Notes: generated by a model not told the origin, from the sequence alone. Numbered from the stretch's first letter, positions 1 through 64,000 are shown. The stretch: 64,000 bases of DNA from Bacteriovorax sp. Seq25_V (GCF_000447795.1 NZ_AUNI01000008.1:1-64000), one strand, 5' to 3'. Made by a program: numbers and translations.

Positions 1-526
1 TTTTTCGATATCCATATTTCTTTCGTGATTTATCAGCGAGTAATCCAAATGCAGGAATGCTTGAAACCTCTGCTGCAAGTATATATCGACGTTTTTTGTC
101 GACTGCGATAGTAATGGAAAGAGGCTTCATTTTAGTATGCTCACTAGTGACCAAGTCATCAAACTGCATAGCCTCTACCTTCGATTTTTCTAACTTCTTA
201 AGAAACTTCTTTTGCTTCTTTTTTGCCTTTTTGGAGAAGTAATTCATACGGCTTTGTATTGTTTTATAACTAACTTTGTACTTTCTTGCACATGATCTCA
301 TGGAATTATTCGTAGCCAGATCGAGAAATAGTCTTCGATTAATACGTCTTTTCTTTTGATATTTTTCAAGAGCGAAAGTTGCACGAGAAAATTTTCTTCC
401 GCATGTTTTGCAGACAAAACGTTGGATTTTTCTCGAATCACTTCTCCGAAAAAAGAATCCATCTTTGGAAATAAGTTTGTTTTTAGTAGTTGAATGGCAG
501 TCTAAATTTGGGCAGCGGTATATCAT
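1..526 (-). CDS. Transposase-like protein, 5' part only (runs off left edge)
   Basis: Translating the minus strand from an ATG at 526 gives 175 open codons that continue off the window. The N-terminus carries a zinc-ribbon-like set of cysteines (RCPNLDC, then VCKTCGRKF). A strongly basic, Lys-rich helical stretch follows, then ITIAVDKKRRYIL, which resembles the strand bearing the first Asp of a DDE catalytic core. This layout is typical of IS1/IS1595-type transposases, but the family is not certain because the other catalytic residues lie outside the window. An in-frame ATG at 547 would add seven residues; neither start has a clear ribosome binding site. I could not identify terminal inverted repeats. 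Confidence 0.6.
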   Translation of the reverse strand, partial: MIYRCPNLDCHSTTKNKLISKDGFFFRRSDSRKIQRFVCKTCGRKFSRATFALEKYQKKRRINRRLFLDLATNNSMRSCARKYKVSYKTIQSRMNYFSKKAKKKQKKFLKKLEKSKVEAMQFDDLVTSEHTKMKPLSITIAVDKKRRYILAAEVSSIPAFGLLADKSRKKYGYRK

Positions 527-656
527 GACATGATTAATGCAAACCATGCCAATATAAATGTTAGATAAGTTCCCGATATTTATAAGGCTATTTTGTATTC
601 AGTTCAAAAAATGACATTGGTAATTAAAAAAATTATCCCCATTTCGCTGGAGCAGT

Positions 657-1154
657 TTAAAGCGTGTTAACCTTTCCAAAGCCTGAGATTATCTTCTCTA
701 TGGCAAGTATTTTGGCATCTAACGTGGTTCTTAGCGAATCTCTAGCAGCTTCATTTGCTCTTTTTTCATCTTCAATTTTTTTAACTAGTGTAATAACATC
801 GGAATCAATCTTTTGTAATAGTTCGCTTCGAAGTTGTGCAATCTCGGCCCTTAAGTCTTGAATGACTTTTGCTTCATCCGTGCCATTTGGACTGATCTTT
901 GTTTCAAGGTCAGTTATTTTTTTTTGTAATGGTGCAATTTTAAGTTCAATCTGTTTAGGGATATCATTGCTAATCTTGGTTAAATAATCCTCTATTTCTC
1001 CTATTCTTTGGTATTTGTTTTTTCCCTTATATTTTGTTGACTCATATTCCTCTATGGCGCTTACCTGACTTGTAGAGAGTACTAAAATTAAAGATAAAAT
1101 AACTTTAAAAACTGTAATAATCCGGTCAGAATAGAAATGTTTTAGATTTCGCAT
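657..1154 (-). CDS. Secreted coiled-coil protein, unknown function
   Basis: 165 residues. An N-terminal hydrophobic stretch (about residues 13-32) ending in QVSA looks like a signal peptide. The rest is charged and heptad-like (for example DLRAEIAQLRSELLQKI), predicting a long coiled coil with no cysteines or enzymatic motif. It is probably periplasmic. The gene is divergent from the ABC exporter with only 13 bases between the two starts. I recognise no family; it could be a structural or adaptor protein for the neighbouring exporter, but nothing in the sequence shows that. Confidence 0.7.
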   Translation of the reverse strand: MRNLKHFYSDRIITVFKVILSLILVLSTSQVSAIEEYESTKYKGKNKYQRIGEIEDYLTKISNDIPKQIELKIAPLQKKITDLETKISPNGTDEAKVIQDLRAEIAQLRSELLQKIDSDVITLVKKIEDEKRANEAARDSLRTTLDAKILAIEKIISGFGKVNTL

Positions 1155-1167
1155 TTTTAGGAGCTCC
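1155..1167. promoter_or_regulatory. Palindromic Shine-Dalgarno shared by two divergent genes
   Basis: The 13-base gap between the divergent starts (1154 minus, 1168 plus) contains the palindrome GGAGCTCC at 1160-1167. Read on the plus strand, AGGAG lies 4 bases before the GTG at 1168. Read on the minus strand, GGAG lies 9 bases before the ATG at 1154. There is no room for promoters here, so each promoter must lie inside the opposite gene. Confidence 0.5.
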
Positions 1168-2868
1168 GTGAAAGATCATTCGAAATATCAACTTCTCGTT
1201 GATTATATCAGAAAAAATAAAGTCGTCTATCTGCTTGGATTATTGTCAGTAGTAGTATGCAATATCTGTCAGGTTTACTTTGCTACAGCCATGGGCCGAG
1301 TCGTAGATTTCTTTGCAATGAAAAAAGAGAGTTATGACTTTTTTCTTTTTTATACAAGTAATCGTGATTTCACTCATCGTGAAATATTTCATATCGTATT
1401 TTGGTCAATTTTTATTTCAAGAATTATCCTAACTATCGCTAGATTTGGCTGGAGAATTACTCTTGCCCGCCAAACGCATTTAGTTTCTGGCCTTTTGAAG
1501 AATAAGATTTGGAGCAATGCTAGATTTTTTAAAATTGCTGACCTTGTAAGTATTTACCCTAAAGGTGTCCTGATGAATGCTGCCAATAGCGATGTTGGAC
1601 AAGCGAGATTCTTATTTGGCTTCACTCTCGTTGGTGTGATTGATATGTTCTTTCTCGGCGTCTTCACAGTTATAAGTATGCTATTTATTAATATGCAACT
1701 TACAGTTGTCTCGGTTGGATTTCTTCTGATGATGCCTGTTTTTGTGAGAAAACTTTCAAAGCTTGAGATTGAAAACTATGAAATTGCTCAACAATCCCTC
1801 TCTGATTTTAATGATCTTTCGAGTCAGGCGATTTCAACTGTTAAATTACAAAAACTAGGGAAGACTTCGGTATTTTGGTTTAAGCGTCTTTTGGCAAGTG
1901 CTTCTGAATATATGGATAAGCGTGTTACAGCTCAAAGTACTTCACTTAAATATATTCCGTATATGGGGGTCTCTTCGATCGTATCGTACATCGTTCTTTT
2001 TTCTTATGGAATTTATCTTAATGTAAATGGAGTTATTTCTGTTGGAGAATTTGTTTCAATGCAGGGACTAATTTTCCTTTTACAAGATCCTTTAATGGAG
2101 CTTGGTTTTATTATTTCTGAGTGGAGAAAGTCCGCCACTTCACTTAAGAGACTAAGTGAAATCTATGTCCATGAAAATGAGGACTTTCTTAATGATGAGA
2201 AGAATGTCTATACACTAGAGCAAGAGCACCATGTCTACGAAATTAAAGATCTAAATTTCTCTTACAATAGTGAACGCCAAATTATATCCGACTTCTCCCT
2301 TTCTATAAGTTCAGGAAATAGAATAGGAATAACTGGTAAAATAGGTAGTGGGAAATCTACACTTATTGATATTCTCAGTGGTCTTCAAAGAAACTTTAAA
2401 GGTGAGGTCCTCTTTTTCGGCAAAGAATTTAAGCACTACGATCACTTGTCTCTAAGAGAGTTAATTGTGACTGTTCATCAGAAGTCTTTTCTCTTTGCAG
2501 ACTCGATTAAAAAAAATGTGGCGATGGATCAAGATCTTACTGATGATGAAGTTTGGCAGTATTTAAAAATTGCAGGTCTTGATAAAGATGTCCGTGCCCT
2601 TGATGATGGACTTGAAACAGGTTTAGGGGAATGGGGTATTAATCTCTCTGGCGGACAAAAACAACGACTTACTCTTGCCCGAGCACTAGCAAAGAAGCCT
2701 AAAATTTTACTTATTGATGATGGACTCTCTGCTGTGGATACAGTCACAGAGGAGTTAATCCTTAATAACTTAATTGAAAATTTAAAAGATACGACAATAA
2801 TTTGGGTTGCTCATCGAAGATCAACTCTTAAGCATTGTGATGTTATCATTGATATGGATGAGCTATGA
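1168..2868 (+). CDS. ABC exporter half-transporter, degenerate-site subunit
   Basis: 566 residues: an N-terminal six-helix membrane domain (about 1-330) followed by an ATP-binding domain. Visible motifs are Walker A (GKIGSGKST, near 390), signature LSGGQ (near 493), Walker B ILLID (near 513-517) and an H-loop (VAHR). The residue after the Walker B Asp, normally the catalytic Glu, is Asp (IDDGLS). That substitution marks the degenerate ATP site of heterodimeric exporters. The partner is the next gene, overlapping by ATGA. The start is GTG, chosen for the AGGAG just upstream. Substrate unknown; such pairs usually export drugs, lipids or peptides. Confidence 0.92.
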   Translation: MKDHSKYQLLVDYIRKNKVVYLLGLLSVVVCNICQVYFATAMGRVVDFFAMKKESYDFFLFYTSNRDFTHREIFHIVFWSIFISRIILTIARFGWRITLARQTHLVSGLLKNKIWSNARFFKIADLVSIYPKGVLMNAANSDVGQARFLFGFTLVGVIDMFFLGVFTVISMLFINMQLTVVSVGFLLMMPVFVRKLSKLEIENYEIAQQSLSDFNDLSSQAISTVKLQKLGKTSVFWFKRLLASASEYMDKRVTAQSTSLKYIPYMGVSSIVSYIVLFSYGIYLNVNGVISVGEFVSMQGLIFLLQDPLMELGFIISEWRKSATSLKRLSEIYVHENEDFLNDEKNVYTLEQEHHVYEIKDLNFSYNSERQIISDFSLSISSGNRIGITGKIGSGKSTLIDILSGLQRNFKGEVLFFGKEFKHYDHLSLRELIVTVHQKSFLFADSIKKNVAMDQDLTDDEVWQYLKIAGLDKDVRALDDGLETGLGEWGINLSGGQKQRLTLARALAKKPKILLIDDGLSAVDTVTEELILNNLIENLKDTTIIWVAHRRSTLKHCDVIIDMDEL

Positions 2869-4670
2869 GTACAAAGAAATACCTTGCTGTTGATGATCAG
2901 GATGAGAGTGTCGTAAAGAAGAAACAATACACAGCTCTTAATTCATTCTTATTCTTATATTCGTTTACTAAGGGAGAGAGAAAGAAGCTTGCTATCTCAA
3001 TCGCACTCCTAATCGCTTTTTCAAGTGTGGCCATGTATTCTGGGCATGCGATGGGTGTTTTAGTAGGTGATGGATTAGCTAAAAAGAATTGGGACCTTTC
3101 TCTTCGTTTTGCCGTAATTGTTATAATTAGTGAATTACTCTCACTTACTTTTAATTATTTTGGGAGAAAGATACTTGTTAATAGCTCTGGTCGAGTTATT
3201 CTGACGATTCGTGAGGCGCTGTTCAAAAAACTTCCAAAGCTTCCTATGACATTCTATGATCGTTGGCCGCGCGGTCGTGTTGTGACAAGGCTTACTCATG
3301 ATGTTGAGGGTGTGGAGTCATTCTTTTCAGGATCTCTAGGGCGTGTTTTAAATTCAGGATTTTTAGCCGTTAGTAGTATGGTTGCGATGTTGCTAACTGA
3401 TACATACTTAGGATCAATTTTAATAATTTCAATGCTTCCGGCCATTGCTCTTGTTTACTTTACTCGTAATTATGTAGATTCCCTTAATCGAACAATGAGT
3501 AAGTACTCGTCTCAAATTAACTCAAAACTTAGTGAGTTTATTGATGGTCTTTACGTGATACGTTCATTCGGGCTAGAAGGATGGAGTTATAATATCTTTA
3601 AAGATACTGTTGCAAAGCATGTTAATGCAACTTTAAAGTCAAATCGTTTCTATAGTTTTACAAACCCAATGATCTCTTTTTTATGTGGACTGCCTCTCAT
3701 TCTCCTTGTTTATTTTGGAGGGGACCTTGTTTTAGAGGGGAAGATGAGTCTCGCGCTCTTTGTTGCCTTTTTAAGATATAGTGAAAGGTTCTTTAATCCT
3801 GTGATGATGCTCTTTAGAGAGGTTCATGTTATTTTACAGGCCTTTACTTCTGCTCAACGAGTTGCCAATTTCTTAAGAGAAGAAGACGAAGATAGCTACT
3901 TTAAAAGAGACGCTGTCTATAAAGGACATGCCATTAAGGGTGATATTGAATTTAAAAATGTTTGGATGAGCTATAGTGAAGACGATTGGTCTCTACGTGA
4001 TGTTTCGTTTAAAGTAAATCAAGGCCAAAAAATTGGTATCGTTGGAACGACAGGTAGTGGAAAATCTACGACCATTTCAGTGCTGGCAAGACTCTATGAT
4101 TTTCAAAAAGGTGAAGTTTTAATTGATGGTAAGTCATTAAAGGATTGGGATATTGATAATATCAGAGAACAGATCGGACTTGTTTCTCAGGATGTTATTT
4201 TATTTCAAGGCTCTCTTCGTGATAATTTAACAGTTGATCCTTCAATCTCCGATGAGAAAATTCTTGAAATCGCTTCATTGACTGGACTTAAGACTGTAAT
4301 GGATAAGGCCTCTATCACGCTTGATTCTTTTGTTAATGATGGGGGAGTCAATTTAAGTGCAGGTGAGAAGCAAGTCATTTCCCTGACTCGTATTTGTCTT
4401 CTCAATCCACATATTCTTATTCTTGATGAAGCAACTGCGAATGTTGATCCTTATTATGAACAAATTCTACATGAGGGGATTGAGAAAGTGATGGAAGGTA
4501 AAACGTCTTTCATCATCGCTCACCGCCTGGAAACCATAAAAGAATGTGATAGCTTATTAGTCTTTGATAAAGGCGAACTTGTTGAACATGGGGCCCCTGA
4601 AGAACTGATTGCTTCGCAGGGAATCTTTTATGGGCTAAGTAAGGCTTCCCATAAATCAGTTACTCAGTAA
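2865..4670 (+). CDS. ABC exporter half-transporter, catalytic subunit
   Basis: 601 residues, a membrane domain plus a nucleotide-binding domain. It overlaps the upstream half-transporter by 4 bases (ATGA), so translation is probably coupled and the products likely pair. Walker A is GTTGSGKST, Walker B is LILDEATANVD with the catalytic Glu intact, and the H-loop is IIAHR. The signature is the non-canonical LSAGEKQ. In a heterodimer this weak signature would face the Walker motifs of the partner, giving one degenerate and one active site, as in TM287/288 or LmrCD. The cytoplasmic N-terminal tail of about 30 residues is charged. Confidence 0.92.
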   Translation: MSTKKYLAVDDQDESVVKKKQYTALNSFLFLYSFTKGERKKLAISIALLIAFSSVAMYSGHAMGVLVGDGLAKKNWDLSLRFAVIVIISELLSLTFNYFGRKILVNSSGRVILTIREALFKKLPKLPMTFYDRWPRGRVVTRLTHDVEGVESFFSGSLGRVLNSGFLAVSSMVAMLLTDTYLGSILIISMLPAIALVYFTRNYVDSLNRTMSKYSSQINSKLSEFIDGLYVIRSFGLEGWSYNIFKDTVAKHVNATLKSNRFYSFTNPMISFLCGLPLILLVYFGGDLVLEGKMSLALFVAFLRYSERFFNPVMMLFREVHVILQAFTSAQRVANFLREEDEDSYFKRDAVYKGHAIKGDIEFKNVWMSYSEDDWSLRDVSFKVNQGQKIGIVGTTGSGKSTTISVLARLYDFQKGEVLIDGKSLKDWDIDNIREQIGLVSQDVILFQGSLRDNLTVDPSISDEKILEIASLTGLKTVMDKASITLDSFVNDGGVNLSAGEKQVISLTRICLLNPHILILDEATANVDPYYEQILHEGIEKVMEGKTSFIIAHRLETIKECDSLLVFDKGELVEHGAPEELIASQGIFYGLSKASHKSVTQ

Positions 4671-4673
4671 TTG

Positions 4674-4701
4674 AATTCTCGCGGGGCTGTCCGCGAGAAT
4701 T
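4674..4701. terminator. Bidirectional hairpin terminator
   Basis: AATTCTCGCGG at 4674-4684 pairs perfectly with CCGCGAGAATT at 4691-4701 around a 6-base loop. It lies between the convergent stop codons of the ABC exporter and the exopolyphosphatase-like gene, followed by AT-rich sequence on both sides. Confidence 0.8.
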
Positions 4702-4707
4702 ATTTAA

Positions 4708-5772
4708 TTATTTCCAAAGCGAAGTTGCCAGTAATAATCCATGAGTCATATTTACTTTTATCGGATGAACTTTTTCTACTTTCAGTGACTGCATGAATCC
4801 CAGAACTAGCGCGAGATTTGTAACATCGGTCTTTGCGAAGTCTCCACCAATCTCCTTGTCATTTAACTTCGCTCTTTTTAGGAGTGTTTGAAGTAAGACT
4901 TGTTGATCGTATTCGTTATTAATCCCAGTTTGCTTACGAACACTATAGTAGTGCACGCCACCAACTCCTAGCACTGTGTAGTCAGTAAGATCTCCTAGAA
5001 GTTCCTTTGCGTCTTTGTTGGCGTAATTTCTTGCGAGATTCATCGCTTCAATGGCGCCGTCTTTTTGTAGTGGGTTCGGTCCTGTTTTTTTATCCCCATT
5101 TCTCATTTCAAGATAGCTGTTTTTAAAACTTACTGATGCCATCTTGCCAAGATAAATAACCGGTTGAGTTTTTGTATCTTTATAAGACTTGATAATCTGC
5201 ATACTACCACCACCAATATCCCAGACCGCAACTGGTTTATCACCAATAAGATTTTGAGTCTTTGCAATATTTAAGGCCGAGTGATACGCAAAAAGAGCTT
5301 CTTGTTTTTGAGAAATAATCATGACTTTGAAGTCAATATTTTTCAGGATTTCATCAAGAGTTTCTTTTGCATTGCTTGCTGTTCGAAAGGCAGAAGTCGC
5401 AACAGCTGAGAGCTTTGATGCTCCTTGTTTTGTTGCCAGATAATTTAGTTCATTAAGAACTGATATGGCCTTCTTTGTAATTTCTGTACTGAATGTATTA
5501 TCTTTGCTTCTTTGAAGGTCCTCTTTGAAATCAACTGAGCGCTGGGCTTCATAGATAAGGTTAGTGATAACCTGCTTACAAACGTCCACTCGTGCAACTA
5601 GAAGTTTTGTACTTCCTGAACCGATGTCAATAGCTCCACGCACTTCACTACAGCTATCATTTGAAGTTGTTGAGTTCGAATTTGTTCCTACTCCCGAACA
5701 TGACGACAGTAGGATGATGAACGCGACTAATATTCTAGCGGTAAAAGAATGCTTGGCCTCTGATATTTTCAA
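4708..5772 (-). CDS. Ppx/GppA-family phosphatase, predicted lipoprotein
   Basis: 354 residues from the TTG at 5772, chosen for the GAAAGGA just upstream; a TTG at 5802 would add ten residues. The Ppx/GppA fold of the ASKHA superfamily is shown by AIDIGSGSTKLLVARVD (phosphate 1 loop) and AVWDIGGGSMQII (phosphate 2 loop). These enzymes hydrolyse polyphosphate or the pppGpp phosphate. Unusually, the N-terminus is a lipoprotein signal: a hydrophobic segment followed by LSSC, then a Ser/Thr/Asn-rich linker. The product should be anchored in the periplasm rather than in the cytoplasm. It lacks the C-terminal HD domain of longer Ppx proteins. The gene begins inside the 3' end of the methyltransferase gene (38-base overlap). 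Confidence 0.85.
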   Translation of the reverse strand: MKISEAKHSFTARILVAFIILLSSCSGVGTNSNSTTSNDSCSEVRGAIDIGSGSTKLLVARVDVCKQVITNLIYEAQRSVDFKEDLQRSKDNTFSTEITKKAISVLNELNYLATKQGASKLSAVATSAFRTASNAKETLDEILKNIDFKVMIISQKQEALFAYHSALNIAKTQNLIGDKPVAVWDIGGGSMQIIKSYKDTKTQPVIYLGKMASVSFKNSYLEMRNGDKKTGPNPLQKDGAIEAMNLARNYANKDAKELLGDLTDYTVLGVGGVHYYSVRKQTGINNEYDQQVLLQTLLKRAKLNDKEIGGDFAKTDVTNLALVLGFMQSLKVEKVHPIKVNMTHGLLLATSLWK

Positions 5773-6886
5773 TGATTTTCCTTTCAACCTTTTTCTTTGC
5801 AAGGTTCTTGTCTTTTGATTTTTGGTATTCGCTATACATCTTCTTAATGCTAAGGCCTAGAGACTTTGCAAGAAGAGGTGGTACAGCATTTCCAATTTGT
5901 CTCCACTGCGCACTTAGTGGGCCAGTAAAGATGAAATCATTAGGGAAGCTTTGAATTTTTGCAGCTTCTCTTTGAGTAAGATATCTATTTTCAACTGGGT
6001 GATAGTAACTATGTCGATGAGTCATAATTGTAGGAGAAACACTCTTGCGATCGAGTCGTTGATATTTTGTTTGTCTCAGTCTTCCTTCGCGAATTGTCTT
6101 CCAATCAACACCAAGTTTTAGAGATTTTGTTAGAAACTTCTTCTCATCTTTTTCGTAACGAATACCGTGGCCCTCTGGAATTCTTTGAATTCTTTTAAGG
6201 TCAATTTTAGATTTAATTTGGCATTGTTCGATATCATGATTGTGAAAGTTACCATTCTTATCGGCAAGATCTTTAAGTGCATCACCAACAGTAACTGGAG
6301 CACGGTATGTCTTTGCCATTATTGTATCGTGGGTTTTCTTTGGGAATATAATCTTTTCATTAACTCGTGAACCAATAAAGATGGTTCTTCTTCTCTTCTC
6401 AGGAACTCCATACTGCTCAGCACTCATGACCTGAACATCCATATTGTAACCAAGGTCGCCAAATTTTTTGAAGATTGCACGAAGAGTTTTTTCGTTCTTC
6501 TTAGCAAGAAGGCCCGTTACATTTTCAACAATAACAAATTCAGGTTGTGTGTGTTTCACTATTCTCACGAATTCAAGAAAGAGCCTATTTCTATCATCTT
6601 CAGGATTACCTGGGCCTACAGTAGAAAAACCTTGGCATGGAGGACCACCTACAACGAGGTTAATATCCTTGCCATCAAGAAGTTTCGTAATTTCTTTATT
6701 TGTAAGTTTTGTAATATCGCCGCAGTAAGATTTTGCGTGCTTGTGATTTTTTTCAAATGTATTGATTGCGTGTTGATTGAAATCTACACCAAGTGCACAT
6801 TCTAGGCCTGCTAGTTCAAGACCACATGATAGCCCACCGGCGCCACTGAAGACGTCGATAAATCTTAGCTTTCCATTTCTACTCAT
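5735..6886 (-). CDS. DNA (cytosine-5-)-methyltransferase, orphan
   Basis: 383 residues with the ordered C5-methyltransferase motifs: I (DVFSGAGGLSCG, SAM binding, residues 11-22), IV (GGPPCQGFST, catalytic Cys84), VI (ENV), VIII (RRRTIFIGSR region), IX (REAAKIQSFP) and X (QIGNAVPPLLA). It methylates cytosine in DNA; the target site cannot be read from sequence. No restriction endonuclease or Vsr-type gene lies beside it, so it looks like a solitary, possibly regulatory or protective, methylase. The C-terminal tail after motif X is Lys-rich and overlaps the next gene. Confidence 0.93.
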   Translation of the reverse strand: MSRNGKLRFIDVFSGAGGLSCGLELAGLECALGVDFNQHAINTFEKNHKHAKSYCGDITKLTNKEITKLLDGKDINLVVGGPPCQGFSTVGPGNPEDDRNRLFLEFVRIVKHTQPEFVIVENVTGLLAKKNEKTLRAIFKKFGDLGYNMDVQVMSAEQYGVPEKRRRTIFIGSRVNEKIIFPKKTHDTIMAKTYRAPVTVGDALKDLADKNGNFHNHDIEQCQIKSKIDLKRIQRIPEGHGIRYEKDEKKFLTKSLKLGVDWKTIREGRLRQTKYQRLDRKSVSPTIMTHRHSYYHPVENRYLTQREAAKIQSFPNDFIFTGPLSAQWRQIGNAVPPLLAKSLGLSIKKMYSEYQKSKDKNLAKKKVERKIIENIRGQAFFYR

Positions 6887-6951
6887 TATCTTCCCTGTTT
6901 TTCGAAGTTCTTGATAATATTATGGTTTTAACCGCTTATAAGTGTCAAGAA

Positions 6952-7557
6952 TTATGCTACATATTTAGTCGCGTTAATTTCTGTTTGCATAGGGTCAATT
7001 GAATATTTTCCGTGCGAATCTTTGATTATGACGCCGTCAAAGAAATCATTTCTAAATATTCCAGAATTTGCAGCAATGATTATCAAACGTTTCTTAGTCC
7101 TTGCTTCATAGTCTAAGATATTCATGACGCGCTTTAGTGTGAACTCATTGATGGAATGTGGTGCAATTTCCATAAATAAAGTACGATTAGGACAATGTAA
7201 TAATGCCTTTACTAAAGAGAAGAGAAAAAGGTTTTCTTGCGTGTGGTATTTTAACTTGTCGATTTTTTCAATTTTATTACTTATGAGATCATATAGATGC
7301 ATACAATCCTTATTCTTAAAGAGGTTCTTAATATCCTGATCAAAAAAGTCTAGTGTGTGCTCGCAGAGTATATAATCTTGTACTGATGTATCTTCGTATT
7401 TTGCGCTGTCGACATTCGAGATGAAAGAGAAATTACTTGAGTTGCGATTACCCGATAGCTTCAGCAGGGTAATTAAAGTGTTTACATAATTTTTTGAAGA
7501 ATGGCTTTTGAAGTTATAGATTCCACCATTTTTAAGTACCGCATACTTATTTTTCAT
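6952..7557 (-). CDS. Degenerate ABC-ATPase-like protein
   Basis: 201 residues. The order of elements resembles an ABC nucleotide-binding domain that has lost its catalytic residues. A beta-turn (VLKNGGIYNF) is followed by SHSSKNYVNTLITLL where Walker A would sit, without GKS/T. FSLVKALLHCPNRTLFMEI (about 113-131) resembles the signature helix plus Walker B. RLIIIAANSG (158-166) resembles the H-loop strand, with no His. I infer a non-hydrolysing pseudo-ATPase; an unrelated alpha/beta fold remains possible. It lies 65 bases upstream of the methyltransferase gene on the same strand, so the two may be co-transcribed. Confidence 0.45.
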   Translation of the reverse strand: MKNKYAVLKNGGIYNFKSHSSKNYVNTLITLLKLSGNRNSSNFSFISNVDSAKYEDTSVQDYILCEHTLDFFDQDIKNLFKNKDCMHLYDLISNKIEKIDKLKYHTQENLFLFSLVKALLHCPNRTLFMEIAPHSINEFTLKRVMNILDYEARTKKRLIIIAANSGIFRNDFFDGVIIKDSHGKYSIDPMQTEINATKYVA

Positions 7558-7653
7558 TCATCTCTCCTCGATAACTTTTTTTCGGTTATTTTTTATAAAT
7601 CTAAAGTAGTGAAAAATTCTCCAGCATTTGTAACTTATTGGTTTTTAAATATA

Positions 7654-8892
7654 ATGTTATTAATGAATAAAAAAACTGGTCAAATCTATATTGTTGGCAT
7701 GGATGGTGGAATAGATTCTGCTGTTGCTGCATATCTGTTGAAAAAACAGGGACACTCACCAATAGGAGTGGCCGTAACATATCACGAGGATGATGGGGAT
7801 TTTAAGGAGCTCATCTCTCCATTTTTGCCAGATGAGCTTGATCGCATTAAGCAACTTTGTCAGATTTTGGAAATTCCCTTCTATGCGACAAATGCTTCGG
7901 AATTATATTTTGAAGAAGTCGTTGAAAAGACCGTTAGTGCCAGATTAACAGGTAATTCATTTGTTCCTAATGTTGGTAAGGTCAGTGTTATTCTAAAGAC
8001 ATTGATCTCTAAGATGACAGGACTTTCGGCCGTTAAGGTCTCGACTGGGCACTATGCTAAAGTTTTGAGAAACCAAACCACTGGACAGCTCAATGTTTAC
8101 GTTGCAAACGACATTGCTGAAGATGATAGCTTTTATATATCTTCACTTTCTAGTGAAGTTTTGGAAAATATATACTTTCCACTTTCAGAATTAAAAGAGG
8201 AAGAAGTTCTAAAAATATCTAAACTTATCCCTTTTGATTTTAAACTTGATAAAAAACAGAGAAGGCTAGATCGTCATAATTTTATGAATAGTGAGGGACT
8301 AGCAAAGTTCGTTGAGAAATATTCAGCAACAAGTCTTCGTAAAGAAGGCCAGGTTTACAATTTCTTTGATGGATCAACGATTGGTGAACATTTGGGAATC
8401 CATCAGTTCTTCAGAGGACAAAAAAAGATTCCACTCAAATCCAAAGCACAAATAGATAAGGAGCTTGTTGTATCAAGGATTGTACCGGCAAATGGAATGA
8501 TCTTTTTAGATAAAGAGTCGAGACTATATTTCACTCATCTCTACGTTTCAAATTTTATTTGTGACAAAAATCTCAATCGCTCTGTGCCGATGATTGCAAA
8601 TATTATGCTTGGAGCAAGAAAGCAAATGCATTCATGCGAAGTGTTTTTTAAAAATAATGGGACTCTCTTCATCAAATTAAAAGAAGAGCTCAAGGATTTT
8701 ATCTCTCGTGGAGCTTACATTGTTCTTTATAATAAGATCGGAGTTGGCGCTCGTGTTATCGGCGGAGGAATCGTTCGTTATAGTGCATTCTATGATGAAA
8801 ATGAAGAACTTGCGCAATATCCTAAGACAAAGGACCAAGAAGATAATGAAGAAGATAAGAATAAGCAGAAGAAAAAGGATTTAGGGTTTTGA
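7654..8892 (+). CDS. MnmA-like paralogue lacking both catalytic cysteines
   Basis: 412 residues from the ATG at 7654 (a second ATG at 7663). It aligns along its length with tRNA 2-thiouridylase MnmA, of which a normal copy lies 1.2 kb downstream. The PP-loop is altered from SGGVDS to DGGIDS (residues 18-22). The first catalytic Cys (NPDILC) is replaced in NVGKVS (Ser111). The second (GICFIG) is replaced in RHNFMN (Asn209). The TGHY motif (131-134) is kept. ATP binding may be altered and persulfide transfer should be impossible. The C-terminus adds an acidic/Lys-rich tail. The gene overlaps the next by TTGA. Confidence 0.8.
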   Translation: MLLMNKKTGQIYIVGMDGGIDSAVAAYLLKKQGHSPIGVAVTYHEDDGDFKELISPFLPDELDRIKQLCQILEIPFYATNASELYFEEVVEKTVSARLTGNSFVPNVGKVSVILKTLISKMTGLSAVKVSTGHYAKVLRNQTTGQLNVYVANDIAEDDSFYISSLSSEVLENIYFPLSELKEEEVLKISKLIPFDFKLDKKQRRLDRHNFMNSEGLAKFVEKYSATSLRKEGQVYNFFDGSTIGEHLGIHQFFRGQKKIPLKSKAQIDKELVVSRIVPANGMIFLDKESRLYFTHLYVSNFICDKNLNRSVPMIANIMLGARKQMHSCEVFFKNNGTLFIKLKEELKDFISRGAYIVLYNKIGVGARVIGGGIVRYSAFYDENEELAQYPKTKDQEDNEEDKNKQKKKDLGF

Positions 8893-10037
8893 TAGTAAGT
8901 AAAATTTTTTCAACAATTATTCTCTGTCAACTATCTTTCGGTTTTGCACTTCGAGATTATGATCAGTCTCCAAGAAATTTTAGTCATCTTGCGCAGGCCA
9001 TATCACGCTACGACAAAGATGAACTCGTAGGAACACTAAGAAACTTCATCAAAGAGACACGACCAACTCGAATTGTAGGTAGTGAAGGTCATCACAAAGC
9101 TTCACAGTTTATTATTGATTTCATAAAGAAGCACACTGACGATAAGAATAGTTTGGTTGTAATAGATGACTTTACTCCAAATATTGATCGTGCAATCAAA
9201 ATGTATCAAGATGATTTAAAAACGGTACAAAATGCTGGTGATAATGTTAATAAGGCTGAACTCGCGAAGTGGGTTAACTTTACAAACTCTCGTGTTGCTC
9301 ATCTTGAAAAACTAAGAACTCAGAAAGGAAAAAATATTGTTTGGGAAAAGCGTGGCTCTAAATTTCCAAATGATGTCATCGTTATCGGTGCTCACTACGA
9401 TACGATTGCCTATGATAAGAAAACTCTGTCTGTTCTTCCTGAAGTAGCACAGCCGGGAGCCGATAATAATGGCTCAGGTGTCGTGATGGGTCTTGGATTA
9501 ATTCAATTACTCTCTGAATTAAAAATTGAAAAAACTGTTCGTGTTGTTTTTTTTGATTTTCAAGAATTTGGCTTTTTAGGATCTTGGGATTATGCAAAGA
9601 AGCTAAGTGATGAAGTTAGTAAAGGCCTAAAACTTTATTCTTATGTAAATCTTCTAATGCTTGGTCATGACTCAAAAATTCATGACAAGTCTGAACGTTA
9701 TGGAAATATGAATCTCTACATAAGTGAGGCAGATACTTCGCTTTATGACCGCGAGAGAAAAATTGCAAATGAGGCCTTGGCCCTTGGTGGAAATGCGCTT
9801 GGAAGTGTTAAGTTTGACGTAAAGGCCACTGAGTTTAAAAACGGAGATGTCACTTCATTTAAAGAGTTTGATCTTCCTGGCATTACATTTACTCAGGACT
9901 GGGAAAATGATTTCAACGGGAAGCGTATTCACACGTCAAGTGACTTTGTTGAGACCCTTAATTTCAAAACTTTCTATGATTCTTTCCGCTTTATTGGTCA
10001 ATTTATCAGTAGTTGGGCCCTAAATCTTAGTAAATAG
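8889..10037 (+). CDS. Secreted M28-family zinc peptidase
   Basis: 382 residues with a TTG start overlapping the upstream stop (TTGA); AAGGA sits 9 bases before it. A short signal peptide (about 1-18) precedes the mature domain. Expected metal ligands are visible: GAHYDT (His), PGADNNGSGVV (bridging Asp), QEFGFLGS (Glu) and a late HTSSDFVETL (His). M28 enzymes are aminopeptidases or related exopeptidases. The general-base Glu that precedes the metal Glu in the usual EE pair is Gln here. Activity may therefore be reduced, or the substrate changed. It is the second gene of a unit with the MnmA paralogue. Confidence 0.85.
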   Translation: MIVSKIFSTIILCQLSFGFALRDYDQSPRNFSHLAQAISRYDKDELVGTLRNFIKETRPTRIVGSEGHHKASQFIIDFIKKHTDDKNSLVVIDDFTPNIDRAIKMYQDDLKTVQNAGDNVNKAELAKWVNFTNSRVAHLEKLRTQKGKNIVWEKRGSKFPNDVIVIGAHYDTIAYDKKTLSVLPEVAQPGADNNGSGVVMGLGLIQLLSELKIEKTVRVVFFDFQEFGFLGSWDYAKKLSDEVSKGLKLYSYVNLLMLGHDSKIHDKSERYGNMNLYISEADTSLYDRERKIANEALALGGNALGSVKFDVKATEFKNGDVTSFKEFDLPGITFTQDWENDFNGKRIHTSSDFVETLNFKTFYDSFRFIGQFISSWALNLSK

Positions 10038-10083
10038 TATCCGTACTATTCACTTCTTGTTCCCTTTTTGTTAGATTCTGGCC

Positions 10084-11220
10084 ATGACTATAGGTAATGG
10101 CAAAACAGTAATCGTTGGTATGTCTGGAGGGGTTGACTCTTCAGTGAGCGCTCTTGTTCTCAAGGAACAAGGATACAATGTTATTGGTATGTTCATGAAA
10201 AACTGGGAAGAAGAAGACGAGTTTGGTGTATGTCAGGCCTCGAAAGAGTACGAGGACGTCATCAAAGTTTGTGAGAAGCTTGATATCCCATACTATAGTG
10301 TGGATTTCGTTAAAGAGTATCGCGACAATGTTTTTGCTAACTTTGTTGAAGAATACAAACAAGGCTTTACCCCAAATCCAGATATTCTTTGTAATCGTGA
10401 AATCAAATTTAAAGTCTTCTTTAATAAGGCGATGGAGCTAGGAGCTGACTACCTGGCAACTGGGCATTACTGTCAAAACATCAATATTGATGGTGTTCAA
10501 AACCTTGTGAAGGGTAATGATGCTAATAAGGATCAGACTTACTTTCTTTATACAATCAAATCAGAAATTCTAAATAAGGTTTTATTCCCAATTGGTGATA
10601 TGCCAAAAAGTGAAGTTCGCGCTCTGGCAAAGAAATACGATCTTGCTACTCATGACAAGAAAGACAGCACGGGAATTTGTTTTATTGGTGAGAGAAACTT
10701 TAAGCAATTTCTTTCAAACTATATTCAGCTTAAGCCTGGTCCTTTTGAAAACCTTGCTGGAGAAGTAGTAGGAGAGCACGGTGGTGCTGCTTATTATACC
10801 AATGGACAGCGAAAGGGTTTAGGCCTTGGTGGTCCAGGAGAGCCTTGGTTCGTTGTTGGTAAGGATATTGACCGCAATGTTGTGATCGTTGAAAGAGGGG
10901 ATAATCACCCAGCTCTTTACTGTGATGACTTAACTGCGACTGAGCTTTCGTGGGTTGATTCTTCGCTAATTCCTGTTGTTGGTCAGAAGCTCTATGCCAA
11001 GGTTCGCTATCGTCAGCCAGATCAGGAATGCACGGTTATTTCAATTGATGAAAAGCATATTAAAGTCGAATTTTCTGTTCCTCAAAGGGCCGTGACAAAG
11101 AGACAGTCAGTTGTTTTCTACGATAAGAAGAATGGTCATGATATTTGTCTTGGGGGAGCGATCATCGAAAACCCTGGTCCTTCTTACTACGAGATGGGCA
11201 AGGACGTTACCAATATTTAG
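10084..11220 (+). CDS. mnmA: tRNA-specific 2-thiouridylase MnmA
   Basis: 378 residues, the usual family length. It makes 2-thiouridine at the wobble base of Lys, Glu and Gln tRNAs, using ATP and sulfur relayed from a persulfide donor. All key elements are present: the PP-loop GMSGGVDSS (12-20), catalytic Cys103 in NPDILCNREIKF, ATGHYC (125-130) and the second catalytic Cys199 in STGICFIG. The C-terminal barrel domain is complete. The gene lies 46 bases after the M28 peptidase. Its 3' end overlaps a convergent small gene by 14 bases. Confidence 0.97.
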   Translation: MTIGNGKTVIVGMSGGVDSSVSALVLKEQGYNVIGMFMKNWEEEDEFGVCQASKEYEDVIKVCEKLDIPYYSVDFVKEYRDNVFANFVEEYKQGFTPNPDILCNREIKFKVFFNKAMELGADYLATGHYCQNINIDGVQNLVKGNDANKDQTYFLYTIKSEILNKVLFPIGDMPKSEVRALAKKYDLATHDKKDSTGICFIGERNFKQFLSNYIQLKPGPFENLAGEVVGEHGGAAYYTNGQRKGLGLGGPGEPWFVVGKDIDRNVVIVERGDNHPALYCDDLTATELSWVDSSLIPVVGQKLYAKVRYRQPDQECTVISIDEKHIKVEFSVPQRAVTKRQSVVFYDKKNGHDICLGGAIIENPGPSYYEMGKDVTNI

Positions 11221-11428
11221 GATCGTTGAAGTCGATCTTATTTGGATCCTCTTTTTTTCTTTCGGTATTTTTTAATTCATAAGATAGACAGTCTTCACCA
11301 CTTTCACGCTTGACGAGAACGGCCGGTATTTGAGCAGATTTAATGCCATAAACGGAGCAGCCGCGTGGTGCGTACTTGTCCCAAGTATTAATGTAGTGCT
11401 TGCATTTGATACAGTTGATATGGGCCAT
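11207..11428 (-). CDS. Small conserved Cys-rich protein, probable zinc binder
   Basis: 73 residues starting at an ATG with AAGGAAG 7 bases upstream. Four cysteines and a His are arranged as CIKCKHY, then RGCSVYG, then SGEDCLSY, with a TWD motif between the first and second pairs. I recognise this as a small proteobacterial family with a C-x2-C...TWD...P-x-GC...C pattern and no established function. The cysteines could hold one zinc. The last 20 residues are charged and likely disordered. Confidence 0.75.
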   Translation of the reverse strand: MAHINCIKCKHYINTWDKYAPRGCSVYGIKSAQIPAVLVKRESGEDCLSYELKNTERKKEDPNKIDFNDPKYW

Positions 11429-11619
11429 CTTTGTCTTCCTTGAGTCTTCTCATACCCCTCTAAAATAAGTCTAGCATAAATTTAATTGCTTTAAACCATG
11501 GGAAATATTGTATTTTTTATATGTATAGGTTCAGAATTTGTGACTAATTTTTAGTCGACACTTTTTTCTCAAATTTTTGGGTACTTACGGATTATTAATT
11601 AGTTAGCTTAATAAGATAT

Positions 11620-11635
11620 TGGCATTGATTGTGCA
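11620..11635 (+). promoter_or_regulatory. Candidate sigma-54 promoter
   Basis: TGGCATTGATTGTGCA has GG and GC dinucleotides exactly 12 bases apart, matching the -24/-12 consensus except for two bases in the TGGCACG half and one in TTGC. It lies about 63 bases before the ATG at 11698. No enhancer site was identified. This is inferred from the motif alone. Confidence 0.35.
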
Positions 11636-11697
11636 CTGTGTATATTGAGTTTTTAATGAACTTAATCCATTAATAATTTTTTAAACAAAAGGTTGAG

Positions 11698-11988
11698 ATG
11701 AACATCGAAAATGAACAACAAAACAATGACGTTTTAGTGATGTTTCCTGCGAGCAAAAATTTTGTTCCGCCGGTGACGAGGCCCACGCCATTAACAGAAC
11801 TAATCGATGAGATCTCAGGAATTGAAAAGAATCTTGAAAGAAGAAAATCCATTGAAGTGCCAGATGAAATTAAGACACTCAGTGAAGTGACCCATGCTTT
11901 TGAGACCCGCCTAAGAATGCTTGAAGATATTAGTGACAGAATAAAATTCTACGTCGATGATCTTGATACGGAGCTTCTTAAAAAATAA
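11698..11988 (+). CDS. Small acidic helical protein, unknown
   Basis: 96 residues with AAAGG upstream of the ATG. No signal peptide or membrane segment. The first 35 residues are Asn/Pro-rich (FVPPVTRPTP). The rest is a charged amphipathic helix (IEKNLERRKS, then ISDRIKFYVDDLDTELL) that could form a coiled coil. No family recognised. It follows a sigma-54-like promoter motif and precedes the tRNA-Leu gene. Confidence 0.6.
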   Translation: MNIENEQQNNDVLVMFPASKNFVPPVTRPTPLTELIDEISGIEKNLERRKSIEVPDEIKTLSEVTHAFETRLRMLEDISDRIKFYVDDLDTELLKK

Positions 11989-12117
11989 TTGCCAAAAGGT
12001 TTTCACCATTTTATTATTCATATCCCCCTAAGAGTTAAACATGATTTAGCTCTTAAACCGATCTAGGTACCCAGGGCGTTGTTTTGGGTGCAGGATTTGG
12101 TCTTTTAAGTGATGAAT

Positions 12118-12202
12118 GCCTGGGTGGTGAAATTGGTAGACACGCACGCTTGAGGGGCGTGTGACTTCGGTCGTGCTGGTTCAAGTCCAGTCCCAGGCAC
12201 CA
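12118..12202 (+). tRNA. tRNA-Leu (anticodon GAG)
   Basis: An 85-base cloverleaf with encoded CCA. The acceptor stem is GCCTGGG/CCCAGGC and the D-stem is GTG/CAC. The anticodon stem CACGC/GCGTG encloses loop TTGAGGG (anticodon GAG, Leu codons CUC/CUU). The long variable arm is typical of class II tRNAs. The T-arm is GCTGG-TTCAAGT-CCAGT. A Rho-independent terminator follows at 12250. Confidence 0.97.
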
Positions 12203-12208
12203 TTTTAA
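12197..12208 (+). repeat. Direct repeat at tRNA-Leu 3' end (copy 1, possible att site)
   Basis: GCACCATTTTAA spans the last bases of the tRNA and the sequence just after it. The same 12 bases recur at 13269-13280. tRNA 3' ends are common integration targets, so the pair may be the ends of a small inserted or decayed element. Confidence 0.4.
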
Positions 12209-12249
12209 AGCTATTCGAACCGATAAGGTTACAAAAGTTTCAATTTTTA

Positions 12250-12280
12250 AAAAAGCCTTCCTGATTGGAAGGCTTTTTTG
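12250..12280 (+). terminator. Rho-independent terminator after tRNA-Leu
   Basis: GCCTTCC (12255-12261), a 5-base loop, GGAAGGC (12267-12273), then six T residues, with A residues before the stem. Confidence 0.92.
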
Positions 12281-12726
12281 TTTCTTGGACCTGATTTTCA
12301 GGCATTAAGATTTTCAAGTACCCGTCAATGGTGTTAAATGGACGTTCAAAGAGAAGCTAGCAGTTTATATCTATAAGCTTTCTCTTTTCTTAAAAATACC
12401 AATTTTCATCGAGGTCAATTTTAGGTCGTCTCCAAACAATCTCATATTCCTCAGATGTAGTATTTGATTTGACAACTGTCTCCCAGAACGCACCAATTTA
12501 TTTTCTAAATTTATCACATTAAATGTTCTGATGATTTGGTGTTAGAAAACTAACACTCCATGTAGTTTTTTCAACTAATAAAATTAAAGTCATTAATAAT
12601 GATTAAATAAGACAATATTTGATGAGTGGAGACTATGTTAAAGCGTGAAAGGTCTAAGTTAATAGGATCCTATACCATTACTTGATCTTCTTGTTAGAGC
12701 AGAATGATGTAAGCACTGGAGTGAGA
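12281..12726. other. Gene-poor stretch with coding-remnant features
   Basis: About 450 bases without a full gene. It holds a short minus-strand coding remnant (12390-12497) and a perfect hairpin, GTGTTAG-AAAA-CTAACAC, at 12539-12556. I see no other structure. It lies between the tRNA-Leu gene and the second copy of the tRNA-end repeat, which suits a decayed insertion. Confidence 0.4.
12390..12497 (-). pseudogene. Short 3' remnant of an unidentified gene
   Basis: On the minus strand, an open stretch of 35 codons runs from just after an in-frame stop to the TAA at 12390. Its composition looks like protein sequence (YEIVWRRPKIDLDENWYF at the end) rather than random AT-rich DNA. It has no start codon context. 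I read it as the C-terminal remnant of a lost gene; the parent family is unknown. Confidence 0.3.
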
Positions 12727-13194
12727 ATGAAAAAAGTATTTATTTTGTTTTTAGGAATAATATCACTTTCGACAAATGCAAAATATGCAGATGTCGGACC
12801 ACGGATTGATGGCTTCTTGCAAAGGGTGGAACCTCTAAAAATTAAAGAAGTATCTAAGAGTGTAGACTATCTAAACCTGTTAGGGACAGCAAATTGCTTT
12901 ATTGAAACACACGATAATAATATTTTAGATCAAAGAGTAAATTTCACAGTTGATGATATTGATCATAATGGAAAGTTAGTTATTGAAAGTTCTAGTCGTT
13001 CATTTGAAGCTAGTTTTATGAATAATGAAAATGGTGGACTCGATATAAAGATTAGCTCTGGTAGAAAAAGAGGTGCGAGAAGTTATGTCGACTTAAGCAT
13101 TAAGAGTTTAGATGGGCTTCATATCCGTTTAGATGGTGGATCACATGGAAACCTCTTAACGGGACATCGAAAATTGCATTTTCGTTGCCAATAG
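12727..13194 (+). CDS. Small secreted protein, unknown
   Basis: 155 residues from the ATG at 12727, chosen because GGAG lies just upstream and a signal peptide (MKKVFILFLGIISLSTNA) follows. The mature protein has two cysteines (NCFIE and the C-terminal FRCQ), which could form one disulfide. It is rich in beta-type alternation (KLVIESSSRSFEASF), suggesting a small beta-sandwich. No family recognised. It is flanked by the two tRNA-end repeats and so may be cargo of a small element. Confidence 0.65.
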   Translation: MKKVFILFLGIISLSTNAKYADVGPRIDGFLQRVEPLKIKEVSKSVDYLNLLGTANCFIETHDNNILDQRVNFTVDDIDHNGKLVIESSSRSFEASFMNNENGGLDIKISSGRKRGARSYVDLSIKSLDGLHIRLDGGSHGNLLTGHRKLHFRCQ

Positions 13195-13239
13195 TTAGTT
13201 ATTTATCTAATTGCTAGTAAAGAATAGATTCGGCGAGTG

Positions 13240-13280
13240 TTCGGTTGTTGTTGGCCTTCTTTTCGCTAGCACCATTTTAA
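13240..13280 (+). repeat. Degenerate copy of the tRNA-Leu 3' end (possible att site)
   Basis: Starts with TTCGGT, matching the variable arm of the tRNA, stays recognisable with mismatches, and ends with the exact 12-mer GCACCATTTTAA (13269-13280). It is about 1.07 kb downstream of the tRNA in the same orientation. No integrase is seen between the copies. Confidence 0.4.
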
Positions 13281-13454
13281 TAATCTATTAATATACTTTT
13301 CTTTATTGTGCGCATTTCTCTGTTTTTACAATAGAAAAGAAAACGATTTGAAAAGGAAGAATAACTCAATTGCTAAGTAGTAGGGGGAATGGATTTTTAA
13401 TTAAGTTATTGAAAAATTATGTTCTAGTCGAAGCCTTAAGCAAGAAAGAGAAAC

Positions 13455-13477
13455 GGTAGTGAACTCTGTTCACTACC
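13455..13477. terminator. Hairpin terminator
   Basis: GGTAGTGAAC (13455-13464), a 3-base loop, GTTCACTACC (13468-13477). It lies just past the stop of the minus-strand gene at 13487. The following minus-strand sequence is pyrimidine-rich. Confidence 0.7.
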
Positions 13478-13486
13478 AATTCAAAT

Positions 13487-13981
13487 TTATTTTTGACTGG
13501 CCAAAACAGTAAGAACTTTAAAAGTTTCGTCTGATAATAAGTTCTTATTTTCTTCCCATAACTTTCTTGCATCTTCCACTGTCGAATCTGCTCCTAAGGA
13601 AGCTTTTACTTCTGAGAATACAATATTTACTTCTTCAACTTCTGTATTATAAATTTCAACTTCTTCATAACTAAGTCCAAACTCAGAAGCTTTATCATGA
13701 TCAATTTCTACGAATTCAAAATTTGCGGTATCACTATCTAAAAGAACAAGTCCAATTACTCCAAAAAATGCTAGGACTATATTACAATGTCCGTGATCAC
13801 ATGTAGATGCACTAAGTGTCCCTAAAACTCCGAAACCTAGAGACCCTAAACCGGCTAAGGCTATCCCTGAAGCAGCTGGTGCACCAGCGATTGCAGCGAT
13901 ACCGGCTACAGCAGCACGACTATTTTGAATTGGCATAATTGTTAATAAACAAGACAAAGTTATAAGCTTTAGATATTTCAT
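13487..13981 (-). CDS. Exported Gly/Ala-rich hydrophobic protein, unknown
   Basis: 164 residues from the ATG at 13981, preceded by AGGAGGAAAC. A signal peptide (about 1-24) is followed by a Gly/Ala-rich segment (for example AGIAAIAGAPAASGIALAG), two nearby cysteines (STCDHGHC) and a hydrophobic stretch (LAFFGVIGLVLL). The C-terminal half is acidic and helical (EVEEVNIVFSEVKASLG). Similar Gly-rich hydrophobic layouts occur in small envelope proteins, but I recognise no family. Confidence 0.7.
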   Translation of the reverse strand: MKYLKLITLSCLLTIMPIQNSRAAVAGIAAIAGAPAASGIALAGLGSLGFGVLGTLSASTCDHGHCNIVLAFFGVIGLVLLDSDTANFEFVEIDHDKASEFGLSYEEVEIYNTEVEEVNIVFSEVKASLGADSTVEDARKLWEENKNLLSDETFKVLTVLASQK

Positions 13982-14112
13982 GTTTCCTCCTAAATTTGGT
14001 TTTGGTCTTATATAATATGATGGGATTTTGTTCAACGCGGTGTGTATATTTTTCTCAGGGCCCTTCAAAGTGTTCTAAATGATGCCTTAGTAATATTCTT
14101 AGTTCTAGTGAG

Positions 14113-15129
14113 CTATTTCAATGCTTGATAAGCATCAATTATTCCATTGGAAACGGAGAGTCCTTCTAGAGACTTTACTTTTTGGCATGTATTGATAAGT
14201 CTTTCTCTCATGCTCCAGCGTGCATCTTTGCCATGATGGGTGAGAATAAGTGCTGCGACGCCGGCCGCGATAGGAGTGGAGAAGCTCGTTCCACTAGAAT
14301 ATCCATAATTATTTTCTGGATGAGTTGTTAAGATTTGTTCTCCTGGAGCGAAGATGTGGACAGAGTCTTTGTTGTAACTAGATGACTTCGCTTTATTACC
14401 GTTCATATCACTAGAGCCGACGATAATAATATTATCAAATTCTTCTTCATATGATTCAGGATATCTTTTCGTTGAGCTTACGCTTCCAGTATTTCCAGCG
14501 GAGGCAAATAGAATTATGCCTTGGTCGTTTAACTCTTTTAGAATATTTTTAAAATCACTCGATGTTACATTTAGCCTTGCTGAAAAATTGATAATATCAG
14601 CTTTTCTCTTAATAGCATATTTAAAGGCCTCAATGAGGTAGGGAAGTTTGTCCTTTCTTTTGGCCATTGGCTCAGGTCTGACGATTGGAATAATTTTAAT
14701 TCCCTGAGCTATGCCTTTTATTCCAACACGGTTTTCTTGTCCCGCTGCAATTATTCCTGCGACTGCCGTTCCATGTTTTGTTTGGAAATCATAGTCGCCT
14801 AGTAGCTGTCCATTCTTCTTAACCGTGTTATAGCCGTAGTAGTCGTCTACGTAGCCATTCAAATCGTCATCAATACCATTGTCTGGTATTTCACCCTCAT
14901 TTATTAAAATACTTTCTTTGAGGTCTTCATGATTAATATCAAAGCCAGCATCGATAATTGCTACTTTTGGTCGGTATTGTGTCTCAATTACCTCCCAAGC
15001 TTTTTTGATATTTGCGCCTCTATATTGTTTGTTGGAATTTAGATACCACTGGTTATTCTCAAGTGGCTCTTGGCCATGAGAATTTATCGATACTAGAAAG
15101 AGTGGTATGAATAAACTTTTGGATCTCAT
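14113..15129 (-). CDS. Subtilisin-like serine protease (S8), secreted
   Basis: 338 residues with an N-terminal signal peptide (about 1-19). The catalytic triad is visible: Asp60 in AIIDAGFD, His119 in KHGTAVAG and Ser282 in SGTSFSTP, with oxyanion Asn213 in SAGN. The prodomain is absent or very short, since catalytic Asp60 comes early. Its start overlaps the upstream metalloprotease-like gene by 4 bases, so the two are likely co-translated. Probable role: degradation of external or periplasmic protein. Confidence 0.92.
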   Translation of the reverse strand: MRSKSLFIPLFLVSINSHGQEPLENNQWYLNSNKQYRGANIKKAWEVIETQYRPKVAIIDAGFDINHEDLKESILINEGEIPDNGIDDDLNGYVDDYYGYNTVKKNGQLLGDYDFQTKHGTAVAGIIAAGQENRVGIKGIAQGIKIIPIVRPEPMAKRKDKLPYLIEAFKYAIKRKADIINFSARLNVTSSDFKNILKELNDQGIILFASAGNTGSVSSTKRYPESYEEEFDNIIIVGSSDMNGNKAKSSSYNKDSVHIFAPGEQILTTHPENNYGYSSGTSFSTPIAAGVAALILTHHGKDARWSMRERLINTCQKVKSLEGLSVSNGIIDAYQALK

Positions 15130-16586
15130 AGCTCTTTATATCGTTTCATAAGATAGTCTCTTAAAATTTTAGAAAAGCCCTTTTTCTTAAGTGTTTTCAT
15201 GTTTTGATAGCAGTAGCTTCTTAGATCCCATGTTAATGAAAACTTAGCGTCTCCGAGATAGGTCTTGTTCTCTTCAGAGAAGTCCTCTACTGATTTTCCG
15301 CAGTCCCTTGAAGTAATGTCCTGAGCTTTTGCAGTTAAATAATTTAGTTGTTCTTCATAAATACTTTTTGTGATTGATTTCTTCGTACCAGGGTCTAACT
15401 TTGGTTCTCCTAGTATTTTTTTTGAAAGCGCATTTTTGGCGTCTTTAAAGTGTGGGTACTTTGAAGATTTTATTAATTCTGAAGTTAAAGTTTTAGTGAT
15501 GCATTTTTCAAATTTTTGATCACCACTACGAGACATTAGCATGCCCTGAAGTTCTATCTTACACTCATTGATCGCAACACTCGAAAGCTTTGATGTCGCC
15601 TGTGAGCTCATCAATGCTTTTATGTGACTTAAAACAGGAGTTTTTCCACAATTTAGTTCGCTGTCAAACTCTTCACCTAAGAAAATATAATCACGTATAA
15701 AGTCGTATTTTTGTCTGTTGACCTTTTTTAGTAATTCTGGATTTATCCTGTAGGCCACAATACTCTCAGCTGCATCTTCCGATGGCGCTGATGCTCCATA
15801 GCCTGATACTATTCTGTTAATATCATAGCGCCAACCATTTGGAGTATCTTGCCATTTCGACATTGCCTGCCACGTACTCGATTCTGGCATATTCATCATA
15901 TATGATAAATTGTGTGAAAACTCATGAAAAATTGAATAGGCCTTCCCGTCATAATCAAGCTCTTTAAACCATGGGGCGTAGAGGTCTATTGAAGCATTTG
16001 CATAAATCATAAATGATTTATAATAACCAATACCGTCTTTAATATGTTTTGCCAGACGCTTGTTATCCCAGATTGGAAGCATGTGCTTGGGGATAAGTCT
16101 TGTTGCCGTTATTATTGTATCAAGCTCATTCTCGCCGAGAAGATCTGCATCTTTATTTGCATATGGCGAAACATTCAAGTTAAATGTATTTAAAAGATAA
16201 GCTGATTTTACGAGTTGATCTTCATCATTGAATAACTCTGTTAATGCACACTCTATACTCTTACAGTTTTGGGCGTCTCTTATTCTACTTTCAAATTTTT
16301 CATGTTTCGAAAGTTTCTTGACGATCTCTTCTTCTACTAGCTTTTTAAAGAGGTCGATAGATGATTGAGCCTCATTTTGAAATACAAAACCAGCGAGACT
16401 TAAACTATGCTTGCCTTTACTTTGAATACTTTTAGTTAAGAATTGACCATATGACTGATGCTCATATACTGGCCCTAGGCAATTTGCCTTGTGGACATAG
16501 CTAAATGGCGCTGCAAACTCACTCTTTCCAAACGCAAGGGGAGAGAGTGCGAATATTACAAGGATCGATTTTATTAAAGAGTTCAT
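15126..16586 (-). CDS. Secreted zinc-metalloprotease-like protein
   Basis: 486 residues with a signal peptide (about 1-20). FHEFSHNL supplies an HExxH zinc motif. About 50 residues later PSEDAAESIVAYR resembles the third-ligand helix (EDxAExxxxY) of gluzincin-type enzymes. Four or more cysteines sit in the flanking regions (NCKSIEC, ELNC, NECKIEL). I do not recognise the wider family; the protease call rests on these motifs and on the co-translated subtilase gene downstream. Confidence 0.65.
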   Translation of the reverse strand: MNSLIKSILVIFALSPLAFGKSEFAAPFSYVHKANCLGPVYEHQSYGQFLTKSIQSKGKHSLSLAGFVFQNEAQSSIDLFKKLVEEEIVKKLSKHEKFESRIRDAQNCKSIECALTELFNDEDQLVKSAYLLNTFNLNVSPYANKDADLLGENELDTIITATRLIPKHMLPIWDNKRLAKHIKDGIGYYKSFMIYANASIDLYAPWFKELDYDGKAYSIFHEFSHNLSYMMNMPESSTWQAMSKWQDTPNGWRYDINRIVSGYGASAPSEDAAESIVAYRINPELLKKVNRQKYDFIRDYIFLGEEFDSELNCGKTPVLSHIKALMSSQATSKLSSVAINECKIELQGMLMSRSGDQKFEKCITKTLTSELIKSSKYPHFKDAKNALSKKILGEPKLDPGTKKSITKSIYEEQLNYLTAKAQDITSRDCGKSVEDFSEENKTYLGDAKFSLTWDLRSYCYQNMKTLKKKGFSKILRDYLMKRYKEL

Positions 16587-16748
16587 GGATAATTAACAGC
16601 AATATATATGCCAATGATTGTTTTGTAATTGTGCGATATTTAATGATTAATTGTATAAAAAATTGACACTTTGTTCATTCTTAGTCGCTTGTTTAGAAAT
16701 GACGAAAGTAACCGATAAGTTAACAATGTTACTGATGTGGAGACAAAA

Positions 16749-17849
16749 ATGAAAATTAAAATACTATTAATGTTATGCATGCTTTTAGCATCAAGCTGCA
16801 CTCAAGAAAAATCGAAAACAAATAGAAAAATATCTTCTGTTGGAGCCTTTCAACCAAGTGTTGAGCAAGGTGAAATTTGGGGAGATGAAGAAGTTGCTAG
16901 CATGAACCGAGTAGCCGAAATATTTCATGATACTCTTATTGAGGCAACCGGTGACGACAAGATAATGAGACGTGATGCCCATCCAAAGCACCATGGTTGT
17001 GTAAGTTCATCATTACAAATTGATAATCATCGTCTACCATCTGACCTGCGAGTGGGACTTTTTGCTGAAAATAAAAAGTATAATGCTGTTGTTAGGCTCT
17101 CAAACGGTGATCCTGATTTTAGAAAAGCCGATGGAGAGAAAGATGTAAGAGGTTTTGCAATCAAGCTATACGATGTCCCTTATTCAAATTATTTACAAGA
17201 AATTGGTTTTGATGAGGAAGAGCATATTCATGATATTGTTATGATGAATGCAGATAACTTCTTTATTCCAAACCCTAAGGCCTATGAAAAATTTATGAAA
17301 TCAACTCAAGGGAGATGGGGTGTGTTTTCCTACCTTGTTTTTCATTGGGGCACTCTCAAAAATGTACTAAAGGCCCGTGTACAGGTATCAAACCCTCTTG
17401 ATATTGATTATTCAACAGCAACTCCTTATAAACTTGGTTCTATGTCAATGAAGATGAAATTCAAATCTTGTAGAGCTAAAAGAGATAGTATACCAAAAGA
17501 AGCTTCACACAACTATTTGGGAGAGAGACTTGAAAAGACATTAAAAACAGAAGAAGGTTGTTTTGATATGTATGTTCAGCCAAATCGTGATCGTAAGAAA
17601 AATGATATTGAAAATGCTATGGCGGCCTGGGATGAAAAAGAATCTCCTTTTATAAAAGTAGGTAAGTTATCGATTGCTAAGCAAGAAGGTTTTAGAACTG
17701 CTGAAGCCATGAAGAGTTGTGAGGATTTAACGTTTAACCCATGGCGAGCGCCAAGTGAAAATAGACCAATGGGTGGTGTTAATCGTATTAGGCTTGAGGT
17801 ATATTTAAATCAATCAAAATTAAGACATGAATATAATGGAGTAAATTAG
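16749..17849 (+). CDS. Catalase-like haem protein, predicted lipoprotein
   Basis: 366 residues from the ATG at 16749 (GGAG 6 bases upstream). The N-terminus is a lipoprotein signal ending ASSC. The catalase-related fold is indicated by RRDAHPKHHGCV (candidate distal His), VVRLSNGDPDFR, KDVRGFAIKLYDVP and MMNADNFFIPN. RLEVY near the C-terminus matches the RxxxY proximal haem-ligand motif. It is shorter than classical catalases (about 480 residues) and belongs with the minimal catalase-related proteins, which may be peroxidases. Membrane anchoring would place it in the periplasm. The next gene shares one base with its stop. Confidence 0.82.
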   Translation: MKIKILLMLCMLLASSCTQEKSKTNRKISSVGAFQPSVEQGEIWGDEEVASMNRVAEIFHDTLIEATGDDKIMRRDAHPKHHGCVSSSLQIDNHRLPSDLRVGLFAENKKYNAVVRLSNGDPDFRKADGEKDVRGFAIKLYDVPYSNYLQEIGFDEEEHIHDIVMMNADNFFIPNPKAYEKFMKSTQGRWGVFSYLVFHWGTLKNVLKARVQVSNPLDIDYSTATPYKLGSMSMKMKFKSCRAKRDSIPKEASHNYLGERLEKTLKTEEGCFDMYVQPNRDRKKNDIENAMAAWDEKESPFIKVGKLSIAKQEGFRTAEAMKSCEDLTFNPWRAPSENRPMGGVNRIRLEVYLNQSKLRHEYNGVN

Positions 17850-18556
17850 TGAGGGGAACGTTTTTTCACGAGGGTAAAGAGATTGTTATCGAAACACAAG
17901 GTGAAAGCTGGCACCAGTCAGATTCTATTTCTGGTGTTGTTAACGCAAATGGTGTTTCGGCCGGAAATATTGTTCTAGCACTTATTGATGTTAAAAAATT
18001 TAACGGAAAAAAAGATGATGCTTATGAAATTGTTGAGAGCCTTACGCTATCTGGTGCAGAAACAAAATTTGATTTCAAACTAGACGATACGGCCTTTATT
18101 TCTGAGAAAAGTAAGTCGCTTTGCCTTTTTGCGGGAAATGAAACAGAAGTTTTTGGAAAAGGGATTTTACTTCTATCTATTAAGCCTCATCGCTATATTT
18201 TAGATTTTATTCAAGTTTTTGAAACATTTTTTAGATTTAAACTTAAGACGATAAAATCTAAGAAAAAGGATCTTGAGTTAGTATTTACTCCTCCTGCCAA
18301 TAAAGATTGGGAGCATATTAAGAAGTTCACAATTACATCAAAAATTGAAGATGGAATTTTTTATACGAATTTCACAGTACTTCTTAGTAAGCTAAGTTTT
18401 GAAGGTATGGAGACTAAGGCCATCGAAGAGAAGGTTGTTATAAAAAAAGAGTTTGGCCCAAGAGATTATCTTATCTATGGAGATAGTTTTGACCAAGAAA
18501 AAATTCAAGCCTTTTTGACAGAAACTCTAGAAAAGTTCAAATTTAAGTCATTTTAA
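17849..18556 (+). CDS. Unknown beta-rich protein coupled to the catalase-like gene
   Basis: 235 residues with a GTG start overlapping the upstream TAG by one base. No signal peptide. The first half has alternating beta-type sequence (KEIVIETQGESWHQSDSI) and the whole suggests a beta-sandwich, perhaps arrestin-like, but no diagnostic motif is present. Tight coupling to the catalase-like lipoprotein suggests a shared job. The C-terminus overlaps the convergent hydrolase gene by 9 bases. Confidence 0.65.
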   Translation: MRGTFFHEGKEIVIETQGESWHQSDSISGVVNANGVSAGNIVLALIDVKKFNGKKDDAYEIVESLTLSGAETKFDFKLDDTAFISEKSKSLCLFAGNETEVFGKGILLLSIKPHRYILDFIQVFETFFRFKLKTIKSKKKDLELVFTPPANKDWEHIKKFTITSKIEDGIFYTNFTVLLSKLSFEGMETKAIEEKVVIKKEFGPRDYLIYGDSFDQEKIQAFLTETLEKFKFKSF

Positions 18557-19252
18557 AATATTCTTATCTTTTAAAAATTTATGTACTTTGTTGATCTCGT
18601 CAAAAGAGACAACGAAGTCATGAATTGTGTCAACGAAATGTGGTGAATTAAACTCTGCAACTCGTTGAACGGTCTTTGGTGTACACCAATTATCTTTAGA
18701 GGTATAAAGGAAGTCGACCCTCTTATCTTGTAAGAAAGATAGTTCTGCACTATTTTCCTTTTTAAAGTGATCTTTCTCTAGCTTTGCAAGTTTTATACTG
18801 TCTTCTAATTCTTGAACCGTGACTTGAGAAGAAGCTTGATAATACTTATCTACGATAGGTTTGATTTTTGTGAGGAAATTAATTCTTTTTGGTTTCTTTA
18901 CGACCATTTCTGCTAGATTGAGTAGTGCTCTTCCGGCGAAGTTTTCGTCGCCAAAATATGGAAAGATCAAAATCATTTTCTTTATCTCTTTGGAGTCCTT
19001 TTTAAAAATTTGAGAAGCGAAATATCCACCTATTGAATGTCCAATGATTATTGGGGGGCTTACTTCTTCTTGTATCTTTTTATGGTAATGTGAGATCACA
19101 ATATCAAGGTTTGTAAAGTGATTTTCAATTTTAGGCAGAGGAAGTAGTTTGAACTCATAACTTGGAAAGTCATTTTGCAGGATAGTTATCCAATTTTTAT
19201 AGATGGTCTCAGCACTTGGATTTCCTGGAATGATTAATACTTTCTCTTTCAT
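18548..19252 (-). CDS. Alpha/beta hydrolase, LDAH-like
   Basis: 234 residues. VLIIPGNPSAETIYKNW near the N-terminus is typical of the lipid-droplet-associated hydrolase family. GHSIGG gives nucleophile Ser73. A candidate acid is in SKDNWC and the His in IHDF. There is no signal peptide, so it is probably cytoplasmic. Members are esterases or lipases of uncertain substrate. A cofactor-free RBBP9-type hydrolase is the alternative. Confidence 0.75.
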   Translation of the reverse strand: MKEKVLIIPGNPSAETIYKNWITILQNDFPSYEFKLLPLPKIENHFTNLDIVISHYHKKIQEEVSPPIIIGHSIGGYFASQIFKKDSKEIKKMILIFPYFGDENFAGRALLNLAEMVVKKPKRINFLTKIKPIVDKYYQASSQVTVQELEDSIKLAKLEKDHFKKENSAELSFLQDKRVDFLYTSKDNWCTPKTVQRVAEFNSPHFVDTIHDFVVSFDEINKVHKFLKDKNILK

Positions 19253-19306
19253 GAGAGTTATTATATCGTTTCAGTGTTAATTTAAATAGTAAAAGTTGAG
19301 GTTCCA

Positions 19307-19693
19307 ATGATTATAGATAAAAATAGTGTGAAAAAATCTGTCGCTCTTGGAGCAATATTGACGGCCCTTGCAATTATTCTTGGGGCTTTTGGTGCACATG
19401 CATTGAAAAAAATATTAACTCCGTCCCTGCTCGATACATTTTTAACGGGGAACCGTTATCATATGTTTCATGGTCTAAGTTTTATCGTCGTCTCAATATT
19501 AGAACTAATCTTCAGTTTAAATCTAAAAGTTGTTCGTTATTTCTTTTTGGCCGGAATTATTGCTTTTTCTGGTATGTGCTATGTATACGCTCTTACTTCA
19601 GTTAAAACTTTCGCGATGATTGTTCCGCTTGGGGGAGTTGCATATATTGTTGGTTGGCTAGTGCTTGCCGTTAAAATTTATAAAAATGAATAA
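19307..19693 (+). CDS. DUF423 family inner-membrane protein
   Basis: 128 residues with four predicted membrane helices. The hallmark LGAFGAHALK (about 27-36) and GNRYHMFHGL (about 49-58) identify the YgdD/YwdK (DUF423) family. Function unknown. A strong terminator follows, so the gene is probably monocistronic. Confidence 0.9.
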   Translation: MIIDKNSVKKSVALGAILTALAIILGAFGAHALKKILTPSLLDTFLTGNRYHMFHGLSFIVVSILELIFSLNLKVVRYFFLAGIIAFSGMCYVYALTSVKTFAMIVPLGGVAYIVGWLVLAVKIYKNE

Positions 19694-19696
19694 AAA

Positions 19697-19722
19697 AAAG
19701 AGCAACTTATGTTGCTCTTTTT
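19697..19722. terminator. Rho-independent terminator
   Basis: AAAGAGCAAC, loop TTAT, GTTGCTCTTT, then T-rich. It serves the DUF423 gene and, read in reverse, the helicase gene that ends at 19751. Confidence 0.9.
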
Positions 19723-19750
19723 GTATATCTTAGTTGCTTTTGATTTCTTC

Positions 19751-21679
19751 TTAAGCCGGACTAACTTCAATCCTTTTCATTTTTCCATCACCGATTGAGT
19801 TTGTTTTCACTTTCTCATCTCCGCTTAGAAATTCGTGAACTAAACGTCTTTGTGCAGGATTAAGAGGCTTCATAAGAATTGCTTTCTTTGTTTGAAGAAC
19901 CTTGTCTCTGGCCGTTGCAGCTGTTTTTAAAAGTAGATCATCAGAACTTTTTGAGTCATATGATTTTGCAAAAACCTTTACATTTCTTGGAAGGTCAATT
20001 TTGTTGATTAAGTAAGACTTACTTACATACTCAAGTGCTTTTAGAAGTTCAAAGTCATTTTTAGTAAGTAGTTTTTCATCTTGACCCTCAAAAGTGATGT
20101 AAACATTATTTTTGAAGGAAACTTTAACTCTAAGTTTAAGTTTCGATACTTTGATTATATCAATAAGAAACGGTAGAAGTAGTTTCTTGTAGATTGCCTT
20201 CAATGTTACACGGTACTTACAAGTTCTCTTACCAAAGAAGAAGAATTTACGTCTTCCTTTTTCCAGAACTTCAAACTCAAGAAGAGACTCATCGTTGATT
20301 TGGAAGTAGTTAAGTGCATCTTCGATGATTTTAGATGTGTCATCAGTTGAAACGATGAACTCTTTTGTATTCTTTGCTTCTAGTGGTGAGTTTGTAAATG
20401 GTCTATCTACAGAAAGCTTGATTCCACTTGGAGTGTTATCAACATAGGTCTTACCTTTTTTCTGGTTCTGGCGAGCTTGTGATTGACCTGGTCCTTTTTC
20501 AATAAGTCTTAAAGTCTTGCTATCAATTCTTGGCTTCTTGCAAATATCTGTTGCAAAAGAGTCGTCTTCGATATCCATCTTTGGAATGCTTGAACCAATT
20601 AGTTCATTGATTCCATCAAGGTATTCACAGTCTTCGAATGAACAAAAGCTAATCGCTTCTCCATCTTTACCTGCACGCCCAGTTCTTCCAATTCTATGAA
20701 CGTAGTTTGCCGCATCTTGTGGAAGATCATAATTAACAACTAGGTTTACGTCTTTGATATCAAGCCCTCTGGCCGCAACATCAGTACAAACTAGGATTGT
20801 AACTTTCTTTGCGTGAAAGTCTTCCATTAGTTTTGTACGCTTATTTTGTTGAAGACGCCCTGAGATTGGCATTGCCTTAAATTTCATCGCTCCAAGCCAC
20901 TCAGCTAGAAGGTGAGTTTGGTATTGTGTATTACAAAAAATAATTGCATAAGCATCTTCGTGCTTTCTTAAAATATTGACAAGAAATGGCATTTTCTCGT
21001 CACTCTCGATCATAGCAATTTTGTGATCGATATTATCTACGAGGAGTGAGTCCGAGTTTAGTTTTAATTCGACAGGATGTGATCTAAATTTATATGCTGT
21101 CGATAGAACATCCATATTTGTTGTTGCTGATACCATGATTAATTGTCTTGTATCAGGAATATCTTTGAGGATTATTTCGATATCTTTTTTGAAACCCATA
21201 TCAAAAAGTCTGTCGGCCTCATCAAAGACAACTCCTTGTACTTCTGTGATATTTACAATGTTATGACCTAGGATATCGATAAGTCTTCCTGGAGTAGCAA
21301 CAAGTACGTGTGGGATTTCAGCAAGAGTTTCCTTTTGCTTTTCAATATTTTCTCCACCGATGATACATGAGGTTTTGATTCCAAGGTCTTTTCCAATTTG
21401 GTTGAAGACTTTATCTGTTTGCTGCGCTAATTCACGAGTCGGACTTAATACGATATAAAGTCCTTTCATGTCATTATTAAGAATTTTGTTGATAATTGGG
21501 ATTGCAAAAGAACCTGTTTTTCCACTTCCAGTTTCTGCAAGTGCGAAAATATCAGTACCGCTTAGTACTTTCTCTAGTGTTAGTTCCTGAATGGCCGTTG
21601 GGGATTCGAATCCGATGTTTTTTAATGCGTCTATTAGACGTTCGTCTAAGTTATAATCTCTAAATGTTTTATTTTCCAT
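19751..21679 (-). CDS. DEAD-box RNA helicase fused to a Jag/KhpB module
   Basis: 642 residues. Residues 1-370 form a complete DEAD-box core: Q motif (SPTAIQ), Walker A AETGSGKT (48-55), PTREL, VFDEADRLFD (151-160), SAT (185-187) and HRIGRTGRAG (328-337). After a linker, 440-495 match Jag_N (IIEDALNYF, VLEKGRRKFFFFGKR). Residues 500-570 match the KH domain of Jag/KhpB. Residues 575-640 match R3H, with RRLVH (611-615) and NPAQRRLVHEFL. The KH GxxG loop is replaced by LLTKND, so that domain may not bind RNA normally. Helicase and Jag are usually separate proteins. Likely role: RNA remodelling with a built-in RNA-binding module. Confidence 0.9.
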   Translation of the reverse strand: MENKTFRDYNLDERLIDALKNIGFESPTAIQELTLEKVLSGTDIFALAETGSGKTGSFAIPIINKILNNDMKGLYIVLSPTRELAQQTDKVFNQIGKDLGIKTSCIIGGENIEKQKETLAEIPHVLVATPGRLIDILGHNIVNITEVQGVVFDEADRLFDMGFKKDIEIILKDIPDTRQLIMVSATTNMDVLSTAYKFRSHPVELKLNSDSLLVDNIDHKIAMIESDEKMPFLVNILRKHEDAYAIIFCNTQYQTHLLAEWLGAMKFKAMPISGRLQQNKRTKLMEDFHAKKVTILVCTDVAARGLDIKDVNLVVNYDLPQDAANYVHRIGRTGRAGKDGEAISFCSFEDCEYLDGINELIGSSIPKMDIEDDSFATDICKKPRIDSKTLRLIEKGPGQSQARQNQKKGKTYVDNTPSGIKLSVDRPFTNSPLEAKNTKEFIVSTDDTSKIIEDALNYFQINDESLLEFEVLEKGRRKFFFFGKRTCKYRVTLKAIYKKLLLPFLIDIIKVSKLKLRVKVSFKNNVYITFEGQDEKLLTKNDFELLKALEYVSKSYLINKIDLPRNVKVFAKSYDSKSSDDLLLKTAATARDKVLQTKKAILMKPLNPAQRRLVHEFLSGDEKVKTNSIGDGKMKRIEVSPA

Positions 21680-21793
21680 GGCCTTGTTATACTTGATAAT
21701 TTATACAATGACTAAGTTTAGTTTGATTAAGTGGCGAAAAAAATAATGCGCATAGCATAATGTGTACCTTTTTTTCAATATTTGGAAGTTTGA

Positions 21794-22660
21794 ATGTTAA
21801 ATATCCTGATTTTGAATCTTTCTGTCTTCATGCTCGCAACGGCGCCTGTGATTGTGAAGTTTTCCTCACTTGCCCCAATAAGTATCTTGTTTTTCCGTTT
21901 ACTGCTCGTCAGCATTTTACTTCTTCCTTTTGCTGTACGCTCTGGGATACGAATTGATAAAGATGATTTGATTAAGGTTGCACTGGCCAGTTGTTTCCTT
22001 TTCTTTCATTTCCTCAGTTGGTTCAGTGGAATTCAAAAAATTCCAGTCGGACTTACCGTTATCATCTATGCAACGAATCCGATCTTTACTGCCTTAATAG
22101 GTCATCTTGTTATCCGCGAATACTTTAATAAAAGATTCTTATTCTCTCTTGTGTTTAGTTTTGTTGGCGTTGTTATAGCTTCATTGTCAAAGGCCAATGG
22201 TGAAGTAGACTTTGTCGGGGTTTTTCAAATACTCTTAGCGGCGTTGTTCTATTCTTCGTATATGGTTTATTCGAAAAGAAACCGTGCGACAGTGAAGAAT
22301 TCTACCTATAACTTCTACCTTAACTTTTTTACTTGTATTTTAGGTGGTGGTGCTCTGCTGGTATTAGGACTCTCTAGTTCAGGTGTCGAGCTACTTTCGC
22401 TTCCGAGTTTGTATGATTGGCAGGTTTTACTTGCACTCGCCATACTCCCAAGTATTCTTGGACATACACTAATGGTCTACTCTGTCTCGCATTACAATTT
22501 AAATATGATTAGTAGTCTCAAGCTTTTTTCTCCTCTCATATCTTCGTATATGGCCTATGTGTTCTTTGGTGAAAGATTCAACGAAAACCTATTACTTGGT
22601 TTTTCTTTTGTGGCCATTGGGGTGATTTTTGCATTACCATGGAAGAGAAGAAATATTTAG
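21794..22660 (+). CDS. EamA/DMT-family transporter
   Basis: 288 residues with about ten hydrophobic helices in two EamA repeats, the usual length for the drug/metabolite transporter superfamily. The second repeat contains FFGERFNENLLLG, typical of the family. GGAAG precedes the ATG. Substrate unknown. It is divergent from the helicase gene, with 114 bases between starts. Confidence 0.88.
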   Translation: MLNILILNLSVFMLATAPVIVKFSSLAPISILFFRLLLVSILLLPFAVRSGIRIDKDDLIKVALASCFLFFHFLSWFSGIQKIPVGLTVIIYATNPIFTALIGHLVIREYFNKRFLFSLVFSFVGVVIASLSKANGEVDFVGVFQILLAALFYSSYMVYSKRNRATVKNSTYNFYLNFFTCILGGGALLVLGLSSSGVELLSLPSLYDWQVLLALAILPSILGHTLMVYSVSHYNLNMISSLKLFSPLISSYMAYVFFGERFNENLLLGFSFVAIGVIFALPWKRRNI

Positions 22661-22668
22661 GGACGACT

Positions 22669-23268
22669 ATGAAATACTCACTATACTTACTTGTTTTACT
22701 TTCATTTTTCTCATGTGCTGTTAATCGCGTAATCATCAACAGTGATGGACAAGCTTATACTGATCTTATGGATACAGGTAAGGTAATATCAGGGCTTCCA
22801 AATCTCTATATCGAAACCGTTACAGATTCTCGCGAGATGAAGGCAAATATTGGACTCGCCAAAACTGGAACTTTAGGGGACTTTTCTCCGATTGAGACTA
22901 GTAGACCTTTTTCTGAAGAAGTTAAGTACGTACTTGAAAAACAATTTTTAAAAAAAGGGTTTCTCATTAGTGCCGCTTCAAAAAATGTATTAAAACTTGA
23001 TATATCTAAGTTTGAATTAAAAGAGTCACCTCCACGAACTGTGCCTGAAAGATCTTATTGCTATCTAGGCGCAACAGTTAATTTCTATTCAGTTGATGAG
23101 CAAAGAGACGTTCTTATAAGTAAGGTTAATATTGAACTATCATCTCCAGAAAGTTTTGATGCAACTAAATATCTCGATAAAACATTTGTGACTTGTCTGG
23201 CCCAGCTTGTTTCAAAATTAGCTATAGACCCAAAAGTTCAAGAAGTCTTAAGATTTAGTTATAAATAA
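22669..23268 (+). CDS. Predicted lipoprotein, YajG-like
   Basis: 199 residues from the ATG at 22669 (AGGGA upstream). The N-terminus is a short lipoprotein signal ending FFSC. TVTDSREMKANIG and the order of the following strands resemble the YajG/LPS-assembly-type lipoproteins of proteobacteria, but the match is weak. Two further cysteines are at CYLG and TCLA. It follows the DMT transporter by 8 bases. The 3' end overlaps the convergent acyltransferase gene by 21 bases. Confidence 0.7.
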   Translation: MKYSLYLLVLLSFFSCAVNRVIINSDGQAYTDLMDTGKVISGLPNLYIETVTDSREMKANIGLAKTGTLGDFSPIETSRPFSEEVKYVLEKQFLKKGFLISAASKNVLKLDISKFELKESPPRTVPERSYCYLGATVNFYSVDEQRDVLISKVNIELSSPESFDATKYLDKTFVTCLAQLVSKLAIDPKVQEVLRFSYK

Positions 23269-24252
23269 GACCTTCTCTCTAATATTGTCTAGAACCTGCT
23301 TTGAGAATTGCAGAGAATCCTTCTTTACACCAGGATGAACTCTAAGAGAGAAACTCATCCTGTCATTCAATGTCATAATAACAAAGCTGATAGGGAAGTT
23401 GATAGAACCTGGGGTTGCAAAGAACCAAGCGTCGTCTTTTTCGGCGTTATCAAGATGGGTATAGTTGTCGTCAGTGTACCACTTACCAACATTAGAAATA
23501 GAACCAAGCCAAAATTTTGTTTGAGAAGCCTTCAGAGAGAGTTTCTTCATATAGTTATAGCCTGTTAAAATCCCGATGTGATGAACCCACCATAATCCTA
23601 GATACTTAAAAGATTTTAGCTCTTCTCTAATATTTTGCTGTATTTCCTCAATCGATATATCTTTATAGACATTAAGTGCAATGAATGATGAGTGATTTGC
23701 GTAATTATTATCCTTTTGAACCATTCCTCGAACATTTACTGGAAACAGCCAGGTATGGGTGTCACTCTCGTTTTCGAGTGAAGGAAATATTTCATTGGTT
23801 ATAAGCTTCGTTAGGATGGCGTTTTCGGAAACTTTATTCATTTCACAGTATTGATTAAATGCCAGAGTTTCATTCTTACTTAATGTGAGACGAGAATATT
23901 CGAAGATATCTTCAATTCTTTGAATATTTCTCTCTTTCCAAATCGAGTTAGAAATTGGAGAGACTTTCAAATTAGAGAGAGTCAGTTTTACAGTATCTAT
24001 AAAACTAAATTTCTTGATATAGTCCATTTTCCTCGGGGTACAGTTTTGCTGGCCGAATTTTTCCATGTAGAAAGGGATAGAGCTTGTTCCATCCATGATC
24101 GCATGGGAGAATGAATACCTCTCTTCTTTATTTGCACTTCTTCTCACAAAGGCAATGAGATCATTTTCTCCTCTTTCTTTGAGTATCTTGTACCAAAGAC
24201 CGAGCCAATCTCGAGATTGATACCTTTTATTAAGTAGAAGCTTTAAAAGCAT
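23248..24252 (-). CDS. Condensation/CAT-fold acyltransferase-like protein
   Basis: 334 residues. SHAIMDGTSS has the HxxxDG active-site motif (His50, Asp54) of the chloramphenicol acetyltransferase/condensation superfamily. VNVRG (middle) and FPISFVIMTLNDRMSFSLR (C-terminal) fit the later strands. His50 is closer to the N-terminus than in typical members, so the first part of the fold is short. It probably transfers an acyl group from CoA or a carrier. Its start overlaps the upstream stop (TAATG), the last gene of a three-gene unit. Confidence 0.7.
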   Translation of the reverse strand: MLLKLLLNKRYQSRDWLGLWYKILKERGENDLIAFVRRSANKEERYSFSHAIMDGTSSIPFYMEKFGQQNCTPRKMDYIKKFSFIDTVKLTLSNLKVSPISNSIWKERNIQRIEDIFEYSRLTLSKNETLAFNQYCEMNKVSENAILTKLITNEIFPSLENESDTHTWLFPVNVRGMVQKDNNYANHSSFIALNVYKDISIEEIQQNIREELKSFKYLGLWWVHHIGILTGYNYMKKLSLKASQTKFWLGSISNVGKWYTDDNYTHLDNAEKDDAWFFATPGSINFPISFVIMTLNDRMSFSLRVHPGVKKDSLQFSKQVLDNIREKVLFITKS

Positions 24253-25373
24253 TATAGGAATGCTCCTTCAAATCGAAATGAACTTTTTGGCAGAATTCCT
24301 TTTTCTTCTTCGGGATGAATTTCAAAAAGGTGACCATTTGTTGTAAAGGCGATTCCTTGCCTTAGCATCGAGACATCTTCTTCTTTAGTTTCTTGAACGT
24401 AATTTATAATATGAATTTCTCTTAGTAGGCCAGAGCGTTTGATCCATTTCCAAATAGATTCGATGACCATATCACGATCGTCTTTTTCTAGAGCTTTCGC
24501 AAAAGTGAGGTAAGTCAGTTCGAGCGTCGATAGCTCTCCATCTGATCCCGGTGTTGGGCGACCGAGTAGCTTCAGTAATTTTGTTGCTTGAAGTTTAGTA
24601 CCTTTAAGATTTTGTACTTTAAGTCTTCTTGTTATATTTTTAGTAACTGGTCTAGCAATTGCGATGAGATTTCCTTGAGAAAAAACACCGAGATTATTAA
24701 ATGTCGCATGCTTTTTTGTCAGTGTCTCATGTGTATATTTCGTATCTTCACTTAGAAATTTAGTTCCATTTTGTTTGTTGTAAAAACTTTGGAATTCTTC
24801 GGTTGATATTTCTTTGGTGTAGAATTTGTCATTCGGGAAAAGTCCTGTATTGATATGACTTTTAACGTAATATGTTCCTAGGTGACGGTAAGTAATTCCT
24901 CTACCACTTTTTGTGAGCGAGTTTATTGCGGCATCATTATTTGCTAAAATAGCCGTGTATGCACTCTTACATGCTAGTGATGGTTCTAATCTTGGTAGAG
25001 CACTTACTAGTCGCGGAAAGAATTGTCTCCACTGAACTCGAGCCTTCCTTCCTGCATTGTGCGAGATTCTAAGGTCGCAGAAATAAGCAAGCGGTGTGCT
25101 CTCGTTTTCTAGTTGGCGCATATGCCTAAGTACCGAACCCATTCCACCAATTGATAAATCATCGTTTAAGAAAAGAAACGTCCAATAGGTATCTGTGGTG
25201 AGGCGATAAAGATCAAAAAAGTTTGGATCACGCGCAAAAGAAATAGATTCCTCTTTTGTCTGCATTGATTCATTTTTATAGAACTTTAAAATGGCCTCAT
25301 TGTCTGCTTCTGTGGCCATTCTGATGTGCGAGAATTCTTCTAGGATTTTATGTAAGTCTTCGTACTGTTGCAT
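24252..25373 (-). CDS. GNAT-like acyltransferase
   Basis: 373 residues. The opening RMATEADNEAILKFYKNESM is typical of the first strand and helix of GNAT N-acetyltransferases. GGMGSVLRHM and AYFCDLRISHNAGRKARVQW follow, where strands 4-5 and the CoA loop would be. The pyrophosphate loop (Q/RxxGxG/A) is only loosely kept. The C-terminal 150 residues look like a second, degenerate GNAT half. It is followed directly by the condensation-fold gene. Confidence 0.6.
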   Translation of the reverse strand: MQQYEDLHKILEEFSHIRMATEADNEAILKFYKNESMQTKEESISFARDPNFFDLYRLTTDTYWTFLFLNDDLSIGGMGSVLRHMRQLENESTPLAYFCDLRISHNAGRKARVQWRQFFPRLVSALPRLEPSLACKSAYTAILANNDAAINSLTKSGRGITYRHLGTYYVKSHINTGLFPNDKFYTKEISTEEFQSFYNKQNGTKFLSEDTKYTHETLTKKHATFNNLGVFSQGNLIAIARPVTKNITRRLKVQNLKGTKLQATKLLKLLGRPTPGSDGELSTLELTYLTFAKALEKDDRDMVIESIWKWIKRSGLLREIHIINYVQETKEEDVSMLRQGIAFTTNGHLFEIHPEEEKGILPKSSFRFEGAFL

Positions 25374-25390
25374 ATTGGTCCTATAAAATC

Positions 25391-26062
25391 TTAATGGTAA
25401 ATAACTCTCTTTTCTTTTGAACGACCCTTGATAAGTCTTTTATAAAGGAAAGATAACTGTGTTACCCAAGCTAGGTGTGCCATTTTTACAGAACCAACTT
25501 CGATCACTTCGTCATCTGGCTCAATCATTCCAGGCATCATCTTTGTGTATCCTTTAAAGATACGTTTAGGTTTTACTACAGAGTAAATCTCTCCAAGTTT
25601 TGCCTTCTTACTCGAGTAGGCAAATATAAAATGACTTCTCTTCATACGACAAACTTCTTTATAAAGTTTAGTCCAAAAACGAACAGCTAATGTTTTTGAT
25701 CTCTGGCTTCGACATAACCAAAGGCCAGTGATTTCAAACATTGATTCTTTATATTTTGGAAAACTCTCTGCAAGAACTGACATTCCTTCATCAGGAAGAC
25801 TGTCAATAACTCTTGAATGTTCAGCAGGGGCCAATACGAAGCCACCGCAGATATTTCCACGCTGATTTAACACAGCAAATGTTTTTGAGTTTTGTAAAAA
25901 GTGGATTGGAAAGCGTACCCCAATGTTGCGATATGCTAATTCCGAAAATACGCGTAGCTCTTGCGCATCTTCAAGTTTGATGAATGATGTATTCTTGATT
26001 CTTTTAAACTTCAAAGTGGTGAGTCGCGTGTACGCACCGAGTTCAATTACTCTTGAAATCAT
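25391..26062 (-). CDS. GNAT-like protein, first gene of the acyltransferase unit
   Basis: 223 residues. FAVLNQRGNICGGFVLAP resembles the beta-hairpin of GNAT proteins. FEITGLWLCRSQRS then KTLAVRFWTKLYKEV fit strand 4 and the CoA-binding helix. The C-terminus (SFLYKRLIKGRSKEKR) is basic. The gene lies 17 bases upstream of another GNAT-like gene and is probably co-transcribed. Function unknown; possibly modification of an amine with a fatty acyl group. Confidence 0.5.
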   Translation of the reverse strand: MISRVIELGAYTRLTTLKFKRIKNTSFIKLEDAQELRVFSELAYRNIGVRFPIHFLQNSKTFAVLNQRGNICGGFVLAPAEHSRVIDSLPDEGMSVLAESFPKYKESMFEITGLWLCRSQRSKTLAVRFWTKLYKEVCRMKRSHFIFAYSSKKAKLGEIYSVVKPKRIFKGYTKMMPGMIEPDDEVIEVGSVKMAHLAWVTQLSFLYKRLIKGRSKEKRVIYH

Positions 26063-26393
26063 ATCTCTTCCCCTTCGCTTTTGAATTTCTTCTAAGCTCG
26101 GGCATTATAGCGATTTATTTTTCACTATTGCAAATTTTGAATTTATTACATTAATCAATAAATCTATAATCTTTTTTTTTAAGTTATTGAAACTATAGGA
26201 ATTGTGGGTAAGTTTCTTACAAAGTCTTAATTCTTGTTTGACGTAAAACTAATAATTGCGTCAATATTTTTAATAGAAGGTGACTTTCTGACCCTAAGTG
26301 GAAAATGTTTAATTGAGTCGAAGTCTCAGCTTTTTACTTTTTATGAATGCATAATGTGTTAAAATTTAAACTAACCTTATTAAAAGGAAGTGT
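26063..26393. other. Divergent intergenic region
   Basis: 331 AT-rich bases between the GNAT-like gene (minus) and the pilin-like operon (plus). Promoters for both should lie here. I could not fix a convincing -35/-10 pair. AAGGAAG at 26384-26390 is the ribosome binding site for the GTG at 26394. Confidence 0.4.
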
Positions 26394-27701
26394 GTGGTTT
26401 CCATTAACAATTCACGTGGCTCGGCCATCATTCAAGTTTTATTTGCAGCTTCTATTGTTGGTGCATTAGGTCTTTTTGTATTTAAGTCGGGTGCATTGCA
26501 AAATGTATTGCAAAGACAAGTTAAGGTTGATGAATACATCCTGCAAACTCAAAACGAGATAAGTAGTCTACTGGCCAGCGCAAAGACTTGTAATGATTCT
26601 TTGAGCACTAGTTTTTCTGCTATTGGTCCTTATACTGACGGTTATGTTATCGACAAGGGCTCAAGGCTAAGAGTTCAAAAAATTGTACCTGGTCCAAGAA
26701 TTGGTCGAGAACAAAATATTGATGTTTTTTTTGATTTCTATGTAACAGAAACAAAGAGTACAAGAACACTAAAGAAGACATTTCCTCTGATTTATTATTT
26801 TTCTACATCTGATACTGGAGCTGAAGTAGAGAATTGTGTTAGCTTTAAGGCCGAAAGTATATCTTCTGGTCAATCTCAAAATTGTGAACTCAGTGGTGGT
26901 TTATTTAATTCTTCAATTGGTAGATGTGATTATTCAAGTTTTCAAGAAACAGAGTTTACAGAGCTTATTAAAGATGCTGCTTGTAAAATTATTGGAAGTG
27001 AATTTGCTGGAACTTTCTGTAATGGCGTGAATATTGCTGGAGTGGTTTCTACTTCTCATATCACATCCTCATCATTAGACCTTCAAGGAACTTTTAGAAC
27101 AGGACTTGAAAACTTTAGCTGCTCTGGGATTCAGGTCGCTCGTGGTTTTAAAGCAGACGGAACTCTGGACTGTGCCGATGTCGTTTGTCCTACTCTTAGT
27201 ACATCCACATATCTTGCTGTTGAGATCGGTGGTGAAATTAAGTGTCAATGTCAAAGAGATAAAACTTTAGAGAAACCTTCCTTTGCTTGTGGTGATACTG
27301 ATCCACAATCTTGTGTTGACTATCAGGTTAATGATGGCTGTGGGCTTGGAAATTTATGCACAATTAAACGCGGAAAGTTTCCCACTTGCCCTGGTGTTGC
27401 TGCATGTGGTGAAACCATTACAAACTCTTGCGGCGAGGTCTGCTCCCAAGGGGCTGCTTGCGGCACGTGTACTGACACAAGCTGGACAGAAGATCCAAGC
27501 ACTGTTTGCATGGGGGATGTATTTACGCAAGTGAGTAACTGTGGCTCTACTCGAAGCGCTGTCGGGACAAAAGATTGCTCATCTTCTCCTCCAGATAGTT
27601 CCCTCCTTTGTCCAGCAGTGAAACCTTATTGTAATAAAGCATATCAAGAGTGTAAGTGTGGTAGATGGGTGTGTTCTGATTATAGGACTTTCGAATGTTA
27701 G
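26394..27701 (+). CDS. Pilin-like protein with Cys-rich C-terminus (GspK-like N-terminus)
   Basis: 435 residues, GTG start. The N-terminus RGSAIIQVLFAASIVGAL resembles a prepilin signal with cleavage after Gly, but position 5 is Gln instead of Glu, as in tip pseudopilins that lack Glu5. A middle block (NCELSGGLFN, CDYSSF, ACKIIG, GTFCNG) is shared with the next two genes. The last 160 residues hold more than 20 cysteines (for example CKCGRWVC) and a thrombospondin-like TSWTEDPSTVCMG segment. It probably sits at the surface or tip of a type IV pilus-like fibre. It overlaps the next gene by 7 bases. Confidence 0.75.
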   Translation: MVSINNSRGSAIIQVLFAASIVGALGLFVFKSGALQNVLQRQVKVDEYILQTQNEISSLLASAKTCNDSLSTSFSAIGPYTDGYVIDKGSRLRVQKIVPGPRIGREQNIDVFFDFYVTETKSTRTLKKTFPLIYYFSTSDTGAEVENCVSFKAESISSGQSQNCELSGGLFNSSIGRCDYSSFQETEFTELIKDAACKIIGSEFAGTFCNGVNIAGVVSTSHITSSSLDLQGTFRTGLENFSCSGIQVARGFKADGTLDCADVVCPTLSTSTYLAVEIGGEIKCQCQRDKTLEKPSFACGDTDPQSCVDYQVNDGCGLGNLCTIKRGKFPTCPGVAACGETITNSCGEVCSQGAACGTCTDTSWTEDPSTVCMGDVFTQVSNCGSTRSAVGTKDCSSSPPDSSLLCPAVKPYCNKAYQECKCGRWVCSDYRTFEC

Positions 27702-29086
27702 GAAATAATTATAAACGAAATGGTGGGTTTACATTAATCGAGCTGTCTTTGAGTTTAGGGCTTGTTGGAATAATTTTACTCGGTGTTAATCATCTGATGT
27801 CGAATTCTTCTTCAATCTCATCACGGGCTAAATCAGATACTGCTATTGAAGAAACACTTTTTCGAGTGAAGAAATTATCATCTAATAATGATAAATGTGA
27901 TCAGATTGTTCAAGGTGCGACAAATTCCAATAATTTTTCGTTTTCTATTGATGGCGAAAATTTTGGTGCAGGAAAAAAAATTGGAGCTAATGCGAAAATC
28001 TTATCTATTGGTTCCGAAACTAAGCTTGTTTCAGACAAAGGCTCTTTAGTTCTTTCTTTTCTTTTTGAAAGAAGTATTAATTCCAAAGTTTCACAAGTTA
28101 GAAAGAATATAGTTTTAAGTGTTGTAAGAAGTGGGGCCACTGGCGATTTAAAATGTGGTGGCGCAAATGATATTGCTATTGAAACTCAGTCAGTAGAAGA
28201 GTATTGTGTGTCTTTAGGTGGAGATTATTCAACCGGATCTTGTAGTTTCACGTCTACACTTAATAGTGTCTTAGAAAAACGTATTTCTGAATTTCTTTGT
28301 AAAGCGATTGGCGGTAGTTTAGCCGGTACAACGTGCGATCAAATTGTATTGAATCAAGATATAGAATCGGATAATTTTTCGGCACAAAAAATTTGTCTCT
28401 CTGGTAACTGTCGAATGAAATTTGATAATTCGTCCTGCGCATCGGGCTATCTTGCAGGATTATCTGTCGATGGTCTGACGAAAGAATGTAAGGGACTAAA
28501 CTTTCAGCCTGCAACTGTTGCTTGCGTTCCCGACTGTTCTTGTGCAGCTTCCGTTGCAAACTCTTCAACGTGCGATGATGGATGTGGTGGAACCTGTCAA
28601 GGTCTTGATTGTGATTATCTTGATAGGTATGAAGCAAAGCAAACTTTCCCTGCGACAGAAGAAGAATGGGCAAGGAATACTCAAGTCTGTGAGTACGTTA
28701 ATTATTCAGACTTAACTGATCCTGGAACTTGTCAAGAAGATGGGCGTATTCCTATGAGTGCAGGGATTTGCAAGAAATTTAGTGCTGGAACCTGCTCTGG
28801 CCAGACTGCCCCACAAATTATTAACGTAATAGATAATACAACGTGTGATACTGGTAAAGTTTGTATAAGTGGCTCTTGTCAGAGTGTTTCAACGGCAGAT
28901 GAATGTGAAAGTCCTGGTGCCTGTTCTTGGCAAAAGAGTTTTGCTGGAGAGTCTGAAGTCGGAAACTCCGGATGTTCTTGGAAAGGTTCATCATGTAATA
29001 AGTTGGATGATGTACGAAAATGTCAGCCTACTGCCTGTGAGAATTGCGTGGTTGATCCAATATGGTACAGCTGTAAAAGGAATTAG
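27695..29086 (+). CDS. Pilin-like protein with Cys-rich C-terminus
   Basis: 463 residues. The prepilin motif is canonical: GGFTLIELSLSLGLVG, with Glu5 present. The block EYCVSLGGDY, GSCSF, FLCKAIGG, GTTCDQ repeats the pattern of the upstream gene. Beyond it lie many Cys pairs (CVPDCSCA, CDDGCGGTCQGLDC, CQPTACENC). The disulfide-rich globular part suggests an extracellular adhesin or minor pilin. Second of three in the operon. Confidence 0.78.
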   Translation: MLGNNYKRNGGFTLIELSLSLGLVGIILLGVNHLMSNSSSISSRAKSDTAIEETLFRVKKLSSNNDKCDQIVQGATNSNNFSFSIDGENFGAGKKIGANAKILSIGSETKLVSDKGSLVLSFLFERSINSKVSQVRKNIVLSVVRSGATGDLKCGGANDIAIETQSVEEYCVSLGGDYSTGSCSFTSTLNSVLEKRISEFLCKAIGGSLAGTTCDQIVLNQDIESDNFSAQKICLSGNCRMKFDNSSCASGYLAGLSVDGLTKECKGLNFQPATVACVPDCSCAASVANSSTCDDGCGGTCQGLDCDYLDRYEAKQTFPATEEEWARNTQVCEYVNYSDLTDPGTCQEDGRIPMSAGICKKFSAGTCSGQTAPQIINVIDNTTCDTGKVCISGSCQSVSTADECESPGACSWQKSFAGESEVGNSGCSWKGSSCNKLDDVRKCQPTACENCVVDPIWYSCKRN

Positions 29087-29088
29087 TC

Positions 29089-30123
29089 GTGAAAGTTTTT
29101 AATGATAGAGGAATGACATTAGTCGAAATTATGGTGGCCTTTGGACTGCTTGGGGCCGTTGCTGTTGGACTTATTTCTATTTCTAAGAATCAGGGGATGA
29201 TTTCACAAAATAATAATTCGGAAGGACAAATTAGTGAGTATGTTAGTTTGATATCAAGTTCTTTGAATAATAAAATCACTTGTGATCAAATGATTCCTTC
29301 ACTCGGAACTTTAGTGTTATCAACAATTGACTCAAATGTTTTGACAAGTGTTACTCATGTTGAGAGTGAGTTTATTACACCTCCTACAACTGCTAGCGTG
29401 GAAGTTTTACCAGTATCTATATTATTAAAATTTGATAAAAAGTCAGGAAATGGGACATTGAGAAGAACAAATCGCAAGGTATCATTTTTAGGGCAGTTTA
29501 AAAATGGTGTCTTTGTTGATTGTGTTGATTATGAATCTCATGCGATTCAAACATCGTTTAAGATTGGTTGTGAGACTATTGGTGGTCAATATAACTTTGA
29601 TGGCACTAATGCATCTTGTGATTATTCTCAGATTAATGAGGGGTCTGCTTTTGCAAAAGGTATAAGAGAATATATTTGTACTAATGTCTATGGTGGAAGT
29701 TTCGACTCTATTAATCAAAGATGCCTCAATATGAAGATTGACGGAGAAATTCGAGCTCAAAATATTACACCAAGCTACTTCATGTTAAATGGGAAAATGC
29801 GCACTTCATTTAATCAGGCATGTACAGGTGAGAATACTTTTATAACAACAGTAAATGTTGATGGTAGTGTCGCCTGTCGAACAGTGTCGATATGCACTAA
29901 AGGCTTAGATTGTAATGGAGAACCACCTGTCGTTGTAACTCCTCCTCCATCTGTTTGTTCCGATGGTCAGACAAGGATTATTGAAGGAGAGGGGACAATG
30001 TGCTCTTGCCCTGTGTCCAAGCCGTATATGTGTAATCCCCGTATAACTCAAGTTTGTTCCTCTGGGGCTTGGAAAGAAGTTAGTTGTATTACTGGTGGAT
30101 GTGAAGCGATGAGCTGTATTTAA
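29089..30123 (+). CDS. Pilin-like protein with Cys-rich C-terminus
   Basis: 344 residues, GTG start 2 bases after the upstream stop. RGMTLVEIMVAFGLLG is a prepilin cleavage/methylation motif with Glu5. GCETIGGQY, SCDYSQ, YICTNVYGG and RCLNM repeat the Cys pattern of the two preceding proteins. A Pro-rich linker (VVVTPPPSVC) leads to a short Cys-rich tail (CSCPVSKPYMC). Third member of this family. Confidence 0.78.
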   Translation: MKVFNDRGMTLVEIMVAFGLLGAVAVGLISISKNQGMISQNNNSEGQISEYVSLISSSLNNKITCDQMIPSLGTLVLSTIDSNVLTSVTHVESEFITPPTTASVEVLPVSILLKFDKKSGNGTLRRTNRKVSFLGQFKNGVFVDCVDYESHAIQTSFKIGCETIGGQYNFDGTNASCDYSQINEGSAFAKGIREYICTNVYGGSFDSINQRCLNMKIDGEIRAQNITPSYFMLNGKMRTSFNQACTGENTFITTVNVDGSVACRTVSICTKGLDCNGEPPVVVTPPPSVCSDGQTRIIEGEGTMCSCPVSKPYMCNPRITQVCSSGAWKEVSCITGGCEAMSCI

Positions 30124-30166
30124 TTAAATTTAACTTTTTGTATTAAGGTTTAAGTAGTACTCTTTC

Positions 30167-31504
30167 ATGATGAAGAATTATCTTGAACAATGCGTAAATA
30201 AATATCATCTAAAAGAACTCATTCTCTTTGCTATTCCTCTTATTATTGGTCAAGTTGGCCAGATGCTTTTTAGCATCGGTGATACTTTTGTTGCGGGAAA
30301 ATTCTCTACAATTGCCCTTTCAAGTATTGGTGTTGGTAGTGCAATCATTTCTCCTGCAATCATGTTTGGTGTTGCAAGCTGTTTTAGCATAAGTGCTGTG
30401 GCCTCTAGACTCTCTGGAGAGGGGCATTCGATTAAAGAAAGTGATGTCTTTACAACAGGGCTTTCGATGTCGTTAATTTTTGGTCTATTAATTACTTCAT
30501 TTCTTTTCTTTGGCGCGCCTTTAATCAAGTTCATTGGTCTCAATGACGAGATTTCTTTTAACGTGCAGTCTTATGTGAAGGTTGTGTCTTTTTCCGTTAT
30601 ACCTGCGTTGCTATATCAGGCGATAAAAGAATTTCTTCAGGCGATGGGGGATACATTCTTCGCAAATCTCCTCATCATTATATTTAATATTTTCAACATT
30701 ATTTTAAATTATATTTTTATGTTTGGGTATGGACCTATCCCATCGTTTGGAATTATTGGAGCTGCCTATGCGACAATAATTACTCGTGCCTTTATGTTTA
30801 TTGCGCTCTTTATCTATACAGAGAAGAAGTATCACCTTCCAATTTCTTATAGTCTTGAGCGTAAGAAAGAATTACTAAAACTTGGCCTTCCAGTAGGAAT
30901 GGGTTCTCTTGTTGAAGTTTTAATGTTTGCTTCTGTTACTGTTTTAGTTGGAAAGATGGCAACACATATTTCTGCTTCTCATAATATCGCTCTTAATGTG
31001 GCAGGACTTACATTCATGGTTCCCTTTGCTATTAATGGTACGGCCGGTGTTAAAGTTGCTTATGCCTATGGGAAAAAAGATATCGAGCTGATTAAAAACT
31101 ACTCAATCGGCTGCATCATTCTTGCTGAAGCTTTTATGTTAATGACAGCAACTTTCTATACGATATTTCCATCTTCGATTGCCTATATCTTTACAACAGA
31201 TACGGCAGTTATTAGTTATGTCACGGGACTATTTTTCTATGTTGCTCTCTTTCAGATCCCTGATGGACTTCAAGTTGTTATGTGGGGAATTCTTCGTGGG
31301 ATAGGTGAGAGTCGGGTTCCAATGCTTCTCTCTTTTATGGGGTATTGGCTTATCGCGATACCAATTGGGTCCTACCTTGCATTTAATGGAGGTATGCAGG
31401 CCAAGGGATTGTGGGCAGGGCTAGCAATTGGTTTAAGTATTGTTTCAGTTCTACTTGTTATTACTTTTAGAACAAGACTTAAAAAGTTGACTTTTCCAGT
31501 TTAA
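30167..31504 (+). CDS. MATE-family efflux transporter
   Basis: 445 residues with twelve predicted helices. PLIIGQVGQMLFSIGDTFVAG near the start and GLPVGMGSLVEVLMF at the start of the second half are typical of the two MATE repeats. It should export cationic drugs or metabolites using a Na+ or H+ gradient. It lies 43 bases after the pilin operon and may have its own promoter. Confidence 0.92.
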   Translation: MMKNYLEQCVNKYHLKELILFAIPLIIGQVGQMLFSIGDTFVAGKFSTIALSSIGVGSAIISPAIMFGVASCFSISAVASRLSGEGHSIKESDVFTTGLSMSLIFGLLITSFLFFGAPLIKFIGLNDEISFNVQSYVKVVSFSVIPALLYQAIKEFLQAMGDTFFANLLIIIFNIFNIILNYIFMFGYGPIPSFGIIGAAYATIITRAFMFIALFIYTEKKYHLPISYSLERKKELLKLGLPVGMGSLVEVLMFASVTVLVGKMATHISASHNIALNVAGLTFMVPFAINGTAGVKVAYAYGKKDIELIKNYSIGCIILAEAFMLMTATFYTIFPSSIAYIFTTDTAVISYVTGLFFYVALFQIPDGLQVVMWGILRGIGESRVPMLLSFMGYWLIAIPIGSYLAFNGGMQAKGLWAGLAIGLSIVSVLLVITFRTRLKKLTFPV

Positions 31505-31580
31505 ATGACAGAGTTTGTTTGTAGTAATCTTATCAATTTGGCCTAATATATAATAAATAAATGTCAACAAAGGATTTGTT

Positions 31581-32879
31581 ATGTTTAAGGCCACGGTTGG
31601 TTTATGTCTTCTTGGGACTCTGTCTGTTTCTGCATCGTCAGATTTAAAAATTAATAATACTCGTTTAATAGTTAAGCTTAAAAATGAAAATGCGTCACTG
31701 GTTAGTGATTCAATTCGTGCAGTTATGCCATTATTCAGTGGTTATCAAGTTATCTACTCAGACAACATTGAAAAGTTAAAAGCTGAACTTGAAAGTAATA
31801 ATCTTGTTGAAAGTGTTAATTTCGATTACTTCGCCGGTCGTTCTAAACTTGAAGTTCCAGAGTTTGTTGAAAAATTAACGCCATCATTTGAGAAAGCGAC
31901 CAATGGATTTAACGACCCAGGTATTTCTAGATTATGGGCATTTAAGAGTGCAGATCGTGCAGGGATGAATGTTTCTGATGCTTATGAAGCAATGGGGAGT
32001 CAGACTGGTGAGGAAGTTGTTGTTGCAGTTGTTGACACAGGTGTTGATTATAACCATGAGGACTTGAAAGAAGTAATGTGGGTGAATGCTGGTGAAATTC
32101 CAGGAAATGGAATTGATGATGATGAGAATGGATATATTGATGATGTTCATGGAATTAATACTCTTGTAAGAGATGCTGATGGCAACGCGACTGCAGATAT
32201 AATGGATAAACACTCTCATGGTACTCACGTTTCAGGAACGATTGCAGCTAAACAGAATAATGGACTTGGAATTGCTGGAGTTGCTGCTAATGCACGTATT
32301 ATGGGGATCAGAACAGTTCCAAATAGTGGTGATGAAACTGATGTTGATGTTGCTGAGTCTTTTCTCTATGCTGCAAAAAATGGTGCAAAAATTATTAACT
32401 GCTCTTTTGGTAAGTCGCACAATGAAGGTGGGATGTTAGTTAAGGAGACAATTGATTATATTGGTAGAGAGTATGGTGTTCTTGTTGTCGCTGCTGCTGG
32501 TAATGAGTCTTCAAATATTGATAGATACAAAACATGGCCAGCTTCTTATGAGAGTGAAAATCTATTAGTTGTTGCTTCAACTACAAAATATGGTTCAATG
32601 TCAGGATTTTCTAATTATGGTGTGACAAATGTTGATGTGGCCGCTCCTGGTTCAAGCATTTACTCAACGACGCCTGGTAATAGATATGGAAATATGTCAG
32701 GGACGTCGATGGCTACCCCAAATACAGTTGGTGTTGCGGCACAAATTCTTTCCTTAAACCCTGGAATGTCTCCATATGAATTGAAAGCAAGAATTATGGA
32801 AAATTCAACAACTGTTTCCAAGTATAGTAATAAAGTTGGTTCTTCTGGATTAGTTAATTTACTTGATTCAATGAGATAA
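31581..32879 (+). CDS. Subtilisin-like serine protease (S8) with propeptide
   Basis: 432 residues. A signal peptide (about 1-19) precedes a propeptide-type domain (about 25-85) and the catalytic domain. The triad is Asp152 (VVDTGVD), His213 (HGTHVSG) and Ser376 (SGTSMATP), with oxyanion Asn308 (AAGN). DDDENGYIDD after the Asp motif is a calcium-binding-type insertion often seen in these subtilases. Secreted degradative protease. It is distinct from the shorter S8 protease at 14113. Confidence 0.93.
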   Translation: MFKATVGLCLLGTLSVSASSDLKINNTRLIVKLKNENASLVSDSIRAVMPLFSGYQVIYSDNIEKLKAELESNNLVESVNFDYFAGRSKLEVPEFVEKLTPSFEKATNGFNDPGISRLWAFKSADRAGMNVSDAYEAMGSQTGEEVVVAVVDTGVDYNHEDLKEVMWVNAGEIPGNGIDDDENGYIDDVHGINTLVRDADGNATADIMDKHSHGTHVSGTIAAKQNNGLGIAGVAANARIMGIRTVPNSGDETDVDVAESFLYAAKNGAKIINCSFGKSHNEGGMLVKETIDYIGREYGVLVVAAAGNESSNIDRYKTWPASYESENLLVVASTTKYGSMSGFSNYGVTNVDVAAPGSSIYSTTPGNRYGNMSGTSMATPNTVGVAAQILSLNPGMSPYELKARIMENSTTVSKYSNKVGSSGLVNLLDSMR

Positions 32880-32887
32880 TAATCGTT

Positions 32888-32911
32888 GATGGTACTCTCG
32901 AGAGTACCATC
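32888..32911. terminator. Perfect 24-base palindrome between convergent genes
   Basis: GATGGTACTCTC is followed directly by its reverse complement GAGAGTACCATC. It separates the stops of the subtilase and sdhB genes. It lacks a strong T-run, so termination is inferred from position. Confidence 0.6.
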
Positions 32912-32916
32912 ATTCT

Positions 32917-33663
32917 CTATTCTTTCTTGAGTAATGCTTTCATAAATAAATTATTCATCCGTGCAATTTGGGAAATCGAGATACTTTGAGGACACTCAAT
33001 CTCACATCCTCCTGTAAAAGAGCATGCACCAAAGTCTTCGAGTTCCATTTGTTTCACCATCGATATTGTTCGGTCGTATGATTCAATTCTCCCTTGAGGA
33101 AGATGATCGAGATGATTAATTTTCGAAGCGGTAAAAAGTGAAGCAGATGAATTTTTACAAGTTGCTACGCAGGCGCCACATCCAATACAAGCTGCGGCAT
33201 CCATGGCCTTGTCAGCTTCTTTTTTTCCAATAAGGATAGAGTTTGCCTCTGGCGCACTCCCGGTTCCTGCGCTTATAAATCCACCTTTTTGTATAATCCG
33301 ATCAAAGGCAGATCTGTCAACGACAAGATCTTTTACGATAGGGAATGCTTTTGCACGCCACGGCTCAAGTACAATAGTTTCGCCCTCTTTGAAGCTTCTC
33401 ATGTGTACTTGGCAAGTGGTGACATTGTCATGGGGACCATGCGCGCGTCCGTTTACAAAAATTCCGCATTGTCCGCAAATTCCTTCGCGGCAATCATAGT
33501 CAAAAGCAATAACTTTTTCTCCTTGCAGAACTAACTTCTCATTCAGGAAATCAATTGCTTCAAGTAGAGACATATCCTCATTGATTCCATCTAATTGATA
33601 GTCTCTAAAGGCTCCTTTCGTTTGAATATTCTCTTGTCGCCATATTTTAAAATTAATTTTCAT
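32917..33663 (-). CDS. sdhB: Succinate dehydrogenase/fumarate reductase iron-sulfur subunit
   Basis: 248 residues. All three clusters are visible: [2Fe-2S] CREGICGQC, [4Fe-4S] CIGCGACVATC and [3Fe-4S] CSFTGGCEIECP. It carries electrons from the flavoprotein to quinone in the membrane-bound complex. It is the last gene of the C-A-B unit, 7 bases after sdhA. The gene order and single cytochrome b anchor match the type B family of Bacteroidetes, Bacillus and epsilonproteobacteria, so the direction (oxidase or reductase) cannot be told. Confidence 0.95.
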   Translation of the reverse strand: MKINFKIWRQENIQTKGAFRDYQLDGINEDMSLLEAIDFLNEKLVLQGEKVIAFDYDCREGICGQCGIFVNGRAHGPHDNVTTCQVHMRSFKEGETIVLEPWRAKAFPIVKDLVVDRSAFDRIIQKGGFISAGTGSAPEANSILIGKKEADKAMDAAACIGCGACVATCKNSSASLFTASKINHLDHLPQGRIESYDRTISMVKQMELEDFGACSFTGGCEIECPQSISISQIARMNNLFMKALLKKE

Positions 33664-33670
33664 TTCGTTC

Positions 33671-35587
33671 CTACTTGTAGCTTCTAACTGTTGGTTTTAC
33701 GTATTCAAAAATCAATTGTTCACGGACGAGTTCGAACTTATCTTCAGATAAATATTTCCATGCTGATACGTAAGAGTAATCCTCGTCATTTCTCTGAGCT
33801 TCACCATCGGAACTTTGGTATTCCTCTCTAAAGTGTGCGCCACAGGATTCATTTCTTTGAAGAGCATCCTCACACATTAGTAGTGCCAGCTCAAGAAAGT
33901 CAGCGAGGCGAAGTGCTTTCTCTAGTTCTTGATTAAATTCTTTGTCGTGACCTGTCACTTTCACTTCTTTCCAAAAATCTTTTTTAATATCTTTTATTTT
34001 TGAAATTGCATGAATGAGCCCTTCTTGATTTCTACTCATCGCGCACTCTTTCCACATAATATTGCCGAGTTCTCTGTGAAAATGGTCCACAGTCTTTTTC
34101 CCGTCGATAGAGAGTAGGCGATCGATATGTGCTCGAACTTCATTAATGGACTTTTGAAATTCGGGATGGTCAATACTTGGAACTTCTTCTTTAACAATAT
34201 CCGCAAGATAATTATTGATAGTATTTGGTAGAATGAAATACCCATCAATACTTGCCTGTAAAAGAGAATTAGCGCCTAAACGGTTGGCCCCATGATCGGA
34301 GTAGTTGGCCTCCCCGATTGCATAGAGACCATTGATGGTTGTCATCAGCTCGTAATCGACCCAGAGACCTCCCATTGAAAAGTGTGCCGCGGGAGAGATA
34401 AGCATTGGTTCTTGATAGGCATCAATACCTGTTATCTTTTTATACATACTAAAGAGATTGCCGTAACGATCTTTTATTGTTTGGATTCCAAGTCTCTTGA
34501 TCGCATCTTTAAAATCAAGATAGACTGCATTTTTTAGTGGCCCTACTCCATGTCCAGCATCAATTCTTTCTTTCGCTGCTCGTGAAGAGATATCCCTTGG
34601 GGCAAGGTTACCATAGCTGGGGTATCTTCGTTCGAGGTAATAATCTCTCTGATCTTCAGGTATTTCATTCGCTTTTCTTTTTTCATCTTTATTTTTTGGT
34701 ACCCAGATTCTTCCATCATTTCTAAGTGATTCACTCATTAAAGTAAGTTTCGATTGGGACTCACTCGATTGTGGCAGGGCGGTTGGGTGTATTTGAGTAA
34801 AGCTTGGTGCTGCAAAAAATGCTCCTTTTTTATGGGCCTTCCAAATTGCCGATCCATTACATCCTATAGCAAGTGTTGAGAGCCTAAAAACTCGTGAATA
34901 ACCACCTGTCGCTAATACCACTGCATGAGCATTGTGTGCCCTTATTTCACCTGTTACAAGATTCCTTGTTATAATTCCCCTGGCCTTTCCATCTATCACA
35001 ACAAGCTCAAGCATTTCGTGTCGCGTGTACATTGAGACTTTCTTTGCCTCAACCATTTTTGAAAGTTGGGAATATGCTGCAACTAAAAGTTGTTGTCCTG
35101 TCTGTCCTCGTGCATAGAAAGTTCTTTCTACTTGGACTCCACCAAAACTACGGTTTGATAAAACTCCACCATACTCACGAGCAAAAGGTACTCCCTGGGC
35201 CGTAAAATGATCAATAAGTGGAGCGGAGAGTTGGGCAAGACGGTAAACATTTGCTTCTCGTGATCTAAAGTCTCCGCCTTTTAAAGTATCATAGAACATA
35301 CGCCAAACACTATCTCCATCATGTCTGTAATTCTTGCTGGCGTTGATACCCCCTTGTGCGGCAACAGAGTGCGCGCGTCTAGGAGAGTCTTGAAAACAAA
35401 AACAATCTACGTGATAACCAAGTTCTGCTAGCGTTGCAGCTGCTCCTGCTCCTGCAAGTCCAGAACCGACGACGATGATATTCAATTTTCTTTTATTTGC
35501 AGGATTGATAAGCTTCGCATTCGCTTGATACTTATCCCATTTTTCTTCGAGTTTTCCTTGAGGAACTTTACTGTTGAGTTGATCCAT
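33671..35587 (-). CDS. sdhA: Succinate dehydrogenase/fumarate reductase flavoprotein subunit
   Basis: 638 residues. An N-terminal Rossmann FAD site ([12 protein letters not shown]) is followed by [14 protein letters not shown], whose His carries covalent FAD. The C-terminal helical domain is complete. Catalytic residues lie in the usual [10 protein letters not shown] region. The length and an insertion with a Lys-rich segment around 295-320 ([14 protein letters not shown]) are typical of type B enzymes. The start overlaps the sdhC stop by one base. Confidence 0.96.
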
Positions 35588-36255
35588 TATGACACCTTAG
35601 AAAAGAAAAATATGTACAGTGGGATTAGACCAAAGCCTAGTCCCATTACAACACTATAAATTTTAGAAAGTATTTCAATATATCTCATATAACGTTTGTG
35701 ATAAACGCCAAGAGATCGAAATGCACTACTTACTCCATGGGATAAGTGCATCGCAAGAGGGATGGACATTACAGCATAGAAGGTTACAAGAATTGGATCT
35801 TTTAATGATGTAACTACAAGCATGTAGATATCTGAATGACCATTGATATCTGTAGGCATTGGTCCTTCAATTCCAAGCTTAACTTTTGCCCAGAAATTTG
35901 CCATGTGGACGATGATAAAAATAAGGATCATGAGTCCGAGCAGGCCCATGTTTTGTGATGGCCAAGATGATGTCTCAAGGATTTTGTTTTGATGGTATGG
36001 TGTTTCTGTTTTTCTTTTATTTCTTAAAGTGAGATTAATAGCAATCACCGTATGAAGAATGATTGCAAGATAAAGAAAAATTGAAACAACTTCAATAACA
36101 GGATTTGTTCGTAGAGCATTTGAATATGAATTATACAGATTTGGCGCAATCTCATGTGGTAGTAAGAGCAAGAAGTTTGCACTCAAGTGAACGATGAGAA
36201 AGAAACTTAAAAAAAGTCCTGTTATGGCCATTAGGTATTTTTTTATTAAGTGCAT
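35587..36255 (-). CDS. sdhC: Cytochrome b subunit of succinate dehydrogenase/fumarate reductase
   Basis: 222 residues with five predicted helices, the single-subunit dihaem anchor of the type B complex. Histidines in hydrophobic segments ([27 protein letters not shown]-type AMHLSHGV) are candidate haem ligands. First gene of the unit; the promoter should lie in the 222-base gap upstream (36256-36477), where I see no clear motif. Confidence 0.92.
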
Positions 36256-36477
36256 TTATTTACCTCGTAGATTCCTTAATAACTTCTCAATCAACTCTTT
36301 AAGGTCAAACTTATAGAATATATATGAATTTAAAGGAAGAAACTTTGTAATATATGAATTTGTTCCCATAATATCAGTCGGTTATACCAGTGTCCACAAT
36401 ATATAAAATTTACTTTGTTTGGGACTTAAAAACTCTGTTTTGATATAAGACCCTATTCAAATTTAGAGGACAATTTT

Positions 36478-37971
36478 ATGAAGAGAAAGATGATTTTTAT
36501 TAGCTTATTAGCGACTGCACCCTTTGCTGCAGAGATAAAGGTTGATGCTACAGTAGTTTATACATCTCCTACAGGAGTGGAAGAAAAATGTACGATTTTG
36601 CCAGAAATTGTTGATGGTGACTACTCGAAATCTGATAAAGAGAAAGAAGAAAAGTTTTGCGAAGTTGATTTCTACGAGGATTCTAATTTTGGTTTGTGTC
36701 CAAAGACATGGTCTACTTCACCAGGAACAATAGTTTATAAATTAAAAGGAACATCATATGAAGGTTCTAAACAACTTTTTGAAAAAGAAGTTTGCGGAAC
36801 GTCGAAGACAAGATCATATAAGGCACTTGCAAAATTTAAAAATACAATGAATCAAGAAGGGACTAGTGGAACGTATGCGGCCTCGAATCTTCTCTATTAT
36901 CATTTTTCTAGATACCTTGATACATCAGTGAATATTCCGGTTTCTGTCTACCGTGAAATAGATAAGAGTGAACATTTAAAAAGAGCTAAGTTAGGGCAAT
37001 CATCATCTCCAGCTGGAATGATAAGAAATGGTTGGAAGTGGACTGTTGACGCAATTTTAAACCCTGATATTTACCGACCTACGAGTGACTTATTTACTGA
37101 TGATGGGGAGAAGGTATACGGAGTCATGTTAAAAGACTCTGGAGAGCGATATGGAGCTGAAATAAATGGTATAAGATCAAAGTGGGGATTACAATCTTCA
37201 ATTGATTTCAAAAATACTCCGGCATTTGTGGCCCTTGGAAGTTCTCTTGATGTTGAGACTGCAATTTCAAAAACACTTTCTAGTTATAATGAAAATATCA
37301 AGGCTGAAATCAAAAATCACAAGGGTGGTCTATTTAAAAAGAAAAATACTGAGGCCCTAAATAACTTAAACTATCTTTCTAAAGTTCTTCCATTAATCTC
37401 AAAAGAGCAGATGATTTTTTGGATGAAGGAATTAACAGAAATAACAATTCTCGATACCATTTTTTCTCAGCAAGATCGTATTGGTAATATTGACTATAAG
37501 TGGTACGCCTATTTTATTGACGAGAATGGAAAAGTTAAGAATGAGAAACTTGATAGTGATGTTGCTCTTTCGAAGAAATCATCTCTCCATTTCGAAGCGC
37601 CAAATAGTTCAAAGGTTGTTTTTATCCAAAGAACTCAACTTGGAGATAATGATGCTGGAGTGAGAAACGCATACATGAACTTCTCAAAGAGCGCGGGGTT
37701 AGTAGAGGCAATATCGCACTTAAATGCTAGGACATATGAGAGGGTTAAGGCCCTCGATGCTGACCTATCTTCTGAAGGGGAAATTTTCCAATACCTTTCA
37801 TCAAATTTTGGGTTAAAAACGAGTGAAATTACAAGTATTGTTAAGAATACAAACCATGTTTTTGGTATTTTAAAACAAAAATGTTTAAATGGATCTCTTA
37901 AGTTTGATCTTGAACCAAAAGAGTTCCTAAAAAATCAAAAAGTAGAAGGCAAAACTGTATCATGCGAGTAG
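36478..37971 (+). CDS. Secreted protein with kinase-like fold (FAM20/HipA type)
   Basis: 497 residues with a signal peptide (about 1-18). Residues 116-160 (YKALAKFKN, then YAASNLLYYHFSRYLDTSV, then PVSVYRE) have the layout of the N-lobe Lys and helix of FAM20/HipA/PI4K-like kinases. FSQQDRIGN (329-337) matches their DRxxN catalytic loop. LGDNDAG (388-394) could supply the metal-binding Asp. Such enzymes phosphorylate proteins or glycans outside the cytoplasm. This is an inference from motifs. The next gene is a lipoprotein phosphoesterase. Confidence 0.5.
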   Translation: MKRKMIFISLLATAPFAAEIKVDATVVYTSPTGVEEKCTILPEIVDGDYSKSDKEKEEKFCEVDFYEDSNFGLCPKTWSTSPGTIVYKLKGTSYEGSKQLFEKEVCGTSKTRSYKALAKFKNTMNQEGTSGTYAASNLLYYHFSRYLDTSVNIPVSVYREIDKSEHLKRAKLGQSSSPAGMIRNGWKWTVDAILNPDIYRPTSDLFTDDGEKVYGVMLKDSGERYGAEINGIRSKWGLQSSIDFKNTPAFVALGSSLDVETAISKTLSSYNENIKAEIKNHKGGLFKKKNTEALNNLNYLSKVLPLISKEQMIFWMKELTEITILDTIFSQQDRIGNIDYKWYAYFIDENGKVKNEKLDSDVALSKKSSLHFEAPNSSKVVFIQRTQLGDNDAGVRNAYMNFSKSAGLVEAISHLNARTYERVKALDADLSSEGEIFQYLSSNFGLKTSEITSIVKNTNHVFGILKQKCLNGSLKFDLEPKEFLKNQKVEGKTVSCE

Positions 37972-38005
37972 TCGTGTAAAGCTTACCAAAGCTGATATAA
38001 TTTTT

Positions 38006-38030
38006 AGGTGGCCTAGGATTGGCCACTTTG
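38006..38030 (+). terminator. Intergenic hairpin, possible terminator or attenuator
   Basis: GTGGCC (38008-38013), a 7-base loop, GGCCAC (38021-38026), then TTTGTAT. It sits between the kinase-like gene and the phosphoesterase gene, just before the AGGAGG of the latter. Confidence 0.5.
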
Positions 38031-38048
38031 TATATCCAGGAGGGATCT

Positions 38049-39143
38049 TTGCGTTCGTTCAAAAATCTTGTTTTTCTTCCAGTTATTTTATCAACATTAG
38101 TCTCTTGTAACCAAGAGGATCTTTCAAAAATCAAAGAACAATTAAAAGAAGAACTCAAAGAGGAAGTTGTCGATGATACTGCACCGACAACACCAACAAC
38201 ACCATTGCCAACTGAATCGGAAGATTTAAAAATTGTAATTATCTCAGACTTAAATGGAAGTTATGGTTCGGTAGATTATAATTCTCGTATTGACGTTGCT
38301 ATCTCAAAAATCAATGAAGTAAGGCCAGACCTTGTTCTTGTGACTGGAGACATGGTAGCAGGTCAGAAGAAGGGACTAAATTATGAGGCCATGTGGGATG
38401 GATTCCATCGCACAGTTACAGTTCCTCTTTCGATGGCCGGAATTCCAGTTTTTGTGACGCCTGGAAATCATGATGCTTCAGCGTATTCAGGTTTTGAGCA
38501 GGAAAGAGCGATTTATAAGAGAGAGTGGGAGAGTTACCAGTCTGATTATATTCAAGACTACGATCAAATTACAAAAGTTGATATGAGCAATTACCCTTTC
38601 TATTATTCTTTCGCATTTAAAGGTACATTATTTATTTCATTAGATGGGACAAAAACTTCAGAGTTAGATAGTACTCAGAAGGCCTGGTTACTATCCCAGG
38701 TAAAAACACCTGTTGAATATAAAAATAAAGTAGTCTTCTCACACTTACCGTTTCACCCGGTAGCGCAAGGACGGGAGAATGATTACATCCGTGATGCTTC
38801 AAACTCTCTTTATAAGGAGCTTAAGTCTTCTGGAGTTAATCTCTTTTTATCTGGTCACCATCATTCATACTATCCAGGAGTTTACGATGGAACCCGTTTT
38901 GTTTCTCAATCATGTCTCGGCAGCGGGCCGAGAAAGTTAATTTCAAGTTCAAGTACAAGTAAGTATAGCTTTACAATGGTCGATTTTAGCGATGGTATTA
39001 AGGTAGATGCTTATGATTATCCAAGCTTCAAAAAACCTGTGCCAAGAAGCTCGCTACCAAGTAAAATTAAATCACCTAAGGGTGGATATCTTAACCGCGA
39101 TGATACTGTCTTTAGTAACGTATCTATCGGTAATCTCGAATAG
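38049..39143 (+). CDS. Metallophosphoesterase, predicted lipoprotein
   Basis: 364 residues from a TTG at 38049, chosen because AGGAGG ends 5 bases upstream and a lipoprotein signal ending LVSC follows directly. A Thr/Pro linker (TAPTTPTTPLPTE) leads to the calcineurin-type domain: LVTGDMV, TPGNHDAS, SHLPFHP and SGHHHSYY. The first motif, normally DxH, reads SDLNGS, so the His ligand is Asn. Likely periplasmic, substrate unknown. Neighbour to the kinase-like gene. Confidence 0.85.
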   Translation: MRSFKNLVFLPVILSTLVSCNQEDLSKIKEQLKEELKEEVVDDTAPTTPTTPLPTESEDLKIVIISDLNGSYGSVDYNSRIDVAISKINEVRPDLVLVTGDMVAGQKKGLNYEAMWDGFHRTVTVPLSMAGIPVFVTPGNHDASAYSGFEQERAIYKREWESYQSDYIQDYDQITKVDMSNYPFYYSFAFKGTLFISLDGTKTSELDSTQKAWLLSQVKTPVEYKNKVVFSHLPFHPVAQGRENDYIRDASNSLYKELKSSGVNLFLSGHHHSYYPGVYDGTRFVSQSCLGSGPRKLISSSSTSKYSFTMVDFSDGIKVDAYDYPSFKKPVPRSSLPSKIKSPKGGYLNRDDTVFSNVSIGNLE

Positions 39144-39156
39144 AATATTCTTAAGT

Positions 39157-39184
39157 CCTCTTCTTAATAACCGATAAGAAGAGG
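39157..39184 (+). promoter_or_regulatory. RNA hairpin that hides the ribosome binding site of the next gene
   Basis: CCTCTTCTTA (39157-39166) pairs perfectly with TAAGAAGAGG (39175-39184) around an 8-base loop. The right arm is the purine-rich leader that touches the ATG at 39185. There is no T-run, so a translational switch fits better than a terminator. Confidence 0.5.
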
Positions 39185-39994
39185 ATGCTAAGATTCATTT
39201 TTATAACTATTTCTTTTTTATTTTTCTCTAGTTGCGCTGATGATAATTCGGCACTTGAATATCATGTTTTAATTAACAAAACACAATCAAGCTCTAATTT
39301 AAACCTGCTCCTAAAGCGTGCAACTAAACTCACTGTTGAAGTTATCTATGAAGCTGGAGCTCAGCCTTATACTGAGAATCAGATGAATCGCAATCAACCT
39401 CTTTGGAATCTCTTAGAAAATAACATCAAGGCAATCTACGAGGCCCGTGGAATGACTGTAGACTTGGTTATTCCAAAGCTTGCAAAAGATATGAAGATGG
39501 TTGATACACAAGATAAAGATAGTTGGACGGCCGATGAAATTTCCAGTTTTATTGCTGCAAACAGAGTTCATTCGCCAAGTGAGACTGAAGGAGTCATTTA
39601 CGTCTTATTTGTTAATGGTCATTTTAATAATGGTGAATCGATAAATCGAAATGTCATTGGAGTCAATGTTACAGGAACCACAGATATTGCTATCTTCAAA
39701 GATGTTGTTAAAAATATGGGACCTGTACAAGATGGAATGGTAGCAAAGTTCTCAGAGCAGTCTACTCTTGTTCATGAATTCGGTCATGCGATGGGGCTTG
39801 TTAATAATGGTGTAAATCAAGTGAGTGAGCATCATGATAGTGAGCATGGAGCCCACTGCTCTAATCCCTCTTGTGTTATGTACTGGATGAATGAAGGAAC
39901 GTCGAAGATGGTTGATTACGTAAATGAGTATATAAAAACTGGCGATGAAGTAATGTTCAAGGCCAGTTGCCTGGAAGATATAACTAATTACTGA
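39185..39994 (+). CDS. Lipoprotein zinc metalloprotease (metzincin-like)
   Basis: 269 residues. The lipoprotein signal ends FFSSC. VHEFGHAMGLVNNG is an HExxHxxG zinc motif. HGAHCSNPSCVMYW follows about 30 residues later and resembles the HC-x4-CVM region and Met-turn of archaemetzincin-like enzymes. Probably anchored to the membrane facing the periplasm or exterior. The start codon touches a hairpin. The gene overlaps a convergent serine protease gene by 7 bases. Confidence 0.75.
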   Translation: MLRFIFITISFLFFSSCADDNSALEYHVLINKTQSSSNLNLLLKRATKLTVEVIYEAGAQPYTENQMNRNQPLWNLLENNIKAIYEARGMTVDLVIPKLAKDMKMVDTQDKDSWTADEISSFIAANRVHSPSETEGVIYVLFVNGHFNNGESINRNVIGVNVTGTTDIAIFKDVVKNMGPVQDGMVAKFSEQSTLVHEFGHAMGLVNNGVNQVSEHHDSEHGAHCSNPSCVMYWMNEGTSKMVDYVNEYIKTGDEVMFKASCLEDITNY

Positions 39995-40962
39995 GCTTTC
40001 GCTGCAGTTCTTTCTTTGTATGCTTTTAGAGCTTTTGTCACTAAGTGAATCTTTGTACCAGTCTCACCAGAAGCTTTTCCTCTCATTGTTACATTACATG
40101 TACCATCAACAGCATCACATTTATTAGGAGTAATACACTCTCTTTCTTTATCGAAGTAATAGTCTGTTTCGCCACTGACTAAGATTCCAATGGCCTCTCC
40201 ATAAAAGTTAAAAATTGGCGATCCAGAATTTCCACCGAAAGTATCAAGATTTGTAATAAAGTTATTTGGGTGCATATTATGTACAACCTTCGCTCCGGCA
40301 GCTAGTTTTAGTGGTAAACCAGTTGGGTGTCCTACAACAAAAATCTGAGTTCCCGCTTTATAGTCAGAAACTTCAGAGCTAAGTGTTAGAGCTTGTTTTC
40401 CAACAGTTTTTCTGTCGAGCTTAATAACAGCATAGTCAGCCTCTGTTGTATAAGAGGCATCGATGATTTGAGAACATCCATAGACATCATCTTTTGGGAA
40501 GTTGATACCATCTTTGGATTCTGAATTGTCTTCATATCCAAATACCCAACGTGCATTGAAGCATTGGTAATTCATTTTATCTTGAACTTTGTTACCATAG
40601 TTTAGTACACAATGTCCTGCCGTCACAAGAATGTCTTCTTCAACTAAAAATCCTGTACAAGTAGGTAGTGTTGCTTGTTCTCTAAATTTAAAATCATCGC
40701 AAGTTGTTCTTCCTCTATATGATGTAAGGTCTCCGTAGTAGAGAACCTCTAATAGTTCTTTGTCTTCACTTTCTTTGAGTACACTTCTACTAGCGAGTCC
40801 TGCTACTGAATTCCTTAAGTAGCTATATGGAGTATGTCTAAGCTCAAGACGGTTATCAACACCGTAGACGACTTTATTAATACTTGGTGACTTGCCAAAA
40901 GCGTTAGCGCCCTGTGATAGAAGTGAAAGAGCAAGAGCAGAGATACTAAAAATTTGTTTCAC
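39988..40962 (-). CDS. Trypsin-like serine protease (S1), secreted
   Basis: 324 residues with a signal peptide (about 1-22). The triad is visible: His in LVTAGHCV, Asp in ADYAVIKLD and Ser in GGNSGSPIFN. The GNSGSP motif and the length resemble the V8/glutamyl endopeptidase branch. A region between signal and protease (about 23-90) may be a propeptide. Five or more cysteines suggest disulfides. Confidence 0.92.
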   Translation of the reverse strand: MKQIFSISALALSLLSQGANAFGKSPSINKVVYGVDNRLELRHTPYSYLRNSVAGLASRSVLKESEDKELLEVLYYGDLTSYRGRTTCDDFKFREQATLPTCTGFLVEEDILVTAGHCVLNYGNKVQDKMNYQCFNARWVFGYEDNSESKDGINFPKDDVYGCSQIIDASYTTEADYAVIKLDRKTVGKQALTLSSEVSDYKAGTQIFVVGHPTGLPLKLAAGAKVVHNMHPNNFITNLDTFGGNSGSPIFNFYGEAIGILVSGETDYYFDKERECITPNKCDAVDGTCNVTMRGKASGETGTKIHLVTKALKAYKERTAAKAQ

Positions 40963-41197
40963 GAAAATTCCCCCAATATATGAATACGACGTTTTCGCAC
41001 AGGGCAGTAGTTTATACTAGTTAAAGTGGTTTATACTGTAGAATTTATAGCCATCAATATTAAGTGTTTAAAAAGATGAACACATTAAATTGGCAGGACC
41101 AATTTTTAATGCTCTCTGTGATTTCAGATTCTTACGTGCATATACTTGAGTTATATATTAAGCTGTCCGATAATTTAAGAAGAGATTAGGAGAAGTT

Positions 41198-41845
41198 TTG
41201 AGAAGCGAGAAAGCATTTGTCGACATTAACAAAAAAGACCATATCAACTCGATTTTGAATAAGATCTTTAAAAGTGCGAAACCATTACAAGTTTGGCAAA
41301 AAGAAGAGCCCCTTAGACAGAAGGCCAATGGTGTACTTAAAAGTCTCCAGCTTTCACAAAATTATATTGAATTAGAATCAACTGAAGTTAATGGTTTCCT
41401 AGATTTTAAAAATGATGAAATATTCTTCTATTCTGAATATCGCACGACCATCTTTAAATCAAAAATAAAATATAAAAACAATGGGAGAACAATTGTTATC
41501 GAGTATCCAGAAATGGTTAAGATTGAGGAAGCCCGTACTCAACCTCGAACACGTTATGGTATCAGCACAGAGCATCGAATTGAAGCCCTCTTTGAATATA
41601 ATGATGGGAAGAAAGTTATTCAAAATGACGTTCGTGTCCTTGATTCAAGTGATGATGGTTGTGCAATTCTCATCTCAAAACACTTTGGCCAAAATCTTGT
41701 AGTTGGTGGAAAAGTTGTTGTGATGAATTCAAGTGTTGAGGGTCTGAAAAAAAGGGCCGGGCTGATTAGATCGATTACATTGTTTAAGAATACACTAACA
41801 GGTGAAAGCTGTTTTAGACTTGGAGTTCAACTCCTTACGAGATAA
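41198..41845 (+). CDS. PilZ-domain protein
   Basis: 215 residues with a TTG start after TTAGGAGA. An N-terminal YcgR-like region is followed by a C-terminal PilZ domain: RTQPRTRYG (RxxxR-type c-di-GMP motif) and LDSSDDGCAIL (D/NxSxxG motif). It should bind cyclic di-GMP and report its level to a partner, often in motility or adhesion. The monocistronic gene is closed by a terminator. Confidence 0.7.
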   Translation: MRSEKAFVDINKKDHINSILNKIFKSAKPLQVWQKEEPLRQKANGVLKSLQLSQNYIELESTEVNGFLDFKNDEIFFYSEYRTTIFKSKIKYKNNGRTIVIEYPEMVKIEEARTQPRTRYGISTEHRIEALFEYNDGKKVIQNDVRVLDSSDDGCAILISKHFGQNLVVGGKVVVMNSSVEGLKKRAGLIRSITLFKNTLTGESCFRLGVQLLTR

Positions 41846-41846
41846 T

Positions 41847-41897
41847 AAAATTGGAGCAAGGCTAGGGGGGGAGGACCTCACTCCAATTTTTATTTTT
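41847..41897. terminator. Bidirectional terminator with long loop
   Basis: AAAATTGGAG (41847-41856) pairs with CTCCAATTTT (41881-41890), followed by TATTTTT. It lies between the convergent PilZ gene and the gene ending at 41900. The loop is G-rich. Confidence 0.85.
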
Positions 41898-41899
41898 AC

Positions 41900-42355
41900 C
41901 TAAAGCTCTACTAATAGCTCTTCTAGGTCAAATGTCTTGTTTTCAATTTGTTCCTTGATCAGATCAAGTCCTTCAAAGTTAATCGTATCGATATCGATAT
42001 TCTCAAGTTGCGATTCAATTAGCTTAATTTCATTAATTAGCCCTTCTACAGCGATTGGCTCAGAGCGATCCATATTTAACTTTTCAACTGTTGATACTCT
42101 CATTAGAAGCTCAAGTGTTTCTTGTTTCAACTCTTCGACCTTATCTATTTTCATATTGTACATTGCTGCTTCGATTTTTCCTTTAGTCAGGTCATAGTCG
42201 AAACCTTCGAAGTTCTTTGCTGCATTTAAAGCAATAAGGTTCTTTGCTGTTGGCAAGCCTTTTACATGCTTGAATTTAATTCGTGCATCACTTTCATCTG
42301 GAAATTTTGCGAATGCGGATGAAGCTAAAATAAGTAGTAGTGCTAGTTTTTTCAT
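41900..42355 (-). CDS. Small secreted helical protein, unknown
   Basis: 151 residues with a clear signal peptide (MKKLALLLILASSAFA). The mature part is acidic and helical (LNMDRSEPIAVEGLINEI) and lacks cysteines. No family recognised. It is divergent from the biosynthetic cluster. Confidence 0.75.
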   Translation of the reverse strand: MKKLALLLILASSAFAKFPDESDARIKFKHVKGLPTAKNLIALNAAKNFEGFDYDLTKGKIEAAMYNMKIDKVEELKQETLELLMRVSTVEKLNMDRSEPIAVEGLINEIKLIESQLENIDIDTINFEGLDLIKEQIENKTFDLEELLVEL

Positions 42356-42448
42356 ATTTATTTCCCTTTAAGTTGAGTTTTTTAGATATTACCAAATTAA
42401 AACTATCGGGTAATTGTTTCTGGTAATCTTTTTAGGCCTGTCAAAATG

Positions 42449-42478
42449 TTAGACACTTTTTGAAAGTGAGAATAAAAT
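42449..42478 (+). promoter_or_regulatory. Candidate promoter of the carboxylase operon, possibly leaderless
   Basis: TTAGAC (42449-42454), 18 bases, TAAAAT (42473-42478). The expected start of transcription falls at about 42485, the A of the ATG. No ribosome binding site precedes that ATG, which agrees with a leaderless message. Inferred from motifs only. Confidence 0.4.
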
Positions 42479-42484
42479 AAACAT

Positions 42485-43867
42485 ATGAAAATTAATAAGA
42501 CCAAAAGAATTGGTTTGAATATTGACTCATGGATAGAGGCGCTTCTTGATGAAAATAGTCTCGAAAAAGTATTTTTTAGCAATGAGATTTCTGTGTTTTC
42601 TGGACTAGGCACTATCCACGACCGTCCTGTTGCTTTCTATGGTCATAATCCAAAGATTGATCAAGGCTTTGTCTCCTCTATTGGGGCACAGAAGATTGTT
42701 CAAATTATGGACCTGGCATTTGAGAGGAAGATCCCACTTATATCCTTTGTCTGCTCTCCTGGTGTGAGTGTAAGTGAAGGTCTTGCTAGTGGTCATGAGT
42801 ATACTCAGGTCATCGTTAGAAATATAAAATACTCTGGTATTATTCCACAAATCTCAATTGTTCTTGGGACAACGATGGGAGCGACGGCCTATTCGGCTAC
42901 ACTTAGCGACTTTGTTCTTTTTAATAAGTCACGTTCAACTTTAATGGTAACGGGGCCGAGTGTTATTGAAAAAGTAATTGGTGAAAAAGTTTCTATTAAG
43001 GAGCTTGGTGGAAGTGAGGTTCATGCACAGACTACAGGGATTGCAGATTTTGTAGATAAAGACATAGCGTCTCAAATTTCGCGTGCCCGTGCTCTCGTGA
43101 GTTTCTTGCCTGCGAATGCATTAGACAGACCCCCGGCCCGTACAGCTGTTCATCCTATTGATAACATGCCAAGTGTTCCAGTTAATTCTAAAGAATCATT
43201 TGAGATGAAGGAATTTGCACTTTCTCTATGTGATGCAGGAGAGTTCATGGAACATCGTGCAGAGTATGGAAAAAGTATGCTTTGTCTCTTTGCATATATT
43301 GGTGGCCAGCCATTTGGCATTATGGCAAATCAGTCTAAGTTTAATGCCGGAGTTATCGATTGTGATACCAGTATTAAATCTTCTCGTTTCTTAAGACTAT
43401 GTGATGCTTATAATCTTCCAATTATAAATCTCATTGATGTTCCAGGCTTTATGCCTGGAAAAACTCAAGAGCATTTAGGACTTTTGCGGCATGGCGCCTC
43501 TCTTTGTCAGGCAATGCAAACCACGACCCTTCGCTATAGTGTCGTTGTTCGTAAGTGTTATGGAGCAGCAGCATTCATTATGATGCAAACTCGTGCTCAG
43601 GGGGGCCAATATGTTTGGGCCTTAGATAATTCTAAGATTGCGGTTATGGGACATGATGGAGCAGCTTCAATGCTTGAGGCTCAAATGAGTCCCGAACAAT
43701 ATTATGATGATTATGAGGATCCTGAAATTTCTAAGAAGCTTGGTATTGTTGATGAGATTATCTCTTCAACCCAGCTTCGTGATGCAATCATAGAAAGGTT
43801 TAGGCAGGATTCAATGGTTAATCCCAATGACCTTGATAATAAGAAAATGATTAATATTACTCCATAG
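42485..43867 (+). CDS. Acyl-CoA carboxylase, carboxyltransferase subunit
   Basis: 460 residues, the fused alpha/beta carboxyltransferase of the propionyl/acetyl-CoA carboxylase type. Key family segments are SPGVSVSEG, TTMGATAYSAT, GGSEVHAQTTGIAD (the acyl-CoA loop) and NLIDVPGFMPG. It transfers carboxyl from biotin to an acyl-CoA, probably to make malonyl- or methylmalonyl-CoA. The biotin carboxylase subunit is four genes downstream, so this looks like a dedicated carboxylase for the cluster. The N-terminus is shorter than in PccB. Confidence 0.9.
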   Translation: MKINKTKRIGLNIDSWIEALLDENSLEKVFFSNEISVFSGLGTIHDRPVAFYGHNPKIDQGFVSSIGAQKIVQIMDLAFERKIPLISFVCSPGVSVSEGLASGHEYTQVIVRNIKYSGIIPQISIVLGTTMGATAYSATLSDFVLFNKSRSTLMVTGPSVIEKVIGEKVSIKELGGSEVHAQTTGIADFVDKDIASQISRARALVSFLPANALDRPPARTAVHPIDNMPSVPVNSKESFEMKEFALSLCDAGEFMEHRAEYGKSMLCLFAYIGGQPFGIMANQSKFNAGVIDCDTSIKSSRFLRLCDAYNLPIINLIDVPGFMPGKTQEHLGLLRHGASLCQAMQTTTLRYSVVVRKCYGAAAFIMMQTRAQGGQYVWALDNSKIAVMGHDGAASMLEAQMSPEQYYDDYEDPEISKKLGIVDEIISSTQLRDAIIERFRQDSMVNPNDLDNKKMINITP

Positions 43868-43880
43868 GAGAGTTATAGGT

Positions 43881-44144
43881 ATGAAGCAATTTAATGATGA
43901 TGATTTAGAATTTCTAATTTCTGCAATTGAAGAAACTGATGATGTTTTTGTAAAGCTTCCTGTGGGGAGAATCCGTCCAGAGCACGACCTTGCAAAAGAT
44001 CTCGGGCTTGATTCTCTTGGAAAGATTAATCTCTTCTATGAAATCTCAGATAGACTGGAAACAGATGACGAGGAAGAGGAAACTCTTGATTGGAAACAGG
44101 TGCGAGATATTCTTAGCTATATTCACGAAAATAGAAATGACTAA
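43881..44144 (+). CDS. Acyl carrier protein
   Basis: 87 residues, acidic. DLGLDSLGKINLFYEI holds the 4'-phosphopantetheine attachment Ser45. TAGGAG lies upstream. It is one of two ACPs in the cluster and differs from housekeeping ACP, implying a dedicated acyl intermediate. Its 3' end overlaps the next gene by 8 bases. Confidence 0.9.
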   Translation: MKQFNDDDLEFLISAIEETDDVFVKLPVGRIRPEHDLAKDLGLDSLGKINLFYEISDRLETDDEEEETLDWKQVRDILSYIHENRND

Positions 44145-45024
44145 ATTCGCAGTTGTTGACATAACTCAGGAGGAGTTTTGGAAAGTTCCAAAATTCTTCA
44201 TTGATGGCCTTAAAAGTGAATTTCCTACACTGGAGTTGATTCACGTCAAAGATATACTCTCATTGAAAAAAGATATTGAGGACTGTCAGGTCTTGATTTC
44301 GATTCCAACCCTTCCAAGTGTTGTGAAGAGATTAAACTCAACAGAGGCAATTTTTATTATTGGTTCGGGGATTCCTGAATCTGTATTACAACTCAAAAAG
44401 AAAAAACCAGAGCTTAAAATTTTTAATATGTCTGGTATCAATGCTTCTAGTGTCGCCGACCAGGCAATATATTTGACTCTAAAAGCGACTCGAGCAGATG
44501 GATTTAAGACACTTCCACGGCGAATAGATAAACTATCAATGCTAGTCATTGGAACTGGCCATGTGGCCTTAAATATTGACAGTCGTTTCAAAGATTCTTT
44601 TAAAACTGTCACTTTGGCCGGGAGAAGTAACCCAGGTATCAAAAACTATCTTAGTTTTAATGATCTTGATTCAGAGGTTCTTTCTTCGTTTGATATTATC
44701 GTTTTGGCCATTGCTTATAATGATGAAACAGCAAGAATATTAGATTTAAACTTTTTAAAAAATCTTAGAGAAGATGCGATTGTCATTAATGTTGCTCGAG
44801 CTGAATTTTTCTTAGAAGAAGAACTTGTCGAAATTCTTAATGAACGTAAGAATCTTCTCTATCTAACAGATCTTACGCAACCAGAGTTTTACCCTGCTGA
44901 TGGAGTTTTAAATAGTTTGAATAACTTTTATAATACTCCTCATATGGGTGGTACCTATGACTCAATCTGGGAAGACTATCTTGTTAGTATAAAGAAACAG
45001 TTAAAGGATTACTTAAAATGCTAA
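44137..45024 (+). CDS. D-isomer-specific 2-hydroxyacid dehydrogenase-like
   Basis: 295 residues from the ATG at 44137, which overlaps the ACP stop. The NAD-binding motif reads MLVIGTGHVALNI. The catalytic set is visible: Arg in INVARAEFF, Glu in TQPEFYP and His in NTPHMGG. These enzymes interconvert 2-ketoacids and 2-hydroxyacids. The GTGHVA loop and the weak N-terminal domain show it is a divergent member. In this cluster it may make or use a 2-hydroxy-acyl building block. Confidence 0.82.
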   Translation: MTKFAVVDITQEEFWKVPKFFIDGLKSEFPTLELIHVKDILSLKKDIEDCQVLISIPTLPSVVKRLNSTEAIFIIGSGIPESVLQLKKKKPELKIFNMSGINASSVADQAIYLTLKATRADGFKTLPRRIDKLSMLVIGTGHVALNIDSRFKDSFKTVTLAGRSNPGIKNYLSFNDLDSEVLSSFDIIVLAIAYNDETARILDLNFLKNLREDAIVINVARAEFFLEEELVEILNERKNLLYLTDLTQPEFYPADGVLNSLNNFYNTPHMGGTYDSIWEDYLVSIKKQLKDYLKC

Positions 45025-46583
45025 ACACTTATCATGATAAATTCGAAAAGCTTTTTGACGCTAAAAATTCGCTTAAAGAAGATATATTAAGTGATGATGA
45101 GTGTAGTAAGTATCCATCTGAAGCTTCTAAGTATATTTCAAATGGAGTTCTCTCTTATCTTGTACCAGCAGGGTATGGTGGAAGTTTTGAAAATATTTTC
45201 CAAACCTTCTGTATGGGAAGGGCATTGGCACGAAGAAATGTCACAACGGCAATTGCTGTTGGGCAGAGTTTCTTGGGCTCTCTTCCTATTTGGATTTCAG
45301 GTAATGATGATCTTAAGAAGCGACAGGCGGCTGTTCTTCTTGCTGGTGGATCAAGTTGTTTGGCCTTAACTGAACTTGCGCATGGAAGTGATCTCAGCAG
45401 TAGTGAATGTGAAGTTAAGGATGGAAAACTTTTAGGTACTAAGTGGTGTATAAATAATGCGACAATAGGTAAGGCAATGACTGTTATCTGCAAGGATGAA
45501 AATGCATTGAGCCTAGTATTCGTTGATAAGTCAGAAACTTCTCATTTTAAAAATATTGAAAAAATAAAAACCCATGGTATTCGAGGGGCCGATATTAGTG
45601 GAATCGAATTTGACTCCTATCCAGTTAAGGATGAAGACTATGTAGGAAGTCGATTTAAGGCCCTGGATACAATTTCTAAAACAATGCAAATATCTCGAAC
45701 TCTTTGCTCGTCATTTTCTCTAGGTGCAGCAGATTCGACATTCAGAGATACTCTAATATTTTCTCTTGATAGAGAATTATATGGTAAGAAACTTATCGAG
45801 ATGGAGACAGTAAGGGGATTGTTATCAAAAGGTCTTGCTCGTATTCTTGTCTGTGAGGCAATGGCACTTACAGCAACTCGTATGTCAAGCTTGAAACCTG
45901 AGTTAATGGCCCTTTATAGTGCTGTTGTAAAAAGTTTTATTCCAACTCAGATCGGTAGGCAAATAGATGAATGCAAGGAGATTCTTGGGGCCAGATATTA
46001 CCTACGCGAAAATGACTTTCCTCTTTTTCAAAAAAACCTCCGCGATCACAGCGTTGTCTCTTTATTCGATGGAAGTTATGGCGTAAATCTCTCACTTCTT
46101 TTGCCTGTTATTAGAAAAATGCGTATTTATAGAACGCAGAAAATTGAAAGTGAGTTAGCAAGTTTGAATGTTAACCATTCTCTCAAGAATCTTGATTTTT
46201 CAAAATTAAAGATTGGCCTTCGAACATCGGAGTTTATTATAGGAGAGTTTTTTAATTTTTCCGATGGTGGTGAATATTACACTTATAATGTCTTAAAAGA
46301 GCGTTATCTTGAAATAGAAGAAAGGGCCGAAGATATTGAAATTAATGATTCGATGCTGGCCCGAGATCTGGCCATTGAGTTTACAAATATTTTCGCTTGT
46401 ATGAATTTTATGTTGTTCTGTCACTCTAATGATGTTGACTCAAAGTTTAAGTCAGCGGCCGTTGTTGATCAAGTGATCATTAATATTTTAGAAAACTCTG
46501 AGAGTATTGTTTTTTCAACTTCATATCTCTTGGGATTTAAGGATAAGCTAGTTTCTTTATTTGATTTGGAGATCAATGAATGA
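45018..46583 (+). CDS. Acyl-CoA dehydrogenase family flavoprotein
   Basis: 521 residues. LALTELAHGSDLSS matches the FAD/substrate strand of the family. CKEILGARYYLRENDFPLFQ matches the late helix. The catalytic Glu position (usually EGT) reads FDGSYGVN, so Asp may be the base. About 100 extra residues follow the usual end. It would introduce a double bond into an acyl-CoA or acyl-ACP. It overlaps both neighbours by a few bases. Confidence 0.85.
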   Translation: MLNTYHDKFEKLFDAKNSLKEDILSDDECSKYPSEASKYISNGVLSYLVPAGYGGSFENIFQTFCMGRALARRNVTTAIAVGQSFLGSLPIWISGNDDLKKRQAAVLLAGGSSCLALTELAHGSDLSSSECEVKDGKLLGTKWCINNATIGKAMTVICKDENALSLVFVDKSETSHFKNIEKIKTHGIRGADISGIEFDSYPVKDEDYVGSRFKALDTISKTMQISRTLCSSFSLGAADSTFRDTLIFSLDRELYGKKLIEMETVRGLLSKGLARILVCEAMALTATRMSSLKPELMALYSAVVKSFIPTQIGRQIDECKEILGARYYLRENDFPLFQKNLRDHSVVSLFDGSYGVNLSLLLPVIRKMRIYRTQKIESELASLNVNHSLKNLDFSKLKIGLRTSEFIIGEFFNFSDGGEYYTYNVLKERYLEIEERAEDIEINDSMLARDLAIEFTNIFACMNFMLFCHSNDVDSKFKSAAVVDQVIINILENSESIVFSTSYLLGFKDKLVSLFDLEINE

Positions 46584-48289
46584 AAAATGTTCTAATATGT
46601 AATCGTTCAGAGATCGCTTTGAGAGCATGTAAGTCTTGTAAAAAACTTGGACTAAAAAGCTTTGCTCTTATCAATGATAGTGAAACTGATACTTTGATTG
46701 CTGAGTACTGTGATAAGTTGATTACTTTTAATGATGCAATTAATCCTTTTATGTCACTTGCAATAATAGAGCGAGTTATCAAGCAGTATGATATTCATTT
46801 CCTCTATCCTGGTTATGGTTTTCTCTCTGAAGATCCTCGACTGGCGGCCCTATGTGAAGAATTGGGAGTGATTTTTATTGGTCCTAAATCAGATGTGCTA
46901 GCGGCCCTATCTTCAAAGAGTGAGAGTTTTAATTTTGCACGAAGATGTAAGCTTAAAACCTTAGCTGTCGAGAATCCTGTACGTGGTGACTTCCCTTTGA
47001 TGTTAAAGGCAGCATTTGGTGGGGGAGGCAGAGGTAACCTCATTTGCTCTGATTTGGATTATTTTAAAGAGAGTATGATAGAAATCAAAAAACGCTCTCT
47101 TGCTCTTTTTGATAACGATGAAATTTTACTTGAGAGATTTCTCCCAAATGCTAGACACGTAGAGCTACAGGTAGTAGCAACTGCGAAGAAAGTATATTTT
47201 TTGTCGACTCGCGATTGTTCAGTTCAAATCAATTATCAAAAGTTTCTTGAAGAAGGACCAAGTGATGAACCATCTCGTAAAGTTATGAGTGGCTTCTATC
47301 CTCTAATTGAGAGGGAATTGTTGAATCTCGGCTATCTTGGAGTAGGAACCATTGAATTTCTTTGGAGTGGAAATGAACTCTTCTTTCTGGAGATGAATAC
47401 AAGAATTCAGGTTGAACATCCTGTAACAGAGGTAATTTTTGATATTGATCTTGTTGATATACAGTTTGAAATTGCTCTGAATAATCAGGTGAAGTATAAC
47501 TTTTCGCAAAATGGTAAGCATGCCATTTGTGCCCGTATTTACGCTATAGACGTTGAAGATAACTTTTCTCCTGCGCCCTCTCAAATACGTTTTGCACATC
47601 AACCAAGTTTTTTGCGATTTGATACACACTATAAAGATGGTAATTCTATTGGTCATCAGTATGATCCACTAATAGGGAAGCTCGTCGTTTCTGGTAAGGA
47701 TCGTATTGATTGTATTTCAAATTTTAAAGAGGCCCTTGGTTTATTAAAAATTGGTACCATCTCTAATAATATAAATTTTATTTCTGCAATTATCGACGAT
47801 TCAAAGTATTTAAAAGATCAATTGCATGTAAGTTTTGCAAAAGATTTCAAAGATAATTATTATGAAGCTGAATTATTAAGTGAAAAGCAAAAACAACTCG
47901 TTTGGAACAGGGCAAACTTGAATACACATGATAAGCTTGTTGAGGTTGGTAATGATTCAGGCCTTTCTATGTTTGTTGATACAAATAATGAATGTATTTA
48001 TGCTTTCAAAAAGAAAAAAGCTTTTTGTGAAAACCTTTCTTTAAATGCTCCATTTTGGCGCGAGGAAGAAGAAGGCCATACTCTTAATTATATTTCTCCT
48101 ATTACGGGTAAGGTTACAAAGATTCTATGTGAAGTTGGTGCTCAAGTAGAAAAAGGTGAGACAATTTTGATTCTTGAGGCCATGAAAACAGAGCTTAGGA
48201 TTAAGGCCCATTCAAATGGTGTTGTTGCCAGTTTACTGTGTGAAGAAGGAGGCCTCGTCAAGCGAGGCCAAGAATTACTCGTAATTTGA
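46580..48289 (+). CDS. Acyl-CoA carboxylase biotin carboxylase/BCCP subunit
   Basis: 569 residues. Residues 1-440 are biotin carboxylase: the ATP-grasp loop AFGGGGRGN and EMNTRIQVEHPVTE. The C-terminal 75 residues are a biotin carrier domain with LEAMKTELRI, biotin on Lys536 (AMKT instead of the usual AMKM). The central linker domain is short. It pairs with the carboxyltransferase at 42485. Start ATGA-overlapped with the dehydrogenase gene; it converges with the second ACP gene by 15 bases. Confidence 0.93.
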   Translation: MKNVLICNRSEIALRACKSCKKLGLKSFALINDSETDTLIAEYCDKLITFNDAINPFMSLAIIERVIKQYDIHFLYPGYGFLSEDPRLAALCEELGVIFIGPKSDVLAALSSKSESFNFARRCKLKTLAVENPVRGDFPLMLKAAFGGGGRGNLICSDLDYFKESMIEIKKRSLALFDNDEILLERFLPNARHVELQVVATAKKVYFLSTRDCSVQINYQKFLEEGPSDEPSRKVMSGFYPLIERELLNLGYLGVGTIEFLWSGNELFFLEMNTRIQVEHPVTEVIFDIDLVDIQFEIALNNQVKYNFSQNGKHAICARIYAIDVEDNFSPAPSQIRFAHQPSFLRFDTHYKDGNSIGHQYDPLIGKLVVSGKDRIDCISNFKEALGLLKIGTISNNINFISAIIDDSKYLKDQLHVSFAKDFKDNYYEAELLSEKQKQLVWNRANLNTHDKLVEVGNDSGLSMFVDTNNECIYAFKKKKAFCENLSLNAPFWREEEEGHTLNYISPITGKVTKILCEVGAQVEKGETILILEAMKTELRIKAHSNGVVASLLCEEGGLVKRGQELLVI

Positions 48290-48508
48290 AATGAATTCCA
48301 TGAGCTGAGCAACGGTCTTAATATTTAAGGCCTGCTCTTGTTCAATAATGACATCAAAATCTTCTTCTAGTGAAGAAATAAGATCTGCAATTGAAATTGA
48401 GTCCATTTTAAGATCAGTTTTAAACTCATCAGAGTCTTTGATGTCTTCTTGTTCAATACCTGTTATATCATAGATTAAATCTAGAATATCGCTTCGATCT
48501 GGTTTCAA
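48275..48508 (-). CDS. Acyl carrier protein, second copy
   Basis: 77 residues. DLKMDSISIADLISSLEEDF gives the phosphopantetheine Ser37. Last gene of the minus-strand unit, 10 bases after the oxidase gene. Its pairing with the oxidase suggests that the oxidase acts on an ACP-bound chain. Confidence 0.92.
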   Translation of the reverse strand: MKPDRSDILDLIYDITGIEQEDIKDSDEFKTDLKMDSISIADLISSLEEDFDVIIEQEQALNIKTVAQLMEFISNYE

Positions 48509-48518
48509 AATAAGCTCC

Positions 48519-49172
48519 TTATTTAACGATCTGATCTAGCATGAATTTCTTCATTGCTGCAGATTCTTTAATTGTTTGTAGAATCTCTCTTTTGTCGTCA
48601 TCAGAAAGATCGGCCTTGGCAAGAATTTCTTTTTGCTCTTGAAGATGGTCTTCATCGAGATCACCATGTTCTCTAAAGAAGGTAATCGCTTTTTTCTCGT
48701 CGTCATTTAACACTGAGACAATATTTTTAACAACAATTGGGGCAAGTTCGGTCGCCATCCCTTCGAGAAAATAGAGAACGCCAAATGCACAAAATGGATT
48801 AGCAATAGCAACTTTATAATGAAAGAAACTTACCCATGCTGTTACTCCAACATTAGGAATAGAATTAATAATTTCGTTTCTATCACAACCAAATTTTTCA
48901 AGATCCTTGAGTGCCATTAACTCATGTCCCATTTCTTCACCAGAGTGTTCAAGAATCCATTTTCTTACTTTAAGGTGTTTGCTATCCATTCTTCTTGCAG
49001 CGAGAGGAGTAAATGAAGATGAATTTGTGACATAATGGTAAGCAGCTTTTAGGTATTCAACATAATACTCTTTGGCATTTTTTCCGTTTGCAATATCTTG
49101 GAAAAACTTTGATTCCTTGATAATTTCAATCCCTTCTGAAAGGGCCTGGTCTAATTGCTCTTGAAAACTCAT
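48519..49172 (-). CDS. Haem-oxygenase-fold oxidase (TenA/PqqC-like, HDO-type)
   Basis: 217 residues, all-helical. EEMGHELMAL (79-88), YFLEGMATEL (134-143) and REHGDLDEDHL (167-177) supply the Glu and His residues seen in iron-containing redox enzymes of the haem-oxygenase-like superfamily. Related enzymes cut fatty acids to terminal alkenes (UndA) or oxidise amines and amino acids. True TenA or PqqC is less likely because no thiamine or PQQ gene is nearby. It sits beside an ACP gene. Confidence 0.75.
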   Translation of the reverse strand: MSFQEQLDQALSEGIEIIKESKFFQDIANGKNAKEYYVEYLKAAYHYVTNSSSFTPLAARRMDSKHLKVRKWILEHSGEEMGHELMALKDLEKFGCDRNEIINSIPNVGVTAWVSFFHYKVAIANPFCAFGVLYFLEGMATELAPIVVKNIVSVLNDDEKKAITFFREHGDLDEDHLQEQKEILAKADLSDDDKREILQTIKESAAMKKFMLDQIVK

Positions 49173-49174
49173 TT

Positions 49175-49987
49175 CTATTCCTTTTGACCATCTTCACTTA
49201 TTAAGCGAGCAGGGCTTCCACCCCAAGTTTCGCCCGACTTTATTTGATGATCTTTTTCGATAATTGTATTGCTTTTAATTTTTACGTTATCGGGAATTAT
49301 AGTACCAAACTTTATTGAGCATTCTGCTCCGATTTTGACGTTATTTCCGATTATTACATCTGGGTAAATTCTTGAGTTTGTTCCAACGACACTATGATCT
49401 CCGATCACAACCCCTGGAGTAATAATTGAAAATCCGCCAACTACTGAGCGCGAACCAATTTTGACTCTTTTTTGAACATGAGTTTTACCACTCGGTGAAT
49501 AATGACAGCTGATGGTGCAACCTAAGCCTAAAATTGAGTTCTCACCAACTTCTATGAGTTCGGGCTGTCTGATGGTCGCATTCATTCCAACAAGGGTGGT
49601 AAGGGGCAATTTCATGCCCATTAATCGATAATATAACCAGTTTAAATAAAAAATAAAATGGCATTGGGAAGCAAATGGTGAGGCAATCATAATGCCTTGA
49701 AACAGGGAATTTAGTACCCAGCCTAAATACTTTAAGTTGGGACCTATTGGAAACTCACCTACGCTAAGTTTTGGTTGCAATACTCTCTTTAACAAACCTA
49801 GTGTAATGATAAAGAGATTTAAAAAGAGGAAATAGGAAAAAACAACTAGTGCAACACTAATCAAAAGTTTTGAACTATCCCAATATCTTGTGACAAGATA
49901 TATTGGTAGTGAAAGTGATATTGAGTATACGATAAATGCAAAAAATAAAAAGAGGATATCAAAAATTAAAAATGGTTTTTTAAACAT
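49175..49987 (-). CDS. Membrane-anchored hexapeptide-repeat acyltransferase
   Basis: 270 residues. The first 100 hold two or more membrane helices. From about 130 onward isoleucine-patch repeats (VGENSILGLG, VVIGDHSVVGT, VIIGNNVKIGA) form a left-handed beta-helix. Ends WGGSPARLI, a standard cap. Such enzymes transfer an acetyl or fatty acyl group to a sugar, alcohol or amine. Overlaps the hydrolase gene by 8 bases. Confidence 0.82.
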   Translation of the reverse strand: MFKKPFLIFDILFLFFAFIVYSISLSLPIYLVTRYWDSSKLLISVALVVFSYFLFLNLFIITLGLLKRVLQPKLSVGEFPIGPNLKYLGWVLNSLFQGIMIASPFASQCHFIFYLNWLYYRLMGMKLPLTTLVGMNATIRQPELIEVGENSILGLGCTISCHYSPSGKTHVQKRVKIGSRSVVGGFSIITPGVVIGDHSVVGTNSRIYPDVIIGNNVKIGAECSIKFGTIIPDNVKIKSNTIIEKDHQIKSGETWGGSPARLISEDGQKE

Positions 49988-50717
49988 AATTTCTCACTAC
50001 TTTTAACACTTCCTGTGGAGCCTCAAGAGGAAGGTAGTGGCCATATTCTTTAAAGCGAATAACTGTGGCCTCTGGAGCACATTCAACAATTTTGCTCAGG
50101 TTTCTTTTTGAAAATACTTTATCCTTATCGCCCCAAAGAATAATAATCTTAGATTGATATCTTGATAGTTGAGTTTCATAATCAATTTCGATAGCCGCTA
50201 GCGATAATTCGATAAAATCACTAACTGCTTCGTCTTGTGATTCATGCCAAATTTTTTGCAACTTATGGAAGTATTCGCTGGCGTTTGATTTATTTTCACA
50301 AAAGTGTGATAAGAAATTTACTTCATTATCTAGGGAAAGAACCTGCTTTAGGAAATCAATTTCAGATTGATTATCAATGGCCGCAGTAATCATTTCTTTT
50401 CTAATTCTTGCGACCCTTGTTCCACCCGTTGCCAGTAAGAAAAGATTTTCTGCATTATTTCCAAGAATTTCATTGATTCGAAGACATAGTGAGGCTCCGA
50501 GACTAACACCCAAAAGAGCATAAGTATCATTTTTAGTCATATGCTTAGAAATCTCGTTTGCAAAATATTTTGCTAGGAATTCGAGTGTGTCTTGACTCTT
50601 ATCAAGGGCAGGGTAGTTATGAGTAATCAGTTCGTATTCATCTTGGCCAAACTTAATCATTTTTTCAAAGAGTTGGTGATTATGACCCATTGCTGGGATC
50701 AGATGAATTTTTACCAT
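49980..50717 (-). CDS. Alpha/beta hydrolase
   Basis: 245 residues. IPAMGHNHQLF opens the fold. The nucleophile is Ser72 in LGVSLGAS, the acid Asp in LWGDKDKVF and the His in EYGHYLPLE. Likely a thioesterase or esterase releasing or editing the cluster product. It overlaps neighbours on both sides. Confidence 0.88.
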   Translation of the reverse strand: MVKIHLIPAMGHNHQLFEKMIKFGQDEYELITHNYPALDKSQDTLEFLAKYFANEISKHMTKNDTYALLGVSLGASLCLRINEILGNNAENLFLLATGGTRVARIRKEMITAAIDNQSEIDFLKQVLSLDNEVNFLSHFCENKSNASEYFHKLQKIWHESQDEAVSDFIELSLAAIEIDYETQLSRYQSKIIILWGDKDKVFSKRNLSKIVECAPEATVIRFKEYGHYLPLEAPQEVLKVVRNYV

Positions 50718-51385
50718 GTCTGATTTCCTCTCATTTGCAAGGTACTCTCTTGATCATTACTTTCTAAAAATTCAATACATCTATTTGCAACGTCTTTAGG
50801 ATTAAGTAAATTATCTTTGCCGATTTTATCAATAACATCCTTTGAGATTCTCTCAAGTACTTGTTCGGTTGCAACAAGTCCTGGATGAATAATTTTTACA
50901 AAGACACCTTTGTTATTTACTTCACTGTTGATTGCGGACGCCATCGCTTCGAGAGCGTTTTTCTCTGTGATGTAAATAAGTTTTCCCGGTGCTGGGAATT
51001 TTGCAAGGAGACTGCCAAGTAGTAAAACACTGCCTTGGCCCTTTCTCGTCATTGGTTTTAAAAAAGTTTTCAGTAGTTCAAAAGTTCCTACAATATTTGA
51101 TTGGAATTTTTCAGAAAGCTCCTGAGATTTTATTGAAAAGAACAGTTTTGCATCACTAAAGTCGTATGCGCAGTGGTAAATTTTTGAAATTTCAATATTA
51201 TTTTCTTTCAATTTTTTGGCAAGTTCTTTGATACTCTCTATTTCTTTCAAATTGAGATAATAAATATCAGCTCGCTCATCAACTTTGTTACGTTGAGAAG
51301 TCGTAATTATTTTTTTTCCATCTATTTGAATAGCAATTTCTTTGCCAATACCATTAAGTCCACCTGTGATTAAAGTCGAACTCAT
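50711..51385 (-). CDS. Short-chain dehydrogenase/reductase
   Basis: 224 residues from the ATG at 51385 that overlaps the KAS III stop (TGATG); an upstream ATG at 51397 is less well placed relative to GGGAG. The cofactor motif is TGGLNGIG and the active site Ser in LLLGSLL with YITEK (YxxxK). It probably reduces the beta-keto group formed by the synthase. The length is that of a classical, not extended, SDR. Confidence 0.9.
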   Translation of the reverse strand: MSSTLITGGLNGIGKEIAIQIDGKKIITTSQRNKVDERADIYYLNLKEIESIKELAKKLKENNIEISKIYHCAYDFSDAKLFFSIKSQELSEKFQSNIVGTFELLKTFLKPMTRKGQGSVLLLGSLLAKFPAPGKLIYITEKNALEAMASAINSEVNNKGVFVKIIHPGLVATEQVLERISKDVIDKIGKDNLLNPKDVANRCIEFLESNDQESTLQMRGNQTW

Positions 51386-52335
51386 CATATCTCCCATCTC
51401 ATCAGCGAGATTGCAGCGCTAAAGCCGCCACCAGTTGCAAGCATGCAAACAAGATCACCTTTTTTAATCTTTCCTCGTGACACACATTGATCAAGAAGAA
51501 TGCCAACGGATGCTGAAGTGGTATTTCCAACTTCATCAAAGTTGATTGAGTATTGATCTTCACGTAGACCAAGATTCTTGGCCGCAGCAGTAACTATATT
51601 TCGACTTGCTTGATGAAAGATAAAGTGACTATACTCTTCCTTCTTTGTTTGAGAGTTAGTTAAAGCATCTTCGATGAGGCTTGACATTTTTTCAATGGCC
51701 GATTCAAAAATACCACTAGCATCTCTCATTTCAATTTTTTGAGATTCATTAGGAACGACAATAGAATTCCAGAATCTTCCATCACTCATTGTCTTTGAGT
51801 AAAAGATTCCTATTTCGTTATCATCGCACGGAGCGAGTGTGACACCACTTGCGCCATCGCCAAAAAGCATAACTGTTCGTCTATCTTTCTTATCAAGGTA
51901 GCGGCTACGTGTCTCAGTAGCGATACACTTCACAGAGCTCATACCAGTCTGAATATAGCGTATGCCCATATCTATTGCGAACATAAGTCCTGCACATGCA
52001 CTTGTAATATCATATGCCGGATAGAGTTCTCCAGGAGTTGTCTCCCCTTGGATAATACATGCTGTTGCAGGAGTGGAGTATTCTCCACTAACAGTCGAGA
52101 CAATCAGGCAGTCGGTTGCCTTGTCAGCTTTTTCATTTAGTTGTTGAAGTATTTTACTTCCTAGATCTGCTGAGTTCTCTGTCGTTACCCAGCGTCTATT
52201 ATTGATGCCAATATTATCTTTTACCCACTGATCTTTAAGTCGCAGGGAGTTTTCTTCAATTATCTTTTGATTTGAAACTATATTTTCAGGCAAGTAGTGT
52301 GCTGATGCCTTGATTTTTACACCTAAACTTTTCAC
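51385..52335 (-). CDS. KAS III-type beta-ketoacyl synthase
   Basis: 316 residues with the catalytic triad Cys114 (TSACAGL), His241 (FHQASRN) and Asn271 (GNTTSAS). LATGGGFSAAISL ends the fold. FabH-like enzymes condense an acyl-CoA with malonyl-ACP, here probably once, since no KAS I/II gene is in the cluster. It could be a dedicated condensing enzyme or an acyltransferase variant of the family. Confidence 0.93.
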   Translation of the reverse strand: MKSLGVKIKASAHYLPENIVSNQKIIEENSLRLKDQWVKDNIGINNRRWVTTENSADLGSKILQQLNEKADKATDCLIVSTVSGEYSTPATACIIQGETTPGELYPAYDITSACAGLMFAIDMGIRYIQTGMSSVKCIATETRSRYLDKKDRRTVMLFGDGASGVTLAPCDDNEIGIFYSKTMSDGRFWNSIVVPNESQKIEMRDASGIFESAIEKMSSLIEDALTNSQTKKEEYSHFIFHQASRNIVTAAAKNLGLREDQYSINFDEVGNTTSASVGILLDQCVSRGKIKKGDLVCMLATGGGFSAAISLMRWEI

Positions 52336-52366
52336 GAAATCTCCCTTTAATTATATTTTAACGGGG

Positions 52367-53671
52367 TTAAGCATTTAAATCTAGGTGCTTTAAAATTTCC
52401 TGTCTTTTGATTTTACCCATGTTGGTTTTAGGGAATGATTTTAGAGTATGGATTTCATTAATTTGGATATAGTTGGGGATTAGTTGAGCAATTTCTTCAA
52501 GTAGCTGTAACTTCACTTCTTCTCTGAGCCCTTCACTTTCAATAATTAGTATTGGTATTGCTCCGTAGAGAGATGATGGCCTTGGACCAATGATGAAATC
52601 TTCTTTTATAACTTTTGAAATGAGAGACTCAATCTCTTCAGGGTAAATATTCACTCCTGCATAATTGATCGTATGATCTGTACGACCAAGAATATATATA
52701 TTTCCTTCAATATCACTTGCCTGGTCATTACTATCAATTTCTTTGGCCGCTAAATCTGCATGGGCGTAAAGAGACTGAACCATAAGTTTACCATCATGAA
52801 CTCTCATTTTTACACCATCAATCGCTTTTCCAATTGGCAATAGACCTGAAAGATTAGGAGTTTTTGTAATATCACTTGGAACTTCAAACGTGCTTACACG
52901 TGGTCCCATTTCTGAAAGACCATAAGTATAAAATAGTGAAGAGTTTGGAAATGACTTTTTGATTTGTGTAAGATCATCTTGATAGAGGTGAGCGGCACCA
53001 ATACTAATTTTTATTGCTCTTTCATTGATGATTTTCTTTCTTTTAAGATACTTGTTGAAAAGCCTTAATAGGGAAGGACTGAGATAGAGAACATCGATAT
53101 CAAACCTTTCAATACTTTCATAAAGCTTTTCATTGGTAGGTGTTTTATCAAAGCAGACCAAATGATGCTTGCTCGAAGCACTTCCAAGTAAGCCAATAAT
53201 ACTTCCAAAGCTATGGGTTAGTGGAAGTGGAAATAGTATATTTGAGCCATTTGAAATATTTAGCGATTTTTCGTGCGCAAACCCATTACCTAGCGACTTA
53301 CTAAGTTCAAATTCAAAACTTTTGATATTTCCACTTTTAGAGGTCGTTCCACTTGAACAAGTAATAATACGTTGCGCTTTATTTGGTGTATGATCAAATT
53401 GAAAGGTATTTTCATCAGTAATTAGGAAAGATGCATTTTTTATATTAGCAAAAATCTGTCCATCGATTTGTGATACCTGAGGATTTATAATTAAAGGGGA
53501 GTGACCCTGCTGAAGGCATTGAAAAAAGTTTTCGATGAGCTTTTTCTTATCTTCAATTTTAAGGGCCATTATTTGGCCCTTAGCATTTTCATCAAGAGTG
53601 ATAGAATCTATGACTTTTTCTGATTCTCCATTTTCTTTTAAAATTGTATAGTTTAGTTCTAGTTTATTCAA
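52367..53671 (-). CDS. Adenylate-forming enzyme, short
   Basis: 434 residues. The ANL motifs are ITCSSGTTSKSG (P-loop), FYTYGLSEMGPR and the C-terminal lysine region FPKTNMGKIKRQE. The N-terminal subdomain is shorter than usual (P-loop at about residue 105). The substrate acid is unknown. It is the third such enzyme in the unit, separated from the OleC-like gene by 3 bases. Confidence 0.87.
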   Translation of the reverse strand: MNKLELNYTILKENGESEKVIDSITLDENAKGQIMALKIEDKKKLIENFFQCLQQGHSPLIINPQVSQIDGQIFANIKNASFLITDENTFQFDHTPNKAQRIITCSSGTTSKSGNIKSFEFELSKSLGNGFAHEKSLNISNGSNILFPLPLTHSFGSIIGLLGSASSKHHLVCFDKTPTNEKLYESIERFDIDVLYLSPSLLRLFNKYLKRKKIINERAIKISIGAAHLYQDDLTQIKKSFPNSSLFYTYGLSEMGPRVSTFEVPSDITKTPNLSGLLPIGKAIDGVKMRVHDGKLMVQSLYAHADLAAKEIDSNDQASDIEGNIYILGRTDHTINYAGVNIYPEEIESLISKVIKEDFIIGPRPSSLYGAIPILIIESEGLREEVKLQLLEEIAQLIPNYIQINEIHTLKSFPKTNMGKIKRQEILKHLDLNA

Positions 53672-53674
53672 TAG

Positions 53675-55267
53675 CTAGATTTTCCCTTTTACATAGAGTT
53701 CACGTAGAAGAACTCTATTTATTTTTGATTTATGTCTATCGTCTACCGGTATATTATCGGTACGGATAATTTCTAGCTTAAGGTTATTTAACTTTGGTGT
53801 AAGTTGCTTAATTTGAGATTTGATTTTGTCAAAGTTTTCGATTGGAGTATTAATAAAAACCACCATGGCCTGATTCACTTGTATCATCGCCGAACGAACA
53901 ATCTCTGGCATACTATCAATCTTAGTTTCAAAAATATAAGGATGTAAAATATTCTCACCGTCTTTAATAACGTCATTAAGGCGACCTACAAGCCAAAGAT
54001 TTCCATCTTCGTCTATTCTTCCCGTATCTCCTGTTCGATGCCATCTCGAGCCATCTGTATCAAGAATTTTATTTTCTCTGGTCGCTTTATCATTATCAAC
54101 GTATGTCTGTACTGTGTGTGCAGAGTTAATTATTACTTCTCCAATCATACCTCTTTCAAGTGAGTAAATTTGTGGACCATTATTATCAAATTTCTCAATG
54201 CCATCAGGGAGATTAACGATTGATAGTCTTATGCCATCGTAAACTTTTCCAACCGGAAAGCCTTCACCTGTGCTATCAAGATATTGCTCAAGAGTTATTG
54301 TAGAGATTGGAGCAACTTCTGTTGATCCATAGATTATTTCTCCTTGAACATTTGGATAGACCCTTTTTAGTTTTTCACAAAATGATCGTGTCACCGGACA
54401 TCCACCAAGAGCTAGGTTTTTTAAACTCTCTACTTTTAGTCCATTCATATCTAGGTACGTTGAAAGATTATCGTTAAATGCAAATGATCCACATGTTCGT
54501 GTGACATTCCACTTCTTCATTTGATGATAAATGATTTCGGGATTTATATCTGAGACATTCGCAAAGCTCACGGCAGGTACGACAGTTGTTATAGAGCATA
54601 TCAGATTCATAAAACCAAACATCGGGAACGAAGGGAAGTCGATTGTTTCTTCTGTGCAATTCCAAAATGTCTTAATGGCCTTAATTTGTTCTGTGACATT
54701 TTTGATGTTTCTATCTGAGCCCTTTGCTCTCCCTGTTGAGCCTGAAGTGAAGGTAATGAGTGCATGATCAGATTCTTTTAAGTCTACAAAGGCTGGAGTG
54801 TGTTCAGTAGTTGAATAAAGAGAGCTTAAGTCTTTAACAAATAAACGCTTTTTGTCACAACTATATTTCTTCATTTTCCAAAGACCTGGAATGAAGTAGT
54901 GATATTTTAATAGGCGATCTATACTTACTATTGCCTTTGCATTTGAATCAGAAATTGCTGTGAGAATTTTTCTCATCCCAATTCCTGGGTCAAGAAAAAC
55001 TGCAACAAGTCCTAAAGAGAACATTGCAAGCATTAATGCATATAAATTCTCATTAATTGGGCTTAGTAGAATAATTCTATCCCCTTTTTTATAGCCTTCT
55101 TCCAGAAGTCCCTTTTGATATCTTGTAACTTCTGAAGAAAATTCTTTGAAGGTTATTATCTTCTCACTATAGTTAGAAAAGTCTTTGTATTCATTTGGAA
55201 TAACAAATGCCACTTTGTCTGGGTGTCTTTTTGCATTTTCATAGAAAACTTTTGCCAAGTTATTCAT
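53675..55267 (-). CDS. OleC-like adenylate-forming enzyme
   Basis: 530 residues. The P-loop is ITFTSGSTGRAKG. The segments AVFLDPGIGMRKIL, YGSTEVAPIST and SRWHRTGDTGRIDEDGNLW resemble OleC, the beta-lactone synthetase of head-to-head hydrocarbon synthesis. The C-terminal subdomain is present. An ordinary acyl-CoA synthetase is the alternative. It directly abuts the FAAL gene. Confidence 0.72.
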   Translation of the reverse strand: MNNLAKVFYENAKRHPDKVAFVIPNEYKDFSNYSEKIITFKEFSSEVTRYQKGLLEEGYKKGDRIILLSPINENLYALMLAMFSLGLVAVFLDPGIGMRKILTAISDSNAKAIVSIDRLLKYHYFIPGLWKMKKYSCDKKRLFVKDLSSLYSTTEHTPAFVDLKESDHALITFTSGSTGRAKGSDRNIKNVTEQIKAIKTFWNCTEETIDFPSFPMFGFMNLICSITTVVPAVSFANVSDINPEIIYHQMKKWNVTRTCGSFAFNDNLSTYLDMNGLKVESLKNLALGGCPVTRSFCEKLKRVYPNVQGEIIYGSTEVAPISTITLEQYLDSTGEGFPVGKVYDGIRLSIVNLPDGIEKFDNNGPQIYSLERGMIGEVIINSAHTVQTYVDNDKATRENKILDTDGSRWHRTGDTGRIDEDGNLWLVGRLNDVIKDGENILHPYIFETKIDSMPEIVRSAMIQVNQAMVVFINTPIENFDKIKSQIKQLTPKLNNLKLEIIRTDNIPVDDRHKSKINRVLLRELYVKGKI

Positions 55268-57058
55268 CTAAGCCTCTTGTCTTCTAGTCTTTACAGAATT
55301 AATAAGATTCACTTTAAAAATTTTAGATTTAATCTGAAGCTCTTTTAATCGGCCGATGAGATATTTTTGATTATAATTATTATCATTAATTGCACCTTGG
55401 AGGAATAGCTCCCTCATCTTTGAGCGTTGAACTTTTCCAGAAGTCGTTTTTGAAATTGTTCCAGGTGCAACAATTGTAATGTCAGACTCTTTAATTGGAA
55501 AATATTCACATAAATCATCTGAAATTCTTTTCTTAAGTTGATCTCTATTTACTTGTTTCAAAAACTTAAGATCTTTTCTTGCTTCAATAATAATATGAAT
55601 TCTTTCTGAGTCTGCCTCTTGATCAGCGACTGCAAATGCGGCAAGCCTTCCTGGTCTTACTTCGTTAGTTTTTGTTGCGTATGTCTCAAGCTCTTCAGCA
55701 TTAATATTAATACCACCAACAATGATGAGATCTTTTTTTCTGCCAGTAATATATATTTCGCCGTCTTTGATAAAACCGATATCCCCAGTTCTAAGGTATC
55801 CATTTATGAATAGTTCATCATTTAGTTCTGGCCTGTTATAGTAGCCCTTTGTCATTGATGGAGATTTTATGATGATTTCACCAACTTGATTTTCTCCACG
55901 CTCATCCCCGTTAGAGTTTATTATTTTAACTTTAATGTCATCTAGTGCTTTCCCACATGATACGATCTTTTGAATATCTTCAGATTCAGTTGAAAGTATT
56001 ATTCTTGAATTGTGCTGCATTTCTTTTTTAGATACATTAATAGTTTTAAACTCTTCAGTGGTGTTTCGGTGAAATGAAATTGCAAGCGTGTTTTCGGCCA
56101 TACCGTAACATGGTACAAACGCCCTTTTTATAAAACCACATTCTTTAAATTTATCTGCAAATAAATCTAAGGTTGATGAATTTATTGGTTCCGCTCCACA
56201 GAGTGCGATTCTTACTCCAGAGAGATCAATTTTCGACATTGCTTTTGAGCGAACTCTCTTGGCCGTCATATGGTAACCTGAATTTGGTGCGACGATGATG
56301 TTACCATTATATGTTGAAATTAGTTTTAACCATCTTGTTGGGTTAACAGCGAATTCATATGGAGTCATGATATGGATATTAAATTTATTAACAAGTGGAA
56401 CTAGAAGTCCGCCAATTAATCCCATGTCATGATGGACAGGTAACCATGAAATTACTGTATTGTCGTTTTTATCTGAAATTATTTGTCCTGAGATCTGTCT
56501 TATATTTGCTAGGACGTTACGATGAGTTAAAGTTACACCTTTTGGGTTTCCCGTACTTCCTGATGAGAATTGAATAAAGGCAATATCAGATGGTACTGGA
56601 AGATATATATTTTTTTCTGAAGGTCGAAGATCTTTATACTTTTCCTCACTTATATGGATAAGGTCGAGGACTTTAGCACATGACTCAACACTTTTTGACC
56701 CAAGAATAATTTTTGCATTAGTTGTACTTTTAATACTTTCGATAATTTCAATAAATCTCTTTTCATTGATCCATAGGTTTGTCGTCACAGGTACAGGAAT
56801 ATTACAGCTATACATAACGGCAAAAAAATTAGTCATGAATTCTTCACTATTTTCTCCCTCAATGAGAATGCATTCATTTTGGGCCAAGGTCATTAAACGC
56901 TTTGCTTTTTTCATTGCTTTATAAAGGAGCGACCTTGCACTTGTATTTAGGGGAACTTTTGATCCTTGATGAATATAAATATTTCTTAAATCACTATCTC
57001 CACTTACGATAGCGTCAATTAATGATTGAAATTTATTTTCAAGGTTCTGTGAGATCAT
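55268..57058 (-). CDS. Fatty acyl-AMP ligase (FAAL)
   Basis: 596 residues with GGAG 5 bases before the ATG. QFSSGSTGNPKGVTLTHRN is the P-loop. SWLPVHHDMGLIGG and CYGMAENTLAISF are characteristic of FAALs rather than acyl-CoA ligases. YLRTGDIGF and GRKKDLIIVGG complete the fold. FAALs activate fatty acids and pass them to carrier proteins, here probably one of the two cluster ACPs. First gene of the minus-strand unit. Confidence 0.92.
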   Translation of the reverse strand: MISQNLENKFQSLIDAIVSGDSDLRNIYIHQGSKVPLNTSARSLLYKAMKKAKRLMTLAQNECILIEGENSEEFMTNFFAVMYSCNIPVPVTTNLWINEKRFIEIIESIKSTTNAKIILGSKSVESCAKVLDLIHISEEKYKDLRPSEKNIYLPVPSDIAFIQFSSGSTGNPKGVTLTHRNVLANIRQISGQIISDKNDNTVISWLPVHHDMGLIGGLLVPLVNKFNIHIMTPYEFAVNPTRWLKLISTYNGNIIVAPNSGYHMTAKRVRSKAMSKIDLSGVRIALCGAEPINSSTLDLFADKFKECGFIKRAFVPCYGMAENTLAISFHRNTTEEFKTINVSKKEMQHNSRIILSTESEDIQKIVSCGKALDDIKVKIINSNGDERGENQVGEIIIKSPSMTKGYYNRPELNDELFINGYLRTGDIGFIKDGEIYITGRKKDLIIVGGININAEELETYATKTNEVRPGRLAAFAVADQEADSERIHIIIEARKDLKFLKQVNRDQLKKRISDDLCEYFPIKESDITIVAPGTISKTTSGKVQRSKMRELFLQGAINDNNYNQKYLIGRLKELQIKSKIFKVNLINSVKTRRQEA

Positions 57059-57133
57059 GCCTGCTCCAAAAAATGATGACTTTGTCTTAATATGTCATTT
57101 TTTTATGGAGTTCGGTCTTTATTGAAAATAATT

Positions 57134-57164
57134 CTCAAGGTGTCTACTTTTTAGACACTTTGAG
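57134..57164 (-). terminator. Terminator after the exporter pair
   Basis: CTCAAGGTGTCTA and TAGACACTTTGAG form a 13-base stem (one G-U pair) with a 5-base loop. On the minus strand it follows the RND gene stop and precedes the FAAL gene, so the exporters and the biosynthetic genes are separate transcription units. Confidence 0.75.
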
Positions 57165-57180
57165 GTTCCTGCAATATTAA

Positions 57181-59457
57181 TTACTTATCTTTGTTTTTTG
57201 TCAAGTCATAGAGGATAACTGGAAATAGAAATAAGTCCGTAAGAAGCGCCACCATGAGACCAAGACTCATCAGAAGACCTAGGTTTTGGTTTGGTACAAA
57301 ACCTGCCAGAATAAATGAGCTAAAACTAACTGATAAAATTAGCGTTGTAATAATTAAGGATGGAGCTGTTTTTTCAAAAAGTTCAATGAGAGAATCTTTG
57401 GCATTTTTGCCTTCACCTCTAATTCTAAGGAAGTTACTTGCAATGTGAATAGAGTCATCGACAGCAATTCCTAAAACAATTGATGCGATAACGGCACTTC
57501 CAATATCAAGAGGGCGACCAGTCAACTTTAAGATAAGTCCTGTTGCAAGAACTGGAATTAGATTTGGAATAAGTCCTACGATGCCAATCGTAATAGATTT
57601 TAAAAATATACTTAGAATAACTGAAATAATAACGAGGGCCATGGAAAGTGAGATAATAAATGAATGAACGACTTTCTCATTGATTGACTGCCACAAGTAT
57701 CTTTTTCCAGTTACTGCAAGATTTAAATCAAAATCCTTCGCAAGAACATTAATTTCTCTGATCATTTTCATTGTTGATTTTGAATCTTGATTCTTCATTA
57801 AAGCACTTAAACGCAGCTTACTTCCTTCAATGTTAAGCTTGTCATTTAAAGATTCACCCTCTGGTATACTTAGATTATAAAGAAAGAGATATTGAGATAT
57901 TTCTTCATTTGTGTCCGGTAATTTTCGATATTCCAATTTGTTGGCATGAAGCACTTGGTTCATTCGTTTTACAATGTCGACAACTGATACTGTTTTTGTA
58001 ATGTCTGGAAATTCTGATCTTAACTTCTCAGAGAATGCATCAATTCTTTTTAAAAATTCATGATTTTTAACGCCATTTTCAACCCCTGTGTCAACGGTCA
58101 TCTCTAAAGAGAAGATTCCTCCAACATTATTTTCGACATATTCAAGATCTGAGGCCACATGATATTTTTCACTGAAGTATTTTAATGGATCTGAATTTAC
58201 ATCAAGTTGAGTTGCCATATAAACTGAAAAAATAGAAAAAACTGCAAATGAGAAGTAGACCACATGCTTGTATGTGATCAAGTGATTCACGAACTTCTTA
58301 TAATCAATTGGAAAGCTTACTTCTTTCAATTTACTGTTTTTCTGGTTCTTGAAAAATAGAATAATCATCGGTGCTAAAAAGAGGTATGTGTAAAACCAAG
58401 CTACAACGGTACCTATTCCTGCAATCGCTCCAAGATCATTAATATTTTTTATGTCAGCACTCATGAAGCTAAAAAAACCAAACATTGTTGTTAATGTTGT
58501 GATTATTGTTGGAAGAAAATTCTTTTTAAGCGCCTTTGACATCGTTACATCACTTTTGATACCTGCCTTATTAAAGAGGTAGAAGGTAGATACAATGTGA
58601 ATAGCGTCGGCTAGACCTATGGCCATGATAAATTCAGGTGCAATTGCAGTGAGATTATGAATAGGAATTTCTAGGTACCCACAAAATGACATCATCGTAA
58701 TAATAGTCAATATAATCGTAAACATTGAGAGTGCGACAATCTTGATACTTCTAAACTGAAAGAAGATAAAGCAAATCATGATCGCTAGCAGTAATGGAAA
58801 AAGGACTTTCAAGTCATCAACTGCTGAGTCTTTAAAAACAGATGTAATAACAGAGTTTCCAGTAAGTTTTATCGTTATACCTTTTGGAGGAGGGTTACTT
58901 TCAAGTAGCCCATTCAATTCTCCAACTGTCTGCTTTGAATGTATCTCTTCACCAGGGAGGGCTCGAACTTTAACATAGATAAGTGCAACTTTCTTAGTTG
59001 GCCCAATAAACCTCATCATAATATCTTGGTCATTAGCTCTTTCTTTCAATTGAGCAATCGTCTGAGCATTAACTTCTACGTCAATATCCAGCATTGGGCT
59101 AATGTTGATTTCATCATCAGTTGAGTCAACCCAGTTATGAGAGGTGAGAGACTCGGCCTTGGCACTGTGGGGAAGTAGGCCCGCCTTTAGTGTGAGTGTT
59201 CTTATATATTCGAGTGTCTCTTTGTTAAAAATACCGTCTTCATTAGTAACAACTATTACTGTAGATTCACTGCTTCCAAATTCTTTTTCAAATAAATCGA
59301 TCTGATGGAGTAAAGGGTCATCCTCTTGAAACCATACTCGATAACTGAAATTCGTCTTCGCACTCATTAATCCAGGAATTGATAAGAGAACACAGAATAA
59401 CGAGATGAGAACTGTTAGTTTTGGTTTAAGGCAGATAAAGTTTATTAGTTTATTCAT
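57181..59457 (-). CDS. MMPL/HAE3-type RND exporter
   Basis: 758 residues with two repeats, each a periplasmic loop flanked by membrane helices (about 12 in total). LADAIHIVSTF and VDDSIHIASNF are the typical helix-4 and helix-10 motifs. HAE3/MMPL proteins move lipids or lipid-like products across or out of the inner membrane without a TolC partner. It overlaps the MFS gene by 8 bases and likely exports the cluster product. Confidence 0.9.
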   Translation of the reverse strand: MNKLINFICLKPKLTVLISLFCVLLSIPGLMSAKTNFSYRVWFQEDDPLLHQIDLFEKEFGSSESTVIVVTNEDGIFNKETLEYIRTLTLKAGLLPHSAKAESLTSHNWVDSTDDEINISPMLDIDVEVNAQTIAQLKERANDQDIMMRFIGPTKKVALIYVKVRALPGEEIHSKQTVGELNGLLESNPPPKGITIKLTGNSVITSVFKDSAVDDLKVLFPLLLAIMICFIFFQFRSIKIVALSMFTIILTIITMMSFCGYLEIPIHNLTAIAPEFIMAIGLADAIHIVSTFYLFNKAGIKSDVTMSKALKKNFLPTIITTLTTMFGFFSFMSADIKNINDLGAIAGIGTVVAWFYTYLFLAPMIILFFKNQKNSKLKEVSFPIDYKKFVNHLITYKHVVYFSFAVFSIFSVYMATQLDVNSDPLKYFSEKYHVASDLEYVENNVGGIFSLEMTVDTGVENGVKNHEFLKRIDAFSEKLRSEFPDITKTVSVVDIVKRMNQVLHANKLEYRKLPDTNEEISQYLFLYNLSIPEGESLNDKLNIEGSKLRLSALMKNQDSKSTMKMIREINVLAKDFDLNLAVTGKRYLWQSINEKVVHSFIISLSMALVIISVILSIFLKSITIGIVGLIPNLIPVLATGLILKLTGRPLDIGSAVIASIVLGIAVDDSIHIASNFLRIRGEGKNAKDSLIELFEKTAPSLIITTLILSVSFSSFILAGFVPNQNLGLLMSLGLMVALLTDLFLFPVILYDLTKNKDK

Positions 59458-60652
59458 TCATTACCGCTTTTGGTGAGAGAAGTTCTTTTGAACTTATAGC
59501 AAAAATTCTAAAAATATTTATTACTGCGTAAATTAGTGCGCAAGAGACTAGGAGCTCTTTTGTATTAACTTTGTCTCCAAGGATTGAGATAATTGCAGAA
59601 GCTGAAATATTTGTAAGTGTAAAGATAAAGTCGAGCAGGGCATTTGTTCGCGATATGTATCCTTTAGCAACGTAGTGTGAAAGATAGCTGAATTGAGAAG
59701 GGACTCGTATAAAAAATAATACTCCCCAAAAATAGAAAACAGTTTGTGAGACGTGATAACTGATTCCAAGGGCCCAGACTAGAAGAAAGATCGGCTCAAT
59801 GAAGCTTGTAAAGTACAGAACTTTTCCAAGTCCAAATTTAGAAATTACTTTCTTGTTTAAGAGTGCTCCAGTTAGCCCACCTAGTCCAAAGATTAACATG
59901 GCGACACCATATTCCTTTTCTCCTTTACCAAGTACATCGTGCATAAATGGAAGAATGAGTGGAATGACGATACCGGAAAAGATACCAACTAGTGCATGGC
60001 GCTCATAAAGACCTCTAAGATCAAATCTTTTTCTTACATAGGAAATTCCATCTTGAATGTCTTTGATGAAAGAGTGGTGCTCGAATTTTTTAAAATGATC
60101 AATTTTTATTAGCATAAATAAAGCTGGAGCAATGATAAATGTAGATATATCAAAGTAGACGAGATTATCAATTGATTTGAAATAACTGTAACCCCAAGTT
60201 CCGATTAGCGGACCTAGAATATGAACGAGAGCATAACTTGCGCTAAATATATTATTGGCCTTTGCCACATTCTCGACAGGGATTATGTCATTAATAAATG
60301 CTCTTTTACATGGTGTTGAAATCCCAGCAAAGATTGTTTTGAGTCCATGAGTCAGCAGAAGTGCCCAAATATTATTTGTGAGTAAGAAAACTATAGAGAG
60401 GGGAATTCTAATGACCTCACAAAGCGTTAGAAGATTTCTGCGATTACTTCTCTCTCCAACAGGTCCTGCTGTAATATTTCCAAGTAGCATTCCTGTCACA
60501 AAGAATAACTGTGTGAGGCCCATAAAAGATTTATTATGCCCAGAGATGTCATAAATATAGGCCATGAATGCAAAGTTAAATGCATAGGAGCCAAGTGCTG
60601 AAATGACTGTGGCCACCATTAAAAAGGTGAAATTCATTTGATAATTTTTCAT
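59450..60652 (-). CDS. MFS transporter
   Basis: 400 residues, about twelve helices. PVGERSNRRNLL is the loop 2-3 motif of the major facilitator family. The overall match is to the macrolide-efflux (MefA-like) or enterobactin exporter type. First gene of the two-gene exporter unit. Confidence 0.88.
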   Translation of the reverse strand: MKNYQMNFTFLMVATVISALGSYAFNFAFMAYIYDISGHNKSFMGLTQLFFVTGMLLGNITAGPVGERSNRRNLLTLCEVIRIPLSIVFLLTNNIWALLLTHGLKTIFAGISTPCKRAFINDIIPVENVAKANNIFSASYALVHILGPLIGTWGYSYFKSIDNLVYFDISTFIIAPALFMLIKIDHFKKFEHHSFIKDIQDGISYVRKRFDLRGLYERHALVGIFSGIVIPLILPFMHDVLGKGEKEYGVAMLIFGLGGLTGALLNKKVISKFGLGKVLYFTSFIEPIFLLVWALGISYHVSQTVFYFWGVLFFIRVPSQFSYLSHYVAKGYISRTNALLDFIFTLTNISASAIISILGDKVNTKELLVSCALIYAVINIFRIFAISSKELLSPKAVMNE

Positions 60653-60748
60653 AGCTAAATTATGACCCAGCTTTGCTCTCTAGGCCAAGCGGCAACACTT
60701 TACAGCTATAATTATTTATGGAATTTGAGATGAATTAAAGACAGTAGT

Positions 60749-60765
60749 GGCCGGCGACTCCGGCC
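60749..60765. terminator. GC-rich hairpin
   Basis: GGCCGG, a 5-base loop, CCGGCC. It lies past the stop of the minus-strand gene ending at 60785. No T-run follows, so termination is only likely. Confidence 0.5.
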
Positions 60766-60784
60766 TTCAGAGTGGGATGATAAA

Positions 60785-60997
60785 TTAGATAATACCTAAC
60801 TTCTCATTAACTTCAGCTTGCGAAAATTCCCCTCTGCTTACTGCAGACTGAACAACCATAAGCGCTTTTTGGTATTCTAGTCTTTCACCTGCATTAACAA
60901 GAGATAGATCGATATGTTTTTGGTTTTCAATTGTTGAGTATTTTACTGCGTTTCTTAGTAACTGAATCGCTTCATCAAATGATTTAACATTAGACAT
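60785..60997 (-). CDS. Small helical protein, unknown
   Basis: 70 residues, no signal peptide, no cysteines. Helical and amphipathic (SFDEAIQLLRNAVKY, QKALMVVQSAVSRGEF). AGGAG precedes the ATG. No family recognised; the size and charge suit a small regulator or structural protein. Confidence 0.7.
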   Translation of the reverse strand: MSNVKSFDEAIQLLRNAVKYSTIENQKHIDLSLVNAGERLEYQKALMVVQSAVSRGEFSQAEVNEKLGII

Positions 60998-61139
60998 GGT
61001 AGTTCTCCTTCAAATTCTTTTAGCTATTTTAAACGAGGAAAGAAAGTTTGACCATCATTTCTTAAATTAATAACTCGGCATGTCTAAAAAAAAATTGGCC
61101 AAATACATGACAACACATATTTTTTTACGTTAAACTATT

Positions 61140-61168
61140 TTGGTTTGGTATTTTAATACACATATAAG
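61140..61168 (+). promoter_or_regulatory. Candidate sigma-70 promoter of the symporter gene
   Basis: TTGGTT (61140-61145), a 17-base spacer, TATAAG (61163-61168). The ATG at 61198 is preceded by AAAGGA at 61184-61189. Confidence 0.5.
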
Positions 61169-61197
61169 AGACAAACTACTACTAAAGGATTGGTATT

Positions 61198-62685
61198 ATG
61201 GTTAAATGGATTTTGTTAATTTCAGCACTTTTCTCAGGGAATGTTATGGCCCAAGAGAATTTCCAAGTTATCGTTAACGATATCTTCGGAGCAATCAATG
61301 GAGCATATGCACCATTTCTATTTTGGGAAGTTCCCTTTATTAAGCTTCCACTTATTTTATTCATTATGGTTTCAGGTGGTATCTTCTTCACGTTTAGATA
61401 TGGCTTTGTAAACATTAGACTCTTTAAACACGGAATAGATGTTGTTCGTGGAAAATATGACGATCCTGAACATGAGGGAGATATTTCTCATTTCCAGGCC
61501 CTTACTTCTGCGCTCTCTGCTACTGTTGGTCTTGGTAATATTGCCGGTGTTGCTGTTGCAATTGGTGCCGGTGGTCCAGGTGCAGTGTTTTGGCTATGGG
61601 TTGTCGCTTTCTTTGGAATGTCGATGAAGTTCAGCTCTTGTACATTCGCACAATTTTATAGAATTAAAGACTCTAATGGAAATATTCTTGGTGGACCAAT
61701 GGTTTACCTGACAGAAGGTTTAAAGGAGAGAGGTTTCTCAAAACTAGCTAAAGTTTTTGGTATCTTCTTTTCTTTCGCTACAATTCTTGCATCATTTGGA
61801 GGAGGGAACCTTTTTCAAGCAAACCAAACTTTTGAAATTATCAAGTCTCAATATCCTGGAGCGAATCCATGGGTTGTTGGAGTTACTCTTGCCTTCCTTG
61901 CTGGAGTCGTTCTCATTGGTGGTATCAAAAGAATCGGTGAAGTAACTTCTAAGCTTGTTCCACTTATGTGTGGTTTCTTCGTTATTAGTTGTCTAGCAAT
62001 TATTTTTTCAAATATTTCTATGGTTCCAGAAATGTTTGTTTCAATCTTTAGAGAAGCCTTTTCTCCAGATGCTATTTATGGTGGTTTTCTTGGTGTACTT
62101 ATTCAAGGTGTAAAGCGTGCTTCATTTTCAAATGAAGCGGGGCTTGGATCGGCAGCGATTGCTCATGCAGCTGCAAAAACAGATGAGCCAGTAAGAGAAG
62201 GTGTTGTTGCTATGCTTGGTCCAGTTATTGACACGCATATCGTTTGTACAATGACTGCTCTTACAATTCTAATTACTGGTGCTCACTTACAACCAGAGCT
62301 AGTAGGTAAGGGAGTTGAGATTACTTCATACGCATTTGGAACACTTGGTTCTTTTATGCCAAAACTTCTTTTAGTAGCAATTTGCGTATTTGCTTATTCA
62401 ACAGTTATTTCGTGGTCATACTATGGAGAGAGAGCAACAGAGTACCTTTTTGGGAAAACTCTTGGACACAATGCTATTCGAATCTATAGATTATGTTATG
62501 TATTCATCATTATTCTTGGGCCGGTATTAAGTATTGGTAACGTTGTTGATTTTGCAGACCTTATGCTTCTTTCAATGGCATTCCCGAATATTCTTGGTAT
62601 GATATATTTAAGTAAGTTAGTTAAAGATAAGACTGATGATTACTTTAAGAGATATAAATCAGGTTCAATGAAAATTTATAAATAA
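61198..62685 (+). CDS. Sodium:alanine symporter family (AGCS)
   Basis: 495 residues with about eleven membrane helices. GLGNIAGVAVAIGAGGPGAVF and FSNEAGLGSAAIAHAAA are hallmark AGCS sequences. It takes up alanine or glycine with Na+. The N-terminus looks like a signal-type helix. Monocistronic, with a candidate promoter and a strong terminator. Confidence 0.95.
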   Translation: MVKWILLISALFSGNVMAQENFQVIVNDIFGAINGAYAPFLFWEVPFIKLPLILFIMVSGGIFFTFRYGFVNIRLFKHGIDVVRGKYDDPEHEGDISHFQALTSALSATVGLGNIAGVAVAIGAGGPGAVFWLWVVAFFGMSMKFSSCTFAQFYRIKDSNGNILGGPMVYLTEGLKERGFSKLAKVFGIFFSFATILASFGGGNLFQANQTFEIIKSQYPGANPWVVGVTLAFLAGVVLIGGIKRIGEVTSKLVPLMCGFFVISCLAIIFSNISMVPEMFVSIFREAFSPDAIYGGFLGVLIQGVKRASFSNEAGLGSAAIAHAAAKTDEPVREGVVAMLGPVIDTHIVCTMTALTILITGAHLQPELVGKGVEITSYAFGTLGSFMPKLLLVAICVFAYSTVISWSYYGERATEYLFGKTLGHNAIRIYRLCYVFIIILGPVLSIGNVVDFADLMLLSMAFPNILGMIYLSKLVKDKTDDYFKRYKSGSMKIYK

Positions 62686-62716
62686 AAAGGTGGGCCCAAG
62701 AAATTGGGCCTTTTTT
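62686..62716 (+). terminator. Rho-independent terminator after the symporter gene
   Basis: GGCCCAA (62693-62699), loop GAAA, TTGGGCC (62704-62710), then six T residues. The T-run ends just before the ATG of the next gene. Confidence 0.88.
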
Positions 62717-62718
62717 AT

Positions 62719-63330
62719 ATGCTAGAACAAATTAAAATAATTTTTGAAAATCATGACTTTCTAGTGATCTCTAAGCCAGCCGAACTTAGCTATCATGGGG
62801 ATGGGCTACATGAGTTTCTGCGTAAGCAAACGAATGGTGATATTTTTGGTGTCCATCGTCTCGACAAGGTTACTTCTGGGATTTTGATTTTTGCAAAAAA
62901 CTCTGAGATGGCCGCAGTTCTTTCAAAGAAATTTGAAAGTAAGGAGATGAAAAAAATCTATATCGCAATGTCAGATAAGAGACCTTCAAAAAAACAGGGT
63001 CTAATCAGAGGTGATATGGAAAAAAGTCGTGATGGTAGTTATAAACTAACTAGAACCTTATATAATCCTGCGATCACAAAGTTTGAGACTAGACAGGCCC
63101 AGCAAGATGGGCTGAGAATGTTCATTCTTTACCCTCAAACGGGAAGAACTCATCAGCTTCGAGTCGCGATGAAGTCCTTAGGTAGCCCAATTCTGGGTGA
63201 TAAACGCTATGGAGGTAGTGATAGTGACCGAACATATCTTCATGCTTTTGAACTTTCATTTGAACTAAACGGAGAGGAGTTCTCATTTAAAGTACTACCT
63301 ACTGGGAAGCACTGGCCTTCTGATTTATAA
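62719..63330 (+). CDS. RluA-family pseudouridine synthase
   Basis: 203 residues from the ATG at 62719; a TTG at 62704 inside the terminator is less likely. HRLDKVTSGI carries the catalytic Asp, and TGRTHQLRVAM and LGDKRYGG complete the family signature. There is no S4 domain, so it is of the short RluA/TruC type that modifies rRNA or tRNA. No ribosome binding site is visible, because the start follows directly on a terminator. The 3' end overlaps the convergent gene by 32 bases. Confidence 0.92.
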   Translation: MLEQIKIIFENHDFLVISKPAELSYHGDGLHEFLRKQTNGDIFGVHRLDKVTSGILIFAKNSEMAAVLSKKFESKEMKKIYIAMSDKRPSKKQGLIRGDMEKSRDGSYKLTRTLYNPAITKFETRQAQQDGLRMFILYPQTGRTHQLRVAMKSLGSPILGDKRYGGSDSDRTYLHAFELSFELNGEEFSFKVLPTGKHWPSDL

Positions 63331-64000
63331 GATCATTTGTTTCAAGGAAATCCCAGATTGGTGCCGCAGCATCAATGTCATTATAGATTTGTAGGATTTT
63401 CCCTTGGGCAAAAACCTTTCTTTCACTAAGAAAGCGATCAAGTGAACCTTGCTTTCCTATTTCGATCTTAGGAGGAAGAAGTCTTGCACTTCCTTTTCTC
63501 ATGTAGGAATAATTTAGTGCTTTTGACGCTAATGTTGCTTCAAGTTTATCAAGAAATCTGTTTGCATCAACTTCGTTATGGGAAAATTCAAAGTACCATC
63601 GATAACCTTTTTTCTGTGATTCGTTTTCATATGCACTTAAAAAGAAATTAGAGACCTGTAAGGACTCTTCCTTGGCAACCAGATCAATAATTTTGTGAAT
63701 ATCTTCTAGTTTAATTCTTTCCGCACCACCAATTGTGACATCCTCTTTTTCTCTTCCAAGTATTCTTATGATTGGAGGATTATGCTCTAGAAGCTCAATC
63801 GCATCACCAACGTTGTAATTAATGAGACCGGCATAAGTAGTGAAAAGAATGCGATAGCGCTTTCCTTTTTCTAATTCAGTAATTGTAAGCTTTGGAGAGT
63901 CTAGAGAACTCCCTACTTCTTGAAAGAGAAAAACAGACATGTCCAGATCGACTAAAAGCTTTCCTTCTTCCTTATATTGAAATGCAACTGCAGACTCCGT
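63299..64000 (-). CDS. GH3-family protein, C-terminal part (runs off right edge)
   Basis: The reading frame is open from the right edge to the stop at 63299 (233 codons seen). The internal Met at 63940 is not the start, since coding sequence (FQYKEEGKLLVDLD) continues upstream. FTTYAGLINYNVGD and ILGREKEDVTIGGAERI match the ATP-binding and hinge region of GH3 acyl-acid amido synthetases, which join an acid to an amino acid through an acyl adenylate. Bacterial members have largely unknown substrates. Confidence 0.8.
   Translation of the reverse strand, partial: TESAVAFQYKEEGKLLVDLDMSVFLFQEVGSSLDSPKLTITELEKGKRYRILFTTYAGLINYNVGDAIELLEHNPPIIRILGREKEDVTIGGAERIKLEDIHKIIDLVAKEESLQVSNFFLSAYENESQKKGYRWYFEFSHNEVDANRFLDKLEATLASKALNYSYMRKGSARLLPPKIEIGKQGSLDRFLSERKVFAQGKILQIYNDIDAAAPIWDFLETNDLINQKASASQ

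Follow-up and report, generated by a model that had tools for sequence, protein, structure and literature searches.

The 64,000-nucleotide stretch of Bacteriovorax sp. Seq25_V DNA analyzed here, referred to as the window, carries a genomic island that is supported by sequence comparison as one chromosomal biosynthetic and export unit. The same block is found in five genomes, two of its genes have identical distributions, and its site is empty in close relatives. The product of the island may be a secreted specialized lipid, formed by a pathway that is primed by a fatty acyl-AMP ligase (FAAL) and includes a single condensation. We give this reading, in which both the product and the order of reactions are deduced from the genes, about even credence.

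The island resides in a 3.45-Mb Halobacteriovoraceae genome; Bacteriovorax sp. DB6_IX and MedPE-SWde belong to the same genus group. All 16 of the genes named in the initial annotation, at positions 42485-60652, are intact ORFs in which Pfam and NCBIfam profile searches find the expected domains. They include two ACPs, one KAS III, one haem-oxygenase-fold protein and three adenylate-forming enzymes. The ACPs, the BCCP, the KAS III, the SDR, the hydrolase, the haem-oxygenase-fold protein and the 2-hydroxyacid dehydrogenase all retain intact active-site motifs. Domain searches of the island detected neither NRPS nor modular PKS genes, with condensation, A-T and modular KS domains all absent; the initial annotation likewise could not match the set to modular PKS/NRPS systems. 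The genes are organized in two operons, the left one on the plus strand with intergenic gaps of 13, -8, -7 and -4 bp and the right one on the minus strand with gaps of 31 to -13 bp. The two meet tail to tail and overlap by 15 bp (48275-48289), as expected of the converging units described in the initial annotation. The exporter pair, which had been set apart from these units, is on the same strand as the FAAL gene and lies directly upstream of it with a gap of 122 bp, and the right side could therefore comprise one unit of 11 genes.

The same two tail-to-tail operons are present in five Halobacteriovoraceae genomes: that of the window, G050 and G049 from the same genus group, and G025 and G090 from the same family. 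In these relatives, 13 to 14 genes retain their order and orientation at 27-70% protein identity to the window proteins (the 2-hydroxyacid dehydrogenase marking the lower extreme, the haem-oxygenase-like dimetal oxidase, or HDO, the upper), and the flanks differ, a degree of conservation beyond chance. The cluster is contiguous in four of the genomes and split on two contigs in G049, which jointly hold FAAL (partial), the OleC-like ligase (OLEC), the short ligase AMP434, KAS III, SDR, the alpha/beta hydrolase (ABH), the membrane hexapeptide acyltransferase (HEX), HDO, ACP2, the biotin carboxylase (BC), the acyl-CoA dehydrogenase-like protein (ACAD) and part of the 2-hydroxyacid dehydrogenase. 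Strict orthologues of HDO and strict orthologues of ACAD occur in an identical set of 5 of the 369 Bdellovibrionota genomes searched. If the two were independently distributed, identical sets of five would be expected with a chance of about 1 in 5.5e10 by our own arithmetic, a figure that treats as independent genomes that are not. Relatives of HDO were confined to this group in a pattern-based scan of 84,980 species that is sensitive to close relatives only. Because of that limited sensitivity, and because the plasmid collection represents a narrow range of bacteria, similar clusters may exist outside the Bdellovibrionota. Distant HDO relatives in other Bdellovibrionota were considered as hidden versions of the cluster and rejected, as their neighborhoods lack the remaining cluster genes.

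Two close relatives, G052 and G051, reveal the limits of the island. In both, the homolog of the gene at 41198-41845 adjoins a homolog of the symporter gene at 61198-62685 with no cluster gene, and a small conserved reverse ORF (60785-60997 in the window) sits between these flanking genes. These empty sites indicate an island of about 19 kb, from about 41846 to 60784, that was gained or lost as a block. The G050 island occupies the same locus.

These comparisons bear on whether the two operons are merely neighbors, a catabolic acyl-CoA carboxylation operon beside a lipid operon. The combination of ACAD, carboxyltransferase (CT) and BC recalls leucine-degradation (liu) operons, and the exporters do move between genomes. 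However, the genome has a liu-type operon elsewhere and the CT is PCC-like rather than MCC-like, for which reasons a leucine-degradation-like operon was rejected; in addition, the two units lie tail to tail wherever the cluster is contiguous (four genomes), and they are acquired or lost jointly. Independence of the units is therefore highly improbable, and the neighborhoods of relatives, which might have separated the units, instead keep them in orthologous clusters. The proposal of one biosynthetic and export cluster is thus sustained.

The versions of the island vary, the exporters being the least conserved part. In G050 the exporters and FAAL lie about 4 kb apart, with unrelated genes between them. 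The G025 cluster lacks AMP434, has the RND/MFS pair moved to its far side, and carries genes for a LolA-like protein and a GH3 protein next to its CT gene. The G090 cluster has no local biotin carboxylase (three others are encoded elsewhere in that genome), and two MacB/FtsX-type permease genes precede its CT gene; the RND/MFS pair was not found within the approximately 20 kb examined on each side. BC and AMP434 are thus not needed in place in every version of the island.

The GH3 gene raises an alternative product. A modified hydroxy acid made by the island could be coupled to an amino acid by the GH3 protein, acting like OlsH, and O-acylated by the hydrolase or HEX to yield an acyloxyacyl amino lipid. 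In the window genome the GH3 gene is 2.6 kb beyond the island and its best NCBIfam model is OlsH (136 bits against a cut-off of 620); in G025 it lies directly beside the CT gene. A planctomycete ornithine lipid is made by a GH3 protein and an alpha/beta hydrolase (PMC12493201), a precedent for such a route. Nevertheless, the gene is beyond the empty-site boundaries in the window genome, is elsewhere in G050 and was not found in G090; of 126 genomes of the order, 65 have it, and almost none of these carry the island. An amino lipid is accordingly given a low probability. For its position beyond those boundaries and its frequency in island-free genomes of the order, the GH3 gene was rejected as a core part of the island.

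The left operon begins with a PCC/AccD-type CT (42485-43867, plus strand; Carboxyl_trans, 5e-88). Against PDB profiles it scores far higher with PCC-beta chains (342 bits) than with GCC (188) or MCC (179), and is of the PCC/ACC type, not the MCC/GCC type. The position of the pocket Asp in the genome's own PCC, which we take to line the propionyl-CoA pocket, is Phe or Tyr in all four orthologs compared, so the substrate is probably not propionyl-CoA. The partner is a biotin carboxylase-BCCP fusion (46580-48289, plus strand; Pfam and NCBIfam matches) with the biotinyl motif EAMKTE. This island carboxylase is distinct from, and additional to, the PCC- and MCC-type enzymes of the genome. ACP1 (43881-44144, plus strand) matches PP-binding just below the cut-off and has its serine in a DSL motif (DSL44) conserved in four orthologs.

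The D-2-hydroxyacid dehydrogenase family protein (44137-45024, plus strand; 2-Hacid_dh_C, 5.5e-21) most likely starts at the ATG at 44137, not at the TTG at 43990 that overlaps ACP1. Arg221, Glu250 and His269 are invariant in four orthologs despite 27-29% identity. Its closest solved relatives in a profile search are formate dehydrogenase (FDH, ranked first), glyoxylate reductase and McyI. The idea that it acts as an FDH and supplies the carboxylase with CO2 was rejected: the Glu of the hydroxyacid-type triad is kept, and the protein reaches 48 on the FDH model, whose cut-off is 329. The protein has no clear role in the scheme proposed below.

ACAD (45018-46583, plus strand) was identified by Pfam domains and by the motif QK..RDH..V..FDGS..V. 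The Asp of FDGS occupies the position where most acyl-CoA dehydrogenases have the catalytic Glu. The motif is common to the cluster ACADs and the first ACAD of FAAL cassettes, at 31-37% identity. A tblastn search of plasmid records located the best relatives of ACAD in Burkholderia glumae and Streptomyces lipopeptide clusters, where a FAAL gene comes immediately before and an ACP gene after, and in an Acinetobacter baumannii record of chromosome size with the order FAAL-ACAD-ACP-NRPS-RND, as described for Ac-505 (PMC5376624). Judged by this motif, the protein is better called a FAAL-linked acyl-ACP-type dehydrogenase than an acyl-CoA dehydrogenase. The left operon, with carboxylase, ACP1, 2-hydroxyacid dehydrogenase and ACAD, is better understood as producing and altering a substrate bound to an ACP.

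The genes of the right operon are all on the minus strand. ACP2 (48275-48508, TTG start; PP-binding, 4.6e-12) carries its serine at DSI36, and the DSI/DSL serine is conserved. HDO (48519-49172) matches Haem_oxygenas_2. Its AlphaFold model (pLDDT 87.5) is matched by Foldseek to CADD (TM 0.83) and UndA (TM about 0.8), and the six ligands E80, H83, E137, H169, D173 and H176 are invariant in 11 homologs. By modeled fold and by this 3H/3C ligand set, as the motif is defined in a review (PMC13108848), the protein belongs to the haem-oxygenase-like dimetal oxidase family and is predicted to carry out diiron O2 chemistry. HEX (49175-49987; Hexapep; 48-66% identity among orthologs) has weak NCBIfam similarity to polyprenyl-glyceryl-phosphate O-acetyltransferase and to the terminal domain of Pls/PosA NRPS proteins, the latter hinting at a carrier-bound thioester donor. 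Its low-confidence model (pLDDT 59.7) has two N-terminal helices followed by a hexapeptide beta-helix, and no homolog was found in the plasmid collection at E 1e-12. ABH (49980-50717; Abhydrolase_1) has a serine nucleophile; its GxSxG motif, GVSLG, is conserved in all four orthologs, so the enzyme is not of the OleB type. It is followed by an SDR that resembles ketoreductases (50711-51397; adh_short/FabG-like; Y142xxxK146) and by a FabH-like KAS III (51385-52335) with a Cys114-His241-Asn271 triad.

Upstream of these genes, on the same strand, are the adenylate-forming enzymes: AMP434 (52367-53671; AMP-binding; catalytic Lys motif MGKIKR), found also in G050, G049 and G090; OLEC, a PRK09274-type, OleC-like ligase (53675-55267; NF006754, 386 bits, below the cut-off of 478); and FAAL (55268-57058; NF006624, 410 bits, below the model cut-off of 600), which has orthologs in all five island genomes. 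The exporters are an MMPL/HAE3-type RND protein (57181-59457, minus strand; MMPL, 2e-27; HAE3) and an MFS protein (59450-60652, minus strand; MFS_1, 1.3e-27). The RND gene likewise lies close to the cluster in G050 and, in a changed position, in G025; the MFS gene adjoins it wherever found.

The association of KAS III, SDR and a PRK09274-family ligase is shared with OleABCD olefin and OleACD beta-lactone clusters. A beta-lactone pathway would have KAS III and SDR form a beta-hydroxy acid, the serine hydrolase free it, and OLEC close it to a secreted beta-lactone, in the manner of OleA-OleD-OleC clusters without OleB. The absence of an OleB-type hydrolase is consistent with this, and an MMPL exporter also occurs in an actinobacterial OleA/C/D cluster of this type. 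However, phylogenetic reconstruction places the OLEC clade outside the strongly supported clade of bacterial OleC and actinobacterial OleACD-cluster ligases, and OLEC scores 176-182 bits on the NCBIfam OleC models (cut-offs 850-900), compared with 476-478 for the true OleC of the genome. KAS III scores as FabH and is placed in a separate, supported clade that excludes the genome's two FabH paralogs and its OleA. The island hydrolase gave no haloalkane-dehalogenase match in domain searches, whereas the OleB homolog of the genome's separate, canonical OleABCD operon matches those models; the island thus differs from Ole systems in a synthase and ligase outside the Ole clades and in a serine hydrolase replacing the OleB-like enzyme. 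A beta-lactone route would also leave the carboxylase and FAAL unexplained, and we consider it improbable. The Ole pathway itself was rejected on the trees, the model scores and the separate operon, as the initial annotation had anticipated.

Another alternative, an extender- or pigment-type pathway, centers on the left operon. An ACP, a 2-hydroxyacid dehydrogenase and an ACAD together recall pathways to ACP-bound extender units, and AMP434 resembles the 2-oxoglutaryl-ACP ligase AmcH over one stretch. The left operon could then supply an unusual ACP-bound unit, for example hydroxymalonyl-ACP from a 2-hydroxy acid, which the right operon would join to a fatty acid, yielding a small molecule akin to a tetronate or butenolide. 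Yet domain searches found no glyceryl-ACP (FkbH-type) gene in the island, the matches to AmcH and AmcB are far below cut-off, and the island ACAD groups by motif with FAAL-linked enzymes. This alternative is also improbable.

The preferred reading remains a FAAL-primed, single-condensation pathway to an exported lipid. The enzyme families are assigned from sequence, and from them we infer the order of reactions and the product. FAAL, as its family suggests, would convert a free fatty acid to an acyl-AMP and load it onto an ACP, perhaps one of the two in the island. ACAD, an acyl-ACP-type enzyme by family and motif, may then desaturate the acyl-ACP. The 2-decenoyl chain of rotihibin is attributed to a FAAL-ACAD-ACAD-ACP set (PMC8552735). 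For the Ac-505 cluster, arranged FAAL-ACAD-ACP-NRPS-RND, no unsaturation of the acyl chain was seen, and its authors proposed the peptide moiety as a possible target of ACAD (PMC5376624), which makes the desaturation step uncertain. The biotin-dependent carboxylase (CT and BC-BCCP) would carboxylate an acyl thioester at the alpha carbon to a malonyl-type extender; its class follows from its family and its substrate is presumed. The 2-hydroxyacid dehydrogenase might adjust an alpha-oxo or hydroxy group, and AMP434 might feed in a second acid. KAS III, with its triad recognized by motif, would perform one decarboxylative Claisen condensation on substrates supplied in this way, and the SDR would reduce the beta-keto group. 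HDO may oxidize or desaturate the chain, the serine hydrolase release or transfer it, OLEC re-activate the acid and HEX acylate it, after which the MMPL and MFS transporters would export the product. A single condensation is proposed because the island has one KAS III with a Cys-His-Asn triad and lacks PKS and NRPS genes. Together with the FAAL family match, this favors the initial suggestion of one condensation on an activated fatty acid; that summary omitted the substrate-making part of the left operon.

All of the enzyme families are known, and a search of the open-access literature found no report of their combination or of a matching pathway. A few marine predatory bacteria carry an island resembling a self-contained factory and export line for a putative unusual lipid. 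If the reading is correct, FAAL priming, dedicated carboxylation and a diiron HDO would be linked in one exported-lipid pathway, and the empty site in sister Halobacteriovorax genomes would provide a natural plus/minus comparison. Reactions are known for only about a dozen HDO family members (PMC13108848), and such a pathway would also place the family in a new substrate context.

Among known systems, HDO shares the fold and 3H/3C ligands of UndA and CADD (PMC13108848); it is 17-24% identical to solved members and sits among ACP-dependent genes. T_hemolysin-AMP ligase-HDO-SDR operons on Vibrio and Citrobacter plasmids likewise place an HDO (about 26-28% identical to that of the island) beside an AMP-binding enzyme and an SDR, but lack ACP, KAS III, carboxylase and exporter. 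The open-access literature yielded nothing relevant on an HDO with an ACP and a hexapeptide enzyme, or on HDO/AMP-binding operons. The FAAL-ACAD-ACP lipo-initiation cassettes of rotihibin, ramoplanin and Ac-505 share with the island a FAAL, a free-standing ACP and a FAAL-linked ACAD with the FDGS motif, and some also carry an MMPL/RND exporter. The island differs in having no acyl-accepting NRPS/PKS or condensation domain; in their place are the carboxylase, KAS III, SDR, HDO, hydrolase and HEX.

The logic of the island is also that of mycolic acid synthesis (FadD32-AccD4/AccA3-Pks13-CmrA-TmaT-MmpL3), which likewise uses a FAAL, a dedicated acyl-CoA carboxylase, one ketosynthase, an SDR, an acyltransferase and an MMPL exporter (PMC12845086). 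In that pathway a single Claisen condensation joins one half provided by the FAAL FadD32 to another provided by the AccD4 carboxylase; a reductase acts next, and transport by MmpL3 depends on prior acylation by TmaT (PMC12845086). Domain and profile searches of the island found a FabH-like KAS III and no Pks13-type condensing enzyme; the lineage is different, the parts are unrelated and free-standing, and HDO, ACAD, the 2-hydroxyacid dehydrogenase and the OleC-like ligase are additional. The resemblance is one of logic, not of membership, and an alpha-branched product is not supported. A more far-reaching possibility, which we advance tentatively and think rather unlikely, is that a Gram-negative predatory lineage assembled mycolate-like chemistry from a free-standing FAAL, a dedicated acyl carboxylase, a FabH-like Claisen synthase, a reductase, a membrane acyltransferase and an MMPL exporter, with a diiron HDO tailoring the ACP-bound chain, to make an exported lipid or beta-lactone class directed at prey or at the cell surface.

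Between the island and the symporter gene on its right flank (61198-62685) lies a 70-aa ORF on the reverse strand (60785-60997), ahead of the symporter gene. The ORF is probably a real small gene, because its sequence is conserved in G052 and G051, two close relatives in which the island-flanking genes adjoin. A short way beyond the island limits are a GH3 (OlsH-like) gene and then a PAP2-family gene (63299-64000 of the window and on to about 65961 of contig C8 of the same genome, G000; locus L041:3300-5962), which could be an amino-lipid pair. In G025, an island-bearing member of the same family, a GH3 gene is within the carboxylase-side operon (L037:6479-8032). The island of G050, from the same genus group, has an insertion of about 4 kb between the exporters and the FAAL (L034:6229-10232), in which a DNA methylase and a histidine-kinase-like gene stand alongside unknown genes.

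HDO genes also occur in other settings. A small recurrent Bdellovibrionota cluster (L060:7715-10598 and L062:8954-11922) combines a FeeM-like N-acyltransferase, an HDO, a membrane hexapeptide protein and one further gene, which in L062 weakly resembles a ribonucleotide-reductase small subunit. Operons on a Vibrio plasmid (L143:7925-12076) and a Citrobacter plasmid (L145:5925-10091) encode a 'thermostable hemolysin', an AMP-binding protein, an HDO, an SDR and a hypothetical protein; no description of the product was found in the open-access literature searched.

A three-gene arrangement led by a PRK09274 ligase is common in the order of Bacteriovorax sp. Seq25_V (L181:3591-10262; L182:4093-10892; L183:358-7085). 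The ligase is about 780-800 aa long and is extended at its N terminus by a region that, by eye, looks like an alpha/beta hydrolase. Two genes follow it, the first of about 300 aa and the second of about 890 aa; comparison with locus L179 suggests that the latter is perhaps PEP-synthase-like.

Elsewhere in G000, contig C11 has what appears to be another small biosynthetic cluster (L123:4832-9587). In it, a DpgA-like (type III PKS-like) gene is followed by genes for an MMPL-like transporter and a geranylgeranyl-reductase-family flavoprotein, and then by a small gene. The same genome has a canonical OleABCD operon on contig C16 (about 46903-51398; L122:4904-9399), with homologues of OleA, OleB, OleC and OleD all present and the OleB homologue haloalkane dehalogenase-like.
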